DNA of 64,000 bases, from NCBI RefSeq assembly GCF_000225345.1, contig NC_015977.1, positions 2,029,501 through 2,093,500 of the forward strand. The letters run 5' to 3'. The notes beneath the pieces are model-generated. The model made no database searches. It was given only the letters and a program-made list of their open reading frames with translations, and was not told where the DNA came from. A program made the position numbers and the translations under genes. Positions 1 to 64,000 of the stretch are shown here, one piece after another (the first letter of the stretch is position 1; every line of letters starts with the position of its first letter). This stretch comes from Roseburia hominis A2-183 (lineage in GTDB: Bacteria; Bacillota; Clostridia; Lachnospirales; Lachnospiraceae).

Positions 1-696
1 CGTCAGCTTGACGCTCGATGCAATCTCCTTGACGGAGTTGTTGCTGCTGACCATGCTCTCCGTCAGCACATCCGCTTTCTCTCTCGCACTGTCGAACTTC
101 TCGGACAGCGCTCCCGACATCTGAATGATCTCATCCGCCACACGCGCCGCCGCATCCATCTGTGACTTAATGGCATCTGTATCCTCAACATGGTGTCTCG
201 CCTGCAGATCTACCGCAATACACATCACAACACCGAAAGAAATGGCAAACACTATCTGTACAACTGACTCGCTCCGTGTCCCAGGATATTTCACAAAATG
301 AAGTATGCCCGAAATTACATTCAGCGCTCCCATCGCAATAGCGCTGATGCGTGCCAGCCTTATATCACGATACAACATAACCGTAAGCATAATTAAATAC
401 ATAAATGCATAAAAGACCACGTTTTTGTTTGATAAGATCATCACTGCATAGGTAAGAAACATACACGAAAGTGAAATCATAACAAATTTCCTATCCCCGC
501 GATACCGGACATGTCCAACAAAAAATATCACGAGAAGAATGACATTGACTACCATGCGTGCCAGCACAACAGATTTATCCGCTGTTGCATCCACAAATCC
601 AAGCAGTGTCAGTGCATTCAAAAGCCCAAGGATGATAAGTCCAAGGATGAATGTAATCTTGTTGCGTTCCAATCTTTGTTTTTGTTTTAATTTCAT
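1..696 (-). CDS. Methyl-accepting chemotaxis-type receptor, N-terminal part (cut by window edge)
   Basis: The reading frame is open from the ATG at 696 to the window edge, giving 232 residues of an incomplete protein. A basic start (MKLKQKQRLERNK) is followed by about six hydrophobic segments up to roughly residue 155, then a polar helical stretch with alternating charged and small residues ending in a SNNSVKEIASSVKLT-like coiled-coil register. That architecture, a multi-spanning membrane sensor followed by the beginning of a helical signalling domain, fits a chemoreceptor-like protein. There is no extracellular ligand domain in the visible part. AAGGAAGGG lies just upstream of the ATG. The conserved receptor hairpin tip would be outside the window, so the class is an inference. 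Confidence 0.6.
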   Translation of the reverse strand, partial: MKLKQKQRLERNKITFILGLIILGLLNALTLLGFVDATADKSVVLARMVVNVILLVIFFVGHVRYRGDRKFVMISLSCMFLTYAVMILSNKNVVFYAFMYLIMLTVMLYRDIRLARISAIAMGALNVISGILHFVKYPGTRSESVVQIVFAISFGVVMCIAVDLQARHHVEDTDAIKSQMDAAARVADEIIQMSGALSEKFDSAREKADVLTESMVSSNNSVKEIASSVKLT

Positions 697-720
697 AACA
701 ATCCCTTCCTTTGTAAGATC

Positions 721-1231
721 TCACCCGGGCAGACAGATCTTTCCATCCATCAGCATCTTCACAAACGCCGTATCCCGGATAATCCAGGAATCTTTCTCAA
801 TCAGAATATTCCTGTGATAGACTTCCTCCGGCGTCGCCCATTTTAACTGATACCCCTTTGCAATCTCACTCGGGGTAAGTGAAAGTGGCGCCTGCTCGTC
901 CAAAACATCGCAGTAAAAAAAAAAGAGAATGGCAGATAAACTTTTTATCCGGCTCAAAAATATCTCTGTGCAGTTCTATTATCTCGCCCAGCTCACAGAT
1001 ACTCTCCGGCCTGACATAAAGTCCTGTCTCCTCTTTTACTTCACGGATCAGCGTCTGCTCATAATTCTCACCCGGCTCCTGCCCGCCTCCGGGGATCTTA
1101 TATTCTCCCTCCTGGCTGCACTGCATGGCAAGCCTGCCGTCACGCACAATGATCGCCCGTATCGAATACTTTTCATAGATACCCGTCGTGCCCTCATAAT
1201 CACGGGCATCAAATGTCGCAAGGATCTTCAT
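721..1231 (-). pseudogene. Nudix hydrolase split by a frameshift in a ten-T run
   Basis: Nudix enzymes hydrolyse nucleoside diphosphates linked to another group. The first part (from the ATG at 1231, preceded by GGAGGAA) holds a complete Nudix box: G-x5-E-x7-REVKEETGL. The frame then changes in a run of ten T on the coding strand (A at 915-924), after which the second frame continues as YCDVLDEQAPLSLTPSE and ends at 721. Nine T would restore one protein of about 170 residues, the normal family length. Both halves look like well-conserved protein, so the break is recent, a sequencing error, or a slippage-controlled switch. Without correction the first frame ends near 866 and loses the C-terminal third of the fold. 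Confidence 0.8.
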
Positions 1232-1357
1232 ACGCATTTCCTCCGTGCCGCTTCACTTTTCTTGAATTATATTCCCTTTTTGCAATTATCGCAATATTTT
1301 TCAAATATTTTTATTTTAAACATTTTCTGTAATAAGAACACAGTTTTCTAATTGCAG

Positions 1358-1394
1358 AAAAAAAATCCACCCCGGTCGATTGACCGGGATGGAT
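1358..1394 (-). terminator. Rho-independent terminator of groESL
   Basis: A 13-bp stem (ATCCATCCCGGTC pairing with GACCGGGGTGGAT, one mismatch) with a four-base loop is followed on the minus strand by seven T. It sits just downstream of the groL stop codon. Confidence 0.9.
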
Positions 1395-1412
1395 TCCCTC
1401 TTCGGATGGGAT

Positions 1413-3053
<1,641 letters not shown>

Positions 3054-3098
3054 CTATCTCTTATTCTGATTCAAATTACAGGGATGCTTCCCAGCTGC

Positions 3099-3383
3099 TT
3101 ATTCTACGACAGCCAGAATATCGCTCTGTCTTACAATGATGTATTCCTCTCCATCCAGCTTTACTTCTGTTCCTGCATATTTGGAATAGATGACCTTCTG
3201 TCCGGTCTTTACCTGCATGGTAACTTCCTTGCCGTCTACCATTCCGCCAGGACCTACGGCGATTACCTCTGCCTCCTGCGGCTTCTCCTGTGCGCTGCTG
3301 GTAAGAATAATACCAGACTTTGTGGTCTCCTCTGCCTCACACTGTTTTAATACAACTCTGTCACTCAATGGTACTAATTTCAT
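3099..3383 (-). CDS. groS: Co-chaperonin GroES
   Basis: This 94-residue co-chaperonin caps the GroEL ring. The start MKLVPLSDRVVLK and the family features (TKSGIIL mobile-loop region, KVIYSKYAGTEVK near the C-terminus) are all present. The ATG at 3383 is chosen over an upstream in-frame ATG because CAGGAGGT sits eight bases before it and the extra residues upstream do not match the family. The gene is first in the groESL operon, directly downstream of the CIRCE operator. Confidence 0.97.
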   Translation of the reverse strand: MKLVPLSDRVVLKQCEAEETTKSGIILTSSAQEKPQEAEVIAVGPGGMVDGKEVTMQVKTGQKVIYSKYAGTEVKLDGEEYIIVRQSDILAVVE

Positions 3384-3433
3384 TTTGTAGACCTCCTGTT
3401 TTATGATCTGAAATAATATCTTTCGTTTTGTTA

Positions 3434-3460
3434 TTAGCACTCATTTCGTTTGAGTGCTAA
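3434..3460. promoter_or_regulatory. CIRCE operator (HrcA binding site)
   Basis: TTAGCACTC, nine bases, GAGTGCTAA: a perfect match to the CIRCE consensus. It lies between the groESL promoter and groS. In Firmicutes HrcA binds this element and represses groESL until heat stress; hrcA itself is not in the window. Confidence 0.98.
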
Positions 3461-3471
3461 CCGATAGTGTT

Positions 3472-3500
3472 ATAATAGTTTTTTAGCATGTGATCTGCAA
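3472..3500 (-). promoter_or_regulatory. Sigma-A-type promoter of groESL
   Basis: On the minus strand TTGCAG (3495-3500) and TATTAT (3472-3477) are separated by exactly 17 bases, immediately upstream of CIRCE. The stretch from here to 3616 is AT-rich and holds no recognisable gene. Confidence 0.7.
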
Positions 3501-3616
3501 CCGGATATATTCCGGTATATTTGCATTTATATTGCTCTTTTCTCGTTTTTTCTTTTGTTTTCTTGTATTTTTATATTTTCATCCATTTTTTGTGATTTTA
3601 TACTTTTTTTAGAAAC

Positions 3617-4744
3617 TTACCGTCGCTTCTCTCCAACGACCTGTTTCACCGTTTTGCGGACAGTTTTATTTCCCTCCGACCACAGGAGTTTTAAGGCTTT
3701 TGCAAAGACCTTCTGGCTCTTCTCCGGCAGGTGGCTTTTCGCCTTCATCAGCTCCTGCACCGCCTTCCATTTGCTGTGGTAAAAATCATCCACCGTCTTA
3801 ATGTCCGCCGCTTCAAGCATGCCGAATACCGTATCCACAATCTGTTCGCGTTCCTCCCCGTTCAGCTGGTAAATCCATGCCTTCATCGTCTCATCCAACA
3901 TCAGGCTCTGGGCCGCCACCTCCCTGACATAGACAAAGGATGTGCCGAGCACCTCCCACGACATGGCATCGTGCTGCTGGATTCCACTGTTGGAACTGCG
4001 CACCACCTCATACGCCTCCTGGTGCTCCAAGAGCATTCCGACAATCGAAGATTCCGGCAGAATCGTGTGGATTTTCGGCAGTACGCGCTGGTATGCCGCG
4101 CCCTCTACAATATCCCTGCGGAACCCAGGTCCGTCGTTGCTGTAGACCGCAAGAATCCGGTCCTGCAGCCCGCTGCTGCAGTGGACTGCAGCATAGACAG
4201 CAAGATTTCCGCCCTTGGAGTGACCCCCGATGCGCACGGGGCAGCTGCCATCTCCAAGCATCTGTTCCACGTACGCAGCGGCTTTCAGCTGACCGGGCGT
4301 CTCCGAGAGGTATCCCATATTAAAATCCTCTCTCCACCCTGTGATCGTATTGTCCGTGCCGCGGAACGACACATAGATACTGCCATCCGGCAGCCCGGCG
4401 CACATGACCGCAAACTGTGACTGCTCCTCCTCACTGATGTCATTGACGTAACCCCAGAGCTTCACGTCACGAAAACGCTCTGTTTTCGCCATCTTCTCCA
4501 AAACAAACGGCGCCGCCTTTGTCATTGACACCCGCGCAAGGATCTCCTCCCTGCTGTTCTGCTCCCAGAACGCGGCGGATGCCTCCGCAAGCGTGACTGC
4601 CTCCGCCTCGCTCTGCCCGGTCACAATCCCGTCAAACGAAGTATATACCAGCTCCGCAAAAAGCAGATTATCCACCTCGTTAAATCCGGACGCGGTGAAA
4701 GTCAGATCCCCCCGCCAGTCCAGATAATCCATCATGTTTGCCAT
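3617..4744 (-). CDS. DUF2974 (Mbeg1-like) alpha/beta hydrolase
   Basis: The 375-residue protein belongs to the Mbeg1-like/DUF2974 family, predicted serine hydrolases of the lipase type common in Clostridia. The nucleophile elbow GHSKGG lies near residue 190 in the context RIGGHSKGGNLAVYAA, and the strand before it (IYVSFRGTDNTITGWREDF) matches the class 3 lipase-like oxyanion region. No signal peptide is visible, so it is probably cytoplasmic. The substrate is unknown. GGAGGAGCGGG precedes the ATG. It follows the HAD phosphatase gene by 40 bases on the same strand and may be co-transcribed with it. The C-terminal ~70 residues are basic and helical. Confidence 0.8.
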   Translation of the reverse strand: MANMMDYLDWRGDLTFTASGFNEVDNLLFAELVYTSFDGIVTGQSEAEAVTLAEASAAFWEQNSREEILARVSMTKAAPFVLEKMAKTERFRDVKLWGYVNDISEEEQSQFAVMCAGLPDGSIYVSFRGTDNTITGWREDFNMGYLSETPGQLKAAAYVEQMLGDGSCPVRIGGHSKGGNLAVYAAVHCSSGLQDRILAVYSNDGPGFRRDIVEGAAYQRVLPKIHTILPESSIVGMLLEHQEAYEVVRSSNSGIQQHDAMSWEVLGTSFVYVREVAAQSLMLDETMKAWIYQLNGEEREQIVDTVFGMLEAADIKTVDDFYHSKWKAVQELMKAKSHLPEKSQKVFAKALKLLWSEGNKTVRKTVKQVVGEKRR

Positions 4745-4784
4745 CCCGCTCCTCCTTCTCTTCCCGCTGCAATCCCGTTGCTTC

Positions 4785-5567
4785 CTATCCGATCAGCCCA
4801 TAGTGCTTCAGTCCGTTTTTAATTCCATGATTCATAATATCGGTCGTCACATACTCCGCGGCAGCCTTCGCCGCAGATGCCCCGTTTCCCATGGCGATGC
4901 CATGTCCCACATAGGTGAGCATCTCCAGATCATTCGTGCTGTCGCCGAACGCATACGTATTCTCCCTGGCAACCCCAAGTATGTCACATACCTGCGCTAT
5001 TCCGGTCGCCTTGGTGTAGCCCTTCGGCACCACTTCAATCAGCTGCGGATTGTGTTCAATCACATCAAAATGCGGCACCAGCTCCGCTTCCACCGCACGC
5101 ACGCTCGCCCCGTTCATATAAGCGCTCAATTTGTTGATCTCATACTCCGTCTGCCCGCGGATCTCCCGCACATCCTCTCCCAGTTCCCTGCGAAGGTACT
5201 GGATAAACGGATCTTCCTTAAAATCTTCCCCGTTTGCGTAGATATAATGCGGTCCCTCCAGCACCGCTTCCATGTGGTATGCCTCAATGACACGTAGAAG
5301 TTCCTCCGCTTCTTCAGGCGTAAGCAGCCTCTCGCACACCTTCTTTCCTTCATATTCAATATGTGTGCCGCACGCCGCCACAATCCCGTCAAACCCTATT
5401 CCAAGGATCTTCTCACTGCGGATGTTCGACCGGCTTCTGCCGCTGCACAAAAACGCGTAATTCCCGTCAGCCCTAAGTTCGCGTATCGCTTCCGTTGTAC
5501 TTTCCGGCACCTGCATGTGCTCATTCCACAAGGTTCCGTCTATATCAAAAAACACTGCTTTTTTCAT
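4785..5567 (-). CDS. Cof-type HAD-superfamily phosphatase
   Basis: This 260-residue enzyme is a HAD phosphatase of the Cof/YidA type, which dephosphorylates sugar phosphates or similar small molecules. Motif I is FFDIDGTLW at residues 6-14 with the nucleophile Asp at 8; motif III/IV is FGDSTNDLEML; a large C2-type cap lies between. The start is placed at 5567 because GGAGAGAAAAG precedes that ATG and the protein begins MKKAVFFDIDGT as in the family; an in-frame upstream extension encodes unrelated sequence. The specific substrate cannot be inferred. Confidence 0.9.
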   Translation of the reverse strand: MKKAVFFDIDGTLWNEHMQVPESTTEAIRELRADGNYAFLCSGRSRSNIRSEKILGIGFDGIVAACGTHIEYEGKKVCERLLTPEEAEELLRVIEAYHMEAVLEGPHYIYANGEDFKEDPFIQYLRRELGEDVREIRGQTEYEINKLSAYMNGASVRAVEAELVPHFDVIEHNPQLIEVVPKGYTKATGIAQVCDILGVARENTYAFGDSTNDLEMLTYVGHGIAMGNGASAAKAAAEYVTTDIMNHGIKNGLKHYGLIG

Positions 5568-5666
5568 CTTTTCTCTCCAATTCCCATTCTCTTGCGTAAA
5601 AGTCAGTTCTGCTATATGCAAAACATTCTCTTCCCCGCCGCATGGTGCACATCCTATCCTATAAAG

Positions 5667-5715
5667 GAAAAAAAACAACCGCGCGGGCTGAACTCATTAT
5701 ATCAGCCCGCGCGGT
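5667..5715 (-). terminator. Rho-independent terminator of the [FeFe] hydrogenase gene
   Basis: A perfect 14-bp GC-rich stem (ACCGCGCGGGCTGA and its complement, 5678-5691 and 5702-5715) is followed on the minus strand by TTGTTTTTTTT. Confidence 0.92.
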
Positions 5716-5751
5716 GTCTGGCAACTTGCGGTTTCTATTTCAAATATCCTG

Positions 5752-7200
5752 TTACTCTCTGTGCATGGAGATGGTGTTCATCTCGTAATGCTCAATGTTC
5801 TCATGAATTCCACGGTCATCTGCCTGGGAAATCAGAGTGTCACGGTTCTTCTTGGAAGAGATCTGGTCGTTGAACGCACTCGGTCCGCCGACACAGCCGC
5901 CCTCGCATGCCATACCCTCGATGAAATCCTCCGGCAGTCTGGCTGCTTTCAGAAGAAGCAGTGCTTTCTTACACTCGGCAGCTCCGTTTGCAACGCATAC
6001 CTTTGCATCGATCTCATCCTCAGACTCTTTCAGACTCTGAAGAACAGCTGCGGTTACACCGCCGGAATTTGCAAAACGCTTACCGAAGGTGGATGCGATC
6101 TGATCATCGTTTGCAGCCGGCTGCAGTACGACGCTCTTCGCTTTCATGATCGCACGGATCTCACTGTAGGTCAGTACATAGTCTGCATTGCCCGGAATCT
6201 GCTGATCCACAACCTCAGACTTCTTTGCGATACACGGTCCGATAAATACCGTGATGGCTTCCGGATCTCTTGCCTTGATAAGGCGGGAAACCGCACACAT
6301 CGGAGATACCGTCGTCGATACACAGTCTGCCAGATCCGGATAGTGCAGGCGTACCATATTTACGAATGCCGGACAGCAGGAGGTAACTTTCTTCTCGCCC
6401 GCCTTGTAAGCTTCCGCCCACTCCTCGGACTCGTAAGCTGCCGTCATATCACCGCCGAGACCTACGTCGAAGAAATCGGTAAATCCGAGTTCTTTCATCG
6501 CATTCTTCCAGCTTGCCATCGTGATGTCATCCCCGAACTGTCCCTCGGTCGCCGGTGCAGCCATCGCATAGACATGCTTACCCTCGCGCAGTGCGTTGAT
6601 TACATCTACAATAAAGCTCTTGGAGCCGATCGCTCCGAACGGACAGCTGTGGATACATTTACCGCAGCGGATACATTTCTTCTTATCGATGACGGAGATA
6701 CCGTGCTCATCGTATGTAATCGCGTTGACCGGACAGCTGAACTTACACGGTCTCTTCAGATGTGCGATTGCATTGTACGGACAGGCCTGCGCACATCTTC
6801 CACATTCTTTACATTTTGTAGGATCGATGTGGGAGCGGGTTCTTCCCGGCTCAATCGCACCGAATTTGCAGGCATTGATACAAGCCTTTCCAAGACAGTT
6901 CTGGCAGTTCTCCGTTACAATATAACTGGAAATCGGACAGTCCTCACATGCAGAACTGATGACCTGGATCACATTGCCGTCATCAGTCAGACCTGGCGCT
7001 TTGCCCTCCGCCAGACGGACTCTCTGTCTGATAATCTCTCTTTCTTTATAAATACAGCAGCGAAACTGCGGTGTCGGACCTGGGATCAGGCTCATTGCGA
7101 TATTGTCTCTCTTCTCGTCAAGCTCACCGGCAAATGCCAGCTTTGCCACTTCATAGAGTACGTCGTGTTTGATTTTGATCACGTTTTCATCAGCATACAT
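5752..7200 (-). CDS. Monomeric group B [FeFe] hydrogenase
   Basis: The 482-residue protein combines an N-terminal ferredoxin region with an H-cluster domain. Cysteine-rich 4Fe-4S motifs lie at about residues 99-111 (CQNCLGKACINAC), 130-140 (CKECGRCAQAC), 152-156 and 176-186 (CIRCGKCIHSC). The three H-cluster motifs are TSCCP (273-277), GPCIAKKSE (321-329) and MACEGGCVGG (430-439). The variant L1 and L3 motifs and the domain order place it in the B1-type monomeric hydrogenases of Clostridia rather than the bifurcating or classical group A enzymes. It exchanges electrons between reduced ferredoxin and protons/H2 in the cytoplasm; the physiological direction is unknown. It is a single-gene unit with its own promoter and terminator. 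HydEFG maturases are not in the window. Confidence 0.92.
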   Translation of the reverse strand: MYADENVIKIKHDVLYEVAKLAFAGELDEKRDNIAMSLIPGPTPQFRCCIYKEREIIRQRVRLAEGKAPGLTDDGNVIQVISSACEDCPISSYIVTENCQNCLGKACINACKFGAIEPGRTRSHIDPTKCKECGRCAQACPYNAIAHLKRPCKFSCPVNAITYDEHGISVIDKKKCIRCGKCIHSCPFGAIGSKSFIVDVINALREGKHVYAMAAPATEGQFGDDITMASWKNAMKELGFTDFFDVGLGGDMTAAYESEEWAEAYKAGEKKVTSCCPAFVNMVRLHYPDLADCVSTTVSPMCAVSRLIKARDPEAITVFIGPCIAKKSEVVDQQIPGNADYVLTYSEIRAIMKAKSVVLQPAANDDQIASTFGKRFANSGGVTAAVLQSLKESEDEIDAKVCVANGAAECKKALLLLKAARLPEDFIEGMACEGGCVGGPSAFNDQISSKKNRDTLISQADDRGIHENIEHYEMNTISMHRE

Positions 7201-7251
7201 CGTGTTTTACCTCGCCCTTTTCTATTCGTTAATTTTTTAACCATCTTAGAC

Positions 7252-7279
7252 ATTATATATTATCTGTATGGAATTGCAA
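7252..7279 (-). promoter_or_regulatory. Promoter of the [FeFe] hydrogenase gene
   Basis: TTGCAA (7274-7279) and a consensus TATAAT (7252-7257) with a 16-base spacer on the minus strand, about 50 bases before the hydrogenase start codon. Confidence 0.75.
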
Positions 7280-7382
7280 GAGAAACGCATGTATTTCTTT
7301 GCGTACATGATGTATACCGTCAAATTGTAAAAAATCCGACTGCTGTTTTGTGCAATATTTTTCTGGGAAGTCCACTGTACTG

Positions 7383-8705
7383 TTACTTTGGTACCTGTTC
7401 CATCAGGAACGCCCGCATCTGCTCCTCTTCCCAGATCACGGGAACGGGGTAGTTCGGATTGCCCTCTTTGAGCGCGCGCGCCGCAAGTTCCGGCACGTCC
7501 TCCTTGCGCAGCATGGCAAGCTGCTCCGGGATGCCCATGCTCCGGTTCATCCGGCGGATTCTCTCAATAAACGCCTCCGCCAGCACGGCGTCCGTCTCCT
7601 TGCTGTTTCCATCCTCCGCCCCGGATGCGCACACTTTCCTCTCCATTCCTGCTCCGGACATTCGCACTTCCCTCTCCGGCTCTGCTCCGGACATGCGCAC
7701 TTCCCTCTCCGGCTTCCCCCAGGCTGCGCGCACTTTCCTCTCCAGCCTGGCCAGCGGCTCATACACGGCACTCCCGTATGCCGCAAGCACCTTCGGCAGC
7801 AGAATCGCATTCGCCTCCCCGTGCGGGACATGGTAGAGTCCGCCGATCCCATGTGCAATCGCATGCACGTACCCGACATAGGCATTGGTAAACGCGATCC
7901 CCGCCTCGTAGGAACCGGTCAGCATATTCATCCGTGCCGCCTTGTTCGCAGGTTCGCGGTAAGCCGTCAGCAGATTGGCACCAATCAGGCTCACCGCCTT
8001 CATGGCATGCGCTTTCATTTTCGGGGAACAGAACCGGTTGCAGTACGCCTCCACCGCGTGCGTCATCGCATCCATCCCACTATAGGCGGTCATATCCGGC
8101 GGCAGGGAACAGCTAAGCCCCGGATCGAGAAATGCGTAGCGCGGTATGAGACAGTAATCCATGACGGCATGCTTATAGTGGCATGTCTCGTCCGTGATGA
8201 CAGCCGCCAGCGTCACCTCCGAACCGGTTCCCGCCGTCGTCGGCACCGCAAGAAGGAGCGGCAGCTTTTTGTGGATCTTAAGCATCCCGCTCATTTTTCC
8301 GACCGGGAGATCTCTCTTTACAGCGCGCGCTCCCGCGACCTTGGCGCAGTCTATGACAGAGCCGCCTCCGATGGCAAGGATCGCCTCACAGCCGGATACC
8401 AAAAAACATTCCGCTGCCGCCTCCACCTCCGCCACGGTCGGATCGGGCGATACACCTGTGTATAACACCGTCCGGATGCCGGCATCCTCACACTGCGCCA
8501 GAAGCGGCGCGACCGTCCCGCGCCGGATCGTTCCCGGCGTGGTAATGACCTGCACCCCTTTTATCCCGTGTGTCTTCAATAATTCCGGTATCCTGGTGAT
8601 ACACCCGTCCCCCTGCACCAGCGTCTGTCTTCCCGCAGGAAACAGGGAAAGCATCCCCGCGCAGAGCGCCTGATAGACGCGGTATATGGCATGTTTTCCA
8701 TTCAT
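7383..8705 (-). CDS. Iron-containing alcohol dehydrogenase with an internal 11-residue repeat insert
   Basis: This 440-residue protein is a group III (iron-type) alcohol dehydrogenase, an NAD(P)H-dependent aldehyde/alcohol oxidoreductase of the cytoplasm. The nucleotide-binding motif GGGSVIDCAKV and the metal-ligand histidines in DAMTHAVEAYCN, VHAIAHGIGG and YHVPHGEAN are all present. Between about residues 320 and 370 there is an insert made of four copies of an 11-residue unit (ERKVRAAWGKP, EREVRMSGAEP and so on) not expected in the family. The start at 8705 follows AGGAGGAATAAG. The gene is 16 bases downstream of a class II aldolase gene, so the pair may cleave a phosphorylated sugar to an aldehyde and reduce that aldehyde, as in fucose, rhamnose or 5-deoxypentose salvage. 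Confidence 0.9.
   Translation of the reverse strand: MNGKHAIYRVYQALCAGMLSLFPAGRQTLVQGDGCITRIPELLKTHGIKGVQVITTPGTIRRGTVAPLLAQCEDAGIRTVLYTGVSPDPTVAEVEAAAECFLVSGCEAILAIGGGSVIDCAKVAGARAVKRDLPVGKMSGMLKIHKKLPLLLAVPTTAGTGSEVTLAAVITDETCHYKHAVMDYCLIPRYAFLDPGLSCSLPPDMTAYSGMDAMTHAVEAYCNRFCSPKMKAHAMKAVSLIGANLLTAYREPANKAARMNMLTGSYEAGIAFTNAYVGYVHAIAHGIGGLYHVPHGEANAILLPKVLAAYGSAVYEPLARLERKVRAAWGKPEREVRMSGAEPEREVRMSGAGMERKVCASGAEDGNSKETDAVLAEAFIERIRRMNRSMGIPEQLAMLRKEDVPELAARALKEGNPNYPVPVIWEEEQMRAFLMEQVPK
7611..7742 (-). repeat. Four 33-bp in-frame tandem repeats inside the alcohol dehydrogenase gene
   Basis: Four consecutive units of exactly 33 bp encode 11-residue repeats starting ERKV/EREV. The two middle units are most alike (EREVRMSGAEP and EREVRMSGAGM). 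Unit length keeps frame, so copy number can vary without destroying the gene. Confidence 0.9.
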
Positions 8706-8721
8706 CTTATTCCTCCTGCCC

Positions 8722-9723
8722 TTATGCTTCCCCATCTTTCTGCAGGGCATACTTTTTCACATAATGATAATGCTGGATCGCCACATTGACCGGAGAGAGC
8801 GTTGCCGACGCGCCCGTCGCGCGCACATGCAGACAGCAGACCGCCGCCTTTGCCACAAGCGCCTTTAACGCCTCCACATCATCCGCCGTTCCCGCGGATA
8901 CCACAACGCCGACACGCGGCACAAGCACCGCGCCGTATTTTCTTAAGAGTCCAAGCATATCTCTGCGCACATGAAGACAGCACGGAATCTTCCTGCCGAT
9001 CATCTGCGCCATATCATCCACCTGCGCCGGGATTCCCCGTCCGCTCGCCGCGCAGAGAAGGACTGCCGGCGTATCGCAGATTCCCACATAATGAAAATGC
9101 TTCTGTAAGACGTGAAACAGCTTTTCCTGGCGCTTCTGGTCTTTTCTCGGCTTCTTTTTCGGCTGTCCCAAAATGCTCCTCTTACAGATCTCCTCTAAGA
9201 GCATGGCGCGGGAAAACGCCTCCTCCCTGTCCTTTCCGCAGATCAGCACGCCGTGGTGCACCATAAAGACCACCTTTGCTCCTGACTGCATGGCATCGTA
9301 GACCGCCCCTGCAAGCTTCTCCGTACTGGAAAGCCCGTATGCCGCTCTCGCGATCCCGCCGAGCTTCTCTGCCTCTTCCTCCGTCATGGCAAGCTGCTCA
9401 AAGCCGCAGAGCCCGATCGCCGTGGCATAGGTCTGATGGGTGTGAATGACATACCCCACCTCCGGGAATATCTGATACGCCGCCAGATGCACACCCTTTT
9501 CACTCGAAGGCTTATGCGCGCCGCAGCACACACCGTTTCTTATGTCCATCAGCACCAGATCCCGCGCCGTCATCGTCTCATAATCCAGCCCGCTCGGCGT
9601 GATGACAAAATGATTCTCGTCGATACGGCAGCTGATATTGCCCCAGGTTCTCGCCACCAGTCCCGCCTGCTGCAGCTTTTTTCCCTCCGCTGCGACAAGG
9701 CGTCTCGCCATCTGTTCTTCCAT
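8722..9723 (-). CDS. Class II aldolase/adducin-family protein with a second C-terminal domain
   Basis: The N-terminal ~200 residues match zinc-dependent class II aldolases of the fuculose-phosphate type: GNIS, the phosphate-loop motif ITPSGLDYE, the acid/base region KPSSE, zinc ligands in IHTHQ and MVHHGVL. These enzymes split sugar phosphates into dihydroxyacetone phosphate and an aldehyde. At 333 residues it is about 120 residues longer than FucA; the extra part (from HFHYVGICDTPAVLL) looks like a partial second domain of the same superfamily lacking the HTH metal motif. It is the first gene of a two-gene unit with the iron alcohol dehydrogenase. The substrate is not defined; 5-deoxyribose or methylthioribulose phosphates are alternatives to fuculose phosphate. 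Confidence 0.8.
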   Translation of the reverse strand: MEEQMARRLVAAEGKKLQQAGLVARTWGNISCRIDENHFVITPSGLDYETMTARDLVLMDIRNGVCCGAHKPSSEKGVHLAAYQIFPEVGYVIHTHQTYATAIGLCGFEQLAMTEEEAEKLGGIARAAYGLSSTEKLAGAVYDAMQSGAKVVFMVHHGVLICGKDREEAFSRAMLLEEICKRSILGQPKKKPRKDQKRQEKLFHVLQKHFHYVGICDTPAVLLCAASGRGIPAQVDDMAQMIGRKIPCCLHVRRDMLGLLRKYGAVLVPRVGVVVSAGTADDVEALKALVAKAAVCCLHVRATGASATLSPVNVAIQHYHYVKKYALQKDGEA

Positions 9724-9772
9724 TCCAGTCTCCTCCGCTTCTGCCGGTGCCCGCTGTCACCCGGCTTTTTCT

Positions 9773-11281
9773 CTATTCTCTATTATCTTCCATCAGAAGC
9801 TGTTTTGCAACCGCATGTGAAACATTATATGTCCGAAGTCCCGTCGCATTTAATGCCTCTTCATTCGCCTCGCAGTACAGCTGATACCAGCCCTGCTTTC
9901 TGTAGTCCGCCGCGCCGCTTTTTCCCGCATATTTTTCAATTGCCGGCGCCGCATCCGTCGAGAGCGTGTAAAGATAGCTGTAGTCCACCGTCTCCTCCCC
10001 GGACGCTTCCCACGAGGTGTGCGTCAGATTGTAAGCGGCGATAAAATAATCCACATGCGAAAAGGAAAATACGAGATACACCGCTCCCACCAGAACAAAT
10101 CCATACCGGAACAGCGGAAACTGCGGTTTTACGATCTTTGCGATCACGCCAGCCATCAAAAGTGCAATCACCGCCAGTGCCACCAGCACTGACACACGCA
10201 GAAACGTCAGTTGGTACGCCCGGATATAGAGAAGCATCCGGCAGGCGCTCGACGCTGTCATAATAAGCGTGCAGCCTGAAATGGCAAGGAGCAGCGCCTT
10301 CAATACTCTGTTCTCCTTAAAATAGCTCTGGATGAAAAGCACCGCCGCCAGATTCAGCACACATACGAACAGAAGCTGAAAAAAACCGCGTCTGGCGTAC
10401 TCCGCATAAGTAACCCCCGCCGGAAGCTGCATGTTTCCGATAAAAAGATACACGATCTGGATTGCCGAAAACAGAAGATACAGCACGGCAATCGGCGCGG
10501 TAAACGCAATCGCTATCAGCGGTTCCGCTGTTTTTCCGGCGGAAGGCTTAATGTCTGCCGCGTGCTTTTGTACATACCGCACACCGCAGTAGGAGGATAA
10601 GAATCCAAACACCAGCATGAGCAGAATCCGAAGCAGCTTCACCGGGAACCGGAACACTCCCGCAAACCGTACGAGCAAATCTGCAAATACCATGTCCGCA
10701 GACATTAACAGGAGCACCAGAACCATCAGACAGGGCACCGCCGCGCAGATCCCGATGAGAACATACCAGCCCGCATGGCTCTCCCTTGTCTTTTTGCTGC
10801 GGTAAAATGCTCCGCCATCCGCAAACGGCTTCCCGATAAAGCAGACCGCCCCGCACACCGCCGCCACAATCTCCGCCAGATATTTTCCGAAATTCCACCC
10901 GGTATCCTGCGCGAAGTTGTGCAGAAGAATCCCCACAAGCAGCACGAAAATAATAAGATCATTCATCCAGCCGATCCATTCGTTTCCCGTCAGAACGGTA
11001 GAGATTCCAAGCAGTACAATCATCCCCAGCACAATGCCATTGTCCCGTCTCTCCTTTTCCCCGAACATTCGGAACACAAAACGTACATACCACACACTCG
11101 ACGCCACCCAAAGCACCGACGCCAGTCCCATCACATTTTCAAACAGGCATCCCGTGTATACAAGCGCATAGAGCAGGCTGGCGCCCGCCAGCTTCCCGAA
11201 AATCTTTGCCCCTTCCTGATTTTCTTCCTCCGGAATCATTTCCTTCGAATTCATTTCCCTACCGATCATGATCTCTTCCAT
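9773..11281 (-). CDS. Multi-spanning membrane protein, DUF4173/DUF4153 type
   Basis: The 502-residue protein has a short charged N-terminus and about twelve hydrophobic segments, with the family-like stretch GVTYAEYARRGFFQLL at about residues 290-305 and a soluble C-terminal domain from about residue 430 (EETVDYSYLYTLSTDAAPAI). Its function is unknown. The start overlaps the 3' end of the HTH regulator gene by 23 bases, and with the DUF2975 gene the three form a compact membrane/regulator cassette that recurs in Clostridia. The long overlap suggests translational coupling. Confidence 0.75.
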   Translation of the reverse strand: MEEIMIGREMNSKEMIPEEENQEGAKIFGKLAGASLLYALVYTGCLFENVMGLASVLWVASSVWYVRFVFRMFGEKERRDNGIVLGMIVLLGISTVLTGNEWIGWMNDLIIFVLLVGILLHNFAQDTGWNFGKYLAEIVAAVCGAVCFIGKPFADGGAFYRSKKTRESHAGWYVLIGICAAVPCLMVLVLLLMSADMVFADLLVRFAGVFRFPVKLLRILLMLVFGFLSSYCGVRYVQKHAADIKPSAGKTAEPLIAIAFTAPIAVLYLLFSAIQIVYLFIGNMQLPAGVTYAEYARRGFFQLLFVCVLNLAAVLFIQSYFKENRVLKALLLAISGCTLIMTASSACRMLLYIRAYQLTFLRVSVLVALAVIALLMAGVIAKIVKPQFPLFRYGFVLVGAVYLVFSFSHVDYFIAAYNLTHTSWEASGEETVDYSYLYTLSTDAAPAIEKYAGKSGAADYRKQGWYQLYCEANEEALNATGLRTYNVSHAVAKQLLMEDNRE

Positions 11282-11504
11282 CGCCGTTCTCCTCCCCTTC
11301 TTCCTCTACATACTCCAGAATATCTCCCGGCTGACAGCCCAATGACCGGCAGATCTTATCAAGCGTATCCATCCGGATCGCCTTTGCCTTTCCGTTCTTT
11401 AAAATCGAAATATTCGCCATTGTAATGCCGACTTTTTCCGATAACTCAGTCACGCTCATTTTCCGCTTCGCCAGCATGACATCTATATTGATCCTGATTG
11501 CCAT
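11259..11504 (-). CDS. YozG-like Cro/C1 helix-turn-helix regulator
   Basis: This 81-residue DNA-binding protein is almost entirely an HTH_3/Xre-type domain: MLAKRKMSVTELSEKVGI is followed by the recognition helix region ITMANISILKNGKAKAI and DTLDKICRSLGCQPGDIL. The start at 11504 (MAIRINID) is chosen because GAGGAAGAGA precedes it. Such small regulators are typically paired with DUF2975 membrane proteins, as here (22 bases downstream of one), which suggests that the membrane protein senses a signal or is itself the target of regulation. The binding site is not evident. Confidence 0.88.
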   Translation of the reverse strand: MAIRINIDVMLAKRKMSVTELSEKVGITMANISILKNGKAKAIRMDTLDKICRSLGCQPGDILEYVEEEGEENGDGRDHDR

Positions 11505-11538
11505 TCTCTTCCTCATTTCCGGACGATCCGCTGCCGTC

Positions 11539-12018
11539 CTATATTGTCAACTCCGCATCCTGCTTCATCTCATACGACTTATAGATCAGATGGGACAGCG
11601 CCGCCGCAAGCACCGCGATCACCACATTGATAAAAATGAGCAGAATCATAAAAATCAGAAATGCCGGTCCAAGCGCCCGCTTTGCCGCGAGGAACAGAAT
11701 TCCTGCAAACCAGACCACCGCCAGCACAAACGCCAGCCTGCTGATTACCACAAACGACCTTGCATTCTCACCAGAAAAAGAATTGTCGCGTCCGATCTGC
11801 ACGCAGACCTTCCAGAACTGATAGAGAATGGCATAGCAGAACACCGCAATGCCCCACCCGTAGAGAATCCCCGGAATGCGGAGCGCCGCGTAGTCCGGAT
11901 ATGTCACCGCCATGTCCCATGCCAGATACGGCACCACCAGCCCGAAGAACAACAGTCCCATCCCTGCAATCGAAAGTGTGATCCCCTTTAACCAACCTGC
12001 CACCTGTTTCTGACTCAT
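11539..12018 (-). CDS. DUF2975 membrane protein
   Basis: The 159-residue protein has four predicted membrane segments (about residues 9-35, 48-70, 92-110 and 116-145) and a conserved cytoplasmic loop QIGRDNSFSGENARSF, the DUF2975 signature. It is first in the cassette with the small HTH regulator and the DUF4173 protein. The molecular role of DUF2975 is unknown. It starts MSQKQVAGWLKG with GAAAAGAGGTAATT upstream. Confidence 0.85.
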   Translation of the reverse strand: MSQKQVAGWLKGITLSIAGMGLLFFGLVVPYLAWDMAVTYPDYAALRIPGILYGWGIAVFCYAILYQFWKVCVQIGRDNSFSGENARSFVVISRLAFVLAVVWFAGILFLAAKRALGPAFLIFMILLIFINVVIAVLAAALSHLIYKSYEMKQDAELTI

Positions 12019-12179
12019 AATTACCTCTTTTCCGCAATCTTACTGCTGTATTTTTCTCACAGCTTTATTATATCCATGTTTTTCCATTTTGCAATATATT
12101 TTTATCGTTTTTCGATAAATTCATATCGTTTTAAAGGAATCTTAAGAAAAAATACCAGGAACGGTGTTTCCCATTACGC

Positions 12180-12208
12180 AAAAAAGAGCACCGATCTCTC
12201 GGTACTCT
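12180..12208 (-). terminator. Terminator of the tRNA-Val gene
   Basis: On the minus strand a 10-bp stem AGAGTACCGA/TCGGTGCTCT (one mismatch) with a GAGA loop is followed by six T, directly after the tRNA 3' end. Confidence 0.88.
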
Positions 12209-12213
12209 CCAGT

Positions 12214-12286
12214 GGAAGCAACGGGGCTCGAACCCGTGACCTCTCGCGTGTGAGGCGAACGCTCATCCCGGCTGAGCTATGCTTCC
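12214..12286 (-). tRNA. tRNA-Val(CAC)
   Basis: A 73-nt cloverleaf: acceptor GGAAGCA/TGCTTCC, anticodon stem-loop TTCGC-CTCACAC-GCGAG with anticodon CAC, and T arm ACGGG-TTCGAGC-CCCGT. The CCA end is not encoded. It is a stand-alone tRNA with its own terminator. Confidence 0.97.
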
Positions 12287-12325
12287 ATATCTGCTATTAT
12301 AGTCCTTTCGCAGAAAAATACAACC

Positions 12326-13660
12326 TCAATTTAAAAATTCCTCTTTCTCGAGCAAAAGCCGCATGGCCCACGGCGGCACCGCCGCTTCGTCATAGTCCTC
12401 CAGAAACAGAAACGCAGTCCGGTAGTCCGGGCGTTTTGCCGGATACCGCCCCTTTCCGTCCGTAAAATAGAGCAGTCCCGCCAGCTCTTTTAATTCTCCC
12501 TGTTCCAGAAGATCATTGACATAGGAAAATGCCGGGCGAAAATCCGTGCCGCCCCCGCCAAGGAGTGTAAAGTTCTTAAGAAACACCTCCATCTCCTGCT
12601 CACCCGTGATCTTTGCATCGCTTCGCACCGCATTGTCGCACTGTAAAACCCGGATCACGGAACGCGCAAAGAAACTGTCGCTCTGGTGCAGGATGTTTGC
12701 CGTCTCGCGCAAAAACTGTTCGACCAGTTCACCGCTGGTGGAATAGCTGGTGTCAATCACGATCACAAACTCGCGGATCTTCTCTACCTCCCTGCTCTCA
12801 AGCGGCTCGATAAGCGGCAGATTCCCGTATACCGAAAGTCCGTATGTGTAATAACTCAGATCAAATTCCTCCGGGTCGGCATGCAGTTCCTCGTGCAGCA
12901 CGGCAAATTTCTGCAGGAAATCCCGGTAGCTTCGTCTGCTTTTCCCCGCCGCAAGCTGCGCCGCCAAAAGGTCTTCACCGTCCTTGGGCTTCTCTCCCCG
13001 CCGCTCCTGCTCCATGCGGGTCTGCCTGGCGATCTGATTCCACTTTTTCTGATTGTCCGCCGCAGCCGCACACTTTGCCGCATCGTTCTCCCTCTTCGGC
13101 CAATATTTGTGACTGTCCGTGTAAAATTCGCGCGCTAACGCCTGCCATTCCTCACAGACCGGCATTCCCTCCGCCGGCAGCGGGAAATAGCGCTCCCACA
13201 AAAGATCGTAGACGACGGCAGCCGACACGCCTTTTTTTTGTTCCCGCAGTTCTTCGTACAGCTTCTGGCGCGTCCAGCTTAAGATCCGTTTCGTACATTT
13301 TTTTCCCAGACCGTCAATCGTATATTCCACAGCAACATCACAGGCGAGATTCCACAGCCGCCTGTCGCGGTTCCCCGCAATCCACGGATGGGAGAAAATA
13401 CAGTGCAGCACTGTGTGAAGATAGGCACGGTTTAGGTACGGTGCATTTTTCTCAAACACACGCAGTATCTGCTCTGTGGAGTAGAACAGATGTCCCCCGT
13501 CCGTGGCAAAGCTCTGCAACGACGCATCCGCCTGCGGCACAAGCGCCGAGAATGCGACGTCCAGATACCGCAATTCCAGGTACAGTTCGTTGCGCACATA
13601 AGAAAGTATCTTTTCCGCCATCTGCACTTCCCATTCTTCCTGTGTCTGTATATGTCCCAT
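12326..13660 (-). CDS. DUF2201 putative metallopeptidase with VWA-like C-terminal domain
   Basis: The 444-residue protein has an N-terminal metallopeptidase-like domain (HTVLHCIFSH at about residues 84-93, a zincin-like HxxxHxxxxH arrangement) and a C-terminal von Willebrand A-like domain. MIDAS-type residues are visible as VIDTSYSTSG, GGGGTDFRP and YFTDGKG. In this family the protein is usually encoded with a MoxR-type AAA ATPase and an LRR or ankyrin-like protein, forming a presumed metal-dependent chaperone/insertion system. Here a gene for an LRR protein lies immediately upstream, but no MoxR ATPase is nearby. Its target is unknown. Confidence 0.82.
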   Translation of the reverse strand: MGHIQTQEEWEVQMAEKILSYVRNELYLELRYLDVAFSALVPQADASLQSFATDGGHLFYSTEQILRVFEKNAPYLNRAYLHTVLHCIFSHPWIAGNRDRRLWNLACDVAVEYTIDGLGKKCTKRILSWTRQKLYEELREQKKGVSAAVVYDLLWERYFPLPAEGMPVCEEWQALAREFYTDSHKYWPKRENDAAKCAAAADNQKKWNQIARQTRMEQERRGEKPKDGEDLLAAQLAAGKSRRSYRDFLQKFAVLHEELHADPEEFDLSYYTYGLSVYGNLPLIEPLESREVEKIREFVIVIDTSYSTSGELVEQFLRETANILHQSDSFFARSVIRVLQCDNAVRSDAKITGEQEMEVFLKNFTLLGGGGTDFRPAFSYVNDLLEQGELKELAGLLYFTDGKGRYPAKRPDYRTAFLFLEDYDEAAVPPWAMRLLLEKEEFLN

Positions 13661-13733
13661 GCCATCTCTCCTCTTCCGGTTTCTTTTTCAAAATACCCTG
13701 CATCCGCACGTACTTTTCCGTGTAAAAACAATC

Positions 13734-14837
13734 TTAAAAATCGTCAAACGAATAGCACTCGTCCGGCGTTTTCTCCGCGAAATACTGCTGCATCAGATGA
13801 AGCAGCGCCGCCGCTCCCTCCGCCCAGTCCGCTTCCCCCGCGCGCATGGCACACGCCGCCACGTCCTCCCGCGTCAGAAACTTCCGGCTGCAGCAATCCT
13901 CCGCCAGTTCCAGATCCCGGTCATCCGTGATGCGGCGGATGAGATAACCGCTGTGCGCCTTCAGATACTCCTCGTAAAGTCCGCGCGGCGCCTCCGAAAG
14001 TTCCGCCGCATAGCGCACGCGGTCGAGTGCCAGCCGTCCCAGCGTTGCCTCCGATTCATCCACACACGCCTGCGGGAAAATCTTATCGTACTGTGCGAAA
14101 TCGAGCACGTCCTCGCGGAAGCTCTGTCTCGCCCGGAATCCCTCCCCCACAATATTTCTGCCGAAAATATGTGCCGGCGCGATCTCGTCATAGCTCTCAT
14201 AATATTCCGGAAACAGCAGCTTCGCCCACACGCCGTTTTCGCCGCTTAAGGTCACTTCCAGATCCGACGAAAGCTGTGCCAGCAAAAGCCTGAGCCCCGT
14301 CTTTTGCCCGGGGTCCGCATGCAGTAACAGCCGCGACAGGCTCCGGCAGTTCATAAATGCATCGCTCCCCAGCGTGTCTATCCCGCTTCCAAGCTCCAGT
14401 TCCGCCAGCTCCGTGGCATTATAAAAAGCAAAGTTTCCGATCTTTTTTATGCCCTCCGGCAGCGTCACGCGCGTTATGTATGCCCCCGCCAGTTCCGCAA
14501 GCGCATCGTCTGTCTCCGGTGCGCCGTCTGTCTCCGGCTCCGCCTGCATCTCCCCGTCCGGCGCTGTCTCCGGTGCGCCGTCTGCTCCCGGCTCCGCCTG
14601 CATCTCCCCGTCCGGCGCTGTCTCCGGTGCGCCGTCTGCTCCCGGCTCCGCCTGCACATAACTGCACCGGCATTCTGCCGGGAGATGCGCCTGCGCCGCA
14701 AAGCAGTAGTCCCCGATCTCCGTAATCGCTCTTCCCTCTATCTCTGCCGGGAAACGCGGCTCCGGCGTCTCGCCAAACGCCCGAAGCAGCCGCGCGTCTC
14801 CCTCATTTGTCAGCTCCCAGTATAACTTATAGTTCAT
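13734..14837 (-). CDS. Leucine-rich-repeat (BspA-like) protein with a repetitive acidic insert
   Basis: The 367-residue protein carries BspA-type leucine-rich motifs: AITEIGDYCFAA near residue 38 and, after an insert, VTLPEGIKKIGNFAFYNATEL and IDTLGSDAFMNCRSL. No signal peptide or wall anchor is seen, so it is probably intracellular. Between about residues 60 and 105 there is an acidic Pro/Ala/Gly insert of tandem 18-residue units splitting the repeat domain. The C-terminal ~180 residues are helical and contain regularly spaced LRR-type helices without a clear match. It is encoded just upstream of the DUF2201 gene (73 bases) and probably acts with it. Confidence 0.78.
   Translation of the reverse strand: MNYKLYWELTNEGDARLLRAFGETPEPRFPAEIEGRAITEIGDYCFAAQAHLPAECRCSYVQAEPGADGAPETAPDGEMQAEPGADGAPETAPDGEMQAEPETDGAPETDDALAELAGAYITRVTLPEGIKKIGNFAFYNATELAELELGSGIDTLGSDAFMNCRSLSRLLLHADPGQKTGLRLLLAQLSSDLEVTLSGENGVWAKLLFPEYYESYDEIAPAHIFGRNIVGEGFRARQSFREDVLDFAQYDKIFPQACVDESEATLGRLALDRVRYAAELSEAPRGLYEEYLKAHSGYLIRRITDDRDLELAEDCCSRKFLTREDVAACAMRAGEADWAEGAAALLHLMQQYFAEKTPDECYSFDDF
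14521..14658 (-). repeat. 54-bp tandem repeats in the LRR protein gene
   Basis: Two near-identical 54-bp units and a shorter diverged third encode 18-residue blocks starting QAEPGADGAPE. The unit is in frame, so slippage would alter length only. Confidence 0.88.
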
Positions 14838-14892
14838 CTTCTGCTCCTAATGTAAACTCTACGCTCCATTATACGAAAGGCGTTTTTCTCTG

Positions 14893-16062
14893 TCAAATCT
14901 GCGTCATTCCGCCCAGCAGAATTCCGGTGTTGTCCCGGTAGATACCCGCGAAATCCGACATGGGAAGCGGATTTTCTCCCATCCCGGTCTCGATCGTGTA
15001 GCCCGGTCTGTCGTATTCCTGGATAAACCAGTCCTTATACCCGGCATATCCCGACTGCGTGGGCGTCTGCTCCACGGTATAGCCGCTGACACGCCCAAAA
15101 TACTGCGCAATCTCGTAGGAGCGCGCCGGTTCATAGTCCAGATACTTCCAGTAGATGACCTCCCCCTGCGTGTGATACGCAAGGATCAGCCTGAAATCAT
15201 GTGATCTGGTAAACGCGTACACCGCCTCGCTCTCGGGCGCCGTCAGGGGTACCTCTCCCACATAATCTCTGGGCGCCGGCTTCGTGTACCCCTGCGCATA
15301 TTTAATTCTCTTTGCGTTTTCCCAGCCTGCCGGAAACTGTAGATTTAAATCTATGCCCTCGATATTCGCCTTCCATCCGGCCGGAAACGGAATTGCCGGA
15401 TAATCCGATGCAATCTGCTGCGCCCGCCGGTAATACCCGCCGTCCGTAAGCAGCCCGTTCACCAGATCCACCCCGTCGGGATTGACGAGCGGCACAAGGA
15501 AAAGCCGGTACTCCTCAAACAGTTCCGCCGCCGGCACGCCGTAGAGCGCCGTTCCTTTTTCGTACGCCTGCGCATATTCCTCCGCAAATTTGAGCAGAAC
15601 CGGCGTTGTGATGCTCTCATTTGCATGAAAAGATGCGTTGTAGAATACCTCTTTCTCCCCGTTTCCGATCTCCAGATACGAAATCGACTTTCCCATCACA
15701 CTTTTGCCGATCTCCCCGCTCTTTAAAAACGGGTAGCGCGCCAAAAGCCCGTCAATCACTGCCGCTGTGAGCAGCGACGTATAAGGCACCTCCACCGACG
15801 TTACCGGGTCTTCAAAAAGGATCCGGTTCTCTCCCTCCTCCGTGGCGTATCCTCTCAGATACGGCAGCAGCTTTTCCCAGACAGATCGATCCACCACGCA
15901 TATGCGGTCCGGCGTGCGGTCGGTCTGCAAAAAATCAGCGAGCGCCCGGCAGGTGTTCGTTCCAAAGATGCCGTCCACCAAAAGCGGATACCCCGCGCGC
16001 TTTAACGCCAGCTGCATGTAAGATACCAGGATTCCCCGGTCTCCCTGATACAGATTTTTCAA
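14893..16062 (-). CDS. Peptidoglycan-binding M14-family carboxypeptidase
   Basis: The protein (389 residues) begins with a PG_binding_1 domain (QGDRGILVSYMQLALKRAGY and VDGIFGTNTCRALADFLQ, residues 5-48) followed by a zinc carboxypeptidase of family M14. The zinc ligands are in FHANESIT (HxxE, near residue 148) and AYHTQGE; the catalytic Glu lies in IETGMGEN. This arrangement is that of gamma-D-glutamyl-meso-diaminopimelate peptidase I-type enzymes, which trim cell-wall peptides. No signal peptide is visible, as for several cytoplasmic or spore-associated homologues, so it may recycle muropeptides or act in sporulation. Confidence 0.87.
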   Translation of the reverse strand: MKNLYQGDRGILVSYMQLALKRAGYPLLVDGIFGTNTCRALADFLQTDRTPDRICVVDRSVWEKLLPYLRGYATEEGENRILFEDPVTSVEVPYTSLLTAAVIDGLLARYPFLKSGEIGKSVMGKSISYLEIGNGEKEVFYNASFHANESITTPVLLKFAEEYAQAYEKGTALYGVPAAELFEEYRLFLVPLVNPDGVDLVNGLLTDGGYYRRAQQIASDYPAIPFPAGWKANIEGIDLNLQFPAGWENAKRIKYAQGYTKPAPRDYVGEVPLTAPESEAVYAFTRSHDFRLILAYHTQGEVIYWKYLDYEPARSYEIAQYFGRVSGYTVEQTPTQSGYAGYKDWFIQEYDRPGYTIETGMGENPLPMSDFAGIYRDNTGILLGGMTQI

Positions 16063-16162
16063 ATTCTCCTTCTTTCCGGCACGAGAAACTCCTCCCCTGC
16101 CATACTCCTTCTTCTTATTTTATGCAGACACGCAGCCATTTAGCTGTCACTTTTCCACAGAC

Positions 16163-16212
16163 GCAAAACGGACATGGGTGGAAAAACAGTCCGTGTCTTT
16201 CCCTCCATGTCC
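16163..16212 (-). terminator. Probable terminator after the hypB-oxidoreductase-hypA operon
   Basis: A 15-base imperfect stem (16170-16184 with 16198-16212, 13 pairs) begins GGACATGG on the minus strand and is followed by GTTTTGCG. The T tract is weak, so termination is uncertain. Confidence 0.5.
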
Positions 16213-16246
16213 ATTTTAAGATTGTTATAGGGCTCTCCGCCTCCGG

Positions 16247-16591
16247 TTAGCAGGCTTCGATCTCCTTGATACTGCATTCGTTGCCGGTCACAAGATACGT
16301 TTCATAGCTTCCACAATGCGGGCACTGTCTTCCGTAAGTAACCGTCTCATAGGTCTTCTGACAGTCCTCACAGATTGTGACCGCCGGAAGGGACTCAATT
16401 TTCATCTCGCACTCTGCGATCAGCGGATTCTTTTTGCGGTAAAATTCCCAGCACTCCGTCAGATATTCCGGCACAATACCGCTGACCTCACCGATGTCCA
16501 ACGTGACAGATCCTATTTTTTTTAATTCGTTCTCCGCTGCAACCTGATCCAGCGTCTTTGCGATATGAACAATAATTCCCAGTTCGTGCAT
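16247..16591 (-). CDS. hypA: Hydrogenase/urease nickel incorporation protein HypA
   Basis: HypA is the nickel-binding metallochaperone that with the GTPase HypB loads nickel into [NiFe] hydrogenases or urease. The 114-residue protein starts MHELGI (Ni ligands His2 and Glu3 region) and has the structural zinc site CEDCQ...CPHCGS. The start at 16591 follows AAGAGGAGT. It is ten bases downstream of the FAD oxidoreductase gene and ends the operon. No [NiFe] hydrogenase, urease or HypCDEF gene is present in the window; the only hydrogenase is an iron-only enzyme that does not use nickel. Confidence 0.93.
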   Translation of the reverse strand: MHELGIIVHIAKTLDQVAAENELKKIGSVTLDIGEVSGIVPEYLTECWEFYRKKNPLIAECEMKIESLPAVTICEDCQKTYETVTYGRQCPHCGSYETYLVTGNECSIKEIEAC

Positions 16592-16601
16592 ATGACTCCT
16601 C

Positions 16602-19313
16602 TTAATTCTTGTTGCGCTTGATCGCAAACTGACGCTTTAACGCATACGGTGCAATTGCTTTCAGTTTGTCCTCAGACTTCCACATACGGCTTGCATCCGG
16701 CAGATCACGTGTCAGATGGATCGCATCAAACTCACACTTCGTCGTACAGATTCCACAGCCGATACACTTATTCTCATCCACAACCGAAGCTCCGCAGCCG
16801 AGGCAGCGCTTTGCCTCTGTCTTGATCTGCTCCTCGGTGAGTGTGCAGCGCAAGTCGCGGAATGTCTCCTTTGCCACGCCGGCTTTTGTGCCCGGAATCT
16901 GGCGTTTTGCGTTGTCAAATGTCTCCACGTCGATGTTGTTCTTATCCAGCTCGATGAACTCTCTGCGGTTACGTCCGAGTGTTAAGCTCTGTCCCGGATT
17001 GACAAAACGATGCATGGATACAAATCCTTCTTTTCCTGCTGCAATGGCATCGATGGCAAAACGCGGTCCTGTGTATACATCACCGCCGACAAAGATATCC
17101 GGCTCTGCGGTCTGATAGGTTACCGGGTCAGCGATAGCTCCGCCGTTCGGTCTGATCTCCACTTTTGTTCCCTTTAACAGATCTCCCCAGACGATGGACT
17201 GTCCGATGGAAAGCAGCACGTTCTCGCACTCAACGGTCATCAGATCATTCTCATCATACTGCGGGTTGAAACGTCCGTCCGCATCCTTGACGGAGAGACA
17301 CTTCTTGAAGACGATTGCCTTCACTTTTCCGTTCTCTGTCAGAATCTCCTTCGGACCCCAGGAATTGTTTACGGAAATGCCCTCTTCCTCAGCCTCTGCC
17401 ACTTCATCCTTTGCCGCCGGCATGATGTCGCGGGACTCCAGACAGAACATGGAAACCTCACCGGAACCTGCGCGCAGCGCTGCTCTTGCCACATCGACTG
17501 CCACGTTACCGCCGCCGACAACGACGGTTCTTCCGGAAAGCTTTGTGCTCTCATCCAGGTTCACGCTTCTTAAGAATTCCACACCGGTCTTCACGCCATC
17601 AGCGTCCTCGCCCGGAACTCCGGCCTTGCGTCCGCCCTGTGCACCGATTGCCACGTAGAATGCCTTAAAGCCCTCCTCGCGGAGCTGCTGGATCGTCACG
17701 TCTTTTCCTACCTCTACGCCGCACTTGAAGGTAACGCCCATCTGGCGGAGAACCTCGATCTCTGCGTCAATGATATTTTTCTCCAGACGGAACGACGGAA
17801 TACCGTTTAACAGCATACCGCCCGGACGAGACTCTTTCTCGAATACCGTTACCGGATAACCCATCTTTCTGCAGTAGAACGCTGCGGAAAGACCAGCCGG
17901 GCCGCCGCCGACAATCGCAATCTTCTGCGGCAGATCCACGCCGGTTCCAAGATGGTTGACAATCTCCGGGATATAGCGCTTATCCGCATGCATCTCCTGC
18001 TCTGCGATGAATTTCTTGATCTCATCGATGGCTACCGCCTGATCGATCGTTCCTCTGGTACATGCATCCTCACAGCGGCGGTTACAGATAGAACCACAGA
18101 CTGCCGGGAACGGATTCTCGTTCTTGATCAGCTTTAAGGCATCCATGTATCTGCCTTCCGCTGCCATCTTCACATAACCCTGTACTGGAACGTGTGCCGG
18201 ACAGGCAGTCTTACACGGAGCTGTACCGGTCTCATAGCAGTTGATCTGGTTCTTGTCACGGTAATCTGTGCTCCACTTCTCCGGTCCCCACTTTGTCGCA
18301 TCCGGAAGCTCCTGCTTCGGATAAGTGATCTCACCGTTCTTTGTGCACAGCTTCTGTCCGAGCTTTGCAGCACCGGTCGGACAATACTCCACGCAGCGGC
18401 CGCATGCCACACAGTTTTCCTTGGTCACATGTGCGCGGTATGCAGAGCGGGACATGTTCGGTGTATTGAACAGCTGGGAGGTGCGCAGCGCGTTGCAGAC
18501 GCCGACTGCACAGTTGCAGATTGCAAAAATCTTATCCTCGCCGTCGATATTGGTAATCTGATGTACATAACCCATCTTCTCGGCGCGCTCTAAAAGCTCT
18601 AACACTTCGTCAAGCTCCACATAGTGTCCTCTTCCGGTCTGTACCAGGAAGTCTGCCATATCGCCGACACCGATGCACCACTCGCCCTCGATATCGCCGG
18701 TTCCCTCTCCGCGGACTCTCTGCTGCAGACGGCAGGAACACTGCCCGATCGCATACTTGTCCTTGTATTTTTTCAGCCAGTGGGAAATGTGTTCCACATC
18801 TGCAGATTCCTGCGCTGCCGGAATTGCCTTCTCTACCGGGATAACATGCATACCGATACCGGCTCCGCCGAGCGGCACCATCGGTGTCACCTTCTCTAAC
18901 GGAAGTCTTGACATATTCTCAAAGAAATCAGCGACCTCTGTGTGCTTTTCCACCTGCTCTTTGTTCATTACCATGAACTCGGCGCTTCCCGGTACATACA
19001 TCGGCAGAATGTACTGCTTCTCATGCTGCGGATTCTCCCAGTTGTACTCGATGATTCCGACAACCGCCATCTCCTGCAGCAGCTTCTCAAGCTCTGCCTC
19101 CGGCTTCTTGGTCTTCTTTGCCAGCTTCGGAAGGGTAATCGGCTTGCGCACGTCCATGCACAGTGCCACTTCCGCCATCTCATCGGTAACCACACCTGCA
19201 AGACCCCAGTATTCCGGATCGTTTACCGTGAGCTTCTCCATACCAAGCTTGTACGGAATACGGTCGGTAATCTTTTTCCCGAGCTTTAAAATCAGTTCTC
19301 TTTCTTCTGCCAT
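16602..19313 (-). CDS. Large FAD/NAD(P) oxidoreductase with multiple Fe-S domains (GltD-like)
   Basis: The 903-residue protein has several parts. Residues 1-295 form a winged-helix-like and cysteine-containing region (CSC at 192-194, CNC at 267-269). A 4Fe-4S motif CVACGRCVEYCP lies at 301-312. A GltD-type N-terminal Fe-S region spans about 360-450 (CKTACPAHVPVQGY, CGSICNRRCEDAC). The FAD Rossmann motif IVGGGPAG is at about 467-474 and a second NAD(P)-binding motif VVVGGGNVAVDVARAA follows. A C-terminal dicluster ferredoxin (CLGCG, CIGCGICTTKC) lies at about 837-866. It probably shuttles electrons between NAD(P)H and ferredoxin or another partner. Being flanked by hypB and hypA suggests a link to a nickel enzyme, but no partner is visible here. 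Confidence 0.8.
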   Translation of the reverse strand: MAEERELILKLGKKITDRIPYKLGMEKLTVNDPEYWGLAGVVTDEMAEVALCMDVRKPITLPKLAKKTKKPEAELEKLLQEMAVVGIIEYNWENPQHEKQYILPMYVPGSAEFMVMNKEQVEKHTEVADFFENMSRLPLEKVTPMVPLGGAGIGMHVIPVEKAIPAAQESADVEHISHWLKKYKDKYAIGQCSCRLQQRVRGEGTGDIEGEWCIGVGDMADFLVQTGRGHYVELDEVLELLERAEKMGYVHQITNIDGEDKIFAICNCAVGVCNALRTSQLFNTPNMSRSAYRAHVTKENCVACGRCVEYCPTGAAKLGQKLCTKNGEITYPKQELPDATKWGPEKWSTDYRDKNQINCYETGTAPCKTACPAHVPVQGYVKMAAEGRYMDALKLIKNENPFPAVCGSICNRRCEDACTRGTIDQAVAIDEIKKFIAEQEMHADKRYIPEIVNHLGTGVDLPQKIAIVGGGPAGLSAAFYCRKMGYPVTVFEKESRPGGMLLNGIPSFRLEKNIIDAEIEVLRQMGVTFKCGVEVGKDVTIQQLREEGFKAFYVAIGAQGGRKAGVPGEDADGVKTGVEFLRSVNLDESTKLSGRTVVVGGGNVAVDVARAALRAGSGEVSMFCLESRDIMPAAKDEVAEAEEEGISVNNSWGPKEILTENGKVKAIVFKKCLSVKDADGRFNPQYDENDLMTVECENVLLSIGQSIVWGDLLKGTKVEIRPNGGAIADPVTYQTAEPDIFVGGDVYTGPRFAIDAIAAGKEGFVSMHRFVNPGQSLTLGRNRREFIELDKNNIDVETFDNAKRQIPGTKAGVAKETFRDLRCTLTEEQIKTEAKRCLGCGASVVDENKCIGCGICTTKCEFDAIHLTRDLPDASRMWKSEDKLKAIAPYALKRQFAIKRNKN

Positions 19314-19401
19314 AACAGTCTCCTTTTTCCTTCGTTTTTCGTTGTTTTTCCTGTTTTTTTATTCTGTCTCGTCTGTTTTCGTCTTATATTTGCATAAATA
19401 G

Positions 19402-19422
19402 TGCGCACTCTAAGAGTGCGCA
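19402..19422. repeat. Perfect 9-bp inverted repeat between hypB and the oxidoreductase gene
   Basis: TGCGCACTC-TAA-GAGTGCGCA lies in the 161-base gap between the two genes. It could be an operator or a short attenuator-like stem; it has no T tract on either strand. Confidence 0.55.
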
Positions 19423-19474
19423 TACTCATAGCCTGTGTATACCCATAAAATATGTATGCCGCTTCCGGCAGTTT

Positions 19475-20143
19475 TTAATTATTCCACTGTTTTACTTCCG
19501 TGCGAAGCCAGTCGTACCACGCATCCATCCCCTCGCCGGTGCGGGAAGAGATCGGAATGATCTGAATGTTCGGGTTCAGCTTCTTCACGCGCTCTTTGCA
19601 TGCCTCGATGTCAAAATCAAAGTATGGAAGTACATCGATCTTGTTGATCAAAAGCACGTCGCAGATGGAAAACATTAACGGATATTTTAACGGCTTGTCA
19701 TCCCCTTCCGGAACGCTTAAGATCATGGCGTTCTTTACGGCTCCCGTATCGAACTCTGCAGGGCAGACCAGATTGCCGACGTTCTCGAGAATGGCGAGAT
19801 CCACGTCCTTTGTCTCGAGGCTCTCAATGCCCTGTCTCGTCATGTCCGCATCCAGATGGCACATGCCACCCGTATGGATCTGGATTGCCTTCGCGCCAGT
19901 CTGTGCGATCGTGTCGGCATCCACATCCGAATCGATATCCGCCTCCATGACTCCAATGCGCATCTCGTCTTTTAACGCGCCTATCGTCCGCACCAGCGTG
20001 GTCGTCTTTCCAGACCCCGGTGAAGACATCAGATTCAGAAGAAATGTTCTGTCTGCCTTTAACTCAGAACGAAGCACATCTGCTTCTCTGTCATTGTCTT
20101 CCAGAATGTTCTTCTTGATTTCAATCACCTTAAACTCACTCAT
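19475..20143 (-). CDS. hypB: Hydrogenase/urease accessory GTPase HypB
   Basis: HypB is a SIMIBI-class GTPase that assists nickel delivery. The 222-residue protein has the Walker A loop MSSPGSGKTTTL (about residues 39-50), the metal-site and switch region with GGMCHLDADM, and the guanine-specificity motif NKID. The start at 20143 (MSEFKVIEIKKNILED) matches the family; an upstream in-frame ATG encodes unrelated residues. It lacks the His-rich nickel-storage N-terminus found in some homologues. It is the first gene of the unit leading to the oxidoreductase and hypA. Confidence 0.94.
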   Translation of the reverse strand: MSEFKVIEIKKNILEDNDREADVLRSELKADRTFLLNLMSSPGSGKTTTLVRTIGALKDEMRIGVMEADIDSDVDADTIAQTGAKAIQIHTGGMCHLDADMTRQGIESLETKDVDLAILENVGNLVCPAEFDTGAVKNAMILSVPEGDDKPLKYPLMFSICDVLLINKIDVLPYFDFDIEACKERVKKLNPNIQIIPISSRTGEGMDAWYDWLRTEVKQWNN

Positions 20144-20217
20144 TCGTATGCCCCTTTCCCTGTGCCGAGGTATTCCTTTGTTCGGTTGCGTTCTGGTCAT
20201 ACCTCATGTTTGTCTAA

Positions 20218-20246
20218 ATTTTAACACACTTTTTCTGTGAAATCAA
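20218..20246 (-). promoter_or_regulatory. Promoter of the hypB operon
   Basis: TTGATT (20241-20246) and TAAAAT (20218-20223) with a 17-base spacer on the minus strand, about 75 bases before hypB. Confidence 0.65.
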
Positions 20247-20342
20247 CGCTATTTTGCACTATATTTACGGTTCTGTTTTTGTGCAATCTGCCATCTGGAA
20301 TCTGGTATGACCAGTTTTCTTGCCAGAAGACAGACTTTTTTA

Positions 20343-20370
20343 TGTAATAGGAAACTTCGTTCCTATTACA
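20343..20370. repeat. Perfect 11-bp hairpin downstream of feoA
   Basis: TGTAATAGGAA and its complement flank ACTTCG-like bases; outer T and A runs can extend the stem. It follows the feoA terminator. The rest of 20247-20342 shows no gene, only an 18-bp sequence at 20276-20293 repeated at 21816-21833. Confidence 0.6.
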
Positions 20371-20371
20371 C

Positions 20372-20409
20372 AAAAAGGAGAGCAGCGCAACAAGTGCTCT
20401 GCCCTCCTT
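20372..20409 (-). terminator. Terminator of feoA
   Basis: On the minus strand AAGGAGGGCAG pairs with CTGCTCTCCTT (one mismatch) and is followed by TTTG. Confidence 0.75.
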
Positions 20410-20413
20410 CTTT

Positions 20414-20626
20414 TTAAACCTGTATGCGGTCTGCGATTTCTTTTCCAAGCGCCACCCGCTCATTCTGCACCCCTATGATCAGACTGTCCCGCAGCTTACG
20501 GATGACCTGTATGGTCTCTCCCTCCTCCACGTGATGCTGGCGCAGAAAATCGACTGCCTCCGGCAGCCCGAACATCCACTTGATCGTACATATATCTCCT
20601 GCCTGTGCTTTTGACAATGCATACAT
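20414..20626 (-). CDS. feoA: FeoA-domain protein
   Basis: The 70-residue protein is a stand-alone FeoA (SH3-like) domain, a small cytoplasmic accessory of ferrous iron transport that works with FeoB. Features include a hydrophobic loop around CTIKWMFGLPEAVDFLRQHH and the C-terminal strands SLIIGVQNERVALGKEIADRI. The start at 20626 is chosen for the AGGAGGGGG before it. FeoB is not adjacent, so it may be an orphan copy or a regulator-like FeoA protein. Confidence 0.75.
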   Translation of the reverse strand: MYALSKAQAGDICTIKWMFGLPEAVDFLRQHHVEEGETIQVIRKLRDSLIIGVQNERVALGKEIADRIQV

Positions 20627-20649
20627 AAAAACCCCCTCCTTTTGTTCCC

Positions 20650-20679
20650 ATTGTAAGTACCTCAATATCTGTTAGTCAA
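20650..20679 (-). promoter_or_regulatory. Promoter of feoA
   Basis: TTGACT (20674-20679) and TACAAT (20650-20655), 18-base spacer, minus strand, just before the feoA ribosome-binding site. Confidence 0.6.
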
Positions 20680-20778
20680 TGAAAACATTTTTTATTATTA
20701 TTCGCATTTTTTATCATTTAAGCATGAATTTTCTGGCATTTTCATTTTTTCGTGATATGTACGACTAATCGTTTTTTC

Positions 20779-21011
20779 TCATTTTCGCTCAATCGCGTGC
20801 GAGGGACAGTTCTCACAGCAGTTCCCGCAACGGAAGCAATGATTCCGATGAATCCGGTACGGCGCGCCCTCCTCAATGCACCGCTGCGGACATACTGCCG
20901 CGCAGGCGTCGCATCCCATGCAGGCTTCCGTGATGTATATCCCTTCTCCTTTACACCGACATCCCCAAGCGTGTAAGTCTCCCGGAAAATCGGATTTAAC
21001 TTTATATCCAT
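20779..21011 (-). pseudogene. Remnant of a 4Fe-4S ferredoxin domain, frameshifted
   Basis: From the ATG at 21011 the frame reads MDIKLNPIFRETYTLGDVG and then loses sense. Shifting frame near 20945 (a missing G in GAAGGGAT) restores GIYITEACMGCDACAAVCPQ and then CFRCGNCCENCPSHAIERK before a stop at 20779: a typical two-cluster ferredoxin. In relatives this segment is the C-terminal domain of a pyridoxamine-phosphate-oxidase-like flavoprotein; the N-terminal flavin domain is absent here because an ATPase fragment begins 37 bases upstream. The gene is therefore truncated and frameshifted. A residual independent ferredoxin cannot be excluded if the shift is a sequencing error. Confidence 0.75.
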
Positions 21012-21047
21012 ATCTTCTATAATCGGAATATATTATCTCCTTCCAAA

Positions 21048-21443
21048 CTAAAACCCCAAGCTATCTGCATTAAGCAGAAAATATTTCATGCCCATGATTA
21101 CAAATCCTTCCTCATTTCTCCAAGGCTTTTTTGTTCCATTTACTATAATAATCTTCTTAAATGAATCCGGAATATTACGGAGTGAATTAAGTTCCTGTGT
21201 CTGCTTCTCCTCAGAAGTCATATCATAAGCTACCTGAATATAATATCTCTGACTCCCCTGGTTCACTACAAAATCAACCTCTAACTGCTTATGAACCCTC
21301 TTTCCCTCACTATTCTTTGCAAATACATCCACAATACCGACATCCACATTGTAACCACGCACAAGCAGCTCATTATAAACAATGTTCTCCATAATATGAG
21401 TCGGCTCCTGCTGTCTGAAGTTCAGTCTGGCAATCATCAATGA
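21048..21443 (-). pseudogene. C-terminal fragment of an AAA+ ATPase of the DUF4143 type
   Basis: The fragment starts in frame around RLNFRQQEPTHIMENIVYNEL and contains the DUF4143 nuclease-like end: HKQLEVDFVVN, RYYIQVAYDM and the terminal strand YFLLNADSLGF. Full-length members have about 400 residues with an N-terminal P-loop; here only about 130 residues remain. The upstream side abuts a transposase fragment at about 21440, so the N-terminal two thirds were replaced by an insertion and deletion event. Confidence 0.82.
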
Positions 21444-21815
21444 TAAGAACATTTGCACGATCCTCAGAATTCAAAGGAAGAATGGCATCCTTGATGATTC
21501 GGGTTGAAAGTATTGTTGTGAAACGGATCCAGTTAATCTGAATCATTTTCATAAAACGATATACAGTATCCTTCGCAAAATCAGGAGTGTTCCGTCGTGT
21601 GATCAGGTTCATGTACATGCTTCTGTTAGAAAAAATCAGCAGAAACAGATACTGGAAAATTTCCATTACTGGAACGCCTTTCTTTTTGTAGGCATTGGAC
21701 GCTTTCAAAGCTGAAGAAACATGAAATCTCGTAAAAATCTTTTGATAGATTTTGAAATCTGCTTATCATTTTGAGTTGCTTAGCGGAATGTTTTGCACAA
21801 TGAAACTTGGAATAT
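21440..21815 (-). pseudogene. N-terminal fragment of an IS4-type DDE transposase
   Basis: The frames contain a conserved transposase N-terminus: MEIFQYLFLLIFSNRSMYM, RRNTPDFAKDTVYRF, QINWIRFTTILSTRIIKDA and ANVLIIDD, where the last Asp pair is the first catalytic DDE position of this group. The sequence then passes directly into the ATPase fragment. The first ~40 residues (21700-21815) are in another frame, so the copy is frameshifted as well as truncated. It is an insertion-sequence remnant in opposite order to nothing intact nearby. Confidence 0.8.
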
Positions 21816-21833
21816 TTTTTGTGCAATCTGCCA

Positions 21834-21864
21834 GTATAAACTTAAATGCAAATCTTTTGACACC
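21834..21864. repeat. Insertion-sequence end, inverted copy of the element at 27.67 kb
   Basis: TATAAACTTAAATGCAAA, two variable bases, TTTTGACACCC. It matches the reverse complement of 27669-27698 with only two mismatches in about 30 bases and lies just outside the transposase fragment, so it is most likely the left terminal region of that IS. Confidence 0.75.
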
Positions 21865-21877
21865 CGAATCCTTTCAT

Positions 21878-21940
21878 AAAAAAAGAGCCTTCCATATCCT
21901 ATGAGATTAAATCTCAAAATTCAGATATCCGGCTCTTTTT
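21878..21940 (-). terminator. Terminator after the marR gene
   Basis: Long stem with AAAAAGAGCC pairing to GGCTCTTTTT around an AT-rich inner hairpin; T tract on both strands, so it may act in both directions. Confidence 0.8.
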
Positions 21941-21957
21941 CGTTTTCTTCAAAATTT

Positions 21958-22455
21958 TTAATTTTTACTTTTCTCTGTCAAATGCCGCGTAAGCGCTTCT
22001 TCTTTCAGCAACATTTCCATGATCTGTTCATATTCAAAGATGCACTGTAGTTCTTCCTCATTGAACCTGTTCAGGGCGATCTCATCCATCTGCCTGTGCA
22101 TACTTTCGTCGTATCGCTGGTGCTCTGTGTAAAACTGCTCTCCCTTTTCAGTCAGAAACGCAATGATCTGCCGTTTGTTTTCTTCATTCTTCCTGCGACA
22201 GACGTATCCTTTCTTCTCCAGACGTGATGCGATCTGCGAAACTGCCCCCTGTGTAACATTCATCTCTCTGGCAATCTCAGACATAGTACGTCCTTCACCG
22301 GGACCGATCGCGATCACAAAGTGTGCCTCTCTCATGTAGAGTTTATCACCTGCCGTATACTCACGGTCTGAATCCATATACTGTACAAAAGCTCTTGCTG
22401 TATTTCCCTGCTGATGTAATAACTTTCCGATTAATTTGATACGCTGTTCCTTCAT
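21958..22455 (-). CDS. MarR-family transcriptional regulator
   Basis: The 165-residue protein has the winged-helix core of MarR regulators: MSEIAREMNVTQGAVSQIASRLEKKGYVCR (helix-turn-helix, residues about 62-91) and the wing RRKNEENKRQIIAFLTEKGEQF. MarR proteins bind palindromes as dimers and are released by small ligands, often aromatic acids. The start at 22455 follows GGAGGGG. It lies downstream of the M20, malY and ridA genes on the same strand; the twin palindromes at the ridA promoter are the best candidate operator. Confidence 0.9.
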   Translation of the reverse strand: MKEQRIKLIGKLLHQQGNTARAFVQYMDSDREYTAGDKLYMREAHFVIAIGPGEGRTMSEIAREMNVTQGAVSQIASRLEKKGYVCRRKNEENKRQIIAFLTEKGEQFYTEHQRYDESMHRQMDEIALNRFNEEELQCIFEYEQIMEMLLKEEALTRHLTEKSKN

Positions 22456-22579
22456 CTCTATCCCCTCCGCATATAGAATTATTGCAGACAATTCCAAAAA
22501 TTGCAAGGAAACATTTTACGGCAGTAAGTTAATGTTCATTCAGCAGTAAAGCACTTGCTATTTTGCTGCGTATGATTTT

Positions 22580-23777
22580 TTATTTTTGCAGCATTGCAAC
22601 AAACTTCAGTGTAGAGATCACACCGGTAGATAATACTCCTTCATCCACATCAAAGAAACCATTATGATGTGCTGCACCCGAACCGTAGGACGGATTATTA
22701 ATTCCAAGGTGTGCCAGTACACTCGGACAAATTCTTCGATAGCAGGAGAATGACTCCGATGCATACCATGGCTCACAAGAGGAAACCGTTACGTTCTCCG
22801 GAAGTACCTCCGGCAATGCAGTGGAAATAAGATTTGAATAATACTCATCGTTGATCACTGGCGCACATAAAACACAGAAACGATCATCAAATTGTACCTG
22901 ACAATTATTCATTGCGGCCGTATGCTCTGCTACATTCTTAAAGATTCGGACAGCTTTTTCTCCTTCTTCATCATTGAAGAAACGCAGGGAACCAAGTATA
23001 TCCGCTGTGTCCGGGATGACATTTGGTGCTTCACCACCCTGGATACTGGTCACACCTAACGTAACCGTTCTTCCGGCAGTAATCTGATTGACCCAGGCCG
23101 TCGCTGTATTGGTCAGAATAGAGGCTGCACAAAATACAGGATTTACCGACATATCCGGTCTGGAGCCATGTCCCCCTCTGCCGATAACCTTAATGCCGAC
23201 TCCCGCAGCACCAGCCATTCGTGGACCGGCACTAACACAAATCTTTCCGGATTCAAGTCCTGCATAAACATGGATTCCCCAGCAAACGTCCACACCATGG
23301 GCGCTGAGTTGATTTAACATAGCCAATATTCCTCTGCCATCCTCTTCTCCTTCTTCAAAGCAGAAATAGATCACGCCTGTCAGATTATCACGTTGCTCTG
23401 CAAGAACACGCATAGCTCCTAATAACATTGCTGTATGGGCATCATGACCACATGCATGACTCGTATGTGGGTCATCGGACACTACAACACGAGGACCTGC
23501 AAGGTTATTTGGCTCCTCCGGTACCAGAAGCGCATCAATATCTGCCCGGAGCGCAATACGTGATCCTGGCTTCCCTGTGTCAAGAATTGCGATCCAACCG
23601 GTATCACCGGCTTTTTCATAAGGCAGACCGGCTTTTTTTAATCTCTTCTTCAATAAAAGCACTTGTCTTGAATTCCTTACCGCTTACTTCAGCAAAACGA
23701 TGAATGGTACGTCGGCTTTCAATCACATAATCCTGCTGTGCTTCTGCCTGCAGGCGGATTATTTCATTCGTCAGCAT
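22580..23777 (-). pseudogene. M20D-type amidohydrolase, frameshifted in an A7 run
   Basis: M20D enzymes remove acyl groups from N-acyl amino acids (hippurate, IAA-amino acids, N-acetylcysteine conjugates). The main frame has HACGHDAHTAML, FEEGEEDGRGI, GGHGSRPDMSVNP and GSGAAHHNGFFDVDEG, all expected two-metal peptidase motifs. The natural N-terminus begins at the ATG 23777 behind AGGAGGAGGG and reads MLTNEIIRLQAEAQQDYVIE to IEEEIKK, but seven A (T at 23633-23639) put it out of frame with KAGLPYEKAG; six A would give one protein of about 398 residues. The downstream frame could start at 23662 but would lack the first ~38 residues and has no ribosome-binding site. It is either recently inactivated, slippage-dependent or a sequencing error. 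Confidence 0.85.
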
Positions 23778-23830
23778 AAAAACCCTCCTCCTTTTGTTCT
23801 ACAAAGCTGCATTTATGTGCTTTTCTGAAA

Positions 23831-25012
23831 TTAGTTATTTAATACAGAAGCGATCCGATCCAGAGCCTCTACCAGCGTTTTTCTTGTACAGCCAATATTC
23901 AGCCTTAAATGACCTTCGCCGCCTTTGCCAAACCATGGTCCCGGTACACAGATCACTTCTTTTCCCATAATAATCTTCTTAATAATCTCTTCGTCTGTCA
24001 GTCCGGCACTGCCAAGATCCAGCCAGCATAAAAATGTACCCTGCGGTGCTGTAAATCCTACATTATGCTTTTGACACCACTCTGAAACAACCTCCACATT
24101 TCCCTGAAGGTAAACTAATAATTCTTCCAGCCATGCCTCTCCTTCCGGTGAATATGCCGCCTGTACCATCTCCAAACCAAACGTATTGGATGCGCTGTAT
24201 GAATAAGCATCAATCTCCTGATCATACTGTTTTTTCAGTTCTGCTGAAGAGCTGAAAATATTCGCAAGGCGAAGTCCTGCTACATTAAAGGTTTTTCCAA
24301 GAGATGTGCACAACAGATGCGGTGCATCACTTGCCAGCGCAAACGGTGTGTGAACATATCCTGCATATACAAGATCACTGTGGATTTCATCCGCGATCAC
24401 AAGGACATTGTTCTTTTTACAGATCTCACCGACACGGGCAAGTTCCTCTTTTGTCCAGACTCTTCCCACCGGATTATGTGGGCTACATAAAATCATAATC
24501 TTCGCATCCGGATCTGCTGCCTGTTCTTCAAGCAGTGGGAAATCCATCTCATATAGTCCATCATTACAGATCAGGCCATTGTTCACCATTACTCTTCCTG
24601 TTTTCTTGATCAGTTCTGCAAATGGATCGTATACAGGTTGCTGAATAATAACTTTATCTCCCGGATTACTGAATGCACGGATTGCAACATTGATCGCACT
24701 GACAACGGTCGGCATCATGGAAACAAGGTCCGTATGGATCTTCATTCCAAATCGCTTATCAAACCACCAGGTTAATGCATCATAATACTCTTGCTTATAA
24801 GAGCAATAACCAAAAATCTCTTTATCGGCTCTTTCTTTGATGGCTCTTACGATGCACTCCGGGCATGCAAAATCCATGTCTGCGATCCACATCGGGATCT
24901 CATTTTCCGAAACTTCTATCGGAAGATACCCCTTTAATCCTTCCGGGCGCCATTTCACATCACTTGTACTTCTACGATCGACCTCACGGTTAAAATCTAC
25001 GCTCATCTTCAT
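23831..25012 (-). CDS. MalY/PatB-type PLP-dependent C-S lyase or aminotransferase
   Basis: The 393-residue protein is a fold-type I PLP enzyme of the MalY/PatB branch, which cleaves the C-S bond of cystathionine and other cysteine S-conjugates to a thiol, pyruvate and ammonia. Seen are IPMWIADMDF near the N-terminus, LCSPHNPVGRVW (cofactor-binding Asn), VIADEIHSDL (Asp to the pyridine nitrogen) and SLGKTFNVAGLR with the PLP lysine. The C-terminal arginine for the carboxylate is in HLRLNIGC. Its gene is 7 bases downstream of ridA and 53 bases upstream of the M20 gene. RidA removes the enamine released by such lyases, which supports beta-elimination. A plain aminotransferase role is the alternative. 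Confidence 0.88.
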   Translation of the reverse strand: MKMSVDFNREVDRRSTSDVKWRPEGLKGYLPIEVSENEIPMWIADMDFACPECIVRAIKERADKEIFGYCSYKQEYYDALTWWFDKRFGMKIHTDLVSMMPTVVSAINVAIRAFSNPGDKVIIQQPVYDPFAELIKKTGRVMVNNGLICNDGLYEMDFPLLEEQAADPDAKIMILCSPHNPVGRVWTKEELARVGEICKKNNVLVIADEIHSDLVYAGYVHTPFALASDAPHLLCTSLGKTFNVAGLRLANIFSSSAELKKQYDQEIDAYSYSASNTFGLEMVQAAYSPEGEAWLEELLVYLQGNVEVVSEWCQKHNVGFTAPQGTFLCWLDLGSAGLTDEEIIKKIIMGKEVICVPGPWFGKGGEGHLRLNIGCTRKTLVEALDRIASVLNN

Positions 25013-25019
25013 TTTCCTC

Positions 25020-25403
25020 TTATCTTTTTACTGCAATTGCCTCAATCTCAACTTTCGCATTTTTTGGTAAAGCTGCTACTTCAAATGCTGCACGTGCTGG
25101 AAATGGTTCTGCAAAAAATTCTGCATAAACCTGATTCATTTCCGCAAATTCTGCGATATCAGCAAGAAGTACTGTTGTCTTTGTCACATCTGCCATCGTC
25201 ATACCATTCTCTGCTAAAATTGCCTGCACATTTTTCAGGGACTGACGTGTCTGGCTTGCAATGTCGTTACCTGCAAACTCTCCTGTTGCAGGATCGATTG
25301 GGAGCTGTCCTGATACAAATGCGATGTTTTCAGCTGAAATCCCCTGTGAATATGGACCAATTGCTGCCGGTGCCTGCTCTGTTTTGATTTCTTTGTTTGC
25401 CAT
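25020..25403 (-). CDS. ridA: RidA-family enamine/imine deaminase
   Basis: RidA hydrolyses reactive 2-aminoacrylate and other enamines from PLP enzymes to the keto acid and ammonia. The 127-residue protein shows the family sequence: PAAIGPYSQGI, FVSGQLPIDPATGE, and the active-site arginine and Glu in FPARAAFEVAALPKNAKVEIEAIA. AAGGAGAAAAAAGT precedes the start. It is the first gene of the ridA-malY-M20 unit, consistent with detoxifying the product of the C-S lyase encoded next. Confidence 0.93.
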   Translation of the reverse strand: MANKEIKTEQAPAAIGPYSQGISAENIAFVSGQLPIDPATGEFAGNDIASQTRQSLKNVQAILAENGMTMADVTKTTVLLADIAEFAEMNQVYAEFFAEPFPARAAFEVAALPKNAKVEIEAIAVKR

Positions 25404-25444
25404 ACTTTTTTCTCCTTAAATGAAATATTTTTTATCTTAATAAA

Positions 25445-25473
25445 AGCATACTCGTTTTAGAAACTAAAGTCAA
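25445..25473 (-). promoter_or_regulatory. Promoter of the ridA operon
   Basis: On the minus strand TTGACT (25468-25473) and TATGCT (25445-25450) with a 17-base spacer. The spacer is filled by a palindrome, so the promoter would be blocked by a bound dimeric repressor. Confidence 0.8.
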
Positions 25474-25491
25474 TATATTTTAGAGTCTAAA
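25456..25491. promoter_or_regulatory. Twin palindromes over the ridA promoter, candidate MarR operator
   Basis: Two related 13-bp palindromes, TTTAGAAACTAAA (25456-25468) and TTTAGAGTCTAAA (25479-25491), have centres 23 bp apart. One fills the -35/-10 spacer and the other lies just upstream of the -35 box. The arms match each other, which suggests one dimeric regulator binding twice, most simply the MarR protein encoded at 21958-22455. Confidence 0.75.
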
Positions 25492-25548
25492 GTGTAGAAA
25501 AAAAACACTACTTTTTGTGCAATGTGTTTACATATATGAAATTATTTT

Positions 25549-26007
25549 TTAACTATTCGGATACTTATTGATCATACGCTCGATCAGCTCAACCGATTCC
25601 TTGATTCCGTAACTTGCACTGTCAATACACAGATCATAGTTGACCGCATCACCCCATTTTTTACCGGTGTATGCATGATAATAACGTTCATGGCGTTTAT
25701 CTAACTTCTTTAACAGGTGTTCCGCTTGCTTGTAGTTTAAGCTGTTTATTTCCATCATACGGCGTACACTCTGATCAAACGATGCTGTGATGAAAATACT
25801 GATATGTGGGATATGATGATTCGTGAGTACAACGTCCGCACATCTTCCCATAACAATAAAGTCCTCGTGCTTTGCCATATCACAGATCAGATCACTCTGG
25901 TTAAAGAAAATGGCATCCTGAACCGGAAGCCCATGATATTTCTTAAAATCTTTGAAAAATCTGCCTGTTCCGGTATCTTTTTCAAATTTCCCCATCATCT
26001 CTTCCAC
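25549..26007 (-). pseudogene. Cytidylate-kinase-like protein lacking its P-loop end
   Basis: The 152 residues match the C-terminal two thirds of the cytidylate kinase-like (AAA_26) family: FFNQSDLICDMAK, FIVMGRCADVVL, ISIFITASFDQSVRRMM and the end INYDLCIDSASYGIKESVELI-like stretch. Intact members have about 200 residues and begin with an ATP-binding GREFGSGG-type loop, which is absent. The only start is a GTG at 26007 with no clear ribosome-binding site, and a stop lies a few codons further upstream. It is therefore probably a 5'-truncated gene. Confidence 0.7.
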
Positions 26008-26010
26008 ATA

Positions 26011-26027
26011 GTTAATTTGATATTAAC
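26011..26027. promoter_or_regulatory. Palindrome between the kinase-like remnant and azlC
   Basis: GTTAAT-TTGAT-ATTAAC, in the 43-base gap between the divergent genes; possibly a regulator site. Confidence 0.35.
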
Positions 26028-26050
26028 AACCTGATGAAAAGAGAATTTTT

Positions 26051-26569
26051 ATGAATCACAATATACAGACATTCAAAACAAGCCAACATCCGGTCTATAC
26101 TTTCAGCCGGAAAGTTTTCACCGAAGGAATGCGGGACGGATTTCCGATCGCACTCGGTTATTTTGCGGTATCCTTTTCTCTTGGAATCGCCACAAGGAAT
26201 GCCGGTCTGAATCCTTTACAGGGATTTCTTGCCAGCCTCCTCAATAACGCCTCAGCAGGTGAATATGCTGCTTTTACACTGATCGCAGCAAATGCCACTT
26301 ATCTTGAAGTTGCGATCATCACGCTAATCTCCAATGCCCGTTATCTTTTGATGAGCTGTGCACTTGCACAACGCTTCTCGGAAGACACCCCTTTTATCCA
26401 TCGGCTTTTTATCGCCTATGATGTGACCGACAAGCTGTTTGGGATCACAATTGCACGCCCCGGCTATCTGAACCCGTTCTCTTTCAAGTGGAACAAGGAC
26501 CATTCTTTTGACGGTGATCCTGTCTTCTGCTGCTGCGATCCTATTCCCGGTCACCCCGGAAAAAGATAA
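26051..26569 (+). pseudogene. azlC: AzlC-family branched-chain amino acid exporter, damaged
   Basis: AzlC and AzlD form a two-subunit exporter of branched-chain amino acids and related compounds. The N-terminal ~140 residues are typical (FTEGMRDGFPIALGYFAVSFSLG, LNNASAGEYAAFTLI, LISNARYLLMSCALAQRF, IAYDVTDKLFGI). After ARPGYLNPF the sequence jumps: another frame then reads LLTVILSSAAAILFPVTPEKD, which resembles the protein's last membrane region. So about 60 residues were deleted and the frame lost. The usual length is about 230; here 172 with a nonsense C-terminus. AzlD downstream is intact but likely useless alone. Confidence 0.78.
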
Positions 26570-26639
26570 AAATGCAACTACCTAAATTGAAACATTACAT
26601 ATATTTCACTCTGTCTTCACTATCGAAAGGAGTTTTTTT

Positions 26640-26948
26640 ATGACACACAACCCTTATTTTTATATTGCTGTCATGGCACTTGTATCTTACACGACCCGTG
26701 TGCTTCCTCTGACTCTTATCCGAAAACCGATCAAAAATCAATTTATCCAGTCTTTCTTATATTATGTTCCATATATTACGTTATCCGTCATGACTTTTCC
26801 TGCGATCATCGAAGCAACACAAAGTCCTGTTGCAGGTGCTATCGCACTCGTTTTTGGGATGATCGGTGCATGGTTTGGCGCAAGTCTGTTTCAAGTATCT
26901 GTCGGCTGCTGTACGGTTGTATTGATCCTGGAATTAATTCTTGTATAG
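26640..26948 (+). CDS. azlD: AzlD-family membrane protein
   Basis: The 102-residue protein has three to four membrane segments and the AzlD pattern (MALVSYTTRVLPLTLI near the start, then FLYYVPYITLSVMTFPAII). It is the small partner of AzlC in branched-chain amino acid efflux. AAGGAG precedes the start. Its partner gene just upstream is broken, so the pair is probably non-functional. Confidence 0.85.
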   Translation: MTHNPYFYIAVMALVSYTTRVLPLTLIRKPIKNQFIQSFLYYVPYITLSVMTFPAIIEATQSPVAGAIALVFGMIGAWFGASLFQVSVGCCTVVLILELILV

Positions 26949-27009
26949 AAATGTTTTTCTGTCCTTTTCCCTGTTTTTCCCCGTTTTTCCTTGTCATTCC
27001 TATTTTCTC

Positions 27010-27034
27010 ATGATATATTACATATATATATCAT
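27010..27034. promoter_or_regulatory. Inverted repeat upstream of the second MarR gene
   Basis: ATGATATAT, seven bases, ATATATCAT, about 40 bases before the start codon; a candidate autoregulatory operator. Confidence 0.5.
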
Positions 27035-27075
27035 TATTATTCTGATATGCAATCATTCAAGGAGGTACCGCATAC

Positions 27076-27570
27076 ATGGTACAATATTACAATACAGGGG
27101 ATAAGGATAGTACGAATCTCATCGCCTATGCCAGTGATCTTTCCATGTTCGCTATGCTGTTCACAGATATGCAAAATGGAACTCGTGACTACGGTAATGA
27201 TCGTCCGATCAAATCTGTCGAAGTCGCTATCTTATCTACGATTGAACAAAATCCAGGGATTACCGTAAGTGATTTATCCCAAAAACAACATCGGACAAAA
27301 GGAACTATTTCATCCATTGTTTCCAACCTAGAAAAAGGTGGCTACATTTACCGCGAAAAGCGTCCCGGTAATGCAAAAGTAGTGCATCTATACACTACTC
27401 CGGACGGTGAACGTCTGAATACCCTTTATATCGCTTTTGTCACAAAAAAAACAACAGAGATACAGTCAGAACTATTAAAGGTCTGCTCTATCAGTGAAAT
27501 GAATTCTTTTTGTAAAGTCTTACATGAATATGTTAAATTATTGTCAAAAGCTTTTGATGAAGAATCCTAG
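27076..27570 (+). CDS. MarR-family transcriptional regulator
   Basis: The 164-residue protein is a MarR-type winged-helix dimer. The helix-turn-helix region is about residues 57-88 (ITVSDLSQKQHRTKGTISSIV), followed by the wing YREKRPGNAKVVHLYTT. AAGGAGG lies before the ATG. It is encoded next to the large CoA-thioester cluster, on the opposite strand to the MFS and symporter genes, so it may control that cluster or the damaged azlCD genes. It is not closely similar to the other MarR protein here. Confidence 0.88.
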   Translation: MVQYYNTGDKDSTNLIAYASDLSMFAMLFTDMQNGTRDYGNDRPIKSVEVAILSTIEQNPGITVSDLSQKQHRTKGTISSIVSNLEKGGYIYREKRPGNAKVVHLYTTPDGERLNTLYIAFVTKKTTEIQSELLKVCSISEMNSFCKVLHEYVKLLSKAFDEES

Positions 27571-27571
27571 C

Positions 27572-27615
27572 AGAGAGATATTTAAAAACACAAGGTTTTT
27601 ATATCTCTCTTTTTT
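27572..27615 (+). terminator. Terminator of the second marR gene
   Basis: AGAGAGATAT...ATATCTCTCT stem, extended by TTAAAAAC/GTTTTTA pairs, followed by TTTTTT directly after the stop codon. Confidence 0.85.
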
Positions 27616-27665
27616 CTCCCCAAAAACAGGAAGTTTTTTCTGACATTTATTTACCGAATCAGAGT

Positions 27666-27716
27666 AGGGTGTCAAAACGTTTGCATTTAAGTTTATAAAA
27701 CAAACGTTTTGACCCT
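27666..27716. mobile_element. 51-bp element made of two joined IS ends
   Basis: AGGGTGTCAAAACGTTTG (27666-27683) and its inverted partner CAAACGTTTTGACCCT (27701-27716) flank only 17 bases. The left side matches the end of the transposase remnant at 21.83 kb. CCGAATCA occurs on both sides (27653-27660, 27723-27730). This looks like an insertion sequence deleted down to its terminal repeats. The strong hairpin with AAACGTTT cores could also serve as a regulator site. Confidence 0.65.
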
Positions 27717-27730
27717 CCATATCCGAATCA

Positions 27731-27777
27731 TGAAAAAAGACAGAGTATCCAATTTTAGGACACTCTGTCTTTTTTTA
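27731..27777. terminator. Bidirectional terminator after the MFS transporter gene
   Basis: GACAGAGT-A-TCC and GGA-C-ACTCTGTC form the stem; runs of A on one side and T on the other give a T tract in both directions. It closes the long minus-strand operon. Confidence 0.88.
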
Positions 27778-27833
27778 TTCAACGTATCAACGCTTGAATT
27801 ATTCTTTCAACACACTAATCTTTTTCTTATTAA

Positions 27834-29102
27834 TTAAGCTTCTTTGTTGTTTGCTGCGCGGAATTTTACGATTCTTCTATCGGAAATAAATGCACAAACA
27901 AGACCAATTACCATAGCCAAAATACAGCTTAAGAAGATCTTTTTGTATCCACCTACAGGATCAGCTTCCAGCCATTTACCACATAATGATGTGTAGAATG
28001 TATCCGGAATGAATCCGATTAAGGATGAGATACCGATAACACTACCAACGATGTTCTTAGGTGTTCCTTCCTCATCTACTGTTGCGTAATACAGAGCACG
28101 GAATACATAGATCATCATAAGAGCAACTGTCATTACAACAAGCATTGGCCACATAACTGCTGTAGATGCTGGTAAGATTTCCATAACAATATATAAACCT
28201 GCTCCAACAACACCGGCTACGATCATAGGTTTTGTGGAACGTTTTAATTTAGTTGCTAAAATACCAGCTGCAGATGCAGCGATTAACTGTGTAACGATCT
28301 TGCTGTAGTTTGAATATAAAACACCGATTTTTACCGGTAATCCACAAATGTTCTGTAAGTATGGTGCAAAATAAGTTGTAGATGCAAGACACATAGATCC
28401 ACAGAAGATCATACCTGCTAACAGATAAGTAACTGGACACTTGAATGCAACACCCATCGCTTTGATACTGTCAAGTAATGTAGCATTTGTTGCATTTTCT
28501 GTATTCTTTGGCTTCGGCATTAAAACTGCTAAAAGAATACCGATCACGATCATAACAACTGAGATAATTGACACATTTAATCTCATTGCCTTTGTGCTGT
28601 CAGCTGCATTTACTGCATAAATAGATGTAAAGATAATAGTAAGAACCAGACCTGAAACACCACGTCCTGCTTCCAGGCTTCCGAACATACCACCCTGTTC
28701 TCCCTCATCAGCGAGCATGTTGACACATTTTACAGAAGAAGACCAGAATGTAAGTACGGTTGTTACTGCAAATAATATATGGATCAGTAACAGGATTGTG
28801 TAGCTTGGGAATGTTGCTTCCCAGAGACCAAGAACACCTGTTGAAACCATGGAAAATACAAGTAACTTCTTGCAGTCAAATTTATCTGCTACCCATCCAC
28901 CTGGCAGGTATAAAATAACGTTTGCAATACCATATACGTTTAATAATCTACCATAGTCAGCATCTCTTCCAATAAGACCCATAGCCTCCTGTAATGGTGT
29001 ATAGTATGTATACATCAGGTATGGCAACATATAAATGGTATTCATTGCCAGGATCATAAGAATCAGAGTAACTACTTTACTGCTTTTTGATTTTTGTGTC
29101 AT
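27834..29102 (-). CDS. MFS transporter
   Basis: The 422-residue protein is a major facilitator superfamily carrier with twelve predicted membrane helices. The loop 2-3 motif GGWVADKFDCKKLL corresponds to MFS motif A. The start at 29102 is chosen for GGAGGGG eight bases upstream; an earlier in-frame ATG lacks one. It is the last gene of the eleven-gene minus-strand operon, after the sodium:solute symporter. Two transporters in one operon suggest import of one compound and export of its product, but the substrates cannot be read from sequence. Confidence 0.85.
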   Translation of the reverse strand: MTQKSKSSKVVTLILMILAMNTIYMLPYLMYTYYTPLQEAMGLIGRDADYGRLLNVYGIANVILYLPGGWVADKFDCKKLLVFSMVSTGVLGLWEATFPSYTILLLIHILFAVTTVLTFWSSSVKCVNMLADEGEQGGMFGSLEAGRGVSGLVLTIIFTSIYAVNAADSTKAMRLNVSIISVVMIVIGILLAVLMPKPKNTENATNATLLDSIKAMGVAFKCPVTYLLAGMIFCGSMCLASTTYFAPYLQNICGLPVKIGVLYSNYSKIVTQLIAASAAGILATKLKRSTKPMIVAGVVGAGLYIVMEILPASTAVMWPMLVVMTVALMMIYVFRALYYATVDEEGTPKNIVGSVIGISSLIGFIPDTFYTSLCGKWLEADPVGGYKKIFLSCILAMVIGLVCAFISDRRIVKFRAANNKEA

Positions 29103-29136
29103 AACGTTTCCCCTCCACGTTTTCTCTATCATTATT

Positions 29137-30750
29137 TTATATGATTCCGTTATATGGCAGCGCCCAGCCGAATAAAAGGAAGAGTGTCACTGCAATTCCT
29201 GCTGCGATCAGAAGATATCCAAATACTTTGTCGATCTTGTAATCTTTTATTACCTTTTCAGACTCCGGTAATATCAGAAGTTTTTCCCGATATGCTTTTT
29301 CCTCCTCTGTCACCGGATGTAATTTTGATCCGAGTATCGCAAAAAAGAGGCTCAGGTAAATTCCAATAAAGAATGGGTCTAAAAAGTTAATAAATACAGT
29401 TGCAAATAATCCTACATGAAATCCAACCAGACATTTTGTAACAATGAATCCAACAAATCCGGCGATCATAGACCATCTCGCTCCGGTAGCGGAAAGCTTT
29501 TTACTTACCACACTTCCGATGGCGGAAACGCCCCAGCTTGCTGCGATGATCGTAGATGCAAAATAAGTAACGATGCGGACACTTCCGATTCCTGTATATG
29601 CTAACAGTAAGGAAATCGCACCGAGGATCAGCATTATCACTCTGCTGACAAATAACTGCTGCTTTTCACTTTTAAATTCCACAAAAACAATATCCGATGT
29701 AATAGAAAATCCAATGACCGACAGGAATGTGGATGCAGAAGATAATCCTGCTGCCATAATGCCGGCAAGCATCAATGTTCCGACGAACTTCGGCATTACA
29801 TGAAATGCTGCCCAGATCAGAACTCTCTGCGGATCTTCCATTCCAGGGTTAAGATTCAGTACGGTCACAGACTGCAGATTCAAATACATCAGGAAAATCA
29901 CCGTACATGCCGCTGCGATCGCACCTGCGCGGAATGTAACATGCTCGCTCTTTGCCATCATGTTACGTCCTGCCTGCCAAGGCGATACCGACACTGTAAT
30001 AAACCAGATAATTCCCATCGTCACTGCATACATCACTGCACCAAAAACATCTGTTGCCCCGGCTCCTGGAATATTGCCATGATAATCCAAAAGGTTCTCC
30101 GGAATGTTTGGATTATTCATGAGATTCTCCAGCAGATGACCAATTCCACCCTGTGCCTTGAAAACATAAGGACCGGCAATGATCGTCGCTATTAAAAATA
30201 CCATGAACATCATCGTATCCGTAAGAATAACTCCTTTCGAACCGGAATAAAAAGTAAAAGCGGTAAAACAAAACCATGCCAGGAAGAGACAGAGCTCATA
30301 AGAAAGCCCTGTCAGTTCCTGCATTAAAATTCCAACTCCGGTGATACATGAGAGCAAATACGCTGTGAGGGAAACTGCTGTAATAATTCCGGCAACTCTC
30401 CGGTTTTTCAGATCGCAGTAACGCGCTCCGAAATATTCCGGCATTGTTGTACATTCTGACCGCCTTAAATATCGTCCGAACATAAGTGGTCCGGCAATAT
30501 AACCCATTGCACACATGGAATTTAGCAATACCAGTGTTGTAATGTTGCCGGAATAGCACCATCCCTGGTCTCCCATGAACCCGTTTACCGAAAGCATCGA
30601 TGCAAACAGGGTTCCGGCGATCAAAATCGTCGGGGCATTTCTTCCACTGACATAATAGTCATTTACGTCCTTTACAGAACGACCTGCCCAGATTCCAACC
30701 ACTATGTAAACCAGTATGCTGACAACCACTCCTATAAAGAATATATTCAT
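29137..30750 (-). CDS. Sodium:solute symporter family protein
   Basis: This 537-residue protein belongs to the SSS family (SLC5/PutP/PanF-like), which takes up organic acids, amino acids or vitamins with Na+. About 13 membrane helices are visible, with the family-like N-terminal VKDVNDYYVSGRNAPT and the signature-region GIMAAGLSSASTFLSVIGFS. It would import the acid that the neighbouring CoA genes activate. Its ATG overlaps the stop codon of a 40-residue membrane peptide gene (ATGA), as for symporters that have a small partner subunit. Confidence 0.9.
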   Translation of the reverse strand: MNIFFIGVVVSILVYIVVGIWAGRSVKDVNDYYVSGRNAPTILIAGTLFASMLSVNGFMGDQGWCYSGNITTLVLLNSMCAMGYIAGPLMFGRYLRRSECTTMPEYFGARYCDLKNRRVAGIITAVSLTAYLLSCITGVGILMQELTGLSYELCLFLAWFCFTAFTFYSGSKGVILTDTMMFMVFLIATIIAGPYVFKAQGGIGHLLENLMNNPNIPENLLDYHGNIPGAGATDVFGAVMYAVTMGIIWFITVSVSPWQAGRNMMAKSEHVTFRAGAIAAACTVIFLMYLNLQSVTVLNLNPGMEDPQRVLIWAAFHVMPKFVGTLMLAGIMAAGLSSASTFLSVIGFSITSDIVFVEFKSEKQQLFVSRVIMLILGAISLLLAYTGIGSVRIVTYFASTIIAASWGVSAIGSVVSKKLSATGARWSMIAGFVGFIVTKCLVGFHVGLFATVFINFLDPFFIGIYLSLFFAILGSKLHPVTEEEKAYREKLLILPESEKVIKDYKIDKVFGYLLIAAGIAVTLFLLFGWALPYNGII

Positions 30751-30869
30751 GCAACATCCTCCTTATCTTTTCTAACCTTTTTTTCCTCTTTCCCAAGGAC
30801 GAAAATCATAAGGATTCCTGAAGCGATCAGACAGCCTCCAACTACGACTGAAAATAGTATTTCTCCCAT
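30747..30869 (-). CDS. 40-residue single-span membrane peptide, putative symporter partner
   Basis: A short frame starts with MGEILFSVVVGGCLIASG, contains one membrane helix (about residues 5-25) and ends in a charged tail KEEKKVRKDKEDVA. GGAGGATGATACG precedes the ATG and the stop overlaps the symporter start by the ATGA arrangement, so it is very likely translated and coupled to the symporter. Some SSS carriers, such as PanF with YhdT, are encoded with a small membrane protein; this one shows no clear sequence match to those. Function is inferred from position. Confidence 0.72.
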   Translation of the reverse strand: MGEILFSVVVGGCLIASGILMIFVLGKEEKKVRKDKEDVA

Positions 30870-30899
30870 CGTATCATCCTCCATTTCTGTCTCCAGAAA

Positions 30900-32039
30900 C
30901 TATTTCAGCAAATTTCCTGCAATTACCATCTTCTGGATCTCAGAAGTGCCTTCATAGATTTCTGTGATCTTAGCGTCACGCATCATTCTTTCTACTGGAT
31001 AATCTCTTGTATATCCATATCCACCGAATAACTGTACTGCTCTCCAGGTAACTTCTCTTGCTGTTTCAGAAGCGAATAATTTAGCCATAGCAGCTTTGTC
31101 AGAGTATGGTTCGCCGTTATCTTTTGCACAAGCAGCGCTATATACAAGGTATCTAGCAGCTTCTACTCTTGTCTTCATATCAGCAAGTGTGAATTTTGTA
31201 TTCTGGAATGCTGCGATAGGACGTCCAAACTGTTCTCTTGTCTTAACATATTCTACAGCTGCGTCTAATGCGCCTTCAGCAATACCAAGTGCCTGTGCAG
31301 CGATACCGATACGTCCGCCATCAAGAGTTGCCATAGCAATCTTGAATCCTTTGTTAACTTCTCCCAAAAGGTTTTCCTTCGGAACTTTTACGTTTTCGAA
31401 AATCAGCTCGCATGTAGAAGATCCACGGATACCCATTTTCTTCTCATGACTTCCAAAGCTGAATCCTTCCCATCCTTTTTCTACGATGAAAGCACTGATT
31501 CCTTTGTTTCCAAGTTCTTTGTTTGTCATTGCAAATACAACGTAAACATCAGCAACTTCACCGTTTGTGATGAAGATCTTGCTTCCGTTTAATAAGTAGT
31601 GATCGCCTTTGTCTTCTGCAACTGTTCTCTGTCCAGCAGCGTCAGATCCAGCGCCCGGCTCAGTAAGACCGAAAGCACCAAGTTTTTCACCAGATGCAAG
31701 ATCTGGAAGGTATTTCTGTTTCTGTTCTTCTGTTCCGAATGCTTCGATTGGCCAGCAGCATAAAGATGTATGAGCTGAAATTGTAACACCTGTGCTTGCG
31801 CATGCTTTAGAAACTTCTTCTACTGCAAGAACGTAAGACATATTGTCTGCACCTGCTCCGCCGTACTCTTCAGCGACCGGGATTCCGAGAAGTCCTGTTT
31901 CTCCAAGCTGTGGAATCAGTTCTTCCGGGAAGCGCTCCTGCTCATCTAACTCTGCAGCGATTGGTTTGACAAACTGCTCTGTAAATTCAACGAACATGTC
32001 TTTCATTAACTGCTGGTCTTCATTTAATTTAAATTCCAT
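30900..32039 (-). CDS. Acyl-CoA dehydrogenase, butyryl-CoA dehydrogenase type
   Basis: The 379-residue flavoprotein is a short-chain acyl-CoA dehydrogenase. Seen are the FAD/substrate motif [13 protein letters not shown] (about 124-136), [19 protein letters not shown], the dimer-region [12 protein letters not shown], and the C-terminal IYEGTSEIQ with the catalytic Glu. With EtfAB, encoded directly upstream in the operon (55 bases), it could oxidise or reduce acyl-CoA, and a Bcd/Etf complex in Clostridia can couple enoyl-CoA reduction by NADH to ferredoxin reduction. In this cluster it is one of two acyl-CoA dehydrogenases. Codon use is AT-rich and strongly biased, as for highly expressed genes. 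Confidence 0.92.
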
Positions 32040-32093
32040 AGTGTTTTACCTCTCTTCTCTTACTTTTTTAATCAAAAAACCTCTGGCTACTTC

Positions 32094-33107
32094 TTATAAC
32101 CCTTTGTATTTTCTGATCTTTTCTGTCAGAATTGGCAGAACTACTTTCAGGTCTCCAACAAGACCGTAATCAGCCACATTGAAAATTGGTGCATCTGGAT
32201 CTTTGTTGATTGCAATGATCACGTCAGAGCTGCTCATACCGGCAAGATGCTGAATTGCTCCGGAAATTCCGCAGGCAATGTAGATCTTTGGTCCAACTGT
32301 TTTACCAGTCTGGCCTACCTGGTGTGCATGTGGGATCCATCCTGCATCAACAGCTGCTCTGGATGCTCCTACTGTAGCACCTAATACTTCTGCAAGCTCT
32401 CTTACAGGTGCAAAACCTTCTGGTCCGCCTACTCCACGTCCACCGGAAACGATGATTTCTGCGTTTTCCAGATCAACGAGTTCCCCTGCCATCTCATTGA
32501 TCACTTCGAGTAACTCTACACGTTTTTCTGCATCTGTGATCTCAACTTTTTCTTTGATCACCGGAATGTCTTTTACTTCACCTGGTTCACTCTTCTTGAA
32601 TACGCCAGGTCTGACTGTTCCAAGCTGTGGTCTGTGGTCAGGACACATAATTGTTGCCATCAGGTTTCCACCGAATGCAGGTCTTGTCCATGCCATGTTG
32701 CCTGTCTCATCATCAATATCTAATGCTGTACAGTCTGCTGTTAAACCAGTTCCAAGTCTGCAGGAAATACGAGGTCCGATGTCTCTTCCGTTATTTGTAG
32801 CACCGATCAGCATTACGGATGGTCCGTATTTTTCGATCAGTTCGCAAAGAACTTTTGCATAAGCATCTGTGTTATAGTGCTTTAATTCAGGCTGATCCAC
32901 AACGATTGCTTCGTCAGCGCCGTGTGCTTTTACAGCTTCGAGTGCTGGTGCAACATTGCTTCCTAAAATTACTGCAACAAGTTTTCCGTTCTGTTTATCT
33001 GCAAGTCTTCTACCTGGAACGAGTAACTCAAGTCCTACGCTTTTCGCAGTACCTTCATCCTCTGTTTCGATAAAGACCCAAAGATCCTTTGTCTTTTCTA
33101 CCGCCAT
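32094..33107 (-). CDS. etfA: Electron transfer flavoprotein alpha subunit
   Basis: EtfA (337 residues) binds FAD and passes electrons between acyl-CoA dehydrogenases and other carriers. The C-terminal FAD domain is clear: IVSGGRGVGGPEGF, GASRAAVDAGW, HQVGQTGKTV, IYIACGISGAIQHLAGM and INKDPDAPIF. It follows etfB by 14 bases. The pair is separate from the FixA/FixB pair encoded on the opposite strand. Whether it carries the second, bifurcating FAD would depend on EtfB residues that I cannot judge with certainty. Confidence 0.95.
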   Translation of the reverse strand: MAVEKTKDLWVFIETEDEGTAKSVGLELLVPGRRLADKQNGKLVAVILGSNVAPALEAVKAHGADEAIVVDQPELKHYNTDAYAKVLCELIEKYGPSVMLIGATNNGRDIGPRISCRLGTGLTADCTALDIDDETGNMAWTRPAFGGNLMATIMCPDHRPQLGTVRPGVFKKSEPGEVKDIPVIKEKVEITDAEKRVELLEVINEMAGELVDLENAEIIVSGGRGVGGPEGFAPVRELAEVLGATVGASRAAVDAGWIPHAHQVGQTGKTVGPKIYIACGISGAIQHLAGMSSSDVIIAINKDPDAPIFNVADYGLVGDLKVVLPILTEKIRKYKGL

Positions 33108-33121
33108 CTCTTTTCACCTCC

Positions 33122-33931
33122 TTAAAATACTTTATCTTCGCAGAGAATGGCAAATAATTTTTCTGCGCCTTCTTCTGATGTCGGTTCATTGATCTTCACA
33201 CCTGAAGTTTTTACTTCTGGGGTAAATGTTTTCTTAACCTTTGTTGGAGAACCTTTTAATCCGATTCTCTCATTATCCATACCAGCTTCTAAGTCTGCAT
33301 AGGCGAGAACATTGATCTCTGCTTTCTTTGCAGCCATCTTGGATTTGATGGTAGGGAATCTAGGATCGAAGGATGGTTTTGTTACGGTGATCAGACATGG
33401 GTAAGAAACTGCAACCTTTTCAAATCCGGCTTCTACTTCTTTCTTGATCACAAGTCTGTCTTCCTCAGCTTCTGCTTCGATCGCATATGTTACCTGTGGA
33501 AGTCCGATATGCTCAGCGATTTCAGGTCCAACCTGTGCTGTATCACCATCAATTGCCTGTTTTCCACAGAAGATGATGTCGAATTTTCCTTCTAATTCTT
33601 CTAATTTCTTAATTGCGCAGGAAAGAATGTAACTTGTTGCAAGTGTATCACTTCCTCCAAATTCTCTTCCGCTGACAAGGTATGCTTTGTCTCCGCCTAC
33701 AGCAAGACACTCTCTTAAAGCATTCTCTGCCTGTGGTGGTCCCATAGATACTAATGTAATTTTCGTACCTGGTTCTTTATCTTTGATTCTTGCTGCGAGT
33801 TCCAATGCGTATGCATCAAATGGATTGACAATACTTGGTACTCCTTCGCGAATCAGTGTTTTCTTTACCGGATCGATACGGATTTCTGTCGTATCCGGTA
33901 CCTGCTTAATGCAGACAAGAATATTCTTCAT
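33122..33931 (-). CDS. etfB: Electron transfer flavoprotein beta subunit
   Basis: EtfB (269 residues) is the partner of EtfA. Family features include NILVCIKQVPDT at the start, IVNPFDAYALELAARIKD, LVSMGPPQAENALRECLA, and the AMP/FAD-binding stretch IIFCGKQAIDGDTAQVGPEIAEHIG. The C-terminal recognition loop follows SKMAAKKAEINV. GGAGGATATTTGCA precedes the start. It lies 26 bases after the CaiA-like gene and 14 before etfA, so the dehydrogenases and ETF are co-expressed. Confidence 0.95.
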   Translation of the reverse strand: MKNILVCIKQVPDTTEIRIDPVKKTLIREGVPSIVNPFDAYALELAARIKDKEPGTKITLVSMGPPQAENALRECLAVGGDKAYLVSGREFGGSDTLATSYILSCAIKKLEELEGKFDIIFCGKQAIDGDTAQVGPEIAEHIGLPQVTYAIEAEAEEDRLVIKKEVEAGFEKVAVSYPCLITVTKPSFDPRFPTIKSKMAAKKAEINVLAYADLEAGMDNERIGLKGSPTKVKKTFTPEVKTSGVKINEPTSEEGAEKLFAILCEDKVF

Positions 33932-33957
33932 TGCAAATATCCTCCATTCCTCTCTCT

Positions 33958-35112
33958 TTATTTATATTTCTTTAATACCTGACGGCTTGCAATAACTGTC
34001 TGAATCTCACCTGTTCCACCGGAAATACGTGTGATTCTTAAGTCTCTATAAATACGGCTTACGCGGCTTCCGCAGTATCCGATTCCGCCCATTACCTGGA
34101 GTGCATGGTCAGCGATATCATTTGCAGATTCAGAACAGAACTGTTTTGCAATAGATGCCTCTGCTCTTGTCAGGCAGTTGTTATCTTTGTTCCATGCGTA
34201 GTGAAGAAGCATATTTCTCATAGCTTCGATCTTCATGGTCATTTCCATGATATGGTTCTGGATCAGCTGTAAACGTCCGATCTCCTGACCTTTTACGATT
34301 CTCTGGTTTGCGTATCTGCATGCATCTTCGTATGCACATAATGCCTGTCCATATGCGTTGAATGCATCGATCAGACGCTCGTAATCAAAACCTTTGGATG
34401 TTGCCATTAATCCGTTTCCTTCGAAGCTGAACATATCGCTTTCTTCGATCTCAACATCATCAAACCAGATGTCGTTTACGTTTTCCATGTTTAATCCCAT
34501 TTTTTCCATTGGCTCTTTCTTGCAGCCTGGAACGTTTGTAGGAACAAACCATAATGTAAGCTGTTCTGGATTCTCGCTGTTTTTAGCAAGTGTCAGACAG
34601 TAATCATTGTCCTGTGCTCCGGAAATGAAATGTTTGTGTCCATTGATGTATACTTTTCCGTTACGACGTGTATAAGTTGTAAGGATTGTATTGCTGGATA
34701 ATTCAGTACCTGCAGTTGGTTCTGAGAATCCCTGTGCGAATGCTCCGTTTCCTTTGAAGAATAAAGGCATGAATTTATCGATCTGCTCTTTTGTTCCATT
34801 CTCTAAAAGTGCATCAGCTTTTACATGATCCCAGAAAAGGTAGATTGGTGCGCCACAGCGTCCTAAAGCTTCCATTACGAGGAACATTGTAACTGCGCCT
34901 TCGCCGCCACCTGGTTCTCCGTCTTCTCCTTCAGCTTCTTCTGGTAAGAACATACTAAAGCATCCGAGCTCTTTTAAGATTTCCCACCATTTCTCTGGAT
35001 GTGTGTGGTTTTTGTCACAGTCCTGGAAGTAAGGCTCAAGATTTTCTCTTGTCATAGCCTCTTCGATTGCCTGTACCATTAATTCCTGTTCTTCTGTAAT
35101 TCTGAAATCCAT
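33958..35112 (-). CDS. CaiA-like acyl-CoA dehydrogenase (enoyl-CoA reductase)
   Basis: The 384-residue protein is an acyl-CoA dehydrogenase of the branch containing crotonobetainyl-CoA reductase CaiA. Motifs include AQGFSEPTAGTELSSN, KHFISGAQDNDYCL and ALQVMGGIGYCG. At the C-terminus the classical catalytic Glu position (YEGTSEIQ in the neighbouring paralogue) reads ISGGTGEIQ, so the base is replaced by glycine. That suggests a role mainly in the reductive direction or another base. With CaiB-, CaiC-, CaiD- and Fix-like partners all present, it most likely reduces the double bond of an unsaturated acyl-CoA. The natural substrate is unknown. Confidence 0.85.
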   Translation of the reverse strand: MDFRITEEQELMVQAIEEAMTRENLEPYFQDCDKNHTHPEKWWEILKELGCFSMFLPEEAEGEDGEPGGGEGAVTMFLVMEALGRCGAPIYLFWDHVKADALLENGTKEQIDKFMPLFFKGNGAFAQGFSEPTAGTELSSNTILTTYTRRNGKVYINGHKHFISGAQDNDYCLTLAKNSENPEQLTLWFVPTNVPGCKKEPMEKMGLNMENVNDIWFDDVEIEESDMFSFEGNGLMATSKGFDYERLIDAFNAYGQALCAYEDACRYANQRIVKGQEIGRLQLIQNHIMEMTMKIEAMRNMLLHYAWNKDNNCLTRAEASIAKQFCSESANDIADHALQVMGGIGYCGSRVSRIYRDLRITRISGGTGEIQTVIASRQVLKKYK

Positions 35113-35186
35113 ATTATTTCCTCCATTATTTTTCTTAATTATATTTTACATGGTTTCTTTTTTCATTCCATGCCAAACACTTGTTA

Positions 35187-35963
35187 TTATCTGCCTTTCC
35201 AGTCCGGTTTGCGTTTCTCTAAGAACGCTTTTGGTCCTTCTACTGCATCTTCTGTTTTCTCGATGTAATCCCAGCAGCGATTGCAATATCTCTGTGCATC
35301 TTCGAAAGAGCACTGTGTTGCTACATGGAAAATCTCTTTGCTGAGTTTTAATGAGATCGGTGCGTTTGCAGCGATGATCTCTGCTAATTCCATTGCTTTG
35401 TCCATAACCTGTTCTCTTGGAACAACATAGTTAACAAGACCTACCTCGTAAGCACGCTGTGCATCGATCAGTTTTCCTGTCAGAACCATCTCAGATGCGA
35501 TCTTCTTAGGAATGATGTTTGGTAAACGGATCAGTCCTCCGCTTGTTGCCAGGAATCCGACTTTTACTTCAGAAAGTCCGAATCTTGCATTCTCAGATGC
35601 AACGATAATGTCACATGCAAGTGCGATCTCAAGACCTCCTGCTACTGCAGTTCCGTTTGCTGCACAGATGATCGGTTTTGCGGAAAGACGTTCTGTGATT
35701 CCTGCAAATCCATGTGCCATAATTGTCTGACAGGTTCCGTTTTCATCATAAGCTGCTAAATCTTCTCCGGAACAGAAGCTTCTGTCGCCTGTTCCTGTGA
35801 TAATGATCGCGCCAACTTCCGGATTCTGTTCAGCATCGTTTAAGATCTGTTCCATCATTGCGGATGTTTCCGGGTCGATTGCATTGCGGCGCTCTTCACG
35901 GTTGATTGTTACGATCAATACGCCATTTTTCAGTTCAGTAAGTACTTTCTTTGTTTCCCCCAT
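35187..35963 (-). CDS. Enoyl-CoA hydratase/isomerase (CaiD-like)
   Basis: The 258-residue crotonase-fold protein hydrates, dehydrates or isomerises CoA thioesters. The oxyanion-hole and acid/base regions are visible: GDRSFCSGEDLAAYD, ICAANGTAVAGGLEIALACDIIVASENARFG-like region and LSEVKVGF. The Glu in GLEIAL matches the first catalytic Glu region and the E in LSEVK the second. The start at 35963 follows GAGGTGACAATT; an upstream in-frame ATG overlaps the previous gene. In carnitine metabolism the equivalent CaiD dehydrates carnityl-CoA; the same role on another hydroxy- or thio-acyl-CoA is possible here. Confidence 0.9.
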   Translation of the reverse strand: MGETKKVLTELKNGVLIVTINREERRNAIDPETSAMMEQILNDAEQNPEVGAIIITGTGDRSFCSGEDLAAYDENGTCQTIMAHGFAGITERLSAKPIICAANGTAVAGGLEIALACDIIVASENARFGLSEVKVGFLATSGGLIRLPNIIPKKIASEMVLTGKLIDAQRAYEVGLVNYVVPREQVMDKAMELAEIIAANAPISLKLSKEIFHVATQCSFEDAQRYCNRCWDYIEKTEDAVEGPKAFLEKRKPDWKGR

Positions 35964-35995
35964 AATTGTCACCTCATTTTTTCTATCATTTACAG

Positions 35996-36622
35996 CTATC
36001 TGCACATCTTCAGATAGCTGTTATGTGCTCTTTCCCACTTCAATGTGGTTGTGTCGCCATGTCCGGGACATAGGGTAATGTCCTCTATGGCAAGATGATT
36101 AATTTTTCTCAGGCTCTGCATCATCTGGCGCTCATTTCCACCTTCAAAGTCCGTTCTTCCGATACTTCCCTGGAAAATCGTATCTCCGGTAAAGATTGCA
36201 TCCTTTGTCAGAAACAGAACGGATCCCGGCGTATGTCCCGGTGTTTCCATCACAGTGATCTCTGTTCCTGCGATCACCAGCTCCTGTCCATCTTCGATCG
36301 TCTTCACATTCTTAAATGCCCTGACTGTCGGGAACTGCTGTCCCATATCATACTCCGTAAGACTCTCCGGAATATCCTTTGCATTGCAATACACCGGAAT
36401 CTCTTTCCATCGTTCCTGCAGCTTCGGTACCGCAAGAATATGATCGTAATGACCATGTGTCAGAAGAATTGCTTCCGGACAGATCTGCTTTTCCTCCAGG
36501 ATGGAGATCAGCTTTTTCGGATTATCTGCAGGATCAACGAGAAATCCTCTTCCCGGTTCCTGTCCTTCTGCAATATAACAGTTTGTGATAAATGCCCCTA
36601 CCGGGACTCTGATTATCTGCAT
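35996..36622 (-). CDS. Metallo-beta-lactamase-fold hydrolase (glyoxalase II-like)
   Basis: The 208-residue protein has the binuclear metal motifs LLTHGHYDHI (HxHxDH), METPGHTPGS, FTGDTIF and LCPGHGD. Glyoxalase II-type members hydrolyse thioesters, and placement between CoA-transferase and enoyl-CoA hydratase genes suggests an acyl-CoA or thioester hydrolase that releases product or rescues trapped CoA. Stop and next start are 32 bases apart. The substrate is not defined by the sequence. Confidence 0.85.
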   Translation of the reverse strand: MQIIRVPVGAFITNCYIAEGQEPGRGFLVDPADNPKKLISILEEKQICPEAILLTHGHYDHILAVPKLQERWKEIPVYCNAKDIPESLTEYDMGQQFPTVRAFKNVKTIEDGQELVIAGTEITVMETPGHTPGSVLFLTKDAIFTGDTIFQGSIGRTDFEGGNERQMMQSLRKINHLAIEDITLCPGHGDTTTLKWERAHNSYLKMCR

Positions 36623-36665
36623 CTTTCCTCCTACGCAAAACCTGTATTCTATCTGTGATCCAAGA

Positions 36666-37880
36666 TTAAATCATGCTGCTTCCGACAACACCGTCTGCAA
36701 AGAGCTGGTCAATCTTTTCTTCGCTGTATCCAAGTCCTGCAAGAATCTCTCTGCTGTCTTCGCCAAGAAGTGGTGCTCCTCTCCAGATCGGGCATAACTC
36801 GTCGTTGAACCGGATCGGATTGTTATAGAATCTCATCTGTCCAATCTTTTCCTGATCAACAAGTGTTGTCGTCTCTGTTGAATTTGCATGTTCTGAAGTA
36901 TATGCTTCAATAAAAGGAAGTACTTCAGATGCCGGTACCCCGGCTTCTGTCAGGCGTTTTTCTATCTCGCTCCGTTTATAAGTAACGGTTACTTTTTCAA
37001 GTTCTTCTACCAGGCTGTCCCTGTTTGCGATTCTTGCCGCGTTATCTGCAAATCTTGGATCGTCTTTTAAGTGTCCGGCATCTAATGCATCACACATCTT
37101 TGCCCAGCGTTCCTCGCTGTCTGCAATGATAACTGCCCAGCCGTCTCTTGCTTCGAAAATTCCGTATGGTGCGGTGAAGCGGTCATGATTACCGAATCTT
37201 GACTGTGTATAAGTTCCTTTTCCGTAATCGACAACAGTCTCACCACAGGAGATCATTACCGTATCCATCATACCGATATCAACTCTGCATCCCTCTCCTG
37301 TCTTACGTGCCTGGATCAGGCCGATCAGCGCTGCGTTTAATGCGTGTGTTCCGGTTAAGGTATCACAATTTGCATTTCCTGCTTTCATTGGTGCACCGTC
37401 CGGTTCTCCGTTGCTTCCTGCAAATCCGCCGCGGGCTGCTGCGATTGCATCATAACATGGATATTTTTTCAGAGGTCCTGTCGCTCCGAATCCGCTCAGT
37501 GATACGAACACGATCTTTGGATTGATCTTTTTCAGTTCTTCGTATCCAAGTCCCAGTCTGTCAATGGAACCGCTCTTGAAGTTTTCAAGTACGACATCTG
37601 CTTCCTTTACCATATCGTAGATGACCTGTTTGCCTTCCTGAGAAGACAGATCCAGCTCAATGCTCTGCTTATTCTTATTATATGCTGTATAAAGAGTACT
37701 TAATCCGTTTACGAATGGATCCCATGTTCTTGCCTGGTCGCCGCTGCCGTAGCGCTCTACTTTCCAGACTTCAGCTCCCATATCTGCAAACTGCCATGCC
37801 ACATATACACCTGCAAGTGCAATCGTAAAATCAAGCACTTTTACATCTTTCAATGGTCCCTTTCTGTTCTCTGTTCCCAT
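36666..37880 (-). CDS. Class III CoA-transferase (CaiB/BaiF family), catalytic Asp present
   Basis: Family III CoA-transferases move CoA from one acid to another through an aspartyl-CoA thioester intermediate. The 404-residue protein shows KVLDFTIALAGVYVAWQFAD, AYNKNKQSIELDL, VSLSGFGATGPLKKYPCYD and, at residue 173, the expected catalytic Asp in NCDTLTGTHALNAAL. With the ligase CaiC-like enzyme it would activate the incoming acid: the ligase primes with ATP and the transferase recycles CoA from the reduced product. Fifteen bases separate it from the second, atypical CoA-transferase gene upstream. Confidence 0.92.
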   Translation of the reverse strand: MGTENRKGPLKDVKVLDFTIALAGVYVAWQFADMGAEVWKVERYGSGDQARTWDPFVNGLSTLYTAYNKNKQSIELDLSSQEGKQVIYDMVKEADVVLENFKSGSIDRLGLGYEELKKINPKIVFVSLSGFGATGPLKKYPCYDAIAAARGGFAGSNGEPDGAPMKAGNANCDTLTGTHALNAALIGLIQARKTGEGCRVDIGMMDTVMISCGETVVDYGKGTYTQSRFGNHDRFTAPYGIFEARDGWAVIIADSEERWAKMCDALDAGHLKDDPRFADNAARIANRDSLVEELEKVTVTYKRSEIEKRLTEAGVPASEVLPFIEAYTSEHANSTETTTLVDQEKIGQMRFYNNPIRFNDELCPIWRGAPLLGEDSREILAGLGYSEEKIDQLFADGVVGSSMI

Positions 37881-37895
37881 AGCCTTTGACTCTCC

Positions 37896-39023
37896 TTATT
37901 CTACACCGTATTCTGTCAGAACTGCCTGCGTATCTGCACCAAGCACATGACCAGGTTCTATGTTATCAAGATCATCCGCACCGGAGAACTTCGCCGGAAT
38001 TCCGATCTGTGTCTCTCCGCCTACCGTGATCATCATTCCACGGTCTGCAACCTGTTCATCCTTCATCAGCTCTTCTACTGTATTGCAAGGTCCGCCAGGT
38101 ACCATTGCCCTGCGGCAGATCTGATCTGCTTCATCAATTGAGATCGTTGCAAAATAGTCTTTTAACTGCTGGTCAAGTTCTCCGAAGTAATGCTTCATGG
38201 AACGATCCGGGTCGTGTGCATATACGCTTCCCTCTCCCCAGTCATCCCTGCCGGCCTCTCTTGCAAAGTCAAGCCACTGTTTATCGCTTCCGATACTTAA
38301 AGCGAACCAGCCGTCCTTACAGTGGAATGTGTCAGTCGGGTTCGTTGTCGGGAATCCGTTGCCGAGACGTCTAGGTAACACATTCAGTCCCTGCATACAT
38401 TCTGCAAAAGTATCATCAAGCTCCATCATCGTATGCCATGAGCTTACGGAAACTTTACTGCCCTCGCCGCTCTCTTCTGCTTTCAGATATGCAGCCATCA
38501 TTCCGGCTGTGAGATGCCAGCTTGCATAAATGTAAGCCAGTGGGAAACCAAACTTTGTCGGTCTCTCCGGAAAACCGGTCTTCTCAAGCAGTCCGCATTT
38601 TGCCATAACGATCAGGTCATAGTCAGGACAATCTTTCCATGGTCCTTCTTTACCAAATGGTGTTAACACTCCGTAAATAAGCTTCGGATTCACTGCTTTT
38701 AAGTTCTCGTACCCCAATCCGAGTCTTTCCATATAATCTTCCTGTTTATTTACCGCTACCATATCACATTTTGCTGCAAGCTTTCTTACGATCTCCTGAC
38801 CGTCTGCTGTTGTGTAATCAATTGCAATACTCTTCTTGCCGCGCAGATAGTACTGTGCATATGGTCCTTCTTCCTCCGGTGTTCCTCCCCGGCGCCGGAT
38901 ATCATCGCCGCCCTGTGGCTTTTCCACCTTAAGTACTGTTGCCCCGTAATCTGCAAACACGCTTCCGATATACGGGTTTCCCTCAGTGAGATCCAATACC
39001 GATACTGCTTCCAAAGGTTTCAT
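37896..39023 (-). CDS. Class III CoA-transferase paralogue lacking the catalytic Asp
   Basis: The 375-residue protein has the same fold (VLDLTEGNPYIGSVFADYG, LRGKKSIAIDYTTADGQ, GVLTPFGKEGPWKDCPDYD) as its neighbour, but aligning around the shared GEG segment puts tyrosine 166 (AYIYASWHLTAG) where the neighbour has Asp173. Without that Asp it should not form the covalent intermediate. It may be the non-catalytic partner of a heteromeric transferase, or have another function. The start at 39023 has a strong AGGAGG. It is the first gene of the eleven-gene operon. Confidence 0.88.
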   Translation of the reverse strand: MKPLEAVSVLDLTEGNPYIGSVFADYGATVLKVEKPQGGDDIRRRGGTPEEEGPYAQYYLRGKKSIAIDYTTADGQEIVRKLAAKCDMVAVNKQEDYMERLGLGYENLKAVNPKLIYGVLTPFGKEGPWKDCPDYDLIVMAKCGLLEKTGFPERPTKFGFPLAYIYASWHLTAGMMAAYLKAEESGEGSKVSVSSWHTMMELDDTFAECMQGLNVLPRRLGNGFPTTNPTDTFHCKDGWFALSIGSDKQWLDFAREAGRDDWGEGSVYAHDPDRSMKHYFGELDQQLKDYFATISIDEADQICRRAMVPGGPCNTVEELMKDEQVADRGMMITVGGETQIGIPAKFSGADDLDNIEPGHVLGADTQAVLTEYGVE

Positions 39024-39186
39024 GATAACCTCCTCCTGTTTTGTTTGACGTCCGAACAATTCATTTTCGTTTCAAACATTTCGTTTTATTTTTATCATAC
39101 TTCTATTATTTCGTTATTTTGAATAAATTGCAAGCTTTTTTTTTATTTTTTTTCGATATTTTTTTCAATTATTTACAGTTTTATTG

Positions 39187-39215
39187 TTGACACCGCGCTT
39201 TATTCATAATAAGAT
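39187..39215 (+). promoter_or_regulatory. Promoter of the fixA operon in the divergent control region
   Basis: TTGACA (39187-39192) and TAAGAT (39210-39215) with a 17-base spacer, leaving a leader of about 180 bases before fixA. The whole 39024-39400 gap is very AT-rich and separates the two divergent operons; no gene is seen in it. A minus-strand TATGAT near 39097-39103 with TTCAAA 18 bases upstream is a weaker candidate for the other operon. Confidence 0.7.
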
Positions 39216-39222
39216 AAGCTTA

Positions 39223-39254
39223 CAAATTTAACATTTTGTCCCGTTTTAAATTTG
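39223..39254. promoter_or_regulatory. Inverted repeat just after the fixA promoter
   Basis: CAAATTTAA (39223-39231) and TTAAATTTG (39246-39254) separated by 14 bases at the expected transcription start. It may be an operator or leader stem-loop. Confidence 0.5.
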
Positions 39255-39400
39255 TTTCATTTTTCAAAATTGTTTTTTTACCATACAATTTTTAAACAAT
39301 TCAAGACAATTTGAGACGACGCATGGTATTGTATCTTCTATTTCTATGATTGAAACAGTTTAAAACACCACAAAAAATAATTTTAGGAGCAGGTGAGCAA

Positions 39401-40165
39401 ATGAAAATTATTACATGTTGTAAAGTAGTACCGGATGAAGAACAGATCAAAGTTCTTCCTAACAGAGAGCTGGCTCTTGATGATGTACCAGCAAAAATCA
39501 GTCAGTATGACTTAAACGCCCTTGAAGCAGCAAAGAAGCTTTCTGCAGAGACAAAGGGTTCCGTTACCGCATTAAGCGTTGGTTCTTCCAAAGCTCTTGA
39601 TGCAACAAAGATCCGTAAAGATATCCTTTCCCGTGGTGCAAATGATTTAAAACTTGTGATCAGCGACGATCACAGCTTCTCTGATTCTTTTGAAACAGCA
39701 AAAGCTCTTGCAGCAGCAATCCGTGAGCAGGAAGAAGTTGACCTCGTTCTTTGCGGAACCGGTTCTTCCGATCTCTACAATCAGGTAACAGGTATCCAGC
39801 TTGGTACATTACTTGACTGGCCAACCTTAAACAACGTAACTTCCATCCAGCCAAACGGTGATACCGTTCTTGTTGAGCGTACTCTTGAGAACAGCACTGA
39901 AGTTTTTGAAGTAGCACTTCCAGCAGTTCTTTCCGTTTCATCTGAGATCAACGTTCCGACTGTTCCAGCTATGCGTGATATCATGCAGGCAGGTAAAAAA
40001 CCGGTTGCAGTTCTTACTACAGATCTTGCAGATTTAAACGCTTCTGCATCTACTCTTGAGCAGCTTGCTCCAGAACAGCAGGAGAGACGTCAGGAAATTA
40101 TCGAAGGAGACAACGAAGAAGCAGTAGACGCTTTAGTTGCTTTCCTTAAGAAAGAAGCTTTATAG
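39401..40165 (+). CDS. fixA: FixA-type electron transfer flavoprotein beta subunit
   Basis: The 254-residue protein is an EtfB homologue of the FixA/CaiA-partner branch: MKIITCCKVVPDEEQI, ISQYDLNALEAAKKL, ALSVGSSKALDATKIRKDIL and LVLCGTGSSDLYNQVTGIQLG. FixAB in carnitine-reducing bacteria delivers electrons to the enoyl-CoA reductase. The start at 39401 is placed after AGGAGCAGGTGAGCAA. FixC and FixX are absent here, so electrons must come from another donor. Codon use is AT-rich and uniform, suggesting strong expression. Confidence 0.88.
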   Translation: MKIITCCKVVPDEEQIKVLPNRELALDDVPAKISQYDLNALEAAKKLSAETKGSVTALSVGSSKALDATKIRKDILSRGANDLKLVISDDHSFSDSFETAKALAAAIREQEEVDLVLCGTGSSDLYNQVTGIQLGTLLDWPTLNNVTSIQPNGDTVLVERTLENSTEVFEVALPAVLSVSSEINVPTVPAMRDIMQAGKKPVAVLTTDLADLNASASTLEQLAPEQQERRQEIIEGDNEEAVDALVAFLKKEAL

Positions 40166-40186
40166 GCTTAAAGGAGGATTTTAGAT

Positions 40187-41095
40187 ATGCAATCTTATGT
40201 AATTAGTGAAAATAATGCTTTATTATCCGAACTCTGTGCCGGAGCAAGAAACGTTGCTTCCGATGTTACAGCTGTTGTTTTCGGTGATGGTGCAGCTGCA
40301 GCTGAGTGTGGAGCAGACCACATTCTTACATGTCCATTAGAAGAATCCGGTTCTCCGGAAGATTTTGCAAAAGCTATCGCAGAAGAGATTTTAAAATCTG
40401 ATGCTGCCTGCGTTCTTGTTGGAAATACAATCCTTGGACGTGCTCTTGCAGGAAAACTCAGTGTTTACTTAAACACAGCAGTGTTCGCAACCATCTCTTC
40501 TCTTACTTCTGAAGACGGTAAACCATGCTTCGAGCGTACTGTATTCGGTGGAACAGCTGTTAACAAACAGGTGATTGAAACAGCTTACAGTGTATTCACT
40601 GTAAACAGCGGAATCTTCGCAGCAGCAGAAGGAACAGGTGCCTGCACAGACATCGCTCCAATCGCCGGTGCTGCATCCGCAAGCTTAAAACGTGTTTCTA
40701 AAGATGAGAAACGTGAAACAGCTGTAAACCTTGTTGCTGCAAAACGTATCGTCGATGTCGGCCGTGGACTTGCTGCACAGGAAGATCTTGCTATGTGTGA
40801 GAAGCTGGCTTCTGCTATCGATGGTGAAGTTGGATGTTCCCGTCCAATCGCTGAGAACAACAAATGGTTACCAAAATCTTCCTACATGGGAATCACAGGT
40901 GTTCAGGTTAAGCCAGATCTTATCATCTGTACTGGTGTATCCGGACAGGTTCAGCATATCGGTGGTATCAACAAATCCAAAGTGATCGTTGCTATCAATA
41001 AAGATAAGTCCGCACCTATTTTCAAAAACTGTGACTTTGGACTTGTTGGAGATATGTATAAGATCATCCCACTTTTAACGGAAAAATTATCCTAA
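40187..41095 (+). CDS. fixB: FixB-type electron transfer flavoprotein alpha subunit
   Basis: The 302-residue EtfA homologue pairs with FixA. The C-terminal FAD domain is intact: IVDVGRGLAAQEDL, GCSRPIAENNKWLP, YMGITGVQVKPDLIICTGVSG-type stretch, QHIGGINKSKVIVAIN and APIFKNCDFGLVGD. It follows fixA by 21 bases with AAAGGAGGATTTT. Length is close to E. coli FixB. It is the second ETF in the cluster, distinct from the EtfBA on the other strand, so two electron routes may serve the two acyl-CoA dehydrogenases. Confidence 0.9.
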   Translation: MQSYVISENNALLSELCAGARNVASDVTAVVFGDGAAAAECGADHILTCPLEESGSPEDFAKAIAEEILKSDAACVLVGNTILGRALAGKLSVYLNTAVFATISSLTSEDGKPCFERTVFGGTAVNKQVIETAYSVFTVNSGIFAAAEGTGACTDIAPIAGAASASLKRVSKDEKRETAVNLVAAKRIVDVGRGLAAQEDLAMCEKLASAIDGEVGCSRPIAENNKWLPKSSYMGITGVQVKPDLIICTGVSGQVQHIGGINKSKVIVAINKDKSAPIFKNCDFGLVGDMYKIIPLLTEKLS

Positions 41096-41110
41096 TGAAA
41101 GGCAGAAATC

Positions 41111-42658
41111 ATGACTGATATTGCAGGTAACCGCACTCTTTCCTCTCAATGGAATGAGACTGTACAATTTTATGGTAATCAGAATTTTCTGGAATATATT
41201 TCAGTTGATGACCAGCTTACCAGCTACACTTATTCTGAATTTCACTACCGTGTTATTCAGACAGCAAACTGGTTTCATTCGCTAGGAATCCGTAAAGGCG
41301 AACTGGTGGCACTTCATCTGCACAATTCACCAGAATATCTGATGTGCTGGCTTGCACTTGCGCAGATCGGCGCTGTATCCGTTCCGCTGAATGAGCACTA
41401 TCGCCTGCAGGAAAGCAAATTCGTCCTTCAGAAATGTGATATCCATCGCATTATCGTTGAGCCGTCTTCCCTTCCTATTTATCAGTCCAATAAAGAAGAT
41501 TTACTACTCTCTACCATTATTTTAGCCTGGGGAGAATGTCCGGATCCGGACATTCTCTCTCTTTCAGCAAGTAGTTTTTTTGACGGCAGCCGACTGGACG
41601 AATCCTGCGAGATTCTTCCGGAGGATACTGCCGTCATCCTATTTACCTCTGGAACAACGCAGTACCCGAAAGGCGTGATCTATACGCACTGCAATGTCGT
41701 ATATGGTGGTATTATCCATATGCAGCAGATTGGCATGTGCCCCGGAGACCGTTTTCTTTCGTGTATGCCATGTTACCATATGGATTTTCAGGAAATGGCT
41801 GCTATGTCCGTCATTGTTGCCGGCGGTACACTGATCATGGTAGAGCATTACAGCGCACATAAATTCTGGAAACAGATCTGTGATACAAAAGCAAACTTTA
41901 CAGATACCATGTCCATTATGAACCGGACACTGATGCTGCAGCCTGTACAACCATGGGAGCAGGATCATTGTCTGAAACAGGTCTATTTTTCTATGGGATT
42001 AAGCACAGAAGAAAAAGATGAATTCGAACGTCGATTCCACGTTCAGCTTCTGAACTCCTATGGAATGACAGAAACGATTTCTGCCGTTACCTGTTCTCCG
42101 ATCTCCGGTGATAAAAACTGGCCTTCTGTAGGGCGCGCTGCTTTATCTTATGATATCAAGATCATCGACTGTGACGGAAAGGAAGTTGCCCCGGGTAAAA
42201 CCGGTGAGATCTGTGTCCACGGTATTCCGGGTCGTTCTCTTACACCAGGATATTACAATGACCCAGGTGCGACAGAATGTCTTCTGGACAAAGATGGATG
42301 GCTTCATTCCGGTGACAGAGGATATATAGACGAAGCCGGCTGGCTCTTCTTTATCGATCGTTGGGGAAATATGATCAAACGATCCGGCGAAAATATCAGC
42401 AGCCTGGAAGTAGAATGTGTTCTCACTTCCCACCCAAAAATTGCTGATGCTGCCGTAATCGGCATTCCGGATCCAATCCGCAACCAGGCAGTAAAAGCAT
42501 TTATTCAGTTTGCCGATGGAGAAAGCCTGACGATTGCAGAATTAGAACAGTATTGCAGTGACCGGCTTTCCAAATTTAAGGTTCCTACTTTCTGGCAGTT
42601 TGTAGATGACTTTCCGCGAACAGCTACCGGAAAGATTAAGAAAAAAGAGCTAAAATAA
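41111..42658 (+). CDS. CaiC-like acid-CoA ligase (AMP-forming)
   Basis: This 515-residue adenylate-forming enzyme activates a carboxylic acid with ATP and CoA. Seen are the P-loop ILFTSGTTQYPKGVIYTH (about residues 178-195), NSYGMTET, the hinge GWLHSGDRGYIDEAGWLFFIDR and the C-terminal lysine motif PRTATGKIKKKELK. The length and domain order match betaine/carnitine-CoA ligase CaiC and caffeate-CoA ligase CarB. It lies 15 bases after fixB, in the same operon. Confidence 0.9.
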   Translation: MTDIAGNRTLSSQWNETVQFYGNQNFLEYISVDDQLTSYTYSEFHYRVIQTANWFHSLGIRKGELVALHLHNSPEYLMCWLALAQIGAVSVPLNEHYRLQESKFVLQKCDIHRIIVEPSSLPIYQSNKEDLLLSTIILAWGECPDPDILSLSASSFFDGSRLDESCEILPEDTAVILFTSGTTQYPKGVIYTHCNVVYGGIIHMQQIGMCPGDRFLSCMPCYHMDFQEMAAMSVIVAGGTLIMVEHYSAHKFWKQICDTKANFTDTMSIMNRTLMLQPVQPWEQDHCLKQVYFSMGLSTEEKDEFERRFHVQLLNSYGMTETISAVTCSPISGDKNWPSVGRAALSYDIKIIDCDGKEVAPGKTGEICVHGIPGRSLTPGYYNDPGATECLLDKDGWLHSGDRGYIDEAGWLFFIDRWGNMIKRSGENISSLEVECVLTSHPKIADAAVIGIPDPIRNQAVKAFIQFADGESLTIAELEQYCSDRLSKFKVPTFWQFVDDFPRTATGKIKKKELK

Positions 42659-42696
42659 TGTATTCACAAACGTAAAAACGTAAGGAGGCCTATTAG

Positions 42697-43905
42697 ATGA
42701 AGTATGATTTTACAAGTATTTTAAACCGCGACGGCATGGATGCAATTGCAGTAAATCCGCCTATGAATGCCAGCTGGATCTCATTTGCACCGATCAAAGA
42801 AGGCTTTGATCTGATCCCGATGTGGGTAGCAGACATGAACTTCCCAACAGTACCAACGATACAGGACGCTATTATCGAGCGCACGAAGCACCCTGCTTTC
42901 GGATATTTCCGCCCACGTCCTGAATATTTTGAATCCATTATCAACTGGCATAAGTTAAGAAACGGTGTAACCGGGTTATCTGAGGAACATATCGGATATG
43001 AAAACGGTGTTCTCGGCGGCGTGATCAGCGCATTAAGTGTTTTATGCTCGAAGGGTGATTCTGTTTTATTTCATTCTCCTACATACATTGGTTTTACAGC
43101 CAGTCTGACAAATAATGGCTACAATATGGTCCTGAGTCCACTTGTACGCGATGAAAATGGGGTTTGGCGTATGGACTATGAAGACATGGAGCGTAAGATC
43201 AAAGAAAATCATATCCATGCTGCTGTTTTCTGTACCCCGCATAACCCAACCGGTCGTGTATGGGAGCGTTGGGAAATAGAAAGAGCAATGGAACTCTTCC
43301 AAAAATATGATGTATTTGTTATTTCTGATGAAATCTGGTCTGACCTTATCTTAAATGGCCACAAGCATATTCCAACACAGTCTGTGTCTGAAGATGCAAA
43401 AAACCGTACCATTGCATTATATGCACCATCTAAGACATTCAACCTTGCCGGTCTGATCGGTTCTTATCATATTATTTATAATTCATGGCTGAAGGATCGC
43501 ATCGACAAAGAATCTTCCCTCTGCCATTACAACGACATGAATGTCTTATCCATGCACGCATTGATCGGTGCTTATAAGCCGGAAGGTCATGAATGGGTAG
43601 ACGAATTATGCGAAGTATTAACAGAAAATGTCAATATCGCATATGACTTCTTCAGCAACATTGATGGTATTGATACTGCAAAACCAGAAGGTACTTATAT
43701 GCTTTTCCTTGACTGTAAAGGCTGGTGTACTGCACACAACCAGACATTAGAAGACCTTTACAAAAAAGGACAGTCTGTCGGTGTCTACTGGCAGGATGGA
43801 CGACCATTCCATAATGAGTATGGAATCCGTGTAAACCTTGCTCTTCCAAAGAGCCGTGTTGAAGAAGCATTAAATCGACTCAGAAACTATGTTTTCTGTG
43901 ACTAA
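42697..43905 (+). CDS. Second MalY/PatB-type PLP-dependent enzyme
   Basis: The 402-residue protein is a fold-type I PLP enzyme of the C-S lyase/aminotransferase branch, like the one encoded at 23831-25012 but clearly diverged. Motifs include IPMWVADMNFP, FCTPHNPTGRVWERW, FVISDEIWSDLIL and the PLP lysine in APSKTFNLAGL. It is the last gene of the fixA-fixB-ligase operon with its own AAGGAGG. Its presence links amino-acid or cysteine-conjugate cleavage to the CoA pathway: it could release the acid that the ligase activates. Confidence 0.85.
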   Translation: MKYDFTSILNRDGMDAIAVNPPMNASWISFAPIKEGFDLIPMWVADMNFPTVPTIQDAIIERTKHPAFGYFRPRPEYFESIINWHKLRNGVTGLSEEHIGYENGVLGGVISALSVLCSKGDSVLFHSPTYIGFTASLTNNGYNMVLSPLVRDENGVWRMDYEDMERKIKENHIHAAVFCTPHNPTGRVWERWEIERAMELFQKYDVFVISDEIWSDLILNGHKHIPTQSVSEDAKNRTIALYAPSKTFNLAGLIGSYHIIYNSWLKDRIDKESSLCHYNDMNVLSMHALIGAYKPEGHEWVDELCEVLTENVNIAYDFFSNIDGIDTAKPEGTYMLFLDCKGWCTAHNQTLEDLYKKGQSVGVYWQDGRPFHNEYGIRVNLALPKSRVEEALNRLRNYVFCD

Positions 43906-43948
43906 AGCTTTTTCCTATATAATATATATTTACCATATTCTTTCGCTG

Positions 43949-44022
43949 CAGCCGGGTTCCTCCCCGGCTGTAAATTTTATCCAAAAAAGCAGAATGTTTG
44001 CAAATCAAACATTCTGCTTTTT
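43949..44022 (+). terminator. Double terminator after the fixA operon
   Basis: Two stems: CAGCCGGG/CCCGGCTG (43949-43970) and GCAGAATGTTTG/CAAACATTCTGC followed by TTTTTA (43989-44022), with A on the other side so that it can act on both strands. 44023-44191 shows no gene. Confidence 0.85.
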
Positions 44023-44191
44023 ATTTCTTATCAAAAATCCCTACGCCAAATTTCCCCAGTCCTCTATTCATAGTTCTTTAAAACATTCCGTATAACTATT
44101 TCATCTCTACATCAGCATTTTCAAAAAGAAAGAGCCGCTGTATAAATACAGTGACCCCCTCTTGGAATGAATATCGATTTATGTATGTAGA

Positions 44192-45199
44192 TTAATTTCT
44201 TGGATCTAAACCGCAGTTGTGAGCGAAGAAATGAGCTCCTCTGCGTAATGCATCTTCTGCGTCATCCATAACTTTGCTGTAGTGGATAAATGCGTGAAGA
44301 GCACCTTTGTACTCATGGTATTCAGCCTGGATTCCGTTGTTTGTAAGAATCTCATAAAGTAACTTACTGTCATCTCTCAGTGGATCAAGTTCTGCCGAAA
44401 CGATGAAGCAAGGTGGAACATCATGTGTAAGGTCATTGATAAATGTATCAAAGTATGGACAATCTATAGGATCTACGCCTTCGCCAAGGTAAATTTCCAA
44501 GTAGAATGCAAGGTCTTCCTCGCTCATTCCATCCCAGCTTCCACCGTGAAGGTTGCTGCTGACACTGGCTTTCATACCATAAGATCCGTAGAATAAAATG
44601 TTACCTTTGATTCTAGAGATATCAAATCCATCATCACGTAAGTGCATTGTAACGCCCATAGAAAGGTTTGCTCCGCCGGAATCTCCTGCGAATCCAAATT
44701 TTTCTGGATCAATGCCGTACTCTTCTGCATGCTCTAATACATATTTACAAGCTGTAGTACATTCCTCAATCGCACGAGGATAAACTACTTCTGGTGATAA
44801 AGTATATTCAATACCTACAACAACACATCCGGAATAAGCTGCAAGCTTTCTCTGTACCAGATTGTGTGTATCGTTATCACCTAATACAAATCCGCCACCA
44901 TGCATAAAGAAGATAACTGGAAGCTTCTCAGCTTTTACTGGGCGAAGTAAACGTGCTGGAACTTTATCCTCACCAAAAGGAATCTCAAAGTCGATTGTCT
45001 CTGCCATTTCTGGCCCGCCGCTGTTCCACATCTTTCTCTCTTCGCGGTATGCTGCACGCATCTCCTCGTAAGTTCCTGCCTGAGTATCGAATGCTGCTGC
45101 ATATTCTGCCTGCATCTCAAGTACTCTTGCCTGCTGCCAGTTCACCTCTGGTGTAGCTGGTTTGTTTTTTGGATTAATTGTTACTCTAAATTCCCCCAT
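44192..45199 (-). CDS. Hormone-sensitive-lipase-family esterase 1 (Aes-like)
   Basis: This 335-residue alpha/beta hydrolase belongs to the HSL/acetyl-esterase family. It has the oxyanion motif HGGGFVLG, the nucleophile elbow GDSGGAN (near residue 168), the catalytic Asp in AELDPLRDD and the His in GALHAF. No signal peptide is seen, so it is cytoplasmic. Such enzymes cleave short-chain or aromatic esters. Its last ~75 residues are almost identical to those of esterase 3 (46815-47825), with about two changes, whereas the middle differs, which suggests gene conversion. It has its own consensus promoter and an inverted-repeat leader shared with the other two copies. Confidence 0.92.
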   Translation of the reverse strand: MGEFRVTINPKNKPATPEVNWQQARVLEMQAEYAAAFDTQAGTYEEMRAAYREERKMWNSGGPEMAETIDFEIPFGEDKVPARLLRPVKAEKLPVIFFMHGGGFVLGDNDTHNLVQRKLAAYSGCVVVGIEYTLSPEVVYPRAIEECTTACKYVLEHAEEYGIDPEKFGFAGDSGGANLSMGVTMHLRDDGFDISRIKGNILFYGSYGMKASVSSNLHGGSWDGMSEEDLAFYLEIYLGEGVDPIDCPYFDTFINDLTHDVPPCFIVSAELDPLRDDSKLLYEILTNNGIQAEYHEYKGALHAFIHYSKVMDDAEDALRRGAHFFAHNCGLDPRN

Positions 45200-45261
45200 C
45201 GTGTAACTTCCTTTCTCTTTACATAAAAATTTTTACACACTTTTCAACATACAACCTTTTG

Positions 45262-45305
45262 ACAAATACAGCACAAATCCCCCCCGATTTTCCATCTGCA
45301 TTTGT
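45262..45305 (-). promoter_or_regulatory. 5' leader inverted repeat of esterase 1
   Basis: On the minus strand ACAAATGCAG ... CTGTATTTGT, ten-base arms (one G-U pair) around a G-rich centre, in the untranslated leader between promoter and start codon. Homologous elements precede the other two esterase genes. Confidence 0.7.
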
Positions 45306-45331
45306 ATCTTTTGTACATTTCTTATATCCTT

Positions 45332-45360
45332 ATTATAAGCTCATTATGTTCAGTTGTCAA
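45332..45360 (-). promoter_or_regulatory. Consensus promoter of esterase 1
   Basis: TTGACA (45355-45360) and TATAAT (45332-45337), 17-base spacer, minus strand: perfect hexamers. 45361-45560 is AT-rich with no gene. Confidence 0.88.
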
Positions 45361-45559
45361 ACAAATATCGCTATTTTTTGTATGTTTTTCTAAATTCTCA
45401 TCTATCTTTTGTTTTACCGTCAAACAACCCGTCTTTTTTCATGAAATGCATCACTTTTTGTACCTCGGACTATTTTTTCCACATTTTTCAATCTTTTTTC
45501 ATCCAAATCCGTTGCCTTCATTCGTCTTTTTTATCAAAAAAATAAAAACAATATCCTTC

Positions 45560-45790
45560 CTATTTTGATACCCGAATCCTATAAAATAATGAAAACTATA
45601 TTTTATGTAAAAATGATGTCTGGCTTTGATACGGATGTGTTTCACGCCATCCTCATCAGAGTAAAGATTAAAGTTTTCTATCACTGTATTCTTGACATTA
45701 AGAACATTCTTGCATAATGTATTAGCAGAAACCATTTGCGTTATCCTTTTTTCTATTTGCTTGGTCGCTAATACATTAAAGGAAACCAAA
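45560..45790 (-). pseudogene. ISL3-type transposase N-terminal fragment inside esterase 2
   Basis: On the minus strand the frame reads NTLCKNVLNVKNTVIENFN and DEDGVKHIRIKARHHF, which matches the N-terminus of ISL3-family transposases just before their zinc-binding region. It then runs into AT-rich sequence. A motif GGATTCGGGTATCAAAA lies at its far end (about 45562-45578) and resembles the IS end near 21.86 kb. Only about 65 transposase residues remain. Confidence 0.68.
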
Positions 45791-45827
45791 TGGTTTTTTC
45801 AATATGTAAATGTAAATTTATGGTGTT

Positions 45828-46288
45828 TACATACTTACATACTGCAACACACTCTTCTATCGCAACCGGATACCTTACTTCCGGTACCAAAAAATAATCG
45901 ATACCAATTACAACACATCCGGAATAAGCCGCAAGTTTTCTCTGTACCAGACCATGTGTATCATTGTCACCTTCTACAAATCCTCCACCATGCATAAAGA
46001 AAATAACCGGCAGTTTCTCTGCCTTTACCGGACGAAGTAAACGTACCGGAACCGTATATCCTTCATAAGGGATCTGATATTCGATCGTTTCTTCCATTTC
46101 AGGACCACCGCTGTTCCACATCTTTCTCTCTTCGCCGTACGCTGCACACATTTCATCGTAGCTTCCAGTCTGAGTATCAAATGCATCTGCGTACTCTGCC
46201 TGCATCTCAAGTACTCTTGCCTGCTGCCAACCTACTGCCGGTGCAGCCGGTTTGTTGATAGGATTCATTGATAATTTAATTCCCCCAT
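45828..46288 (-). pseudogene. Esterase 2 (HSL family), truncated and frameshifted
   Basis: This copy keeps the N-terminal ~150 residues of the family (WQQARVLEMQAEYADAFD, HGGGFVEGDNDTHG, YPVAIEECVAVCKYV) and stops matching at about 45828, where the ISL3 fragment begins; the nucleophile GDSGGAN and the rest are lost. In addition the natural start at 46288 (ATGGGGGAATTAAAT, behind AAAGGAG) is one base short, so the first codons are out of frame with the body. The gene is dead but retains its promoter and leader element. Confidence 0.88.
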
Positions 46289-46322
46289 TTTGCAGCTCCT
46301 TTATCCGTGTGCATTCTTTTTA

Positions 46323-46364
46323 ACAAATACAGCACAAATTCCCCGATCAAACATCTGTATTTGT
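46323..46364 (-). promoter_or_regulatory. 5' leader inverted repeat of esterase 2
   Basis: Perfect ten-base arms ACAAATACAG/CTGTATTTGT around a 22-base G-rich loop region, in the same position as in esterase 1. Confidence 0.72.
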
Positions 46365-46390
46365 ATTTTCAGCACACTCCCGACACCTTT

Positions 46391-46418
46391 ATTATAGTAC
46401 ATTATGTTTAATCGTTAA
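46391..46418 (-). promoter_or_regulatory. Promoter of esterase 2
   Basis: TATAAT (46391-46396) with a degenerate -35 TTAACG (46413-46418), 16-base spacer. The surrounding 40 bases align with the esterase 1 promoter. Confidence 0.7.
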
Positions 46419-46557
46419 ACAAATATCAGTCTATTCTACTTGTTTTTATATTTTTTCACTAAATTTATTTTTATTTTTGTTTGATAGCAAAATGGCTCAA
46501 AATTATTCAAAAAAATCGTTTGTTTTGCAATATTTTTTCTGTAAATTCATGTGAAAC

Positions 46558-46732
46558 AAAGCGGACAAGTCCGCTTCAAGATTCCTGAATCCCTTAATCT
46601 TTGAGGTACTTGTTACGCTTTGCGCGCCAGATGCATTCTGCTTTAGCAGACATATTCCACATGCATCTGGTCGCATCCTCGCGGAGCGTTTTTTGCTTTA
46701 TTGGAACATTACAGAGTAAATTTCCTATAAAG
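46558..46732. repeat. Nested inverted repeats in the esterase 2-3 gap
   Basis: AAGCGGAC/GTCCGCTT (46559-46577), CCAGATGCAT/ATGCATCTGG (about 46627-46669) and TTTTTGCTTTAT with its partner near 46735 lie in a gene-free 500-base gap. The sequence may be a decayed miniature element or a structured RNA. Confidence 0.5.
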
Positions 46733-46770
46733 CAAAAAGAGGCTATCATATTCTCTAATATGATAGCCTT
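46733..46770 (-). terminator. Terminator of esterase 3
   Basis: On the minus strand AAGGCTATCATATT and AATATGATAGCCT form a 13-bp stem with an AGAG loop, followed by CTTTTTG. Confidence 0.85.
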
Positions 46771-46814
46771 CCGTCTAGCGTAGTACCCTGCAATTGCAAT
46801 TACCACGTAATCAT

Positions 46815-47825
46815 TTATTCATTTCTTGGATCTAATCCACAGTTATGTGCAAAGAAGTGAGCTCCTCTGCGTAATGCATCTTCTGCGTCATCCATTACTT
46901 TGCTGTAGTGGATAAATGCATGAAGAGCTCCTTTATATTCATGATATTCAGCCTGAATTCCATTATTTGTAAGAATCTCATAAAGTAACTTACTGTCATC
47001 TCTTAATGGATCAAGCTCTGCTGCAACAAGGAAACACGGTGGGACATCATGTGTAAGATCATTTGCATAAATGTGGAAATAAGGACAATCAAAACGGTTT
47101 ACATCAGGAGCAATATAACAAGATGGTGAAGATAAATCAGCTTCACTCATTCCATCCCACTTTCCGCCATGCTGATAGCTACTAATACTACTCATTAAGC
47201 CATATCCACCATAGTATAAGATATTACCTTTAATCTTGGACACATCAAAGCCTTCATCTCTTAAACACATGCAGACTCCCATCGCCATATTTGCTCCGCC
47301 GGAATCTCCTGCAAATCCAATTTTCTCCGGGTCAATTCCATATTCATCCGCATGCTCTGATACATAATGGCATACTGCAACACATTCTTTGATCGCACGA
47401 GGATATTTAATTTCCGGCGCAAGGGAATAGTCAATACCAATCACAACACATCCTGAATAAGCTGCAAGCTTTCTCTGTGCCATACTGTGTGTATCATTAT
47501 TTCCTTCTACAAATCCACCACCGTGCATAAAGAAGATAACCGGAAGTTTCTCTGCTTTCACCGGACGAAGTAAACGTACCGGTACTTTATCTCCTTCATA
47601 CGGCACATCAAAGTCAACTGTCTCTGCCATCACAGGACCGCCAGTGTTCCACATCTTTCTTTCTTCATTGTATGCTGCGCGCATCTCTTCGATCGTGTTT
47701 ACCAGCGATGTATCAAATGCAGCTGCATACTCTTCCTGCATTTCTAATACTCGTGCCTGCTGCCAGTTCACTGCCGGTACTGCCGGTCTGTTCTTTGGAT
47801 TGATTTGCAGTTTAATTTCTCCCAT
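46815..47825 (-). CDS. Hormone-sensitive-lipase-family esterase 3 (Aes-like)
   Basis: The 336-residue protein has the full HSL set: HGGGFVEGN, GDSGGANMAMG, AELDPLRDD and GALHAF. It resembles esterase 1 throughout the N-terminal ~150 residues and is nearly identical in the C-terminal ~75, while the central lid/cap region (ISSYQHGGKWDGMSEADLSS and following) differs, which is where substrate choice is set in this family. GGAGAAAGGAGTTAC precedes the start. Promoter and leader are related to those of the other two copies. Confidence 0.92.
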   Translation of the reverse strand: MGEIKLQINPKNRPAVPAVNWQQARVLEMQEEYAAAFDTSLVNTIEEMRAAYNEERKMWNTGGPVMAETVDFDVPYEGDKVPVRLLRPVKAEKLPVIFFMHGGGFVEGNNDTHSMAQRKLAAYSGCVVIGIDYSLAPEIKYPRAIKECVAVCHYVSEHADEYGIDPEKIGFAGDSGGANMAMGVCMCLRDEGFDVSKIKGNILYYGGYGLMSSISSYQHGGKWDGMSEADLSSPSCYIAPDVNRFDCPYFHIYANDLTHDVPPCFLVAAELDPLRDDSKLLYEILTNNGIQAEYHEYKGALHAFIHYSKVMDDAEDALRRGAHFFAHNCGLDPRNE

Positions 47826-47858
47826 TTTGTAACTCCTTTCTCCATGTGACTTATTTTG

Positions 47859-47901
47859 ACAAATCCGTCACAATACCTCAACATTGCTCATCTGTTTTTG
47901 T
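47859..47901 (-). promoter_or_regulatory. 5' leader element of esterase 3
   Basis: ACAAAAACAG and ACGGATTTGT in the position of the esterase 1 and 2 leader arms; pairing is weaker, so the sequence is conserved better than the stem. Confidence 0.5.
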
Positions 47902-47928
47902 ATCTTTTATACACTTCTGATACTTTAT

Positions 47929-47956
47929 ATTATAAAGTATTTTTTCACTATGTCAA
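47929..47956 (-). promoter_or_regulatory. Consensus promoter of esterase 3
   Basis: TTGACA (47951-47956) and TATAAT (47929-47934), 16-base spacer, minus strand. 47957-48222 upstream holds no gene; it is the AT-rich left flank of a transposase remnant. Confidence 0.85.
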
Positions 47957-48222
47957 ATAAGTATTTGCATTTTTTCTATTTTTTTACTGACAAAGTCAAC
48001 TCCGGTACCTGACTCTATCTAAATAAATAAAGCTGGTATCAAGCACTCCATTATACTTTTTTCGGATACCAATAATATTGTATGTTTCTCTATTTTATAT
48101 CTGAAGAAATTTCATAATTCATAGACCTTGATTTTGCTGATGTTGCGGAGCATATAAAAAACAACTTACCTCGATCCGATATATATTTTGACAATAAATA
48201 TCCACATCCAAAGGAGATAAGT

Positions 48223-49159
48223 TGCAAAATATGTATCGTCAACAATCGTTAATTAAGACCAGTTCTATGAATGGATTATATCTATCGTGAATTCACCTTG
48301 GATTTCTTCAAGATGGATCTTAATTCTCTGCCTAAAAATGCATCCTCTCTTAAATTTTCCAAGTTCAATTCTAATGTAATGGGGCTTTGTTTAACCATGC
48401 ACGTAAATCTTGGAATGTCTCTTCGTAAGACCTAATATGCCTTAAAAGAACTTTACAACATTGACATATCCCACCAACAGGTAGCTAACTTCTGTAAGAC
48501 AGTTGCTGTCTGCATCAAACCATTCGTAGACAACTACGATTACAATGCAAGAAAAATCTTTACTGCCGATGAAACCTACATAAAAATCCGTGGAATTAAA
48601 GCATACATCTGGTTTATTATGGATGCTGCCAGTCGTTCCCTTTCTTGGATACCGCATATCTACGGAGCGCGACGTTGGTGCATGCATTCTTTCGATGCGT
48701 ATGGCTTTCAAACACGTCTCCAAGCTTCCTGAAAATTTCAAATTTATCGCTAATGGTTACAGCGCATATCCTCTTGCCGCCCAACAGTTTTATCGTGAGT
48801 TCAAAGAAGATTTTAAATTTGATATCACCAGGATTATCGGTCTTACAAACGGCGATGAAGTTTCTAAAGAATACCGCCCTTTCAAGCAGATGATAGCGCG
48901 ACTTAATCGCACTTATAAAGCTCTCTATCGTCCAACCAACGGTTTTGACAACGTAGACGGAGCCAACTATGATCTAGCGCTTTGGGTTGCTTACTATAAC
49001 TTCCTTCGCCCTCACAAACACAATAAATACAAGGTTCTTAATGATGTTGAGATGCTACATGGTGCTTCAAACATGCCTGGAAAATGGCAACTTCTAATCT
49101 TTCTCGGTCAACAAACAATCCTGAACTTACAAAACGGCGAAGCCGCTAACTGTTCTTAG
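48223..49159 (+). pseudogene. DDE transposase, multiply disrupted
   Basis: Pieces in successive frames form a transposase of about 310 residues: MYRQQSLIKTSS, then MDYIYREFTLDFFKMDLNSL, ISHQQVANFCKTVAV, FTADETYIKIRGIKAYI (first catalytic Asp), and a third frame with FIANGYSAYPLAAQQF and WVAYYNFLRPHKHNKY. There are frameshifts near 48275 and about 48645 and a TAA at 48433-48435. The second catalytic position reads N (ANGYSAY) where active relatives have D. AAAGGAG precedes the first ATG. The family resembles IS6-like DDE/integrase-fold transposases; exact assignment is uncertain. Confidence 0.82.
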
Positions 49160-49226
49160 ATTAAGAGCCAAAGGTAATAACCCAGCCATCAGAACCACAG
49201 GTTCTGACAAGACATTTATGCCTTTG

Positions 49227-49346
49227 CCCTTGATGGCACGAAAAAGAACTGCTACACTGCTGTAATCGACATAAGAAAACAACTGTTCTTAAGTTCTTCG
49301 CCGTCGGTAATCGACCTACAGCGGTTCTTTTTCGTGCTGTCAAGGG
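49227..49346. repeat. Long imperfect inverted repeat next to the dead transposase
   Basis: Two arms of 26 bases (49227-49252 and 49321-49346) pair with about three mismatches; the core is GCACGAAAAAGAAC. Another 68 bases lie between. No gene is recognised from 49160 to 49800. Confidence 0.7.
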
Positions 49347-49479
49347 TGGCGGCAAGCTGCCACTACCTATAATATCTACAGTTTTCAAAGTTCATCTGAG
49401 CCTTTTTCTTTAACTCGGTTTTTTCATTGGTCATTTGACACTATCGCAAGCCACAGGTCTACAGCAGGATTTTTGCTCT

Positions 49480-49514
49480 GTGGGACCCGAAAATCGCCGA
49501 TTTACGGGTCCCAC
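49480..49514. repeat. Near-perfect 35-base palindrome
   Basis: GTGGGACCCG/CGGGTCCCAC enclose AAATCG/CGATTT, so almost every base is paired. CGGGTCCCA recurs at 49587-49595. No T tract follows on either strand. Confidence 0.72.
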
Positions 49515-49663
49515 GGAACAATTTTAGCTCCCTGTGCCCAAAAACTTCGTTTTTTGCTGCTTTCTTCCCGCTTTTATCGGCATTTTCGGGTCCCAGACGG
49601 CTATTTTGTCTCTGTAGACCCGTGCATACTCCCGGACATCTCATTGTTCCTGACAAGACATCA

Positions 49664-49753
49664 AAAAAACAAATACAGCTTTCCTGACAAGGCACTAAAA
49701 ACAGGACTCCTAACAACACAACAAAAAACAAATACAGCTTTCCTGACAAGGCA
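49664..49753. repeat. Two perfect 31-bp direct repeats before the prfA terminator
   Basis: 49664-49694 and 49723-49753 are identical; their 3' part TTCCTGACAAGGCA also recurs in part at about 49646 and 49202 (TTCTGACAAGACA). Spacing of the full copies is 59 bases. Confidence 0.85.
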
Positions 49754-49787
49754 AAAAACGGTCCATGACATGCGTCACAGACCGTTT
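49753..49787 (-). terminator. Terminator of the rho-to-prfA block
   Basis: On the minus strand AAACGGTC and GACCGTTT enclose an inner TGTGACGCATGTCATG hairpin and are followed by TTTTG. Confidence 0.85.
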
Positions 49788-49799
49788 CTGTTACATTTT

Positions 49800-50876
49800 C
49801 TAGTTCTCATTCATCTTCGCAAGCTTCGCCGCCTGGTCCGCCGCGATACATGCATCGATGATCTCCTGGATGTCTCCGTTCATGATCTTATCCAGCTTGT
49901 ACAGGGTAAGATTGATTCTGTGATCCGTCACACGTCCCTGTGGGAAGTTGTAGGTACGGATCTTCTCGGAACGGTCACCGGTACCGATCTGGCTGCGGCG
50001 CATCTCAGCCTCTGCATCATGGCGCTGCTGCTGCTCAATATCGTAGAGCTTTGCCTTTAAAAGAGCAAACGCTTTTGCCTTATTCTGGATCTGTGACTTC
50101 TCCGTCTGGCTGTACACGACGATACCGGACGGGTAGTGGGTCAGACGCACCGCAGAATCGGTCGTGTTGACACACTGTCCACCGTTTCCGGAGGCACGCA
50201 TAACGTCGATACGGATATCCTTCTCATCAATGACAATATCAATGTCGTCGTCCACTTCCGGCATTACCGCCACACTGATCGTGGAGGTGTGGATACGTCC
50301 GCCGGACTCCGTCTCAGGCACACGCTGTACGCGGTGCACACCGGACTCATACTTCATCAGGGAGTATGCGCCCTGACCGTTGATCATAAAGGTCACACTC
50401 TTCATACCGCCGATGCCGGTCTCGTCCGCCTCAACAATCTCGGTCTTCCAGTTCTTGCTCTCTGCATAATGCTGATACATACGGTAAATCTCCGCAGCGA
50501 AAAGTGCCGCCTCGTCCCCGCCGGCACCGGCACGGATCTCCACGATAACATTCTTATCATCATTCGGATCTTTTGGAAGAAGCAGAATCTTTAACTCATG
50601 CTCCAACTCCTCCACACGCGCCTTGGCATCGTTTAATTCTTCCTTCGCTAGCTCACGCATCTCCTCGTCGGACTCCTCATCCAGCATAGCGAGGGAATCC
50701 GCAATATTCTGCTTGCACTGCTTGTACTCCTTATATGCAGCAACAATCGGTGCCAGATCGCTCTGCTCCTTCATCAGCTTGCGAAAACGCTCCGGATTGT
50801 TCGCGACATCCGGCTCACTGAGCTCGCTCATCAATTCTTCAAAACGAATCAGTAAATCATCCAACTTATCAAACAT
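49800..50876 (-). CDS. prfA: Peptide chain release factor 1
   Basis: RF1 recognises UAA and UAG and triggers peptide release. The 358-residue protein contains the anticodon-like PxT motif in [10 protein letters not shown] and the catalytic GGQ in [12 protein letters not shown], whose Gln is methylated by PrmC, encoded just upstream. The ATG at 50876 is preferred over one nine bases earlier because AAGGA is better spaced. It ends the conserved rho-rpmE-yqhQ-prmC-prfA block. Confidence 0.97.
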
Positions 50877-50956
50877 AACAAACATCCTTTCTTATCTCAA
50901 ACACCAGACAACCGTCTGCACCAACTATGCAAAATTCTCTCCAATCCCGCAATCAA

Positions 50957-51784
50957 CTAAAGCATTCCGGTCACCACACGGTCTTTTCTCGCCAGATCCT
51001 TTATCACCTGCACATCATGGAACCCGATCTCCCGCATAAGTGCAGACACCTTTTGCCCCTGATCGTAGCCGATCTCAAACAACAGATGTCCTTCCGGGTT
51101 CAGATACTGCTTACACTGTCCGATGATCTTCCTGTAAAAATACAGACCGTCCTCCTTGCCGTCCAGCGCTTCCATCGGCTCAAAATCCCGCACCTCCGGC
51201 ATCAGCTTTGCAATCTCATCCGTACAGATATACGGCGGATTCGAGACGATCACATCAAATGTCCCCGTCACATGGTCAAACAGGTCGCTGTGTTCAAACA
51301 ACACCGGCACATCATTGAGCCTTGCATTTTCCTTCGCAACATTGAGCGCCTGCTTGGATATGTCAACCGCATACCCCTCCACATCCGATACATTGTGCAG
51401 AATACTGACAATCACGCATCCGGACCCGGTACACAGATCCAGCACACGCATTCCGGGGCGCACGACCTTCAGCGCCTCTTCCACCAGAGTCTCTGTATCC
51501 TGTCTTGGGATGAGGACACTGGAATTTACTTTGAACTTCAGTCCCATGAATTCTGTCTCACCCACAATATACTGCAGCGGGACATGCTCTGCGCGCTTGC
51601 GCAGCGCAATCTGGTACTCGCTCATCTGCTCTTCCGGCATCTCCTCTGCCATATGAAGATAATAAAAACTGCGGTCGATCTTACACACCATTTCGAGCAA
51701 AAACCATGCATCGGTCTTTGCCTCCGCAATATCTGCCATGGACAGAACTTTCTCCCCCAGATTTACTGTCTCACGATACGTCAT
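50957..51784 (-). CDS. prmC: Release factor glutamine methyltransferase
   Basis: PrmC methylates the GGQ glutamine of release factors using S-adenosylmethionine. The 275-residue protein has the N-terminal helical domain, LIPRQDTETLVEEAL, the SAM motif VLDLCTGSGCVIVSI and the catalytic NPPYI. The ATG at 51784 has GGAGG six bases upstream. It overlaps nothing but is only 12 bases after yqhQ and lies upstream of its substrate gene prfA. Confidence 0.95.
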   Translation of the reverse strand: MTYRETVNLGEKVLSMADIAEAKTDAWFLLEMVCKIDRSFYYLHMAEEMPEEQMSEYQIALRKRAEHVPLQYIVGETEFMGLKFKVNSSVLIPRQDTETLVEEALKVVRPGMRVLDLCTGSGCVIVSILHNVSDVEGYAVDISKQALNVAKENARLNDVPVLFEHSDLFDHVTGTFDVIVSNPPYICTDEIAKLMPEVRDFEPMEALDGKEDGLYFYRKIIGQCKQYLNPEGHLLFEIGYDQGQKVSALMREIGFHDVQVIKDLARKDRVVTGML

Positions 51785-51796
51785 TTCCAACCTCCA

Positions 51797-52771
51797 TCAT
51801 GCCTGTTCCCGGATCTCTTTCACATAAGCCTTCCAGTCAAACACCGCCTCAACAGAAGCAATTCCGACCTCAATCATCGAATCATCCGGCTCTCTGGTTG
51901 TAATCCGCTGCAACAGGAGCCCCGGCTTGCTGAACAGATTGACAAGCATATGATCCGAGCGTCCGGCAAGCCGGATAAACTCGTACGATACCCCCGCAAT
52001 CACCGGAATTGACACCAGGCGCAGCAGAAGCTGCAGGATCCGGTTATCCACGCGGATAAACAGAAAGAAGACTATGCTGATCAGCATGACAATCAGCAGA
52101 AAGCTTGTTCCGCAGCGCTTGTGCAGACGGGAACTCTTCCGCACATTCTCCACCGTAAGATCCATCCCCTGTTCAATACAGTTGATGCATTTGTGCTCTG
52201 CGCCATGATACATATAGACACGCTTAATATCCGGCATCAGTGAAATTGCCGCCACATATCCGATAAAGATGGTAAGGCGGATCACGCCTTCCAACAACGC
52301 AAGAAGCGTCTGCGATGTGATAAAACGCTGAAAGAATACGGATATGTAATAAGGAAGCACCATAAAAATCGCCACCGCAAGCACAATGGAAATTGCCACC
52401 GTACCGCCCATCAGCGCATTCTCCTGACGCTTTTCCTTTTTCTTCTGTTCCTCTTCCGTCGGCGCCGGCTTTTTGGCTCCGGCACGCTTCTCCGCTTTCC
52501 GGGACCCGCTCTTTTCCTCCTCTTCCTCCTCGAAAAAGGACGCCGAGAACGTCAGTGTCTTCATCCCCAGTACCAGCGATTCTATAAAACTGAACACGCC
52601 ACGTAAGATCGGCATGTTTCTTATTTTCTTATTTTTAATCAGCCCTTCGTACGTCGAAGTCTCGACGACGATCTCCTGGTCCGGCTTGCGCACGGCTACC
52701 GCGTATTTTTCCTGATTCTTCATCATTACGCCTTCCATGACCGCCTGACCGCCAATTCCCGAATATCTCAT
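51797..52771 (-). CDS. yqhQ: DUF1385 membrane protein YqhQ
   Basis: YqhQ is a conserved Firmicute membrane protein of unknown enzymatic role. The 324-residue protein begins RYSGIGGQAVMEGVMMKN, has a highly charged linker (EEEEEEKSGSRKAEKRAGAK) at about residues 80-115, four to five membrane helices and the signature YHGAEHKCINC, a likely metal or catalytic site. The start at 52771 matches the family. It sits between rpmE and prmC as in many Clostridia. Confidence 0.9.
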   Translation of the reverse strand: MRYSGIGGQAVMEGVMMKNQEKYAVAVRKPDQEIVVETSTYEGLIKNKKIRNMPILRGVFSFIESLVLGMKTLTFSASFFEEEEEEKSGSRKAEKRAGAKKPAPTEEEQKKKEKRQENALMGGTVAISIVLAVAIFMVLPYYISVFFQRFITSQTLLALLEGVIRLTIFIGYVAAISLMPDIKRVYMYHGAEHKCINCIEQGMDLTVENVRKSSRLHKRCGTSFLLIVMLISIVFFLFIRVDNRILQLLLRLVSIPVIAGVSYEFIRLAGRSDHMLVNLFSKPGLLLQRITTREPDDSMIEVGIASVEAVFDWKAYVKEIREQA

Positions 52772-52821
52772 AGTCAAAAACCCTGCTTGTGGCACACGAA
52801 CCGTGCCGTATTCTATAAGGT

Positions 52822-52853
52822 AAAAAAGGTTGAGATTAAACAACCTCAACCTT
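52822..52853 (-). terminator. Terminator after rpmE
   Basis: AAGGTTGAG/CTCAACCTT stem followed on the minus strand by TTTT, between rpmE and yqhQ; it probably attenuates read-through rather than isolating the units. Confidence 0.75.
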
Positions 52854-52899
52854 ATCTGTAACCGTTTTCACTTAGGAGCATAACGCTTCGCGCGTCATA

Positions 52900-53106
52900 C
52901 TACTGCTGCTGCATACCATACTTCTTATTGAACTTATCAATACGTCCGCGAGCCTGAGCTGCTTTCTGCTGGCCTGTGTAGAACGGATGGCACTTGGAGC
53001 AGATCTCAACGTGGATATCTTCCTTTGTTGAACCTGTAACAAATGTGTTACCGCAGTTACATGTAACAGTTGCCTGATAGTAATCTGGATGGATTCCTGC
53101 CTTCAT
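52900..53106 (-). CDS. rpmE: 50S ribosomal protein L31
   Basis: The 68-residue protein is L31 of the zinc-binding (C+) type: [19 protein letters not shown] and [13 protein letters not shown] give four cysteines for zinc. The start at 53106 follows GAGGTG at seven bases; an upstream GTG is less likely. It lies downstream of rho on the same strand. Confidence 0.96.
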
Positions 53107-53267
53107 GATTTTCACCTCTTTATAATCTTATCGTTATTATGTTCCTGTCTGTCTCTATTCTCTTATGCCCGTATGCCCGATCCGCATATGGCACTTATTG
53201 CAAAGAATAGTCCCGAATAAACAGCGTTGTTATTTTATCATGGTTTTTACAAAAAATCAAGTTCTTT

Positions 53268-54683
53268 TTATACAATCCGGTTCTTTTTCACCATATGGAT
53301 ATATTCCTGATTGTTGCGCGTGCGGGCAAACATGTTCAGAATGTTCTCCACCGCCTCGTCGGTGCGCATACCGTTGATCGCCTTGCGCATGATCTCGACA
53401 GCCTCCTGCTCCTCCGGCTCCAGCAGCAGATCGTCGCGCCGTGTTCCCGACTTCACAATGTCGATGGCAGGGAACACACGCTTCTCGGAAAGCTTGCGGT
53501 CAAGCACCAGCTCCATGTTGCCGGTTCCCTTAAACTCCTCGAATACCACGTCGTCCATCTTGCTTCCGGTATCCACCAGCGCGGTGGCAAGAATCGTGAG
53601 GCTTCCTCCCTCACGCATGTTCCTGGCTGCACCGAAAAAGCGCTTCGGCATGTGCAGCGCCGCCGGGTCAAGACCTCCGGATAACGTACGTCCGCTTGGC
53701 GGAACCGTGAGGTTGTAGGCTCTTGCCAGTCTCGTAATGCTGTCAAGCAGGATCATGACATCCTTTCCGTGCTCCACAAGGCGCTTCGCCCGCTCGATCA
53801 CCATCTCGGATACACGCTTGTGATGCTCCGGCAGCTCATCAAACGTAGAATAAATCACTTCCACATTCTCCCCGACAATCGCTTCCTTGATGTCCGTAAC
53901 CTCCTCCGGTCTCTCATCGATCAGCAAAATAATCAGATGCATATCCGGATTTCCCTTTGTCACTGATTTTGCAATCTCTTTTAATAAGGTGGTCTTACCT
54001 GCCTTCGGCTGGGATACGATCATACCGCGCTGTCCCTTTCCGATCGGCGATACCAGATCCACAATGCGCATTGCGACACTGCAGCCCGGGCGCTCCAAGC
54101 GGATTCTCCGGTTCGGGAAAATCGGCGTCAGATCCTCAAAATTCTTGCGCTTCTGCGCGACACCCGGATGGTAACCATTGACCGATGAAACATATAACAG
54201 CGCCGAAAACTTTTCCTGCTGTGTCTTCACACGGGTATTGCCCGCCACGATATCGCCCGTCTTCAGATTAAACTTGCGGATCTGTGACGGCGATACATAC
54301 ACATCGTTCTCCCCGGGAAGGTAATTCTCACAGCGGATAAATCCATATCCGTCCGGCATAACCTCTAAAATACCGTTTGCCATAATTCCGCTGTCCAGAT
54401 TCGAGATCGTCTCATCCACTGCACCGCTCTCCTTCGGGTTCTCCCGTCCCTCTCTGGGTTCCCGCGCCGGCCGCTGCTGCGCCTGCTCTCGCTGCGGTGT
54501 CTGCTCACGCTGCGATGTCTGCTCACGCTGCTTCGTATTCTCCTCTTTGCTCTGACGCTCGTCCTCTGCAACCATCAGATCTACCAGATCACTCTTTTTC
54601 ATGCCGGAGATATTTTTGAGTCCTCTCGCTTTTGCAAGATCACGCAAAACAACGGCTGACAAGCTCTCATACTTTTCTCTCAT
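53268..54683 (-). CDS. rho: Transcription termination factor Rho
   Basis: Rho is the hexameric RNA helicase that ends transcription. The 471-residue protein has the N-terminal helix bundle ([21 protein letters not shown]), the RNA-binding cold-shock domain ([20 protein letters not shown]), the P-loop [10 protein letters not shown], the Walker [11 protein letters not shown] and the R/Q-loop regions. Between residues 45 and 90 is a hydrophilic low-complexity insert with QREQT repeats and [12 protein letters not shown], as found in some Clostridia and actinobacterial Rho proteins, where such inserts add RNA contacts. Confidence 0.96.
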
Positions 54684-54823
54684 CCATTCGCTCCTGTTCT
54701 TATCAATCTGCTATTTTCCTCTATGCTCTCAATCGTATTGGGAATCGTGTCTGAATTGACAAAATGAATTTACAATATGCGTATTATACAACACTTTTTC
54801 CAAAATAGGAAGTCCTAATTTCC

Positions 54824-54852
54824 TTGATTTGTCAAAATGATAATGGTATGAT
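54824..54852 (+). promoter_or_regulatory. Promoter of the malic enzyme gene
   Basis: TTGATT (54824-54829) and TATGAT (54847-54852), 17-base spacer, about 50 bases before the start codon. Confidence 0.7.
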
Positions 54853-54904
54853 TTACGTATTGGTTTCTATATAAAAATACACTTTATATACAGGAGATTA
54901 TATC

Positions 54905-56074
54905 ATGGAGAATCAGACAATGACACTTGCCGAGAAGGCACTTCTTATGCACGAAAAATGGAACGGAAAGCTTGAGACCATCGCAAAATCCAAAGTAAAC
55001 TCCCGCGAAGATCTCGCCATCGCATACACGCCAGGTGTTGCCGAGCCCTGCAAGGTAATCGCCAAAGACCCGGAGGCTGCTTACAAATATACCATGAAAG
55101 CCAACACCGTCGCCGTCATTTCCGACGGAAGTGCAGTTCTCGGTCTCGGCAATATCGGCGCATATGCCGCCATGCCTGTCATGGAGGGAAAATGCGTTCT
55201 GTTTAAGGAATTCGGCGATGTCAATGCCGTACCGATCTGTCTCGACACCCAGGACACGGAGGAGATCATTGCCACGATCAAGAACATTGCTCCCGCATAC
55301 GGCGGCATCAATCTGGAAGATATTTCCGCACCGCGCTGCTTTGAGATTGAGGAGCGCCTGAAAGAAATGCTCGACATTCCGGTCTTCCATGACGACCAGC
55401 ACGGCACCGCCATCGTTGTGCTTGCCGGCATTATCAACGGTCTGCGTGTTACAGGCAAGAAAAAAGAGGACTGCCGCGTCGTCGTAAACGGTGCCGGTTC
55501 CGCGGGCGTTGCCATCACAAAGCTTCTGCTCACCTACGGTTTTCGCCATGTCACCATGTGTGACCGCGAGGGCATCATCGGCAAAGATTACCCGAACTTA
55601 AACTGGATGCAGCAGAAAATGACCGAAGTCACCAACCTTGAGGATCAGCACGGCACGCTTGCCGACGCCTTAAAGGGTGCTGATATTTTTGTGGGTGTCT
55701 CCGCACCGAACATCGTTACCCCGGAGATGGTTGCTTCCATGAATCACGACTCCATCCTGTTCGCCATGGCGAATCCGGTTCCTGAGATCATGCCGGATGT
55801 GGCAAAGGCTGCGGGTGCCAGAATCGTCGGAACCGGACGCAGTGATTTCCCGAATCAGGTCAACAATGTCGTGGCATTCCCGGGCATCTTTAAGGGCGCT
55901 CTCGAGGGACGGGCAACACAGATTACCGAAGAGATGAAGCTTGCCGCCGCAGAGGCGATTGCCGGTCTTGTGTCCGATGAGGAGTTAAACGACGAATTTA
56001 TCATGCCGGAAGCTTTTGATCCCCGGGTAGCACAGGTGGTAAGTGAAGCCGTCCGCTCTCACATCGTGCGTTAA
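54905..56074 (+). CDS. NAD(P)-dependent malic enzyme
   Basis: The 389-residue enzyme oxidatively decarboxylates malate to pyruvate. It is the short, single-domain form: AIAYTPGVAEPCK with the catalytic Tyr region, the Lys/Asp region FKEFGDVNAVPICL, the divalent metal motif VFHDDQHGTAIVV, the nucleotide motif VVNGAGSAGVAI and FAMANPVPEI. Coenzyme preference cannot be decided. It has its own promoter and starts a plus-strand series of genes. Confidence 0.94.
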   Translation: MENQTMTLAEKALLMHEKWNGKLETIAKSKVNSREDLAIAYTPGVAEPCKVIAKDPEAAYKYTMKANTVAVISDGSAVLGLGNIGAYAAMPVMEGKCVLFKEFGDVNAVPICLDTQDTEEIIATIKNIAPAYGGINLEDISAPRCFEIEERLKEMLDIPVFHDDQHGTAIVVLAGIINGLRVTGKKKEDCRVVVNGAGSAGVAITKLLLTYGFRHVTMCDREGIIGKDYPNLNWMQQKMTEVTNLEDQHGTLADALKGADIFVGVSAPNIVTPEMVASMNHDSILFAMANPVPEIMPDVAKAAGARIVGTGRSDFPNQVNNVVAFPGIFKGALEGRATQITEEMKLAAAEAIAGLVSDEELNDEFIMPEAFDPRVAQVVSEAVRSHIVR

Positions 56075-56085
56075 CCGGACGTATC

Positions 56086-57018
56086 ATGAACGACGCGCGT
56101 TACTATTCCCTCAATACTTATTTACGCCAGACATTTGGCGAAAAGGTCTACCGCCTGTCTCTAAACGGCGGCATGACCTGCCCGAACCGCGACGGCAGCA
56201 TCGATACCAGAGGGTGCATCTTCTGCAGTGCCGGAGGAAGTGGTGATTTTGCCGCCTCCCCGCAGCAATCTGTCACTGAACAGATTGCGCAGGCAAAGCT
56301 TCTCCTTCTGGAAAAAACAAACTGCCGCAAATATATCGCCTATTTTCAGGCATACACGAACACCTACGCTCCCGTCGGTGTTCTTCGTGCGCTTTACACG
56401 GAAGCTCTCGCACAGCCCGACATTGTGGCGCTCTCCATCGCCACCAGATGTGACTGTCTGCCGCCTGAGGTTTTAGATCTGCTGGCAGAATTAAATACCA
56501 TAAAACCAGTCTGGGTGGAGCTCGGTTTACAGACCATCCACGAACATACCCTGCATTTGATACGCAGCGGTTTTTCACTCGCCCAGTATGAGCAGGCGGT
56601 ATCCGCGCTTCACGCGCGGGGCATCAAGGTCATAACACATCTGATCTTAGGTCTGCCCGGTGAGACAACCGAAGATATGCGCGCTTCCGTGCGCTATCTT
56701 GCCGCACATCCGGTCTTCGGCGTAAAGCTGCAGCTGCTTCACGTCTTAAAGGGTACCGATCTTGGAACGCACTACAAAACCAATCCATTTCCGCTGTTTA
56801 CGCTGGAGGAATACTGCGACCTTATCGCAGACTGCCTTGCCCTTCTTCCACCGGAAATGGTCATCCACCGTCTGACCGGCGATGGACCGCGCCGCCTGCT
56901 CCTCGCTCCGCTGTGGAGCACGGACAAAAAGCGCGTGTTAAACACGATAAACAGGCAACTTGTACAGCGCGATCTCTGGCAGGGCAAATATTATAGAAAC
57001 GAGGAAACACATGGCTGA
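56086..57018 (+). CDS. TIGR01212-family radical SAM protein
   Basis: The 310-residue protein (YhcC/YtqA-like) is a radical SAM enzyme. The Fe-S/SAM motif has spacing CPNRDGSIDTRGCIFC, with further YFQAYTNTYAP, ELGLQTIHEHTL and HLILGLPGET typical of the family. The reaction is unknown, though RNA modification has been suggested for relatives. Its start is 11 bases after the malic enzyme stop, and its end overlaps the DUF4364 start by 8 bases, so the two are translationally coupled. Confidence 0.9.
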   Translation: MNDARYYSLNTYLRQTFGEKVYRLSLNGGMTCPNRDGSIDTRGCIFCSAGGSGDFAASPQQSVTEQIAQAKLLLLEKTNCRKYIAYFQAYTNTYAPVGVLRALYTEALAQPDIVALSIATRCDCLPPEVLDLLAELNTIKPVWVELGLQTIHEHTLHLIRSGFSLAQYEQAVSALHARGIKVITHLILGLPGETTEDMRASVRYLAAHPVFGVKLQLLHVLKGTDLGTHYKTNPFPLFTLEEYCDLIADCLALLPPEMVIHRLTGDGPRRLLLAPLWSTDKKRVLNTINRQLVQRDLWQGKYYRNEETHG

Positions 57019-57526
57019 ACCATTTACCATATACAAACTGACCATTTTAAATATGCTGGATAAGGTCGATTTTCCGCTGACCAACACGCAGATCTCCGAC
57101 TTTTTTCTGGAGCAGGAATACACGGATTATTTCCGGGTACAGCAGGTCTTAAACGATCTCGCAGACTCCGGTCTGATCCGCACGGAATCCACACACAGCA
57201 ACACGCAGTATTACATCACCGCCGCGGGGCGTGAGACGCTCGGCTTTTTCCGCGACAAGCTCACGGACGCGATCGAGCATGACACCATCGCCTATTTTGA
57301 AAAAAATAAAATGGCGCTCCGCACCGTCAACTCGATCATCGCAGACTATTACAAGACGCCGAATCAGGACTATGCCGTGCGCTGTCAGTTCCGCGTCCAC
57401 GATACCAACTTAATCGACCTGACACTGACCGTCAAAAACAAAGAACAGGCGGAGGCGATCTGCAACAACTGGAAAAAACAGAACGAGGATGTCTACGCAT
57501 ATCTGATGGACATTCTGATGCAATAG
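57011..57526 (+). CDS. DUF4364 winged-helix protein
   Basis: The 171-residue protein has a winged-helix N-terminal part (YKLTILNMLDKVDFPLTNTQ, then RVQQVLNDLADSGLI) and a C-terminal alpha/beta region ending NNWKKQNEDVYAYLMDILMQ. DUF4364 proteins are common in Clostridia and are thought to be regulators; no function is proven. The ATG at 57011 (GAGGAAACAC before it) overlaps the radical SAM gene. Confidence 0.88.
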   Translation: MAEPFTIYKLTILNMLDKVDFPLTNTQISDFFLEQEYTDYFRVQQVLNDLADSGLIRTESTHSNTQYYITAAGRETLGFFRDKLTDAIEHDTIAYFEKNKMALRTVNSIIADYYKTPNQDYAVRCQFRVHDTNLIDLTLTVKNKEQAEAICNNWKKQNEDVYAYLMDILMQ

Positions 57527-57566
57527 ACACAGATATTTTTCACAGACAGAAGGGAGTCCTTATTTT

Positions 57567-58304
57567 ATGGGAAAAAGTGCTTTCAAACCCGGCAACATGC
57601 TCTATCCGCTGCCTGCCGTCATGGTAAGCTGCCAGTATCCCGGCGCATCCGATCCGGAATGCAGCAATCCTGCCCTCGCAGGCAGACCGAACATTCTTAC
57701 CGTTGCCTGGGCAGGCACCGTCTGCACGAACCCGCCGATGCTCTCCATCTCCGTTCGTCCGGAGCGCTACTCCTACCACATGATTGAGACCGCCGGTGAG
57801 TTCGTGGTAAATCTCACAACCGAAGCGCTTGTACGTGCCACCGACTACTGCGGCGTGCGCTCCGGCAGAGACGTCGACAAGTTCAAGGAGATGCATCTGA
57901 CGCCGCTTGCCTCCCGTGAGGTATCGGTTCCCGGCATTGCCGAGAGTCCCGTCAATATCGAATGCCGTGTGCGCCAGATCACGCCGCTCGGCAGCCACAA
58001 TCTGATCCTTGCGGACGTCGTCGCTGTCACCATCGATGACGCGTATATGGATGAAGCCGGCAAATTCCACTTAAACGACACCGGGCTGATCACCTACTCG
58101 CACGGAGAGTATTTTCTTCTCGGGAAAAAGCTCGGCACATTCGGCTACAGCGTCCGGAAAGACACCCCGGGCAAAAAGGGAAACGGTGCAAAAAAAGGAA
58201 CTCCCGGGACAAAACGGACTCCTGCAACAAAAGAGTTTTCTGCCAAAAAGGGAACTTTGTCAAAAGGTGGGCAGCAAGAAAAGCATGAAAAAGGATCAAA
58301 ATAA
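57567..58304 (+). CDS. Flavin reductase-like protein with a Lys-rich tail
   Basis: The first ~190 residues match the flavin reductase/FMN-binding split-barrel family: ILTVAWAGTVCTNPPMLSISV, GEFVVNLTT and ECRVRQITPLGSHNLILADV. Such proteins reduce free flavin with NAD(P)H or act as flavoredoxins. The C-terminal ~50 residues are an unusual Lys/Gly/Thr-rich low-complexity tail (KKGNGAKKGTPGTKRTP and onward) not part of the family. The tail has repeated KKGTP/KKGTL units and could bind nucleic acid or simply be a slippage product. Confidence 0.87.
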   Translation: MGKSAFKPGNMLYPLPAVMVSCQYPGASDPECSNPALAGRPNILTVAWAGTVCTNPPMLSISVRPERYSYHMIETAGEFVVNLTTEALVRATDYCGVRSGRDVDKFKEMHLTPLASREVSVPGIAESPVNIECRVRQITPLGSHNLILADVVAVTIDDAYMDEAGKFHLNDTGLITYSHGEYFLLGKKLGTFGYSVRKDTPGKKGNGAKKGTPGTKRTPATKEFSAKKGTLSKGGQQEKHEKGSK

Positions 58305-58330
58305 ATTCAGATAACGAAGGGATTTTTACG

Positions 58331-59131
58331 ATGAAGATAAGATTTGGTATTGTAGGCTGCGGTTTTCTCGGAAACATTGTCGCAAACGCCTGGAAGGATG
58401 GTTTTCTGGAAGATTATGAGCTCGTCGGCGTGACCAGCCGCTCACAGGAATCGCGCGATAAGACCGCTGCGGAAACCGGCTGCAGATCCTGTCGGGATCT
58501 TGCAGAACTGCTCTCCTTAGAGCCGGAATATATTGTGGAGGCAGCGTCCGTGGAAGCTGTCCGGGATATGGCATGCACCGTACTCGAACACGGCGTCAGC
58601 CTCGTTCTCCTCTCGATCGGTGCGTTTGCCGACGCTGCCTTTTACGGGCAGGTCAGGGACGCAGCCCGCAGGGGATGCGCCAAAGTCCATCTGGCAAACG
58701 GCGCGATCGGTGGTTTTGACGTCTTACAGACGATCACTTTAATGGCGCAGGCGGGAAAGCTTGACGAGACCGCCGGCATCGAGACGCACACCGGCGCCCG
58801 CGGTTTTCGCAATACACCGGTCTGGGCGGAACACCTTTTAACCGATACCGAAAAGACGACTGTCTTTACCGGCAGCGCCAAGGAGGCGATCGCAACCTTT
58901 CCGCGCCGCGTCAACGTCGCCGTCGCCACCTCGCTCGCCACGACAGGACCGGACATCACGCAGGTAACCATGCACTCCGTTCCGGGCTGGACGGGCGATG
59001 ACCACTGCATCACCGCAGAGATCGACGGCGTCAAAGCCACCGTGGACATCTGCTCTTCCACCAGCGCAATCGCCGGCTGGAGCGCGGTAGCCCTGCTCCG
59101 CAATCTCGCCTCGCCGGTTTGTTTTTATTAA
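58331..59131 (+). CDS. Aspartate dehydrogenase-like (DUF108) protein
   Basis: The 266-residue protein is related to L-aspartate dehydrogenase NadX, which makes iminoaspartate for NAD synthesis. The Rossmann motif GIVGCGFLGNIVA is at the N-terminus; LANGAIGGFDVLQ and FPRRVNVAVATSLAT are conserved family stretches. No nadA or nadC gene is nearby, so a different dehydrogenase role is possible. It follows the flavin reductase gene by 26 bases. Confidence 0.85.
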   Translation: MKIRFGIVGCGFLGNIVANAWKDGFLEDYELVGVTSRSQESRDKTAAETGCRSCRDLAELLSLEPEYIVEAASVEAVRDMACTVLEHGVSLVLLSIGAFADAAFYGQVRDAARRGCAKVHLANGAIGGFDVLQTITLMAQAGKLDETAGIETHTGARGFRNTPVWAEHLLTDTEKTTVFTGSAKEAIATFPRRVNVAVATSLATTGPDITQVTMHSVPGWTGDDHCITAEIDGVKATVDICSSTSAIAGWSAVALLRNLASPVCFY

Positions 59132-59137
59132 CGCCTG

Positions 59138-59449
59138 CTAATTTCCAAAAAGTCCTGACATCCAGTCATTGAACTCTTTTACTTTTAATGTCACGGAATC
59201 GACCGCATCGGAAAGCTCTCCGGCACTCTCGAGCATTTCCTGCGTCGTTCCGATGGCATCATTGATACCATCCACATCGACCTGCTGCAGTTTATCTGCC
59301 GCCTCACTCATTGCTGCCGTCATCTGACTCATCCGGTTGACAAAAAATCCACCCGCAATGAGCAGAATTACCAGCATTACCGCCAGCAGCCCGCTGATAA
59401 GCTTCTGCATTTTCAACTGTTTTTTCATCACTTCCAACATTTCTTCCAT
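59138..59449 (-). CDS. Small single-span protein with coiled-coil
   Basis: The 103-residue protein has a basic N-terminus, one membrane segment (about residues 18-38, ISGLLAVMLVILLIAGGFFV) and then a predicted coiled coil with heptad spacing up to the end. No family is recognised. It is convergent with the aspartate dehydrogenase-like gene, leaving only six bases, and lies downstream of the M3 peptidase gene. It could be a membrane-anchored scaffold; function unknown. Confidence 0.7.
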   Translation of the reverse strand: MEEMLEVMKKQLKMQKLISGLLAVMLVILLIAGGFFVNRMSQMTAAMSEAADKLQQVDVDGINDAIGTTQEMLESAGELSDAVDSVTLKVKEFNDWMSGLFGN

Positions 59450-59496
59450 ATTACAATCTTACCTCCGTTTCTCACTCATCCAACACTGCTTCTATA

Positions 59497-61200
59497 CTAT
59501 CTCATAAACGGACTGTTCATCAGTTCCTGTTTTGCTACTTCCATCGCACGTGCCACACTGCCCGGCGCAAACGGATTCGACAGATTTGCATAGCGCAATG
59601 TCTCCAGATAGCTCATGCTTCCGCCGCATTTGCAGAGATTTAAGTAATCCTGCCATGCTGTCTCGTGGTTCTCATAATTTTTCTTTTTGAACTCCATCGC
59701 TCCCATCGTCGTCAGCGTATAGTTGATATAATAGAACGGATAGAGATAGATATGCAGCTTGTGGTACCAGAAACCACCGCGGTCAAAGAAATCATCCGCG
59801 TCGTATTTTCTCCACGGCATATACTTCTCTTCCAGCTTCTTCCACTCCGCCGTGCGCTCCTTCGGCGTCAGATCCGGATTGCTGTAGCAGATGTGCTGGA
59901 ACTCATCCACCGCCACACCGAACGGCACAAATGTGATCGCATCCATCAAATGTGCAAAGCGGAATTTATCTGCATCTTTTCCGAAAAATGCCTCCGCATA
60001 CGGATAGGAAAACTGCTCCATCGACATGGAATGAATCTCCGCAATGTCGGTAGACTCTGAGTAGTACTCTGCAATCGGCTGGCTGCGCATTGCCATATAT
60101 CCTGCAAACGCATGTCCCAGCTCGTGTGTCAGCACCTGCATGTCAAAGATTGTCTGATTAAAATTGGAGAACACAAACGGTGCCTGATAATCCGGAAGAA
60201 ATGTCATATATCCCGTAGCAGCTTTTCCCGGCTTATTCTTCAAATCCATCAGTTCGTGCTCAATCATAAAATCAATGAACTCTCCAGTCTCCGGGCTGAT
60301 CTTATGGTACATCTTCCTTGCCTCTTCCACCATAAAATCATCATCTCCCGCAGGAACGGCATTTCCATCCGGAAATACACGCTTCTCATCATAAAACATC
60401 AATGTATCCACACCAATCCGCTTCGCCTGCGCCGCATAGAGCTGTTCACACAGCGGTACGAGTTCCGTACGCACCTGCTCGCGGAACGCTGCCACCTCTT
60501 TTTCCCCATAATCCGTGCGTCCCTGCTGCATGTACCCCACCGGAATAAAGTTGGCATAGCCGAGGTTCTTCCCCATCTGATTGCGGATGGTAATGAGTTC
60601 CTCCCAGATCTCCTCCAGCCGCTTCTCATTGCTGTGGTAAAAATCAGAATATGCCCGCACAGCCGCACGCCGTACTTCTCTGTCCTCATGTTCAAAATAC
60701 TTCTGTACACCATAGAGATTAAGCGTCTGCCCTTCAAATTCGATCGCCGCCGTTGCCATGATCTTCTGATATTCGTTTGTCAGCTTCGCCTCCTGCTGCA
60801 TCAGCGGAATATTTGCCTCACAGAAAGTCTTCCTGTTCAGTTCCTTCTGTGCAAAATACTGTTTCCCGTACTCTTTCTCGATGTCATCGCGAAACGGACT
60901 ATTCATCACTGCCGCATCAAATGCAAGAAACTTCGGCATCACGGTCGGTATGGTATTGTTGATATATTCGTCTTCCTTCTCATAATAAGTATCCGTCGTA
61001 TCTAATGTATGGCGGATGGACGCAATCGTGCACGCAGTCATAAGCTTATTCTGCACGCGCTCTGCCTTCTTTAAGAGTTCCTTTAATCCCTCATAGGAGG
61101 CTGCCTCCTGTACCTGTTTTACCAGTTTTTCAAAAAGCTGTTCCACTTCTGTGAAATCCGGTCTCTCGTATTTCAGTGTTGAAAATGTAAAATCTGCCAT
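59497..61200 (-). CDS. M3-family oligoendopeptidase
   Basis: The 567-residue protein is an M3 zinc oligopeptidase of the PepF-related type. The zinc motif HELGHAFAGY lies near residue 355, with the third ligand in ESTDIAEIHSMSME. The length is typical. It degrades cytoplasmic oligopeptides. The start at 61200 (MADFTFSTLKYERPD) is preferred for the GAGGAGC before it; an earlier in-frame ATG encodes a non-homologous stretch. Confidence 0.93.
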   Translation of the reverse strand: MADFTFSTLKYERPDFTEVEQLFEKLVKQVQEAASYEGLKELLKKAERVQNKLMTACTIASIRHTLDTTDTYYEKEDEYINNTIPTVMPKFLAFDAAVMNSPFRDDIEKEYGKQYFAQKELNRKTFCEANIPLMQQEAKLTNEYQKIMATAAIEFEGQTLNLYGVQKYFEHEDREVRRAAVRAYSDFYHSNEKRLEEIWEELITIRNQMGKNLGYANFIPVGYMQQGRTDYGEKEVAAFREQVRTELVPLCEQLYAAQAKRIGVDTLMFYDEKRVFPDGNAVPAGDDDFMVEEARKMYHKISPETGEFIDFMIEHELMDLKNKPGKAATGYMTFLPDYQAPFVFSNFNQTIFDMQVLTHELGHAFAGYMAMRSQPIAEYYSESTDIAEIHSMSMEQFSYPYAEAFFGKDADKFRFAHLMDAITFVPFGVAVDEFQHICYSNPDLTPKERTAEWKKLEEKYMPWRKYDADDFFDRGGFWYHKLHIYLYPFYYINYTLTTMGAMEFKKKNYENHETAWQDYLNLCKCGGSMSYLETLRYANLSNPFAPGSVARAMEVAKQELMNSPFMR

Positions 61201-61281
61201 ATGCTCCTCATTTCTGCGCACCCCATCGCAGCAATTCTTCTCCTGCAATATCCGTAGCGCTTCTCTCTTTTTCGTTTTATT

Positions 61282-62049
61282 CTACGTTCCGCAGCTTTTC
61301 CTGTCAAGCAACAGCCGGTAACCGGCGTCCATGAGCACCATGCATAAAAGCATCAGAACCGCATAGCCTGCCAGATAGCCCGGGTTCCCCAGAAACGACG
61401 CCAGCCACTCCAGCGGCGATCCGGGCGAAGGCACATTCACAAACATGTAATTGGCATGAAACTTTTTGTCAAACAGGTAAACCGGCGGCACAACCACCAG
61501 AAGAAATACGATCACCTTCCACAGCGCCGCAAGCCGCGGGATAATGTTGTGCTGCAACAGCTGGCAGATCACGTAGAGCACAATCCCGGCATGGAAGGTA
61601 AATCCCTGTATCGTAATAAAATGAATCGCCGGATAGCGCACCCAGTCCGGGAATAAAAGCGCAAGCACGGTTCCCGGCAGACACAGGGTATAGAGAACCT
61701 GTCCCAGCCAGTCCCATTTGAAAAAGGCGTGAAGACAGCACAAAAACCCTGCCATGCTGCACAGGTGAAGCGGCAGTTGATACAGCGACATTTTCCCGAT
61801 CAGAGCCAGCACCGCAATCCGGTACACTTCCAGTCCCACCAGAAAAATGCCGATTCCTCTCTCCGCCAAAAGCCTGCGCCGTCCTCCCCATCGCTTATAA
61901 TAATGGAGGAACAGCAGTAAGAGCCCCGCGCACACGCCCAGCCATAATAAATGTACCGGACCAAAGTGGGAAAATCCCACCCCGTCCGGTATCTCATCTT
62001 CATATGTGAAAAAATAGGAAAGATCAATCCCCAGTCGTCTCATTTTCAC
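61282..62049 (-). CDS. TIGR02206 (YwaF/TMEM164-like) membrane protein
   Basis: The 255-residue protein has six to seven membrane helices and the family hallmarks FGPVHLLWLG, LPLHLCSMAGFLCCL and VLALLFPDWVRYPAIHF. Related eukaryotic TMEM164 acts on lipids, and the bacterial function is unknown. It lies between the M3 peptidase and a large coiled-coil membrane protein. Confidence 0.85.
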   Translation of the reverse strand: MKMRRLGIDLSYFFTYEDEIPDGVGFSHFGPVHLLWLGVCAGLLLLFLHYYKRWGGRRRLLAERGIGIFLVGLEVYRIAVLALIGKMSLYQLPLHLCSMAGFLCCLHAFFKWDWLGQVLYTLCLPGTVLALLFPDWVRYPAIHFITIQGFTFHAGIVLYVICQLLQHNIIPRLAALWKVIVFLLVVVPPVYLFDKKFHANYMFVNVPSPGSPLEWLASFLGNPGYLAGYAVLMLLCMVLMDAGYRLLLDRKSCGT

Positions 62050-62092
62050 ACGCTTCTTTCACAGTGTTTTTCTCCGCGGAATTTCCCTCCGC

Positions 62093-63385
62093 CTAGTCTC
62101 TCTTTGCAACTTCTCCTTCTGTCGAATGTTCCTCCGCAGATTCTCTCTCTGCAGATTCTGCTTCTGCCGAATCTCTCTCCGCAGATTCCCTCTCCACAGA
62201 GTCTCCTTCCGCAGAATGTTCCTCCGTAGTATCTGCATTCGCCGGACTCTTATGCGTCTCATCCGCAGATTCTTTCTTCACAAACTTAAGCCGCGCCAGC
62301 TTCTCGCTCCACCATGCGCGCCAGCGTGCATGCCTTTCTGCCCGCGCCTCCTTCCGCTGTCTGCGGCGCTCGTCCCGCTCTGCCTTCTTCTGCGCTCTCG
62401 CCTCTTCCTTTCTGGTAAACTTCGCCTGCTTTTTCTCCTGCTTCGCGAACGCCCTTTCCTTCAGACGCACTTCCTTTAGCGCTGCCTTCTCGATCTCTAC
62501 GATATAGCGGTTCGCCTTCTTGCGGTTCCTCCGGTCCATCCGGTACGGATCATACAGGAAGTAGGACAGTGCTCCGATCATGAGCACCACAACACCTGCC
62601 ACGGCGAAAACCGGTACCAGAAGCGCATATTCCTCAAAACCAAGTTCGTAGCAGGTAAACGTCACGAGCATAACCGGAAACAGCAGCAGATACACGCCCT
62701 TCGTCAGCACCGTAAAAAACAGTGACTGCTTCCTCCCGTTGGAGAGCAATGCCCCCTCAATGGCCGTATAAAATGCCATAAAAATGCAGATCTCCGACCC
62801 GAACCCGTGCAGTATGCCGCAGATCGCGATCAGCACGAGCGACAGGAAAAACATGGCAAACGCCGTGCCCTGATACCACGCATTGCGGTACTCCGTCATC
62901 CCCTGCAGCTTGTCCTCACTGATCCCGTGCATCCGGTACACTTCCGTGCGGATGCGCTCCTCGAACTGCTCGTTGTACCGCTGCTCTTCCTTGGTATTGC
63001 GCAGATGATTCTCCACCGACAGGCTCATCCGGTCAATATATTCCTGCTCCTGCCGGATCCGTCTGCTGCGCAGCTTCTCGATCTCACTCTGTCTCTGGAC
63101 CTCTTCCTCAAGGCGCATGACCTTGCCGATGCGCGGATTCTTCACTGTGATATCCGAGTAATCCGGCTCCATATCCGCGATCCGGACCCGCGCGCCGGTC
63201 TGCCAGACCTCCGCCTCATTTTCCGATCTCTCCGCCGGCTCTATGCTCGCCGATAACGTCTCTTTCGCCGATGTGCTCCCTGCCTCCTGCTCTGCCGGTG
63301 TGCTTCCCGCTGCCGTCTTTTCCGCTTCTGCGCTTCCCGCCATCGTCCGCGCCTTTTCCCCTGCTTTTTTCCTTCTGCGGCTCAT
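62093..63385 (-). CDS. Unrecognised membrane protein with charged, repetitive ends
   Basis: The 430-residue protein has an Ala/Glu-rich N-terminus, a coiled-coil (about 85-140), four predicted membrane segments (about 160-270), then a strongly basic Arg/Lys region and an acidic C-terminal tail with repeats of the type ESAERDSAEAESAERESAE. No family is recognised. The start at 63385 is favoured by GGGGAG five bases upstream; an in-frame ATG seven codons earlier is possible. The repeated 18-base-like units in the tail suggest slippage and length variation. Confidence 0.68.
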   Translation of the reverse strand: MSRRRKKAGEKARTMAGSAEAEKTAAGSTPAEQEAGSTSAKETLSASIEPAERSENEAEVWQTGARVRIADMEPDYSDITVKNPRIGKVMRLEEEVQRQSEIEKLRSRRIRQEQEYIDRMSLSVENHLRNTKEEQRYNEQFEERIRTEVYRMHGISEDKLQGMTEYRNAWYQGTAFAMFFLSLVLIAICGILHGFGSEICIFMAFYTAIEGALLSNGRKQSLFFTVLTKGVYLLLFPVMLVTFTCYELGFEEYALLVPVFAVAGVVVLMIGALSYFLYDPYRMDRRNRKKANRYIVEIEKAALKEVRLKERAFAKQEKKQAKFTRKEEARAQKKAERDERRRQRKEARAERHARWRAWWSEKLARLKFVKKESADETHKSPANADTTEEHSAEGDSVERESAERDSAEAESAERESAEEHSTEGEVAKRD

Positions 63386-63471
63386 TTGTACTCCCCTTTT
63401 CTTCATTCGTACTCTTTTTTCTCATCTTAGCACAGAATCCGTTGGATTACAAACGGGGGATTATCATTCGA

Positions 63472-64000
63472 TTACTGCACCTCAAGGTAGGAGTAGCCCA
63501 TCAGGCTCTCATCGACCTCGCGCGCGACCTCGCGTCCCTCGCGAATCGCCCAGACGACAAGGGACTGTCCTCTGTGCACATCGCCCGCCGCGAACACATT
63601 TTTCACGCTGGTCTCATAGGCGCCCTCCGCCGTTGCGACGTTGGTTCTGCCGTTTAAGTCCACACCGAACGCGTCCGCCACATATTTTTCCGTGCCGAGG
63701 AATCCGGCAGCGATCAGCACAAGATCCGCTTCCATCTTCTGCTCGCTTCCCGCAACCTCGGTCATCGTCACACGCCCGGTCTTCTCATCCCGCTTCGGTT
63801 CGAGCTTTACAGTGACAAGCCCGCAAAGATTGCCGTTCTTGTCTTTTAAGAATTCCTTCACCGTCGTCTGATAGATCCGCGGGTCGTGCCCGAACACCGC
63901 AATCGCTTCCTCCTGGCCGTAATCGGTCTTTAACACCTTCGGCCACTCCGGCCACGGATTATTCTCCGCGCGCTTTGCCGGTGCCTGCGGCATCATCTCA
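63472..64000 (-). CDS. gltD: GltD-type glutamate synthase small subunit, C-terminal part (cut by window edge)
   Basis: The 176 visible residues are the C-terminal pyridine-nucleotide domain of a glutamate synthase small subunit: [21 protein letters not shown], then [26 protein letters not shown], the FAD-binding end of GltD. It transfers electrons from NADPH to the large subunit for glutamate synthesis. The frame is open at the window edge, so the N-terminal ferredoxin-like and FAD parts lie outside. Confidence 0.9.

Follow-up and report, generated by a model that had tools for sequence, protein, structure and literature searches.

A Roseburia hominis gene cluster resembling a remote, reshuffled form of the E. 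coli pathway for carnitine reduction

In the literature considered here, Enterobacteriaceae that carry the cai operon receive most of the credit for converting gut carnitine to gamma-butyrobetaine, the feedstock for trimethylamine (PMC10653785). In transplant patients, one study assigned its carnitine pathways to Enterobacteriaceae alone (PMC11520286), and another paper mentions multiple taxa (PMC10989800). A screening database requires all six caiTABCDE genes and recommends 50% identity (PMC11857547). For Emergencia timonensis, it is reported that the CoA-transferases BbuB and BbuC are 30% identical and have activity only when together (PMC8364193), and that the BbuD ferredoxin is not considered essential (PMC10989800). 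The cluster described below probably disposes of electrons by reducing a small acid that carries a positive charge, with substrate and direction predicted from sequence.

Roseburia hominis is a common human gut bacterium and a prominent butyrate producer. In the window, the whole 64,000-nucleotide stretch of its DNA that was analysed, 14 genes form a cluster at 27834-43905. A sequence-only reading had placed the cluster at these coordinates, which match the first ORF start and the last ORF end exactly, but had counted 15 genes, eleven of them on the minus strand. The ORF coordinates rule this out, giving 10 minus-strand and 4 plus-strand genes; no two neighbouring genes on the minus strand are more than about 150 bp apart, which leaves no room for an eleventh. 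The order is fixAB-caiC, divergent from caiB2-caiB1-MBL-hydratase-caiA-etfBA-acd-SSS-MFS. The enzyme inventory of that reading held up, since Pfam and NCBIfam models recognised an SSS symporter, an MFS transporter, a ligase, two family-III CoA-transferases, a crotonase, an MBL-fold hydrolase, two acyl-CoA dehydrogenases, two ETFs, and a PatB/MalY-type PLP enzyme. The starts of fixA (ATG 39401) and CaiB2 (ATG 39023) were corrected by eye. The AT-rich divergent intergenic region (39060..39400), read from the sequence, is presumed to be regulatory. A promoter scan of the region gave 34 promoter-like matches against 38.5 in shuffles, and since this is no excess, no promoter is claimed. Terminator-like stems lie at 43947-44022, beyond the PatB/MalY gene; the region holds 15 such sites in total, compared with 12.1 in shuffles.

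Full loci were defined by eight core genes, acd, fixA, and fixB among them. This core is complete in 15 of 24 related loci, several of the remaining nine being short contigs. Because all eight genes co-occur so often, chance grouping was dismissed. The divergent layout is retained as well, with fixA and caiB2 head to head in 14 of the 15 full loci. Within the genus, a cluster-type CaiA was found in 2 of 60 genomes (2 of 30 near-complete), the own genome counted. The cluster sits in an accessory, low-GC region of about 29.5 kb (20315..49800; GC 0.37-0.47 in 2-kb steps), where two same-genus genomes cease to align at 20.31 kb and four at 49.80 kb. None of the four genomes G053, G020, G046, and G049 showed a clean empty site: the two flanks lie on separate contigs in the first three and about 81 kb apart on one contig in G049.

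The caiC-like acid-CoA ligase (41111..42658, plus strand) scored 636.7 bits with the CaiC equivalog NF005947, 14 short of the cut-off of 651, while the next model gave 368, and it is 41% identical to E. coli CaiC. An Asp of its pocket, in an HMD motif, is present in 18/18 cluster rows and in E. coli CaiC, and is Thr in FadK. Among 120 matches listed, 119 homologues aligned over 450 aa, and 118 of these have the Asp (one Asn). The caiA-like enoyl-CoA reductase (33958..35112, minus strand) did not reach the cut-off of 540 of the CaiA equivalog NF002885, yet this was its best model (413 bits, compared with 404 for a YdiO-type model); it is 43% identical to E. coli CaiA and 42% to YdiO. In a tree, cluster CaiA forms its own clade on a long, separate branch (0.75 changes per column), sister to true CaiA rather than YdiO, at a fork whose support of 89/82 is under the 95% mark. 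The CaiA and CaiC pocket positions were assigned by alignment, in a numbering that we take to be correct. At CaiA positions 94 and 254, all 36 cluster-type rows and all 22 CaiA rows have an aromatic residue, where YdiO has Thr and 22 other relatives have mostly Gly and Leu. These residues and the CaiC Asp, shared with true CaiA and CaiC, suggest a cationic acid. Two further acids are absent from true CaiA: Asp at 249 in 36/36 cluster-type rows (Val in 22/22 true-CaiA rows), and Asp (34) or Glu (2) at 95 (Gln in 22/22). With these acids the pocket could suit some cation different from carnitine; the charged group may not be trimethylammonium, or its position may differ.

The CaiD-like crotonase/enoyl-CoA hydratase (35187..36005, minus strand; ECH_1 218 bits) probably starts at ATG 35963, judging from its translation. 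Its best NCBIfam model was a general crotonase subfamily (256 bits); the CaiD equivalog NF002936 came third with 205 bits and its cut-off of 500 was not reached. It is 41% identical to E. coli CaiD and retains both positions that we take to be the catalytic Glu residues. Of the small and large ETF subunits encoded by the core genes fixA (39401..40165, plus strand) and fixB (40187..41095, plus strand), FixA passed the cut-off of the FixA subfamily model NF002888 (238 bits, cut-off 219) and scored 278 with a YdiQ-type model, below its cut-off of 338. E. coli FixA is 47% identical, and FixB is 39% identical to both FixB and YdiR. FixA scored 44-89 bits with chains of bifurcating ETFs and 54-66 with the rest, so the ranges overlap.

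The two CoA-transferases of the sequence-only reading are both family-III genes, CaiB1 (36666..37880, minus strand; CoA_transf_3 367 bits) and CaiB2 (37896..39059, probable start 39023, minus strand; 278 bits). They share 32% identity over 254 residues, are 29% and 24% identical to E. coli CaiB, and gave 180 and 85 bits with the CaiB equivalog NF002914 (cut-off 413), scoring better on other family-III models. The catalytic Asp, presumably Asp169 of CaiB, is present in CaiB1 in 18/18 cluster rows and in CaiB2 in none of 18, where Tyr (17) or Ser (1) stands. Across 118 CaiB2 homologues over 340 aa, among 120 matches listed, the position holds Tyr in 114, Phe in 2, and Ser in 2. Because only CaiB1 has the catalytic Asp and the pair resembles BbuB/BbuC, the two look like one split, heteromeric enzyme.

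The second dehydrogenase, Acd (30900..32039, minus strand), is of the butyryl-CoA-dehydrogenase type: it scored 563 bits to Clostridioides Bcd (C. difficile 5ol2_C) compared with 380 to CarC, and is 64-65% identical to the genome's own Bcd. Acryloyl-CoA reductase (AcrC) was rejected as an identity, since the AcrC model hardly separates Acd from the own Bcd (539 against 512 bits). Beside it lie etfA (32094..33107, minus strand; Pfam ETF and ETF_alpha) and etfB (33122..33931, minus strand), the large and small ETF subunits. EtfB is of the kind that occurs in electron-bifurcating complexes: five bifurcating-ETF chains matched it at 212-254 bits and five other ETF chains at 57-107, the bifurcating labels being in part our assumption. 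EtfA was found in 10 of the 15 full loci, at varying positions, and no etfBA was seen in the other five, some of which are incomplete.

The SSS-family sodium/solute symporter (29137..30750, minus strand; SSF 105.9 bits) likely serves uptake; against the PDB it gave two weak matches only, with no substrate indicated. It occurs in 11 of the 15 full loci, and two of the four without it are ended by a contig end. The MFS transporter (27834..29132, minus strand; MFS_1 75 bits; 9/15 full loci) could serve uptake or product export. The hydrolase that had been called thioesterase-like (35996..36622, minus strand; Lactamase_B 90 bits; 13/15 full loci) is an MBL-fold protein with glyoxalase-II-like PDB matches, so a thioesterase role is possible. 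As that reading had noted, no BCCT-type carrier is present among the 14 genes, and none was found genome-wide at E <= 0.001; MttB-type demethylases were likewise not found genome-wide at E <= 0.001. CaiT, CaiE, FixC, FixX, and ferredoxin genes are absent from the 14 genes.

The preferred reading, to which we give an even chance, is a gut-clostridial variant of cai/fix in which a small cationic acid takes up electrons as an anaerobic sink, with L-carnitine/crotonobetaine as first candidate. The SSS symporter would bring in the acid, and CaiC would prime it with ATP as a CoA ester. CaiB1 and CaiB2, as a single heteromeric CoA-transferase, would transfer CoA from the product to new substrate. The crotonase would dehydrate 3-hydroxyacyl-CoA to enoyl-CoA, which CaiA would reduce with electrons received via FixAB, and the saturated acid would then leave. 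Acd and the bifurcating-type EtfBA probably link a second, crotonyl-type reduction to ferredoxin. The CaiC score, the 39-47% identities of CaiA, CaiC, CaiD, FixA, and FixB to their E. coli counterparts, the divergent layout, the placement of the CaiA clade, the conserved pocket residues, and the BbuB/BbuC-like transferase pair all argue for this reading. Against it stand the missing cai/fix and BCCT genes, the scores of CaiA, CaiB, and CaiD far below cut-off, the near-equal closeness of CaiA to YdiO, the sub-95% support of the fork that unites it with CaiA, the two extra acids, pocket positions that depend on alignment, and loci without EtfBA or SSS; the known carnitine route also has no place for Acd/EtfBA.

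A related explanation keeps this chemistry for a non-carnitine cation, a betaine or an amine-, guanidino-, or imidazole-bearing hydroxy or enoic acid that the additional acids in the pocket would bind. The constancy of those acids, the retained CaiC Asp, the lack of a BCCT carrier, and the long CaiA branch fit it, but CaiC falls less than 15 bits below a carnitine ligase cut-off and the neighbouring genes point to no particular substrate; we consider it possible but on the unlikely side. Tentatively, and with more doubt than belief, we also consider an undescribed respiration-like CoA pathway of gut Clostridia, in which a split transferase with a dead partner and an acidic CaiA pocket re-built for a non-carnitine cation would be joined by a bifurcating Bcd-EtfBA giving ferredoxin-linked energy, on an island spreading between families. 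The term "undescribed" needs qualifying: no description of the cluster, whether from Roseburia or from other gut Clostridia, was recognised among the top matches listed from openly licensed PubMed Central papers, but the genome paper, Travis et al., counts the hydratase, butyryl-CoA dehydrogenase, and ETF genes as butyrate location ii, one of two non-identical copies (PMC4645204). A second butyrate locus receives hardly any credence from us. Acd is a true Bcd homologue, but these genes stand amid CoA-transferases, a ligase, CaiA, and FixAB, in a grouping repeated in 15 loci, and this company argues against it. In addition, thl and hbd are absent from the cluster, while bcd-etfBA at 602.7-605.8 kb is preceded by two genes read by eye as thl and hbd (600-606 kb), and cluster-type CaiA is rare in the genus.

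A route like the Acetobacterium car pathway, in which neutral plant acids (hydroxycinnamates) would be reduced, appears improbable. The cluster does hold a ligase, an enoyl-CoA reductase, and a bifurcating-type ETF, and an acetyl-esterase-like hydrolase of the kind next to it (44192..45199, minus strand; NF007547 382.8 bits, cut-off 389) lies within the fetched flanks of 11/15 full loci and could release ester-bound acids. However, Acd is like Bcd and unlike CarC, the CaiA pocket is acidic, and the ligase-pocket Asp would be unexpected with a neutral acid. Very improbable is a route in which PatB/MalY lyases free thio-acids from cysteine S-conjugates, after which these acids are activated, lose sulfide, and are reduced. 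The PatB/MalY-type PLP enzyme that had been included in the set is present and ends the plus-strand run (42697..43905; PatB model 290 bits, cut-off 340), but it is accessory rather than core, since none of the genes in the 15 full loci had it as top match. PatB-type genes occur in the fetched flanks of 5/15 full loci, and three of the four scanned, from four of those five loci, pass the cut-off. The accessory island of R. hominis itself holds two PatB-type genes, and in it an M20 amidohydrolase, PatB, and a Rid-family protein adjoin at 22580-25403; locus L010 has PatB then M20. Even so, no PatB-type gene lies within another fixAB-caiC run, ten full loci show none, and three of the five PatB-bearing loci (L004, L006, L007) are a single lineage. 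Among the substrates proposed from sequence, carnitine-like betaines agree best with the pocket evidence, hydroxycinnamates agree less well, and thio-acids are a minor rival.

Should carnitine or a similar cation be the substrate, the list of organisms that process it would gain a prominent butyrate producer; if not, the cluster would be a gut electron sink for some other compound. The published reading of the hydratase-Bcd-ETF genes as a spare butyrate set is also called into question. Since the CaiA-D relatives are 24-43% identical to their E. coli counterparts and CaiT is absent, the screening database would probably miss the cluster.

Acd and EtfB are of the same enzyme type as the butyrate Bcd-EtfAB, from which the cluster differs in lacking thl/hbd and in lying apart from the genome's own bcd-etfBA. 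The Acetobacterium woodii car operon for caffeate reduction, with the gene content we take it to have, shares a ligase, a bifurcating-type ETF, and an acyl-CoA dehydrogenase, but a car-like pathway was rejected on the greater similarity of Acd to Bcd than to CarC; of the combination of cai/fix and car that had been proposed, the cai/fix part is well supported and the car part is not. E. coli ydi (ydiFOQRST-fadK, products annotated putative) shares a CaiA-type dehydrogenase, a FixAB-type ETF, and a ligase, but no YdiF, YdiS, or YdiT relative is in the cluster, and its CaiA groups with CaiA. The E. timonensis bbu/gbu system, which takes gamma-butyrobetaine to trimethylamine, likewise has two unlike class-III CoA-transferases, and its key enzyme belongs to the acyl-CoA dehydrogenase superfamily. 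The six bbu genes include a BCCT carrier (BbuE), a ferredoxin (BbuD), and a thioesterase, with no ligase or ETF listed, whereas the Roseburia cluster has a ligase and ETFs and no BCCT carrier or ferredoxin. Compared with E. coli cai/fix, the cluster lacks CaiT, CaiE, FixC, and FixX, has the CaiB1/CaiB2 pair in place of a single CaiB, and adds Acd, EtfBA, MBL, SSS, and MFS. With relatives of CaiA, CaiC, CaiD, and FixAB and the same divergent transcription of fix and cai, it resembles a remote, reshuffled form of that pathway.

The cluster ends fall at exactly the positions given in the sequence-only reading (27834 and 43905), and its count of eleven minus-strand and four plus-strand genes was wrong; ten minus-strand and four plus-strand genes lie between them. 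By Pfam and NCBIfam, the minus-strand genes encode MFS and SSS transporters, Acd (of the butyryl-CoA dehydrogenase type), EtfA, EtfB, a CaiA-like dehydrogenase, a crotonase, a small MBL hydrolase, and two family-III CoA-transferases, CaiB1 and CaiB2. The plus-strand genes diverge from this run and encode FixA, FixB, a CaiC-like ligase, and a PatB/MalY enzyme. Beyond the last gene lie terminator-like stems; such sites number 15 in the region compared to 12.1 in shuffles, which is no clear excess.

Scanning the contigs of genomes yielded 41 loci, of which we retained 24 (68-95% identity). The other 17 are 26-29% identical, come from Noviherbaspirillum, Rhodococcus, Nocardia, and Actinomadura, and were put aside. 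Eight genes were used as the core: caiC, fixB, fixA, caiB2, caiB1, the crotonase gene, caiA, and acd. All eight are present in 15 of the 24 loci, and several of the 24 are short contigs. Among these 15 full loci, MBL was found in 13, SSS in 11, EtfAB in 10, and MFS in nine; contig ends account for part of the absences. FixA and CaiB2 are arranged head to head in 14 of the 15, the exception being L024. Between loci, CaiA is 68-95% identical (mostly 85-95%), while partners such as FixB and MBL are mostly 50-63% identical. Another locus, L026 from Eubacterium sp. 14-2, is a decayed remnant with broken matches to caiC, etfB, the hydratase gene, and caiA.

A LacI-type regulator family occurs in 12 of the 24 loci; one member was checked with Pfam, and the others were assigned to it by similarity. 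In the window, a MarR-type gene lies at 27076 instead, so regulation seems to have been swapped. At least nine of the 24 loci (L003, L004, L011, L013, L015, L016, L018, L019, and L021; Pfam check in L004 alone) carry a YitT-family membrane protein after SSS, with none at that place in the window. Two full-length acetyl-esterase-like genes at 44192-47825 are separated by a short piece of a third one (45768-46268), and 11 of the 15 full loci have such esterases in their fetched flanks.

Residues of the putative substrate pockets were compared in CaiC and CaiA. The Asp of the CaiC HMD motif aligns to what we take to be Tyr239, an acyl-pocket residue, of 4-coumarate-CoA ligase. This Asp is found in all 18 cluster rows and in E. 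coli CaiC, with Thr in FadK, and in 118 of the 119 homologues longer than 450 aa among the 120 listed, the last having Asn. Position 94 of CaiA is Trp in 36/36 cluster-type rows longer than 360 aa (among 38 listed) and Tyr in 22/22 carnitine-type CaiA rows, and position 254 is Tyr in both groups. YdiO has Thr at both positions, and 22 other relatives mostly have Gly and Leu; these relatives and the 21 carnitine-type rows besides E. coli were picked manually among the listed rows. Aromatic residues at 94 and 254 would fit a cation cage. However, position 249 is Asp in 36/36 cluster-type rows, in contrast to Val in carnitine-type CaiA, and position 95 is Asp (34) or Glu (2) in contrast to Gln. 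The substrate is therefore likely a positively charged acid. Carnitine is the best single guess, beside other candidates.

The two CoA-transferases differ at the catalytic position. CaiB1 has the catalytic Asp in 18/18 cluster rows, where CaiB2 shows Tyr in 17 and Ser in one; in the 118 of 120 listed CaiB2 homologues that exceed 340 aa, the residue is Tyr in 114, Phe in two, and Ser in two. CaiB1 and CaiB2 are 32% identical over 254 residues. In Emergencia, BbuB and BbuC are 30% identical proteins that bind each other and make gamma-butyrobetainyl-CoA only together (PMC8364193). By analogy, we infer that CaiB1 and CaiB2 form one split CoA-transferase, active jointly.

The genome paper assigned an enoyl-CoA hydratase, a butyryl-CoA dehydrogenase, and ETF to a second butyrate location (PMC4645204). 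Acd is Bcd-like, and the genome has two Bcd-type genes, acd and one at 602,746, which is preceded by two genes read as thl and hbd and followed by etfBA. Only one crotonase was found outside the cluster (E <= 1e-8), at 2,588,772. Therefore, the published second location must be the window cluster. The gene company of the cluster speaks for a pathway other than butyrate synthesis. EtfB scores 212-254 bits against EtfBs of bifurcating complexes compared to 57-107 against the other five ETF chains, and FixA is a weak match to every ETF chain compared. An RnfC_N-domain gene is present in the genome, but the domain also matches in 9 of 14 control genomes and so does not establish an Rnf complex. 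The sequence-only reading named thio-acids freed by MalY among its substrate candidates. PatB-type genes are in the fetched flanks of 5/15 full loci, and three of the four scanned (L004, L007, L010, and L024) pass the family cut-off, with the incomplete L024 below it; the window MalY is the best match of no gene in the 15. M20 amidohydrolase, PatB, and Rid protein genes also adjoin in a row at 22580-25403, which looks like a set that releases thiols from N-acyl cysteine conjugates and removes 2-aminoacrylate. Due to these genes, the thio-acid idea is kept as a minor rival.

In samples of larger groups, CaiA was found in 2/60 genomes of the genus, own genome counted (2/30 near-complete; E <= 1e-90), and in the own genome alone among 391 of the class (E <= 1e-140), as was CaiB2 among 299 of the family (E <= 1e-80). 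The same-genus genome G049 also has the cluster. At the nucleotide level, similarity with other genomes of the genus stops at 20.31 kb on the left side (G053 and G049), and at 49.80 kb on the right side (G053, G020, G046, and G049). The stretch between these ends (20315-49800) is an accessory region, and its GC is 0.37-0.47 in 2-kb steps, compared to 0.47-0.56 in the window flanks and 0.487 for the genome (219 kb sampled; published value 48.5%, PMC4645204). Low GC alone is no proof, since other sampled stretches drop to 0.33. A weak integrase-core match, below the Pfam cut-off, lies at 48590-49156, close to the right edge. When six cluster proteins were joined to build a tree of the window and 15 loci, the window paired with L003, labelled Lachnospiraceae (100/99). 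Both group at 100/100 with seven other loci, of which five are labelled Oscillospiraceae or Pygmaiobacter, one Clostridiaceae, and one uncultured bacterium, and the same-genus Roseburia MAG L012 falls outside. This grouping suggests that the cluster has moved between families.

This kind of pathway is already known, and the variant is new within the literature searched (PMC8364193, PMC10989800, PMC10653785, PMC11857547, PMC11520286, PMC5622956, PMC7478625, PMC9784577, PMC8262752). The word "carnitine" is absent from the main text of three Roseburia papers checked for it. The layout is of the same kind as E. coli K-12 cai/fix, where fixABCX runs in one direction and caiTABCDE in the opposite one. 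Identity to the E. coli counterparts is 43% for CaiA, 41% for CaiC, 41% for CaiD, 47% for FixA, and 39% for FixB, while CaiB1 and CaiB2 are no more than 29% and 24% identical to CaiB. CaiC scores 636.7 bits with the carnitine-CoA ligase model (cut-off 651; runner-up model 368), and CaiA scores 413 bits with the CaiA model (cut-off 540) and 404 with the YdiO model. For the hydratase and both transferases, the CaiD and CaiB models are outscored by others. In a tree of 39 hand-picked proteins, the 13 cluster-type CaiA rows form one side of a branch (100/100). The CaiA proteins of E. coli and Actinobacteria are their sisters at 89/82, under the 95 mark, with YdiO outside this fork.
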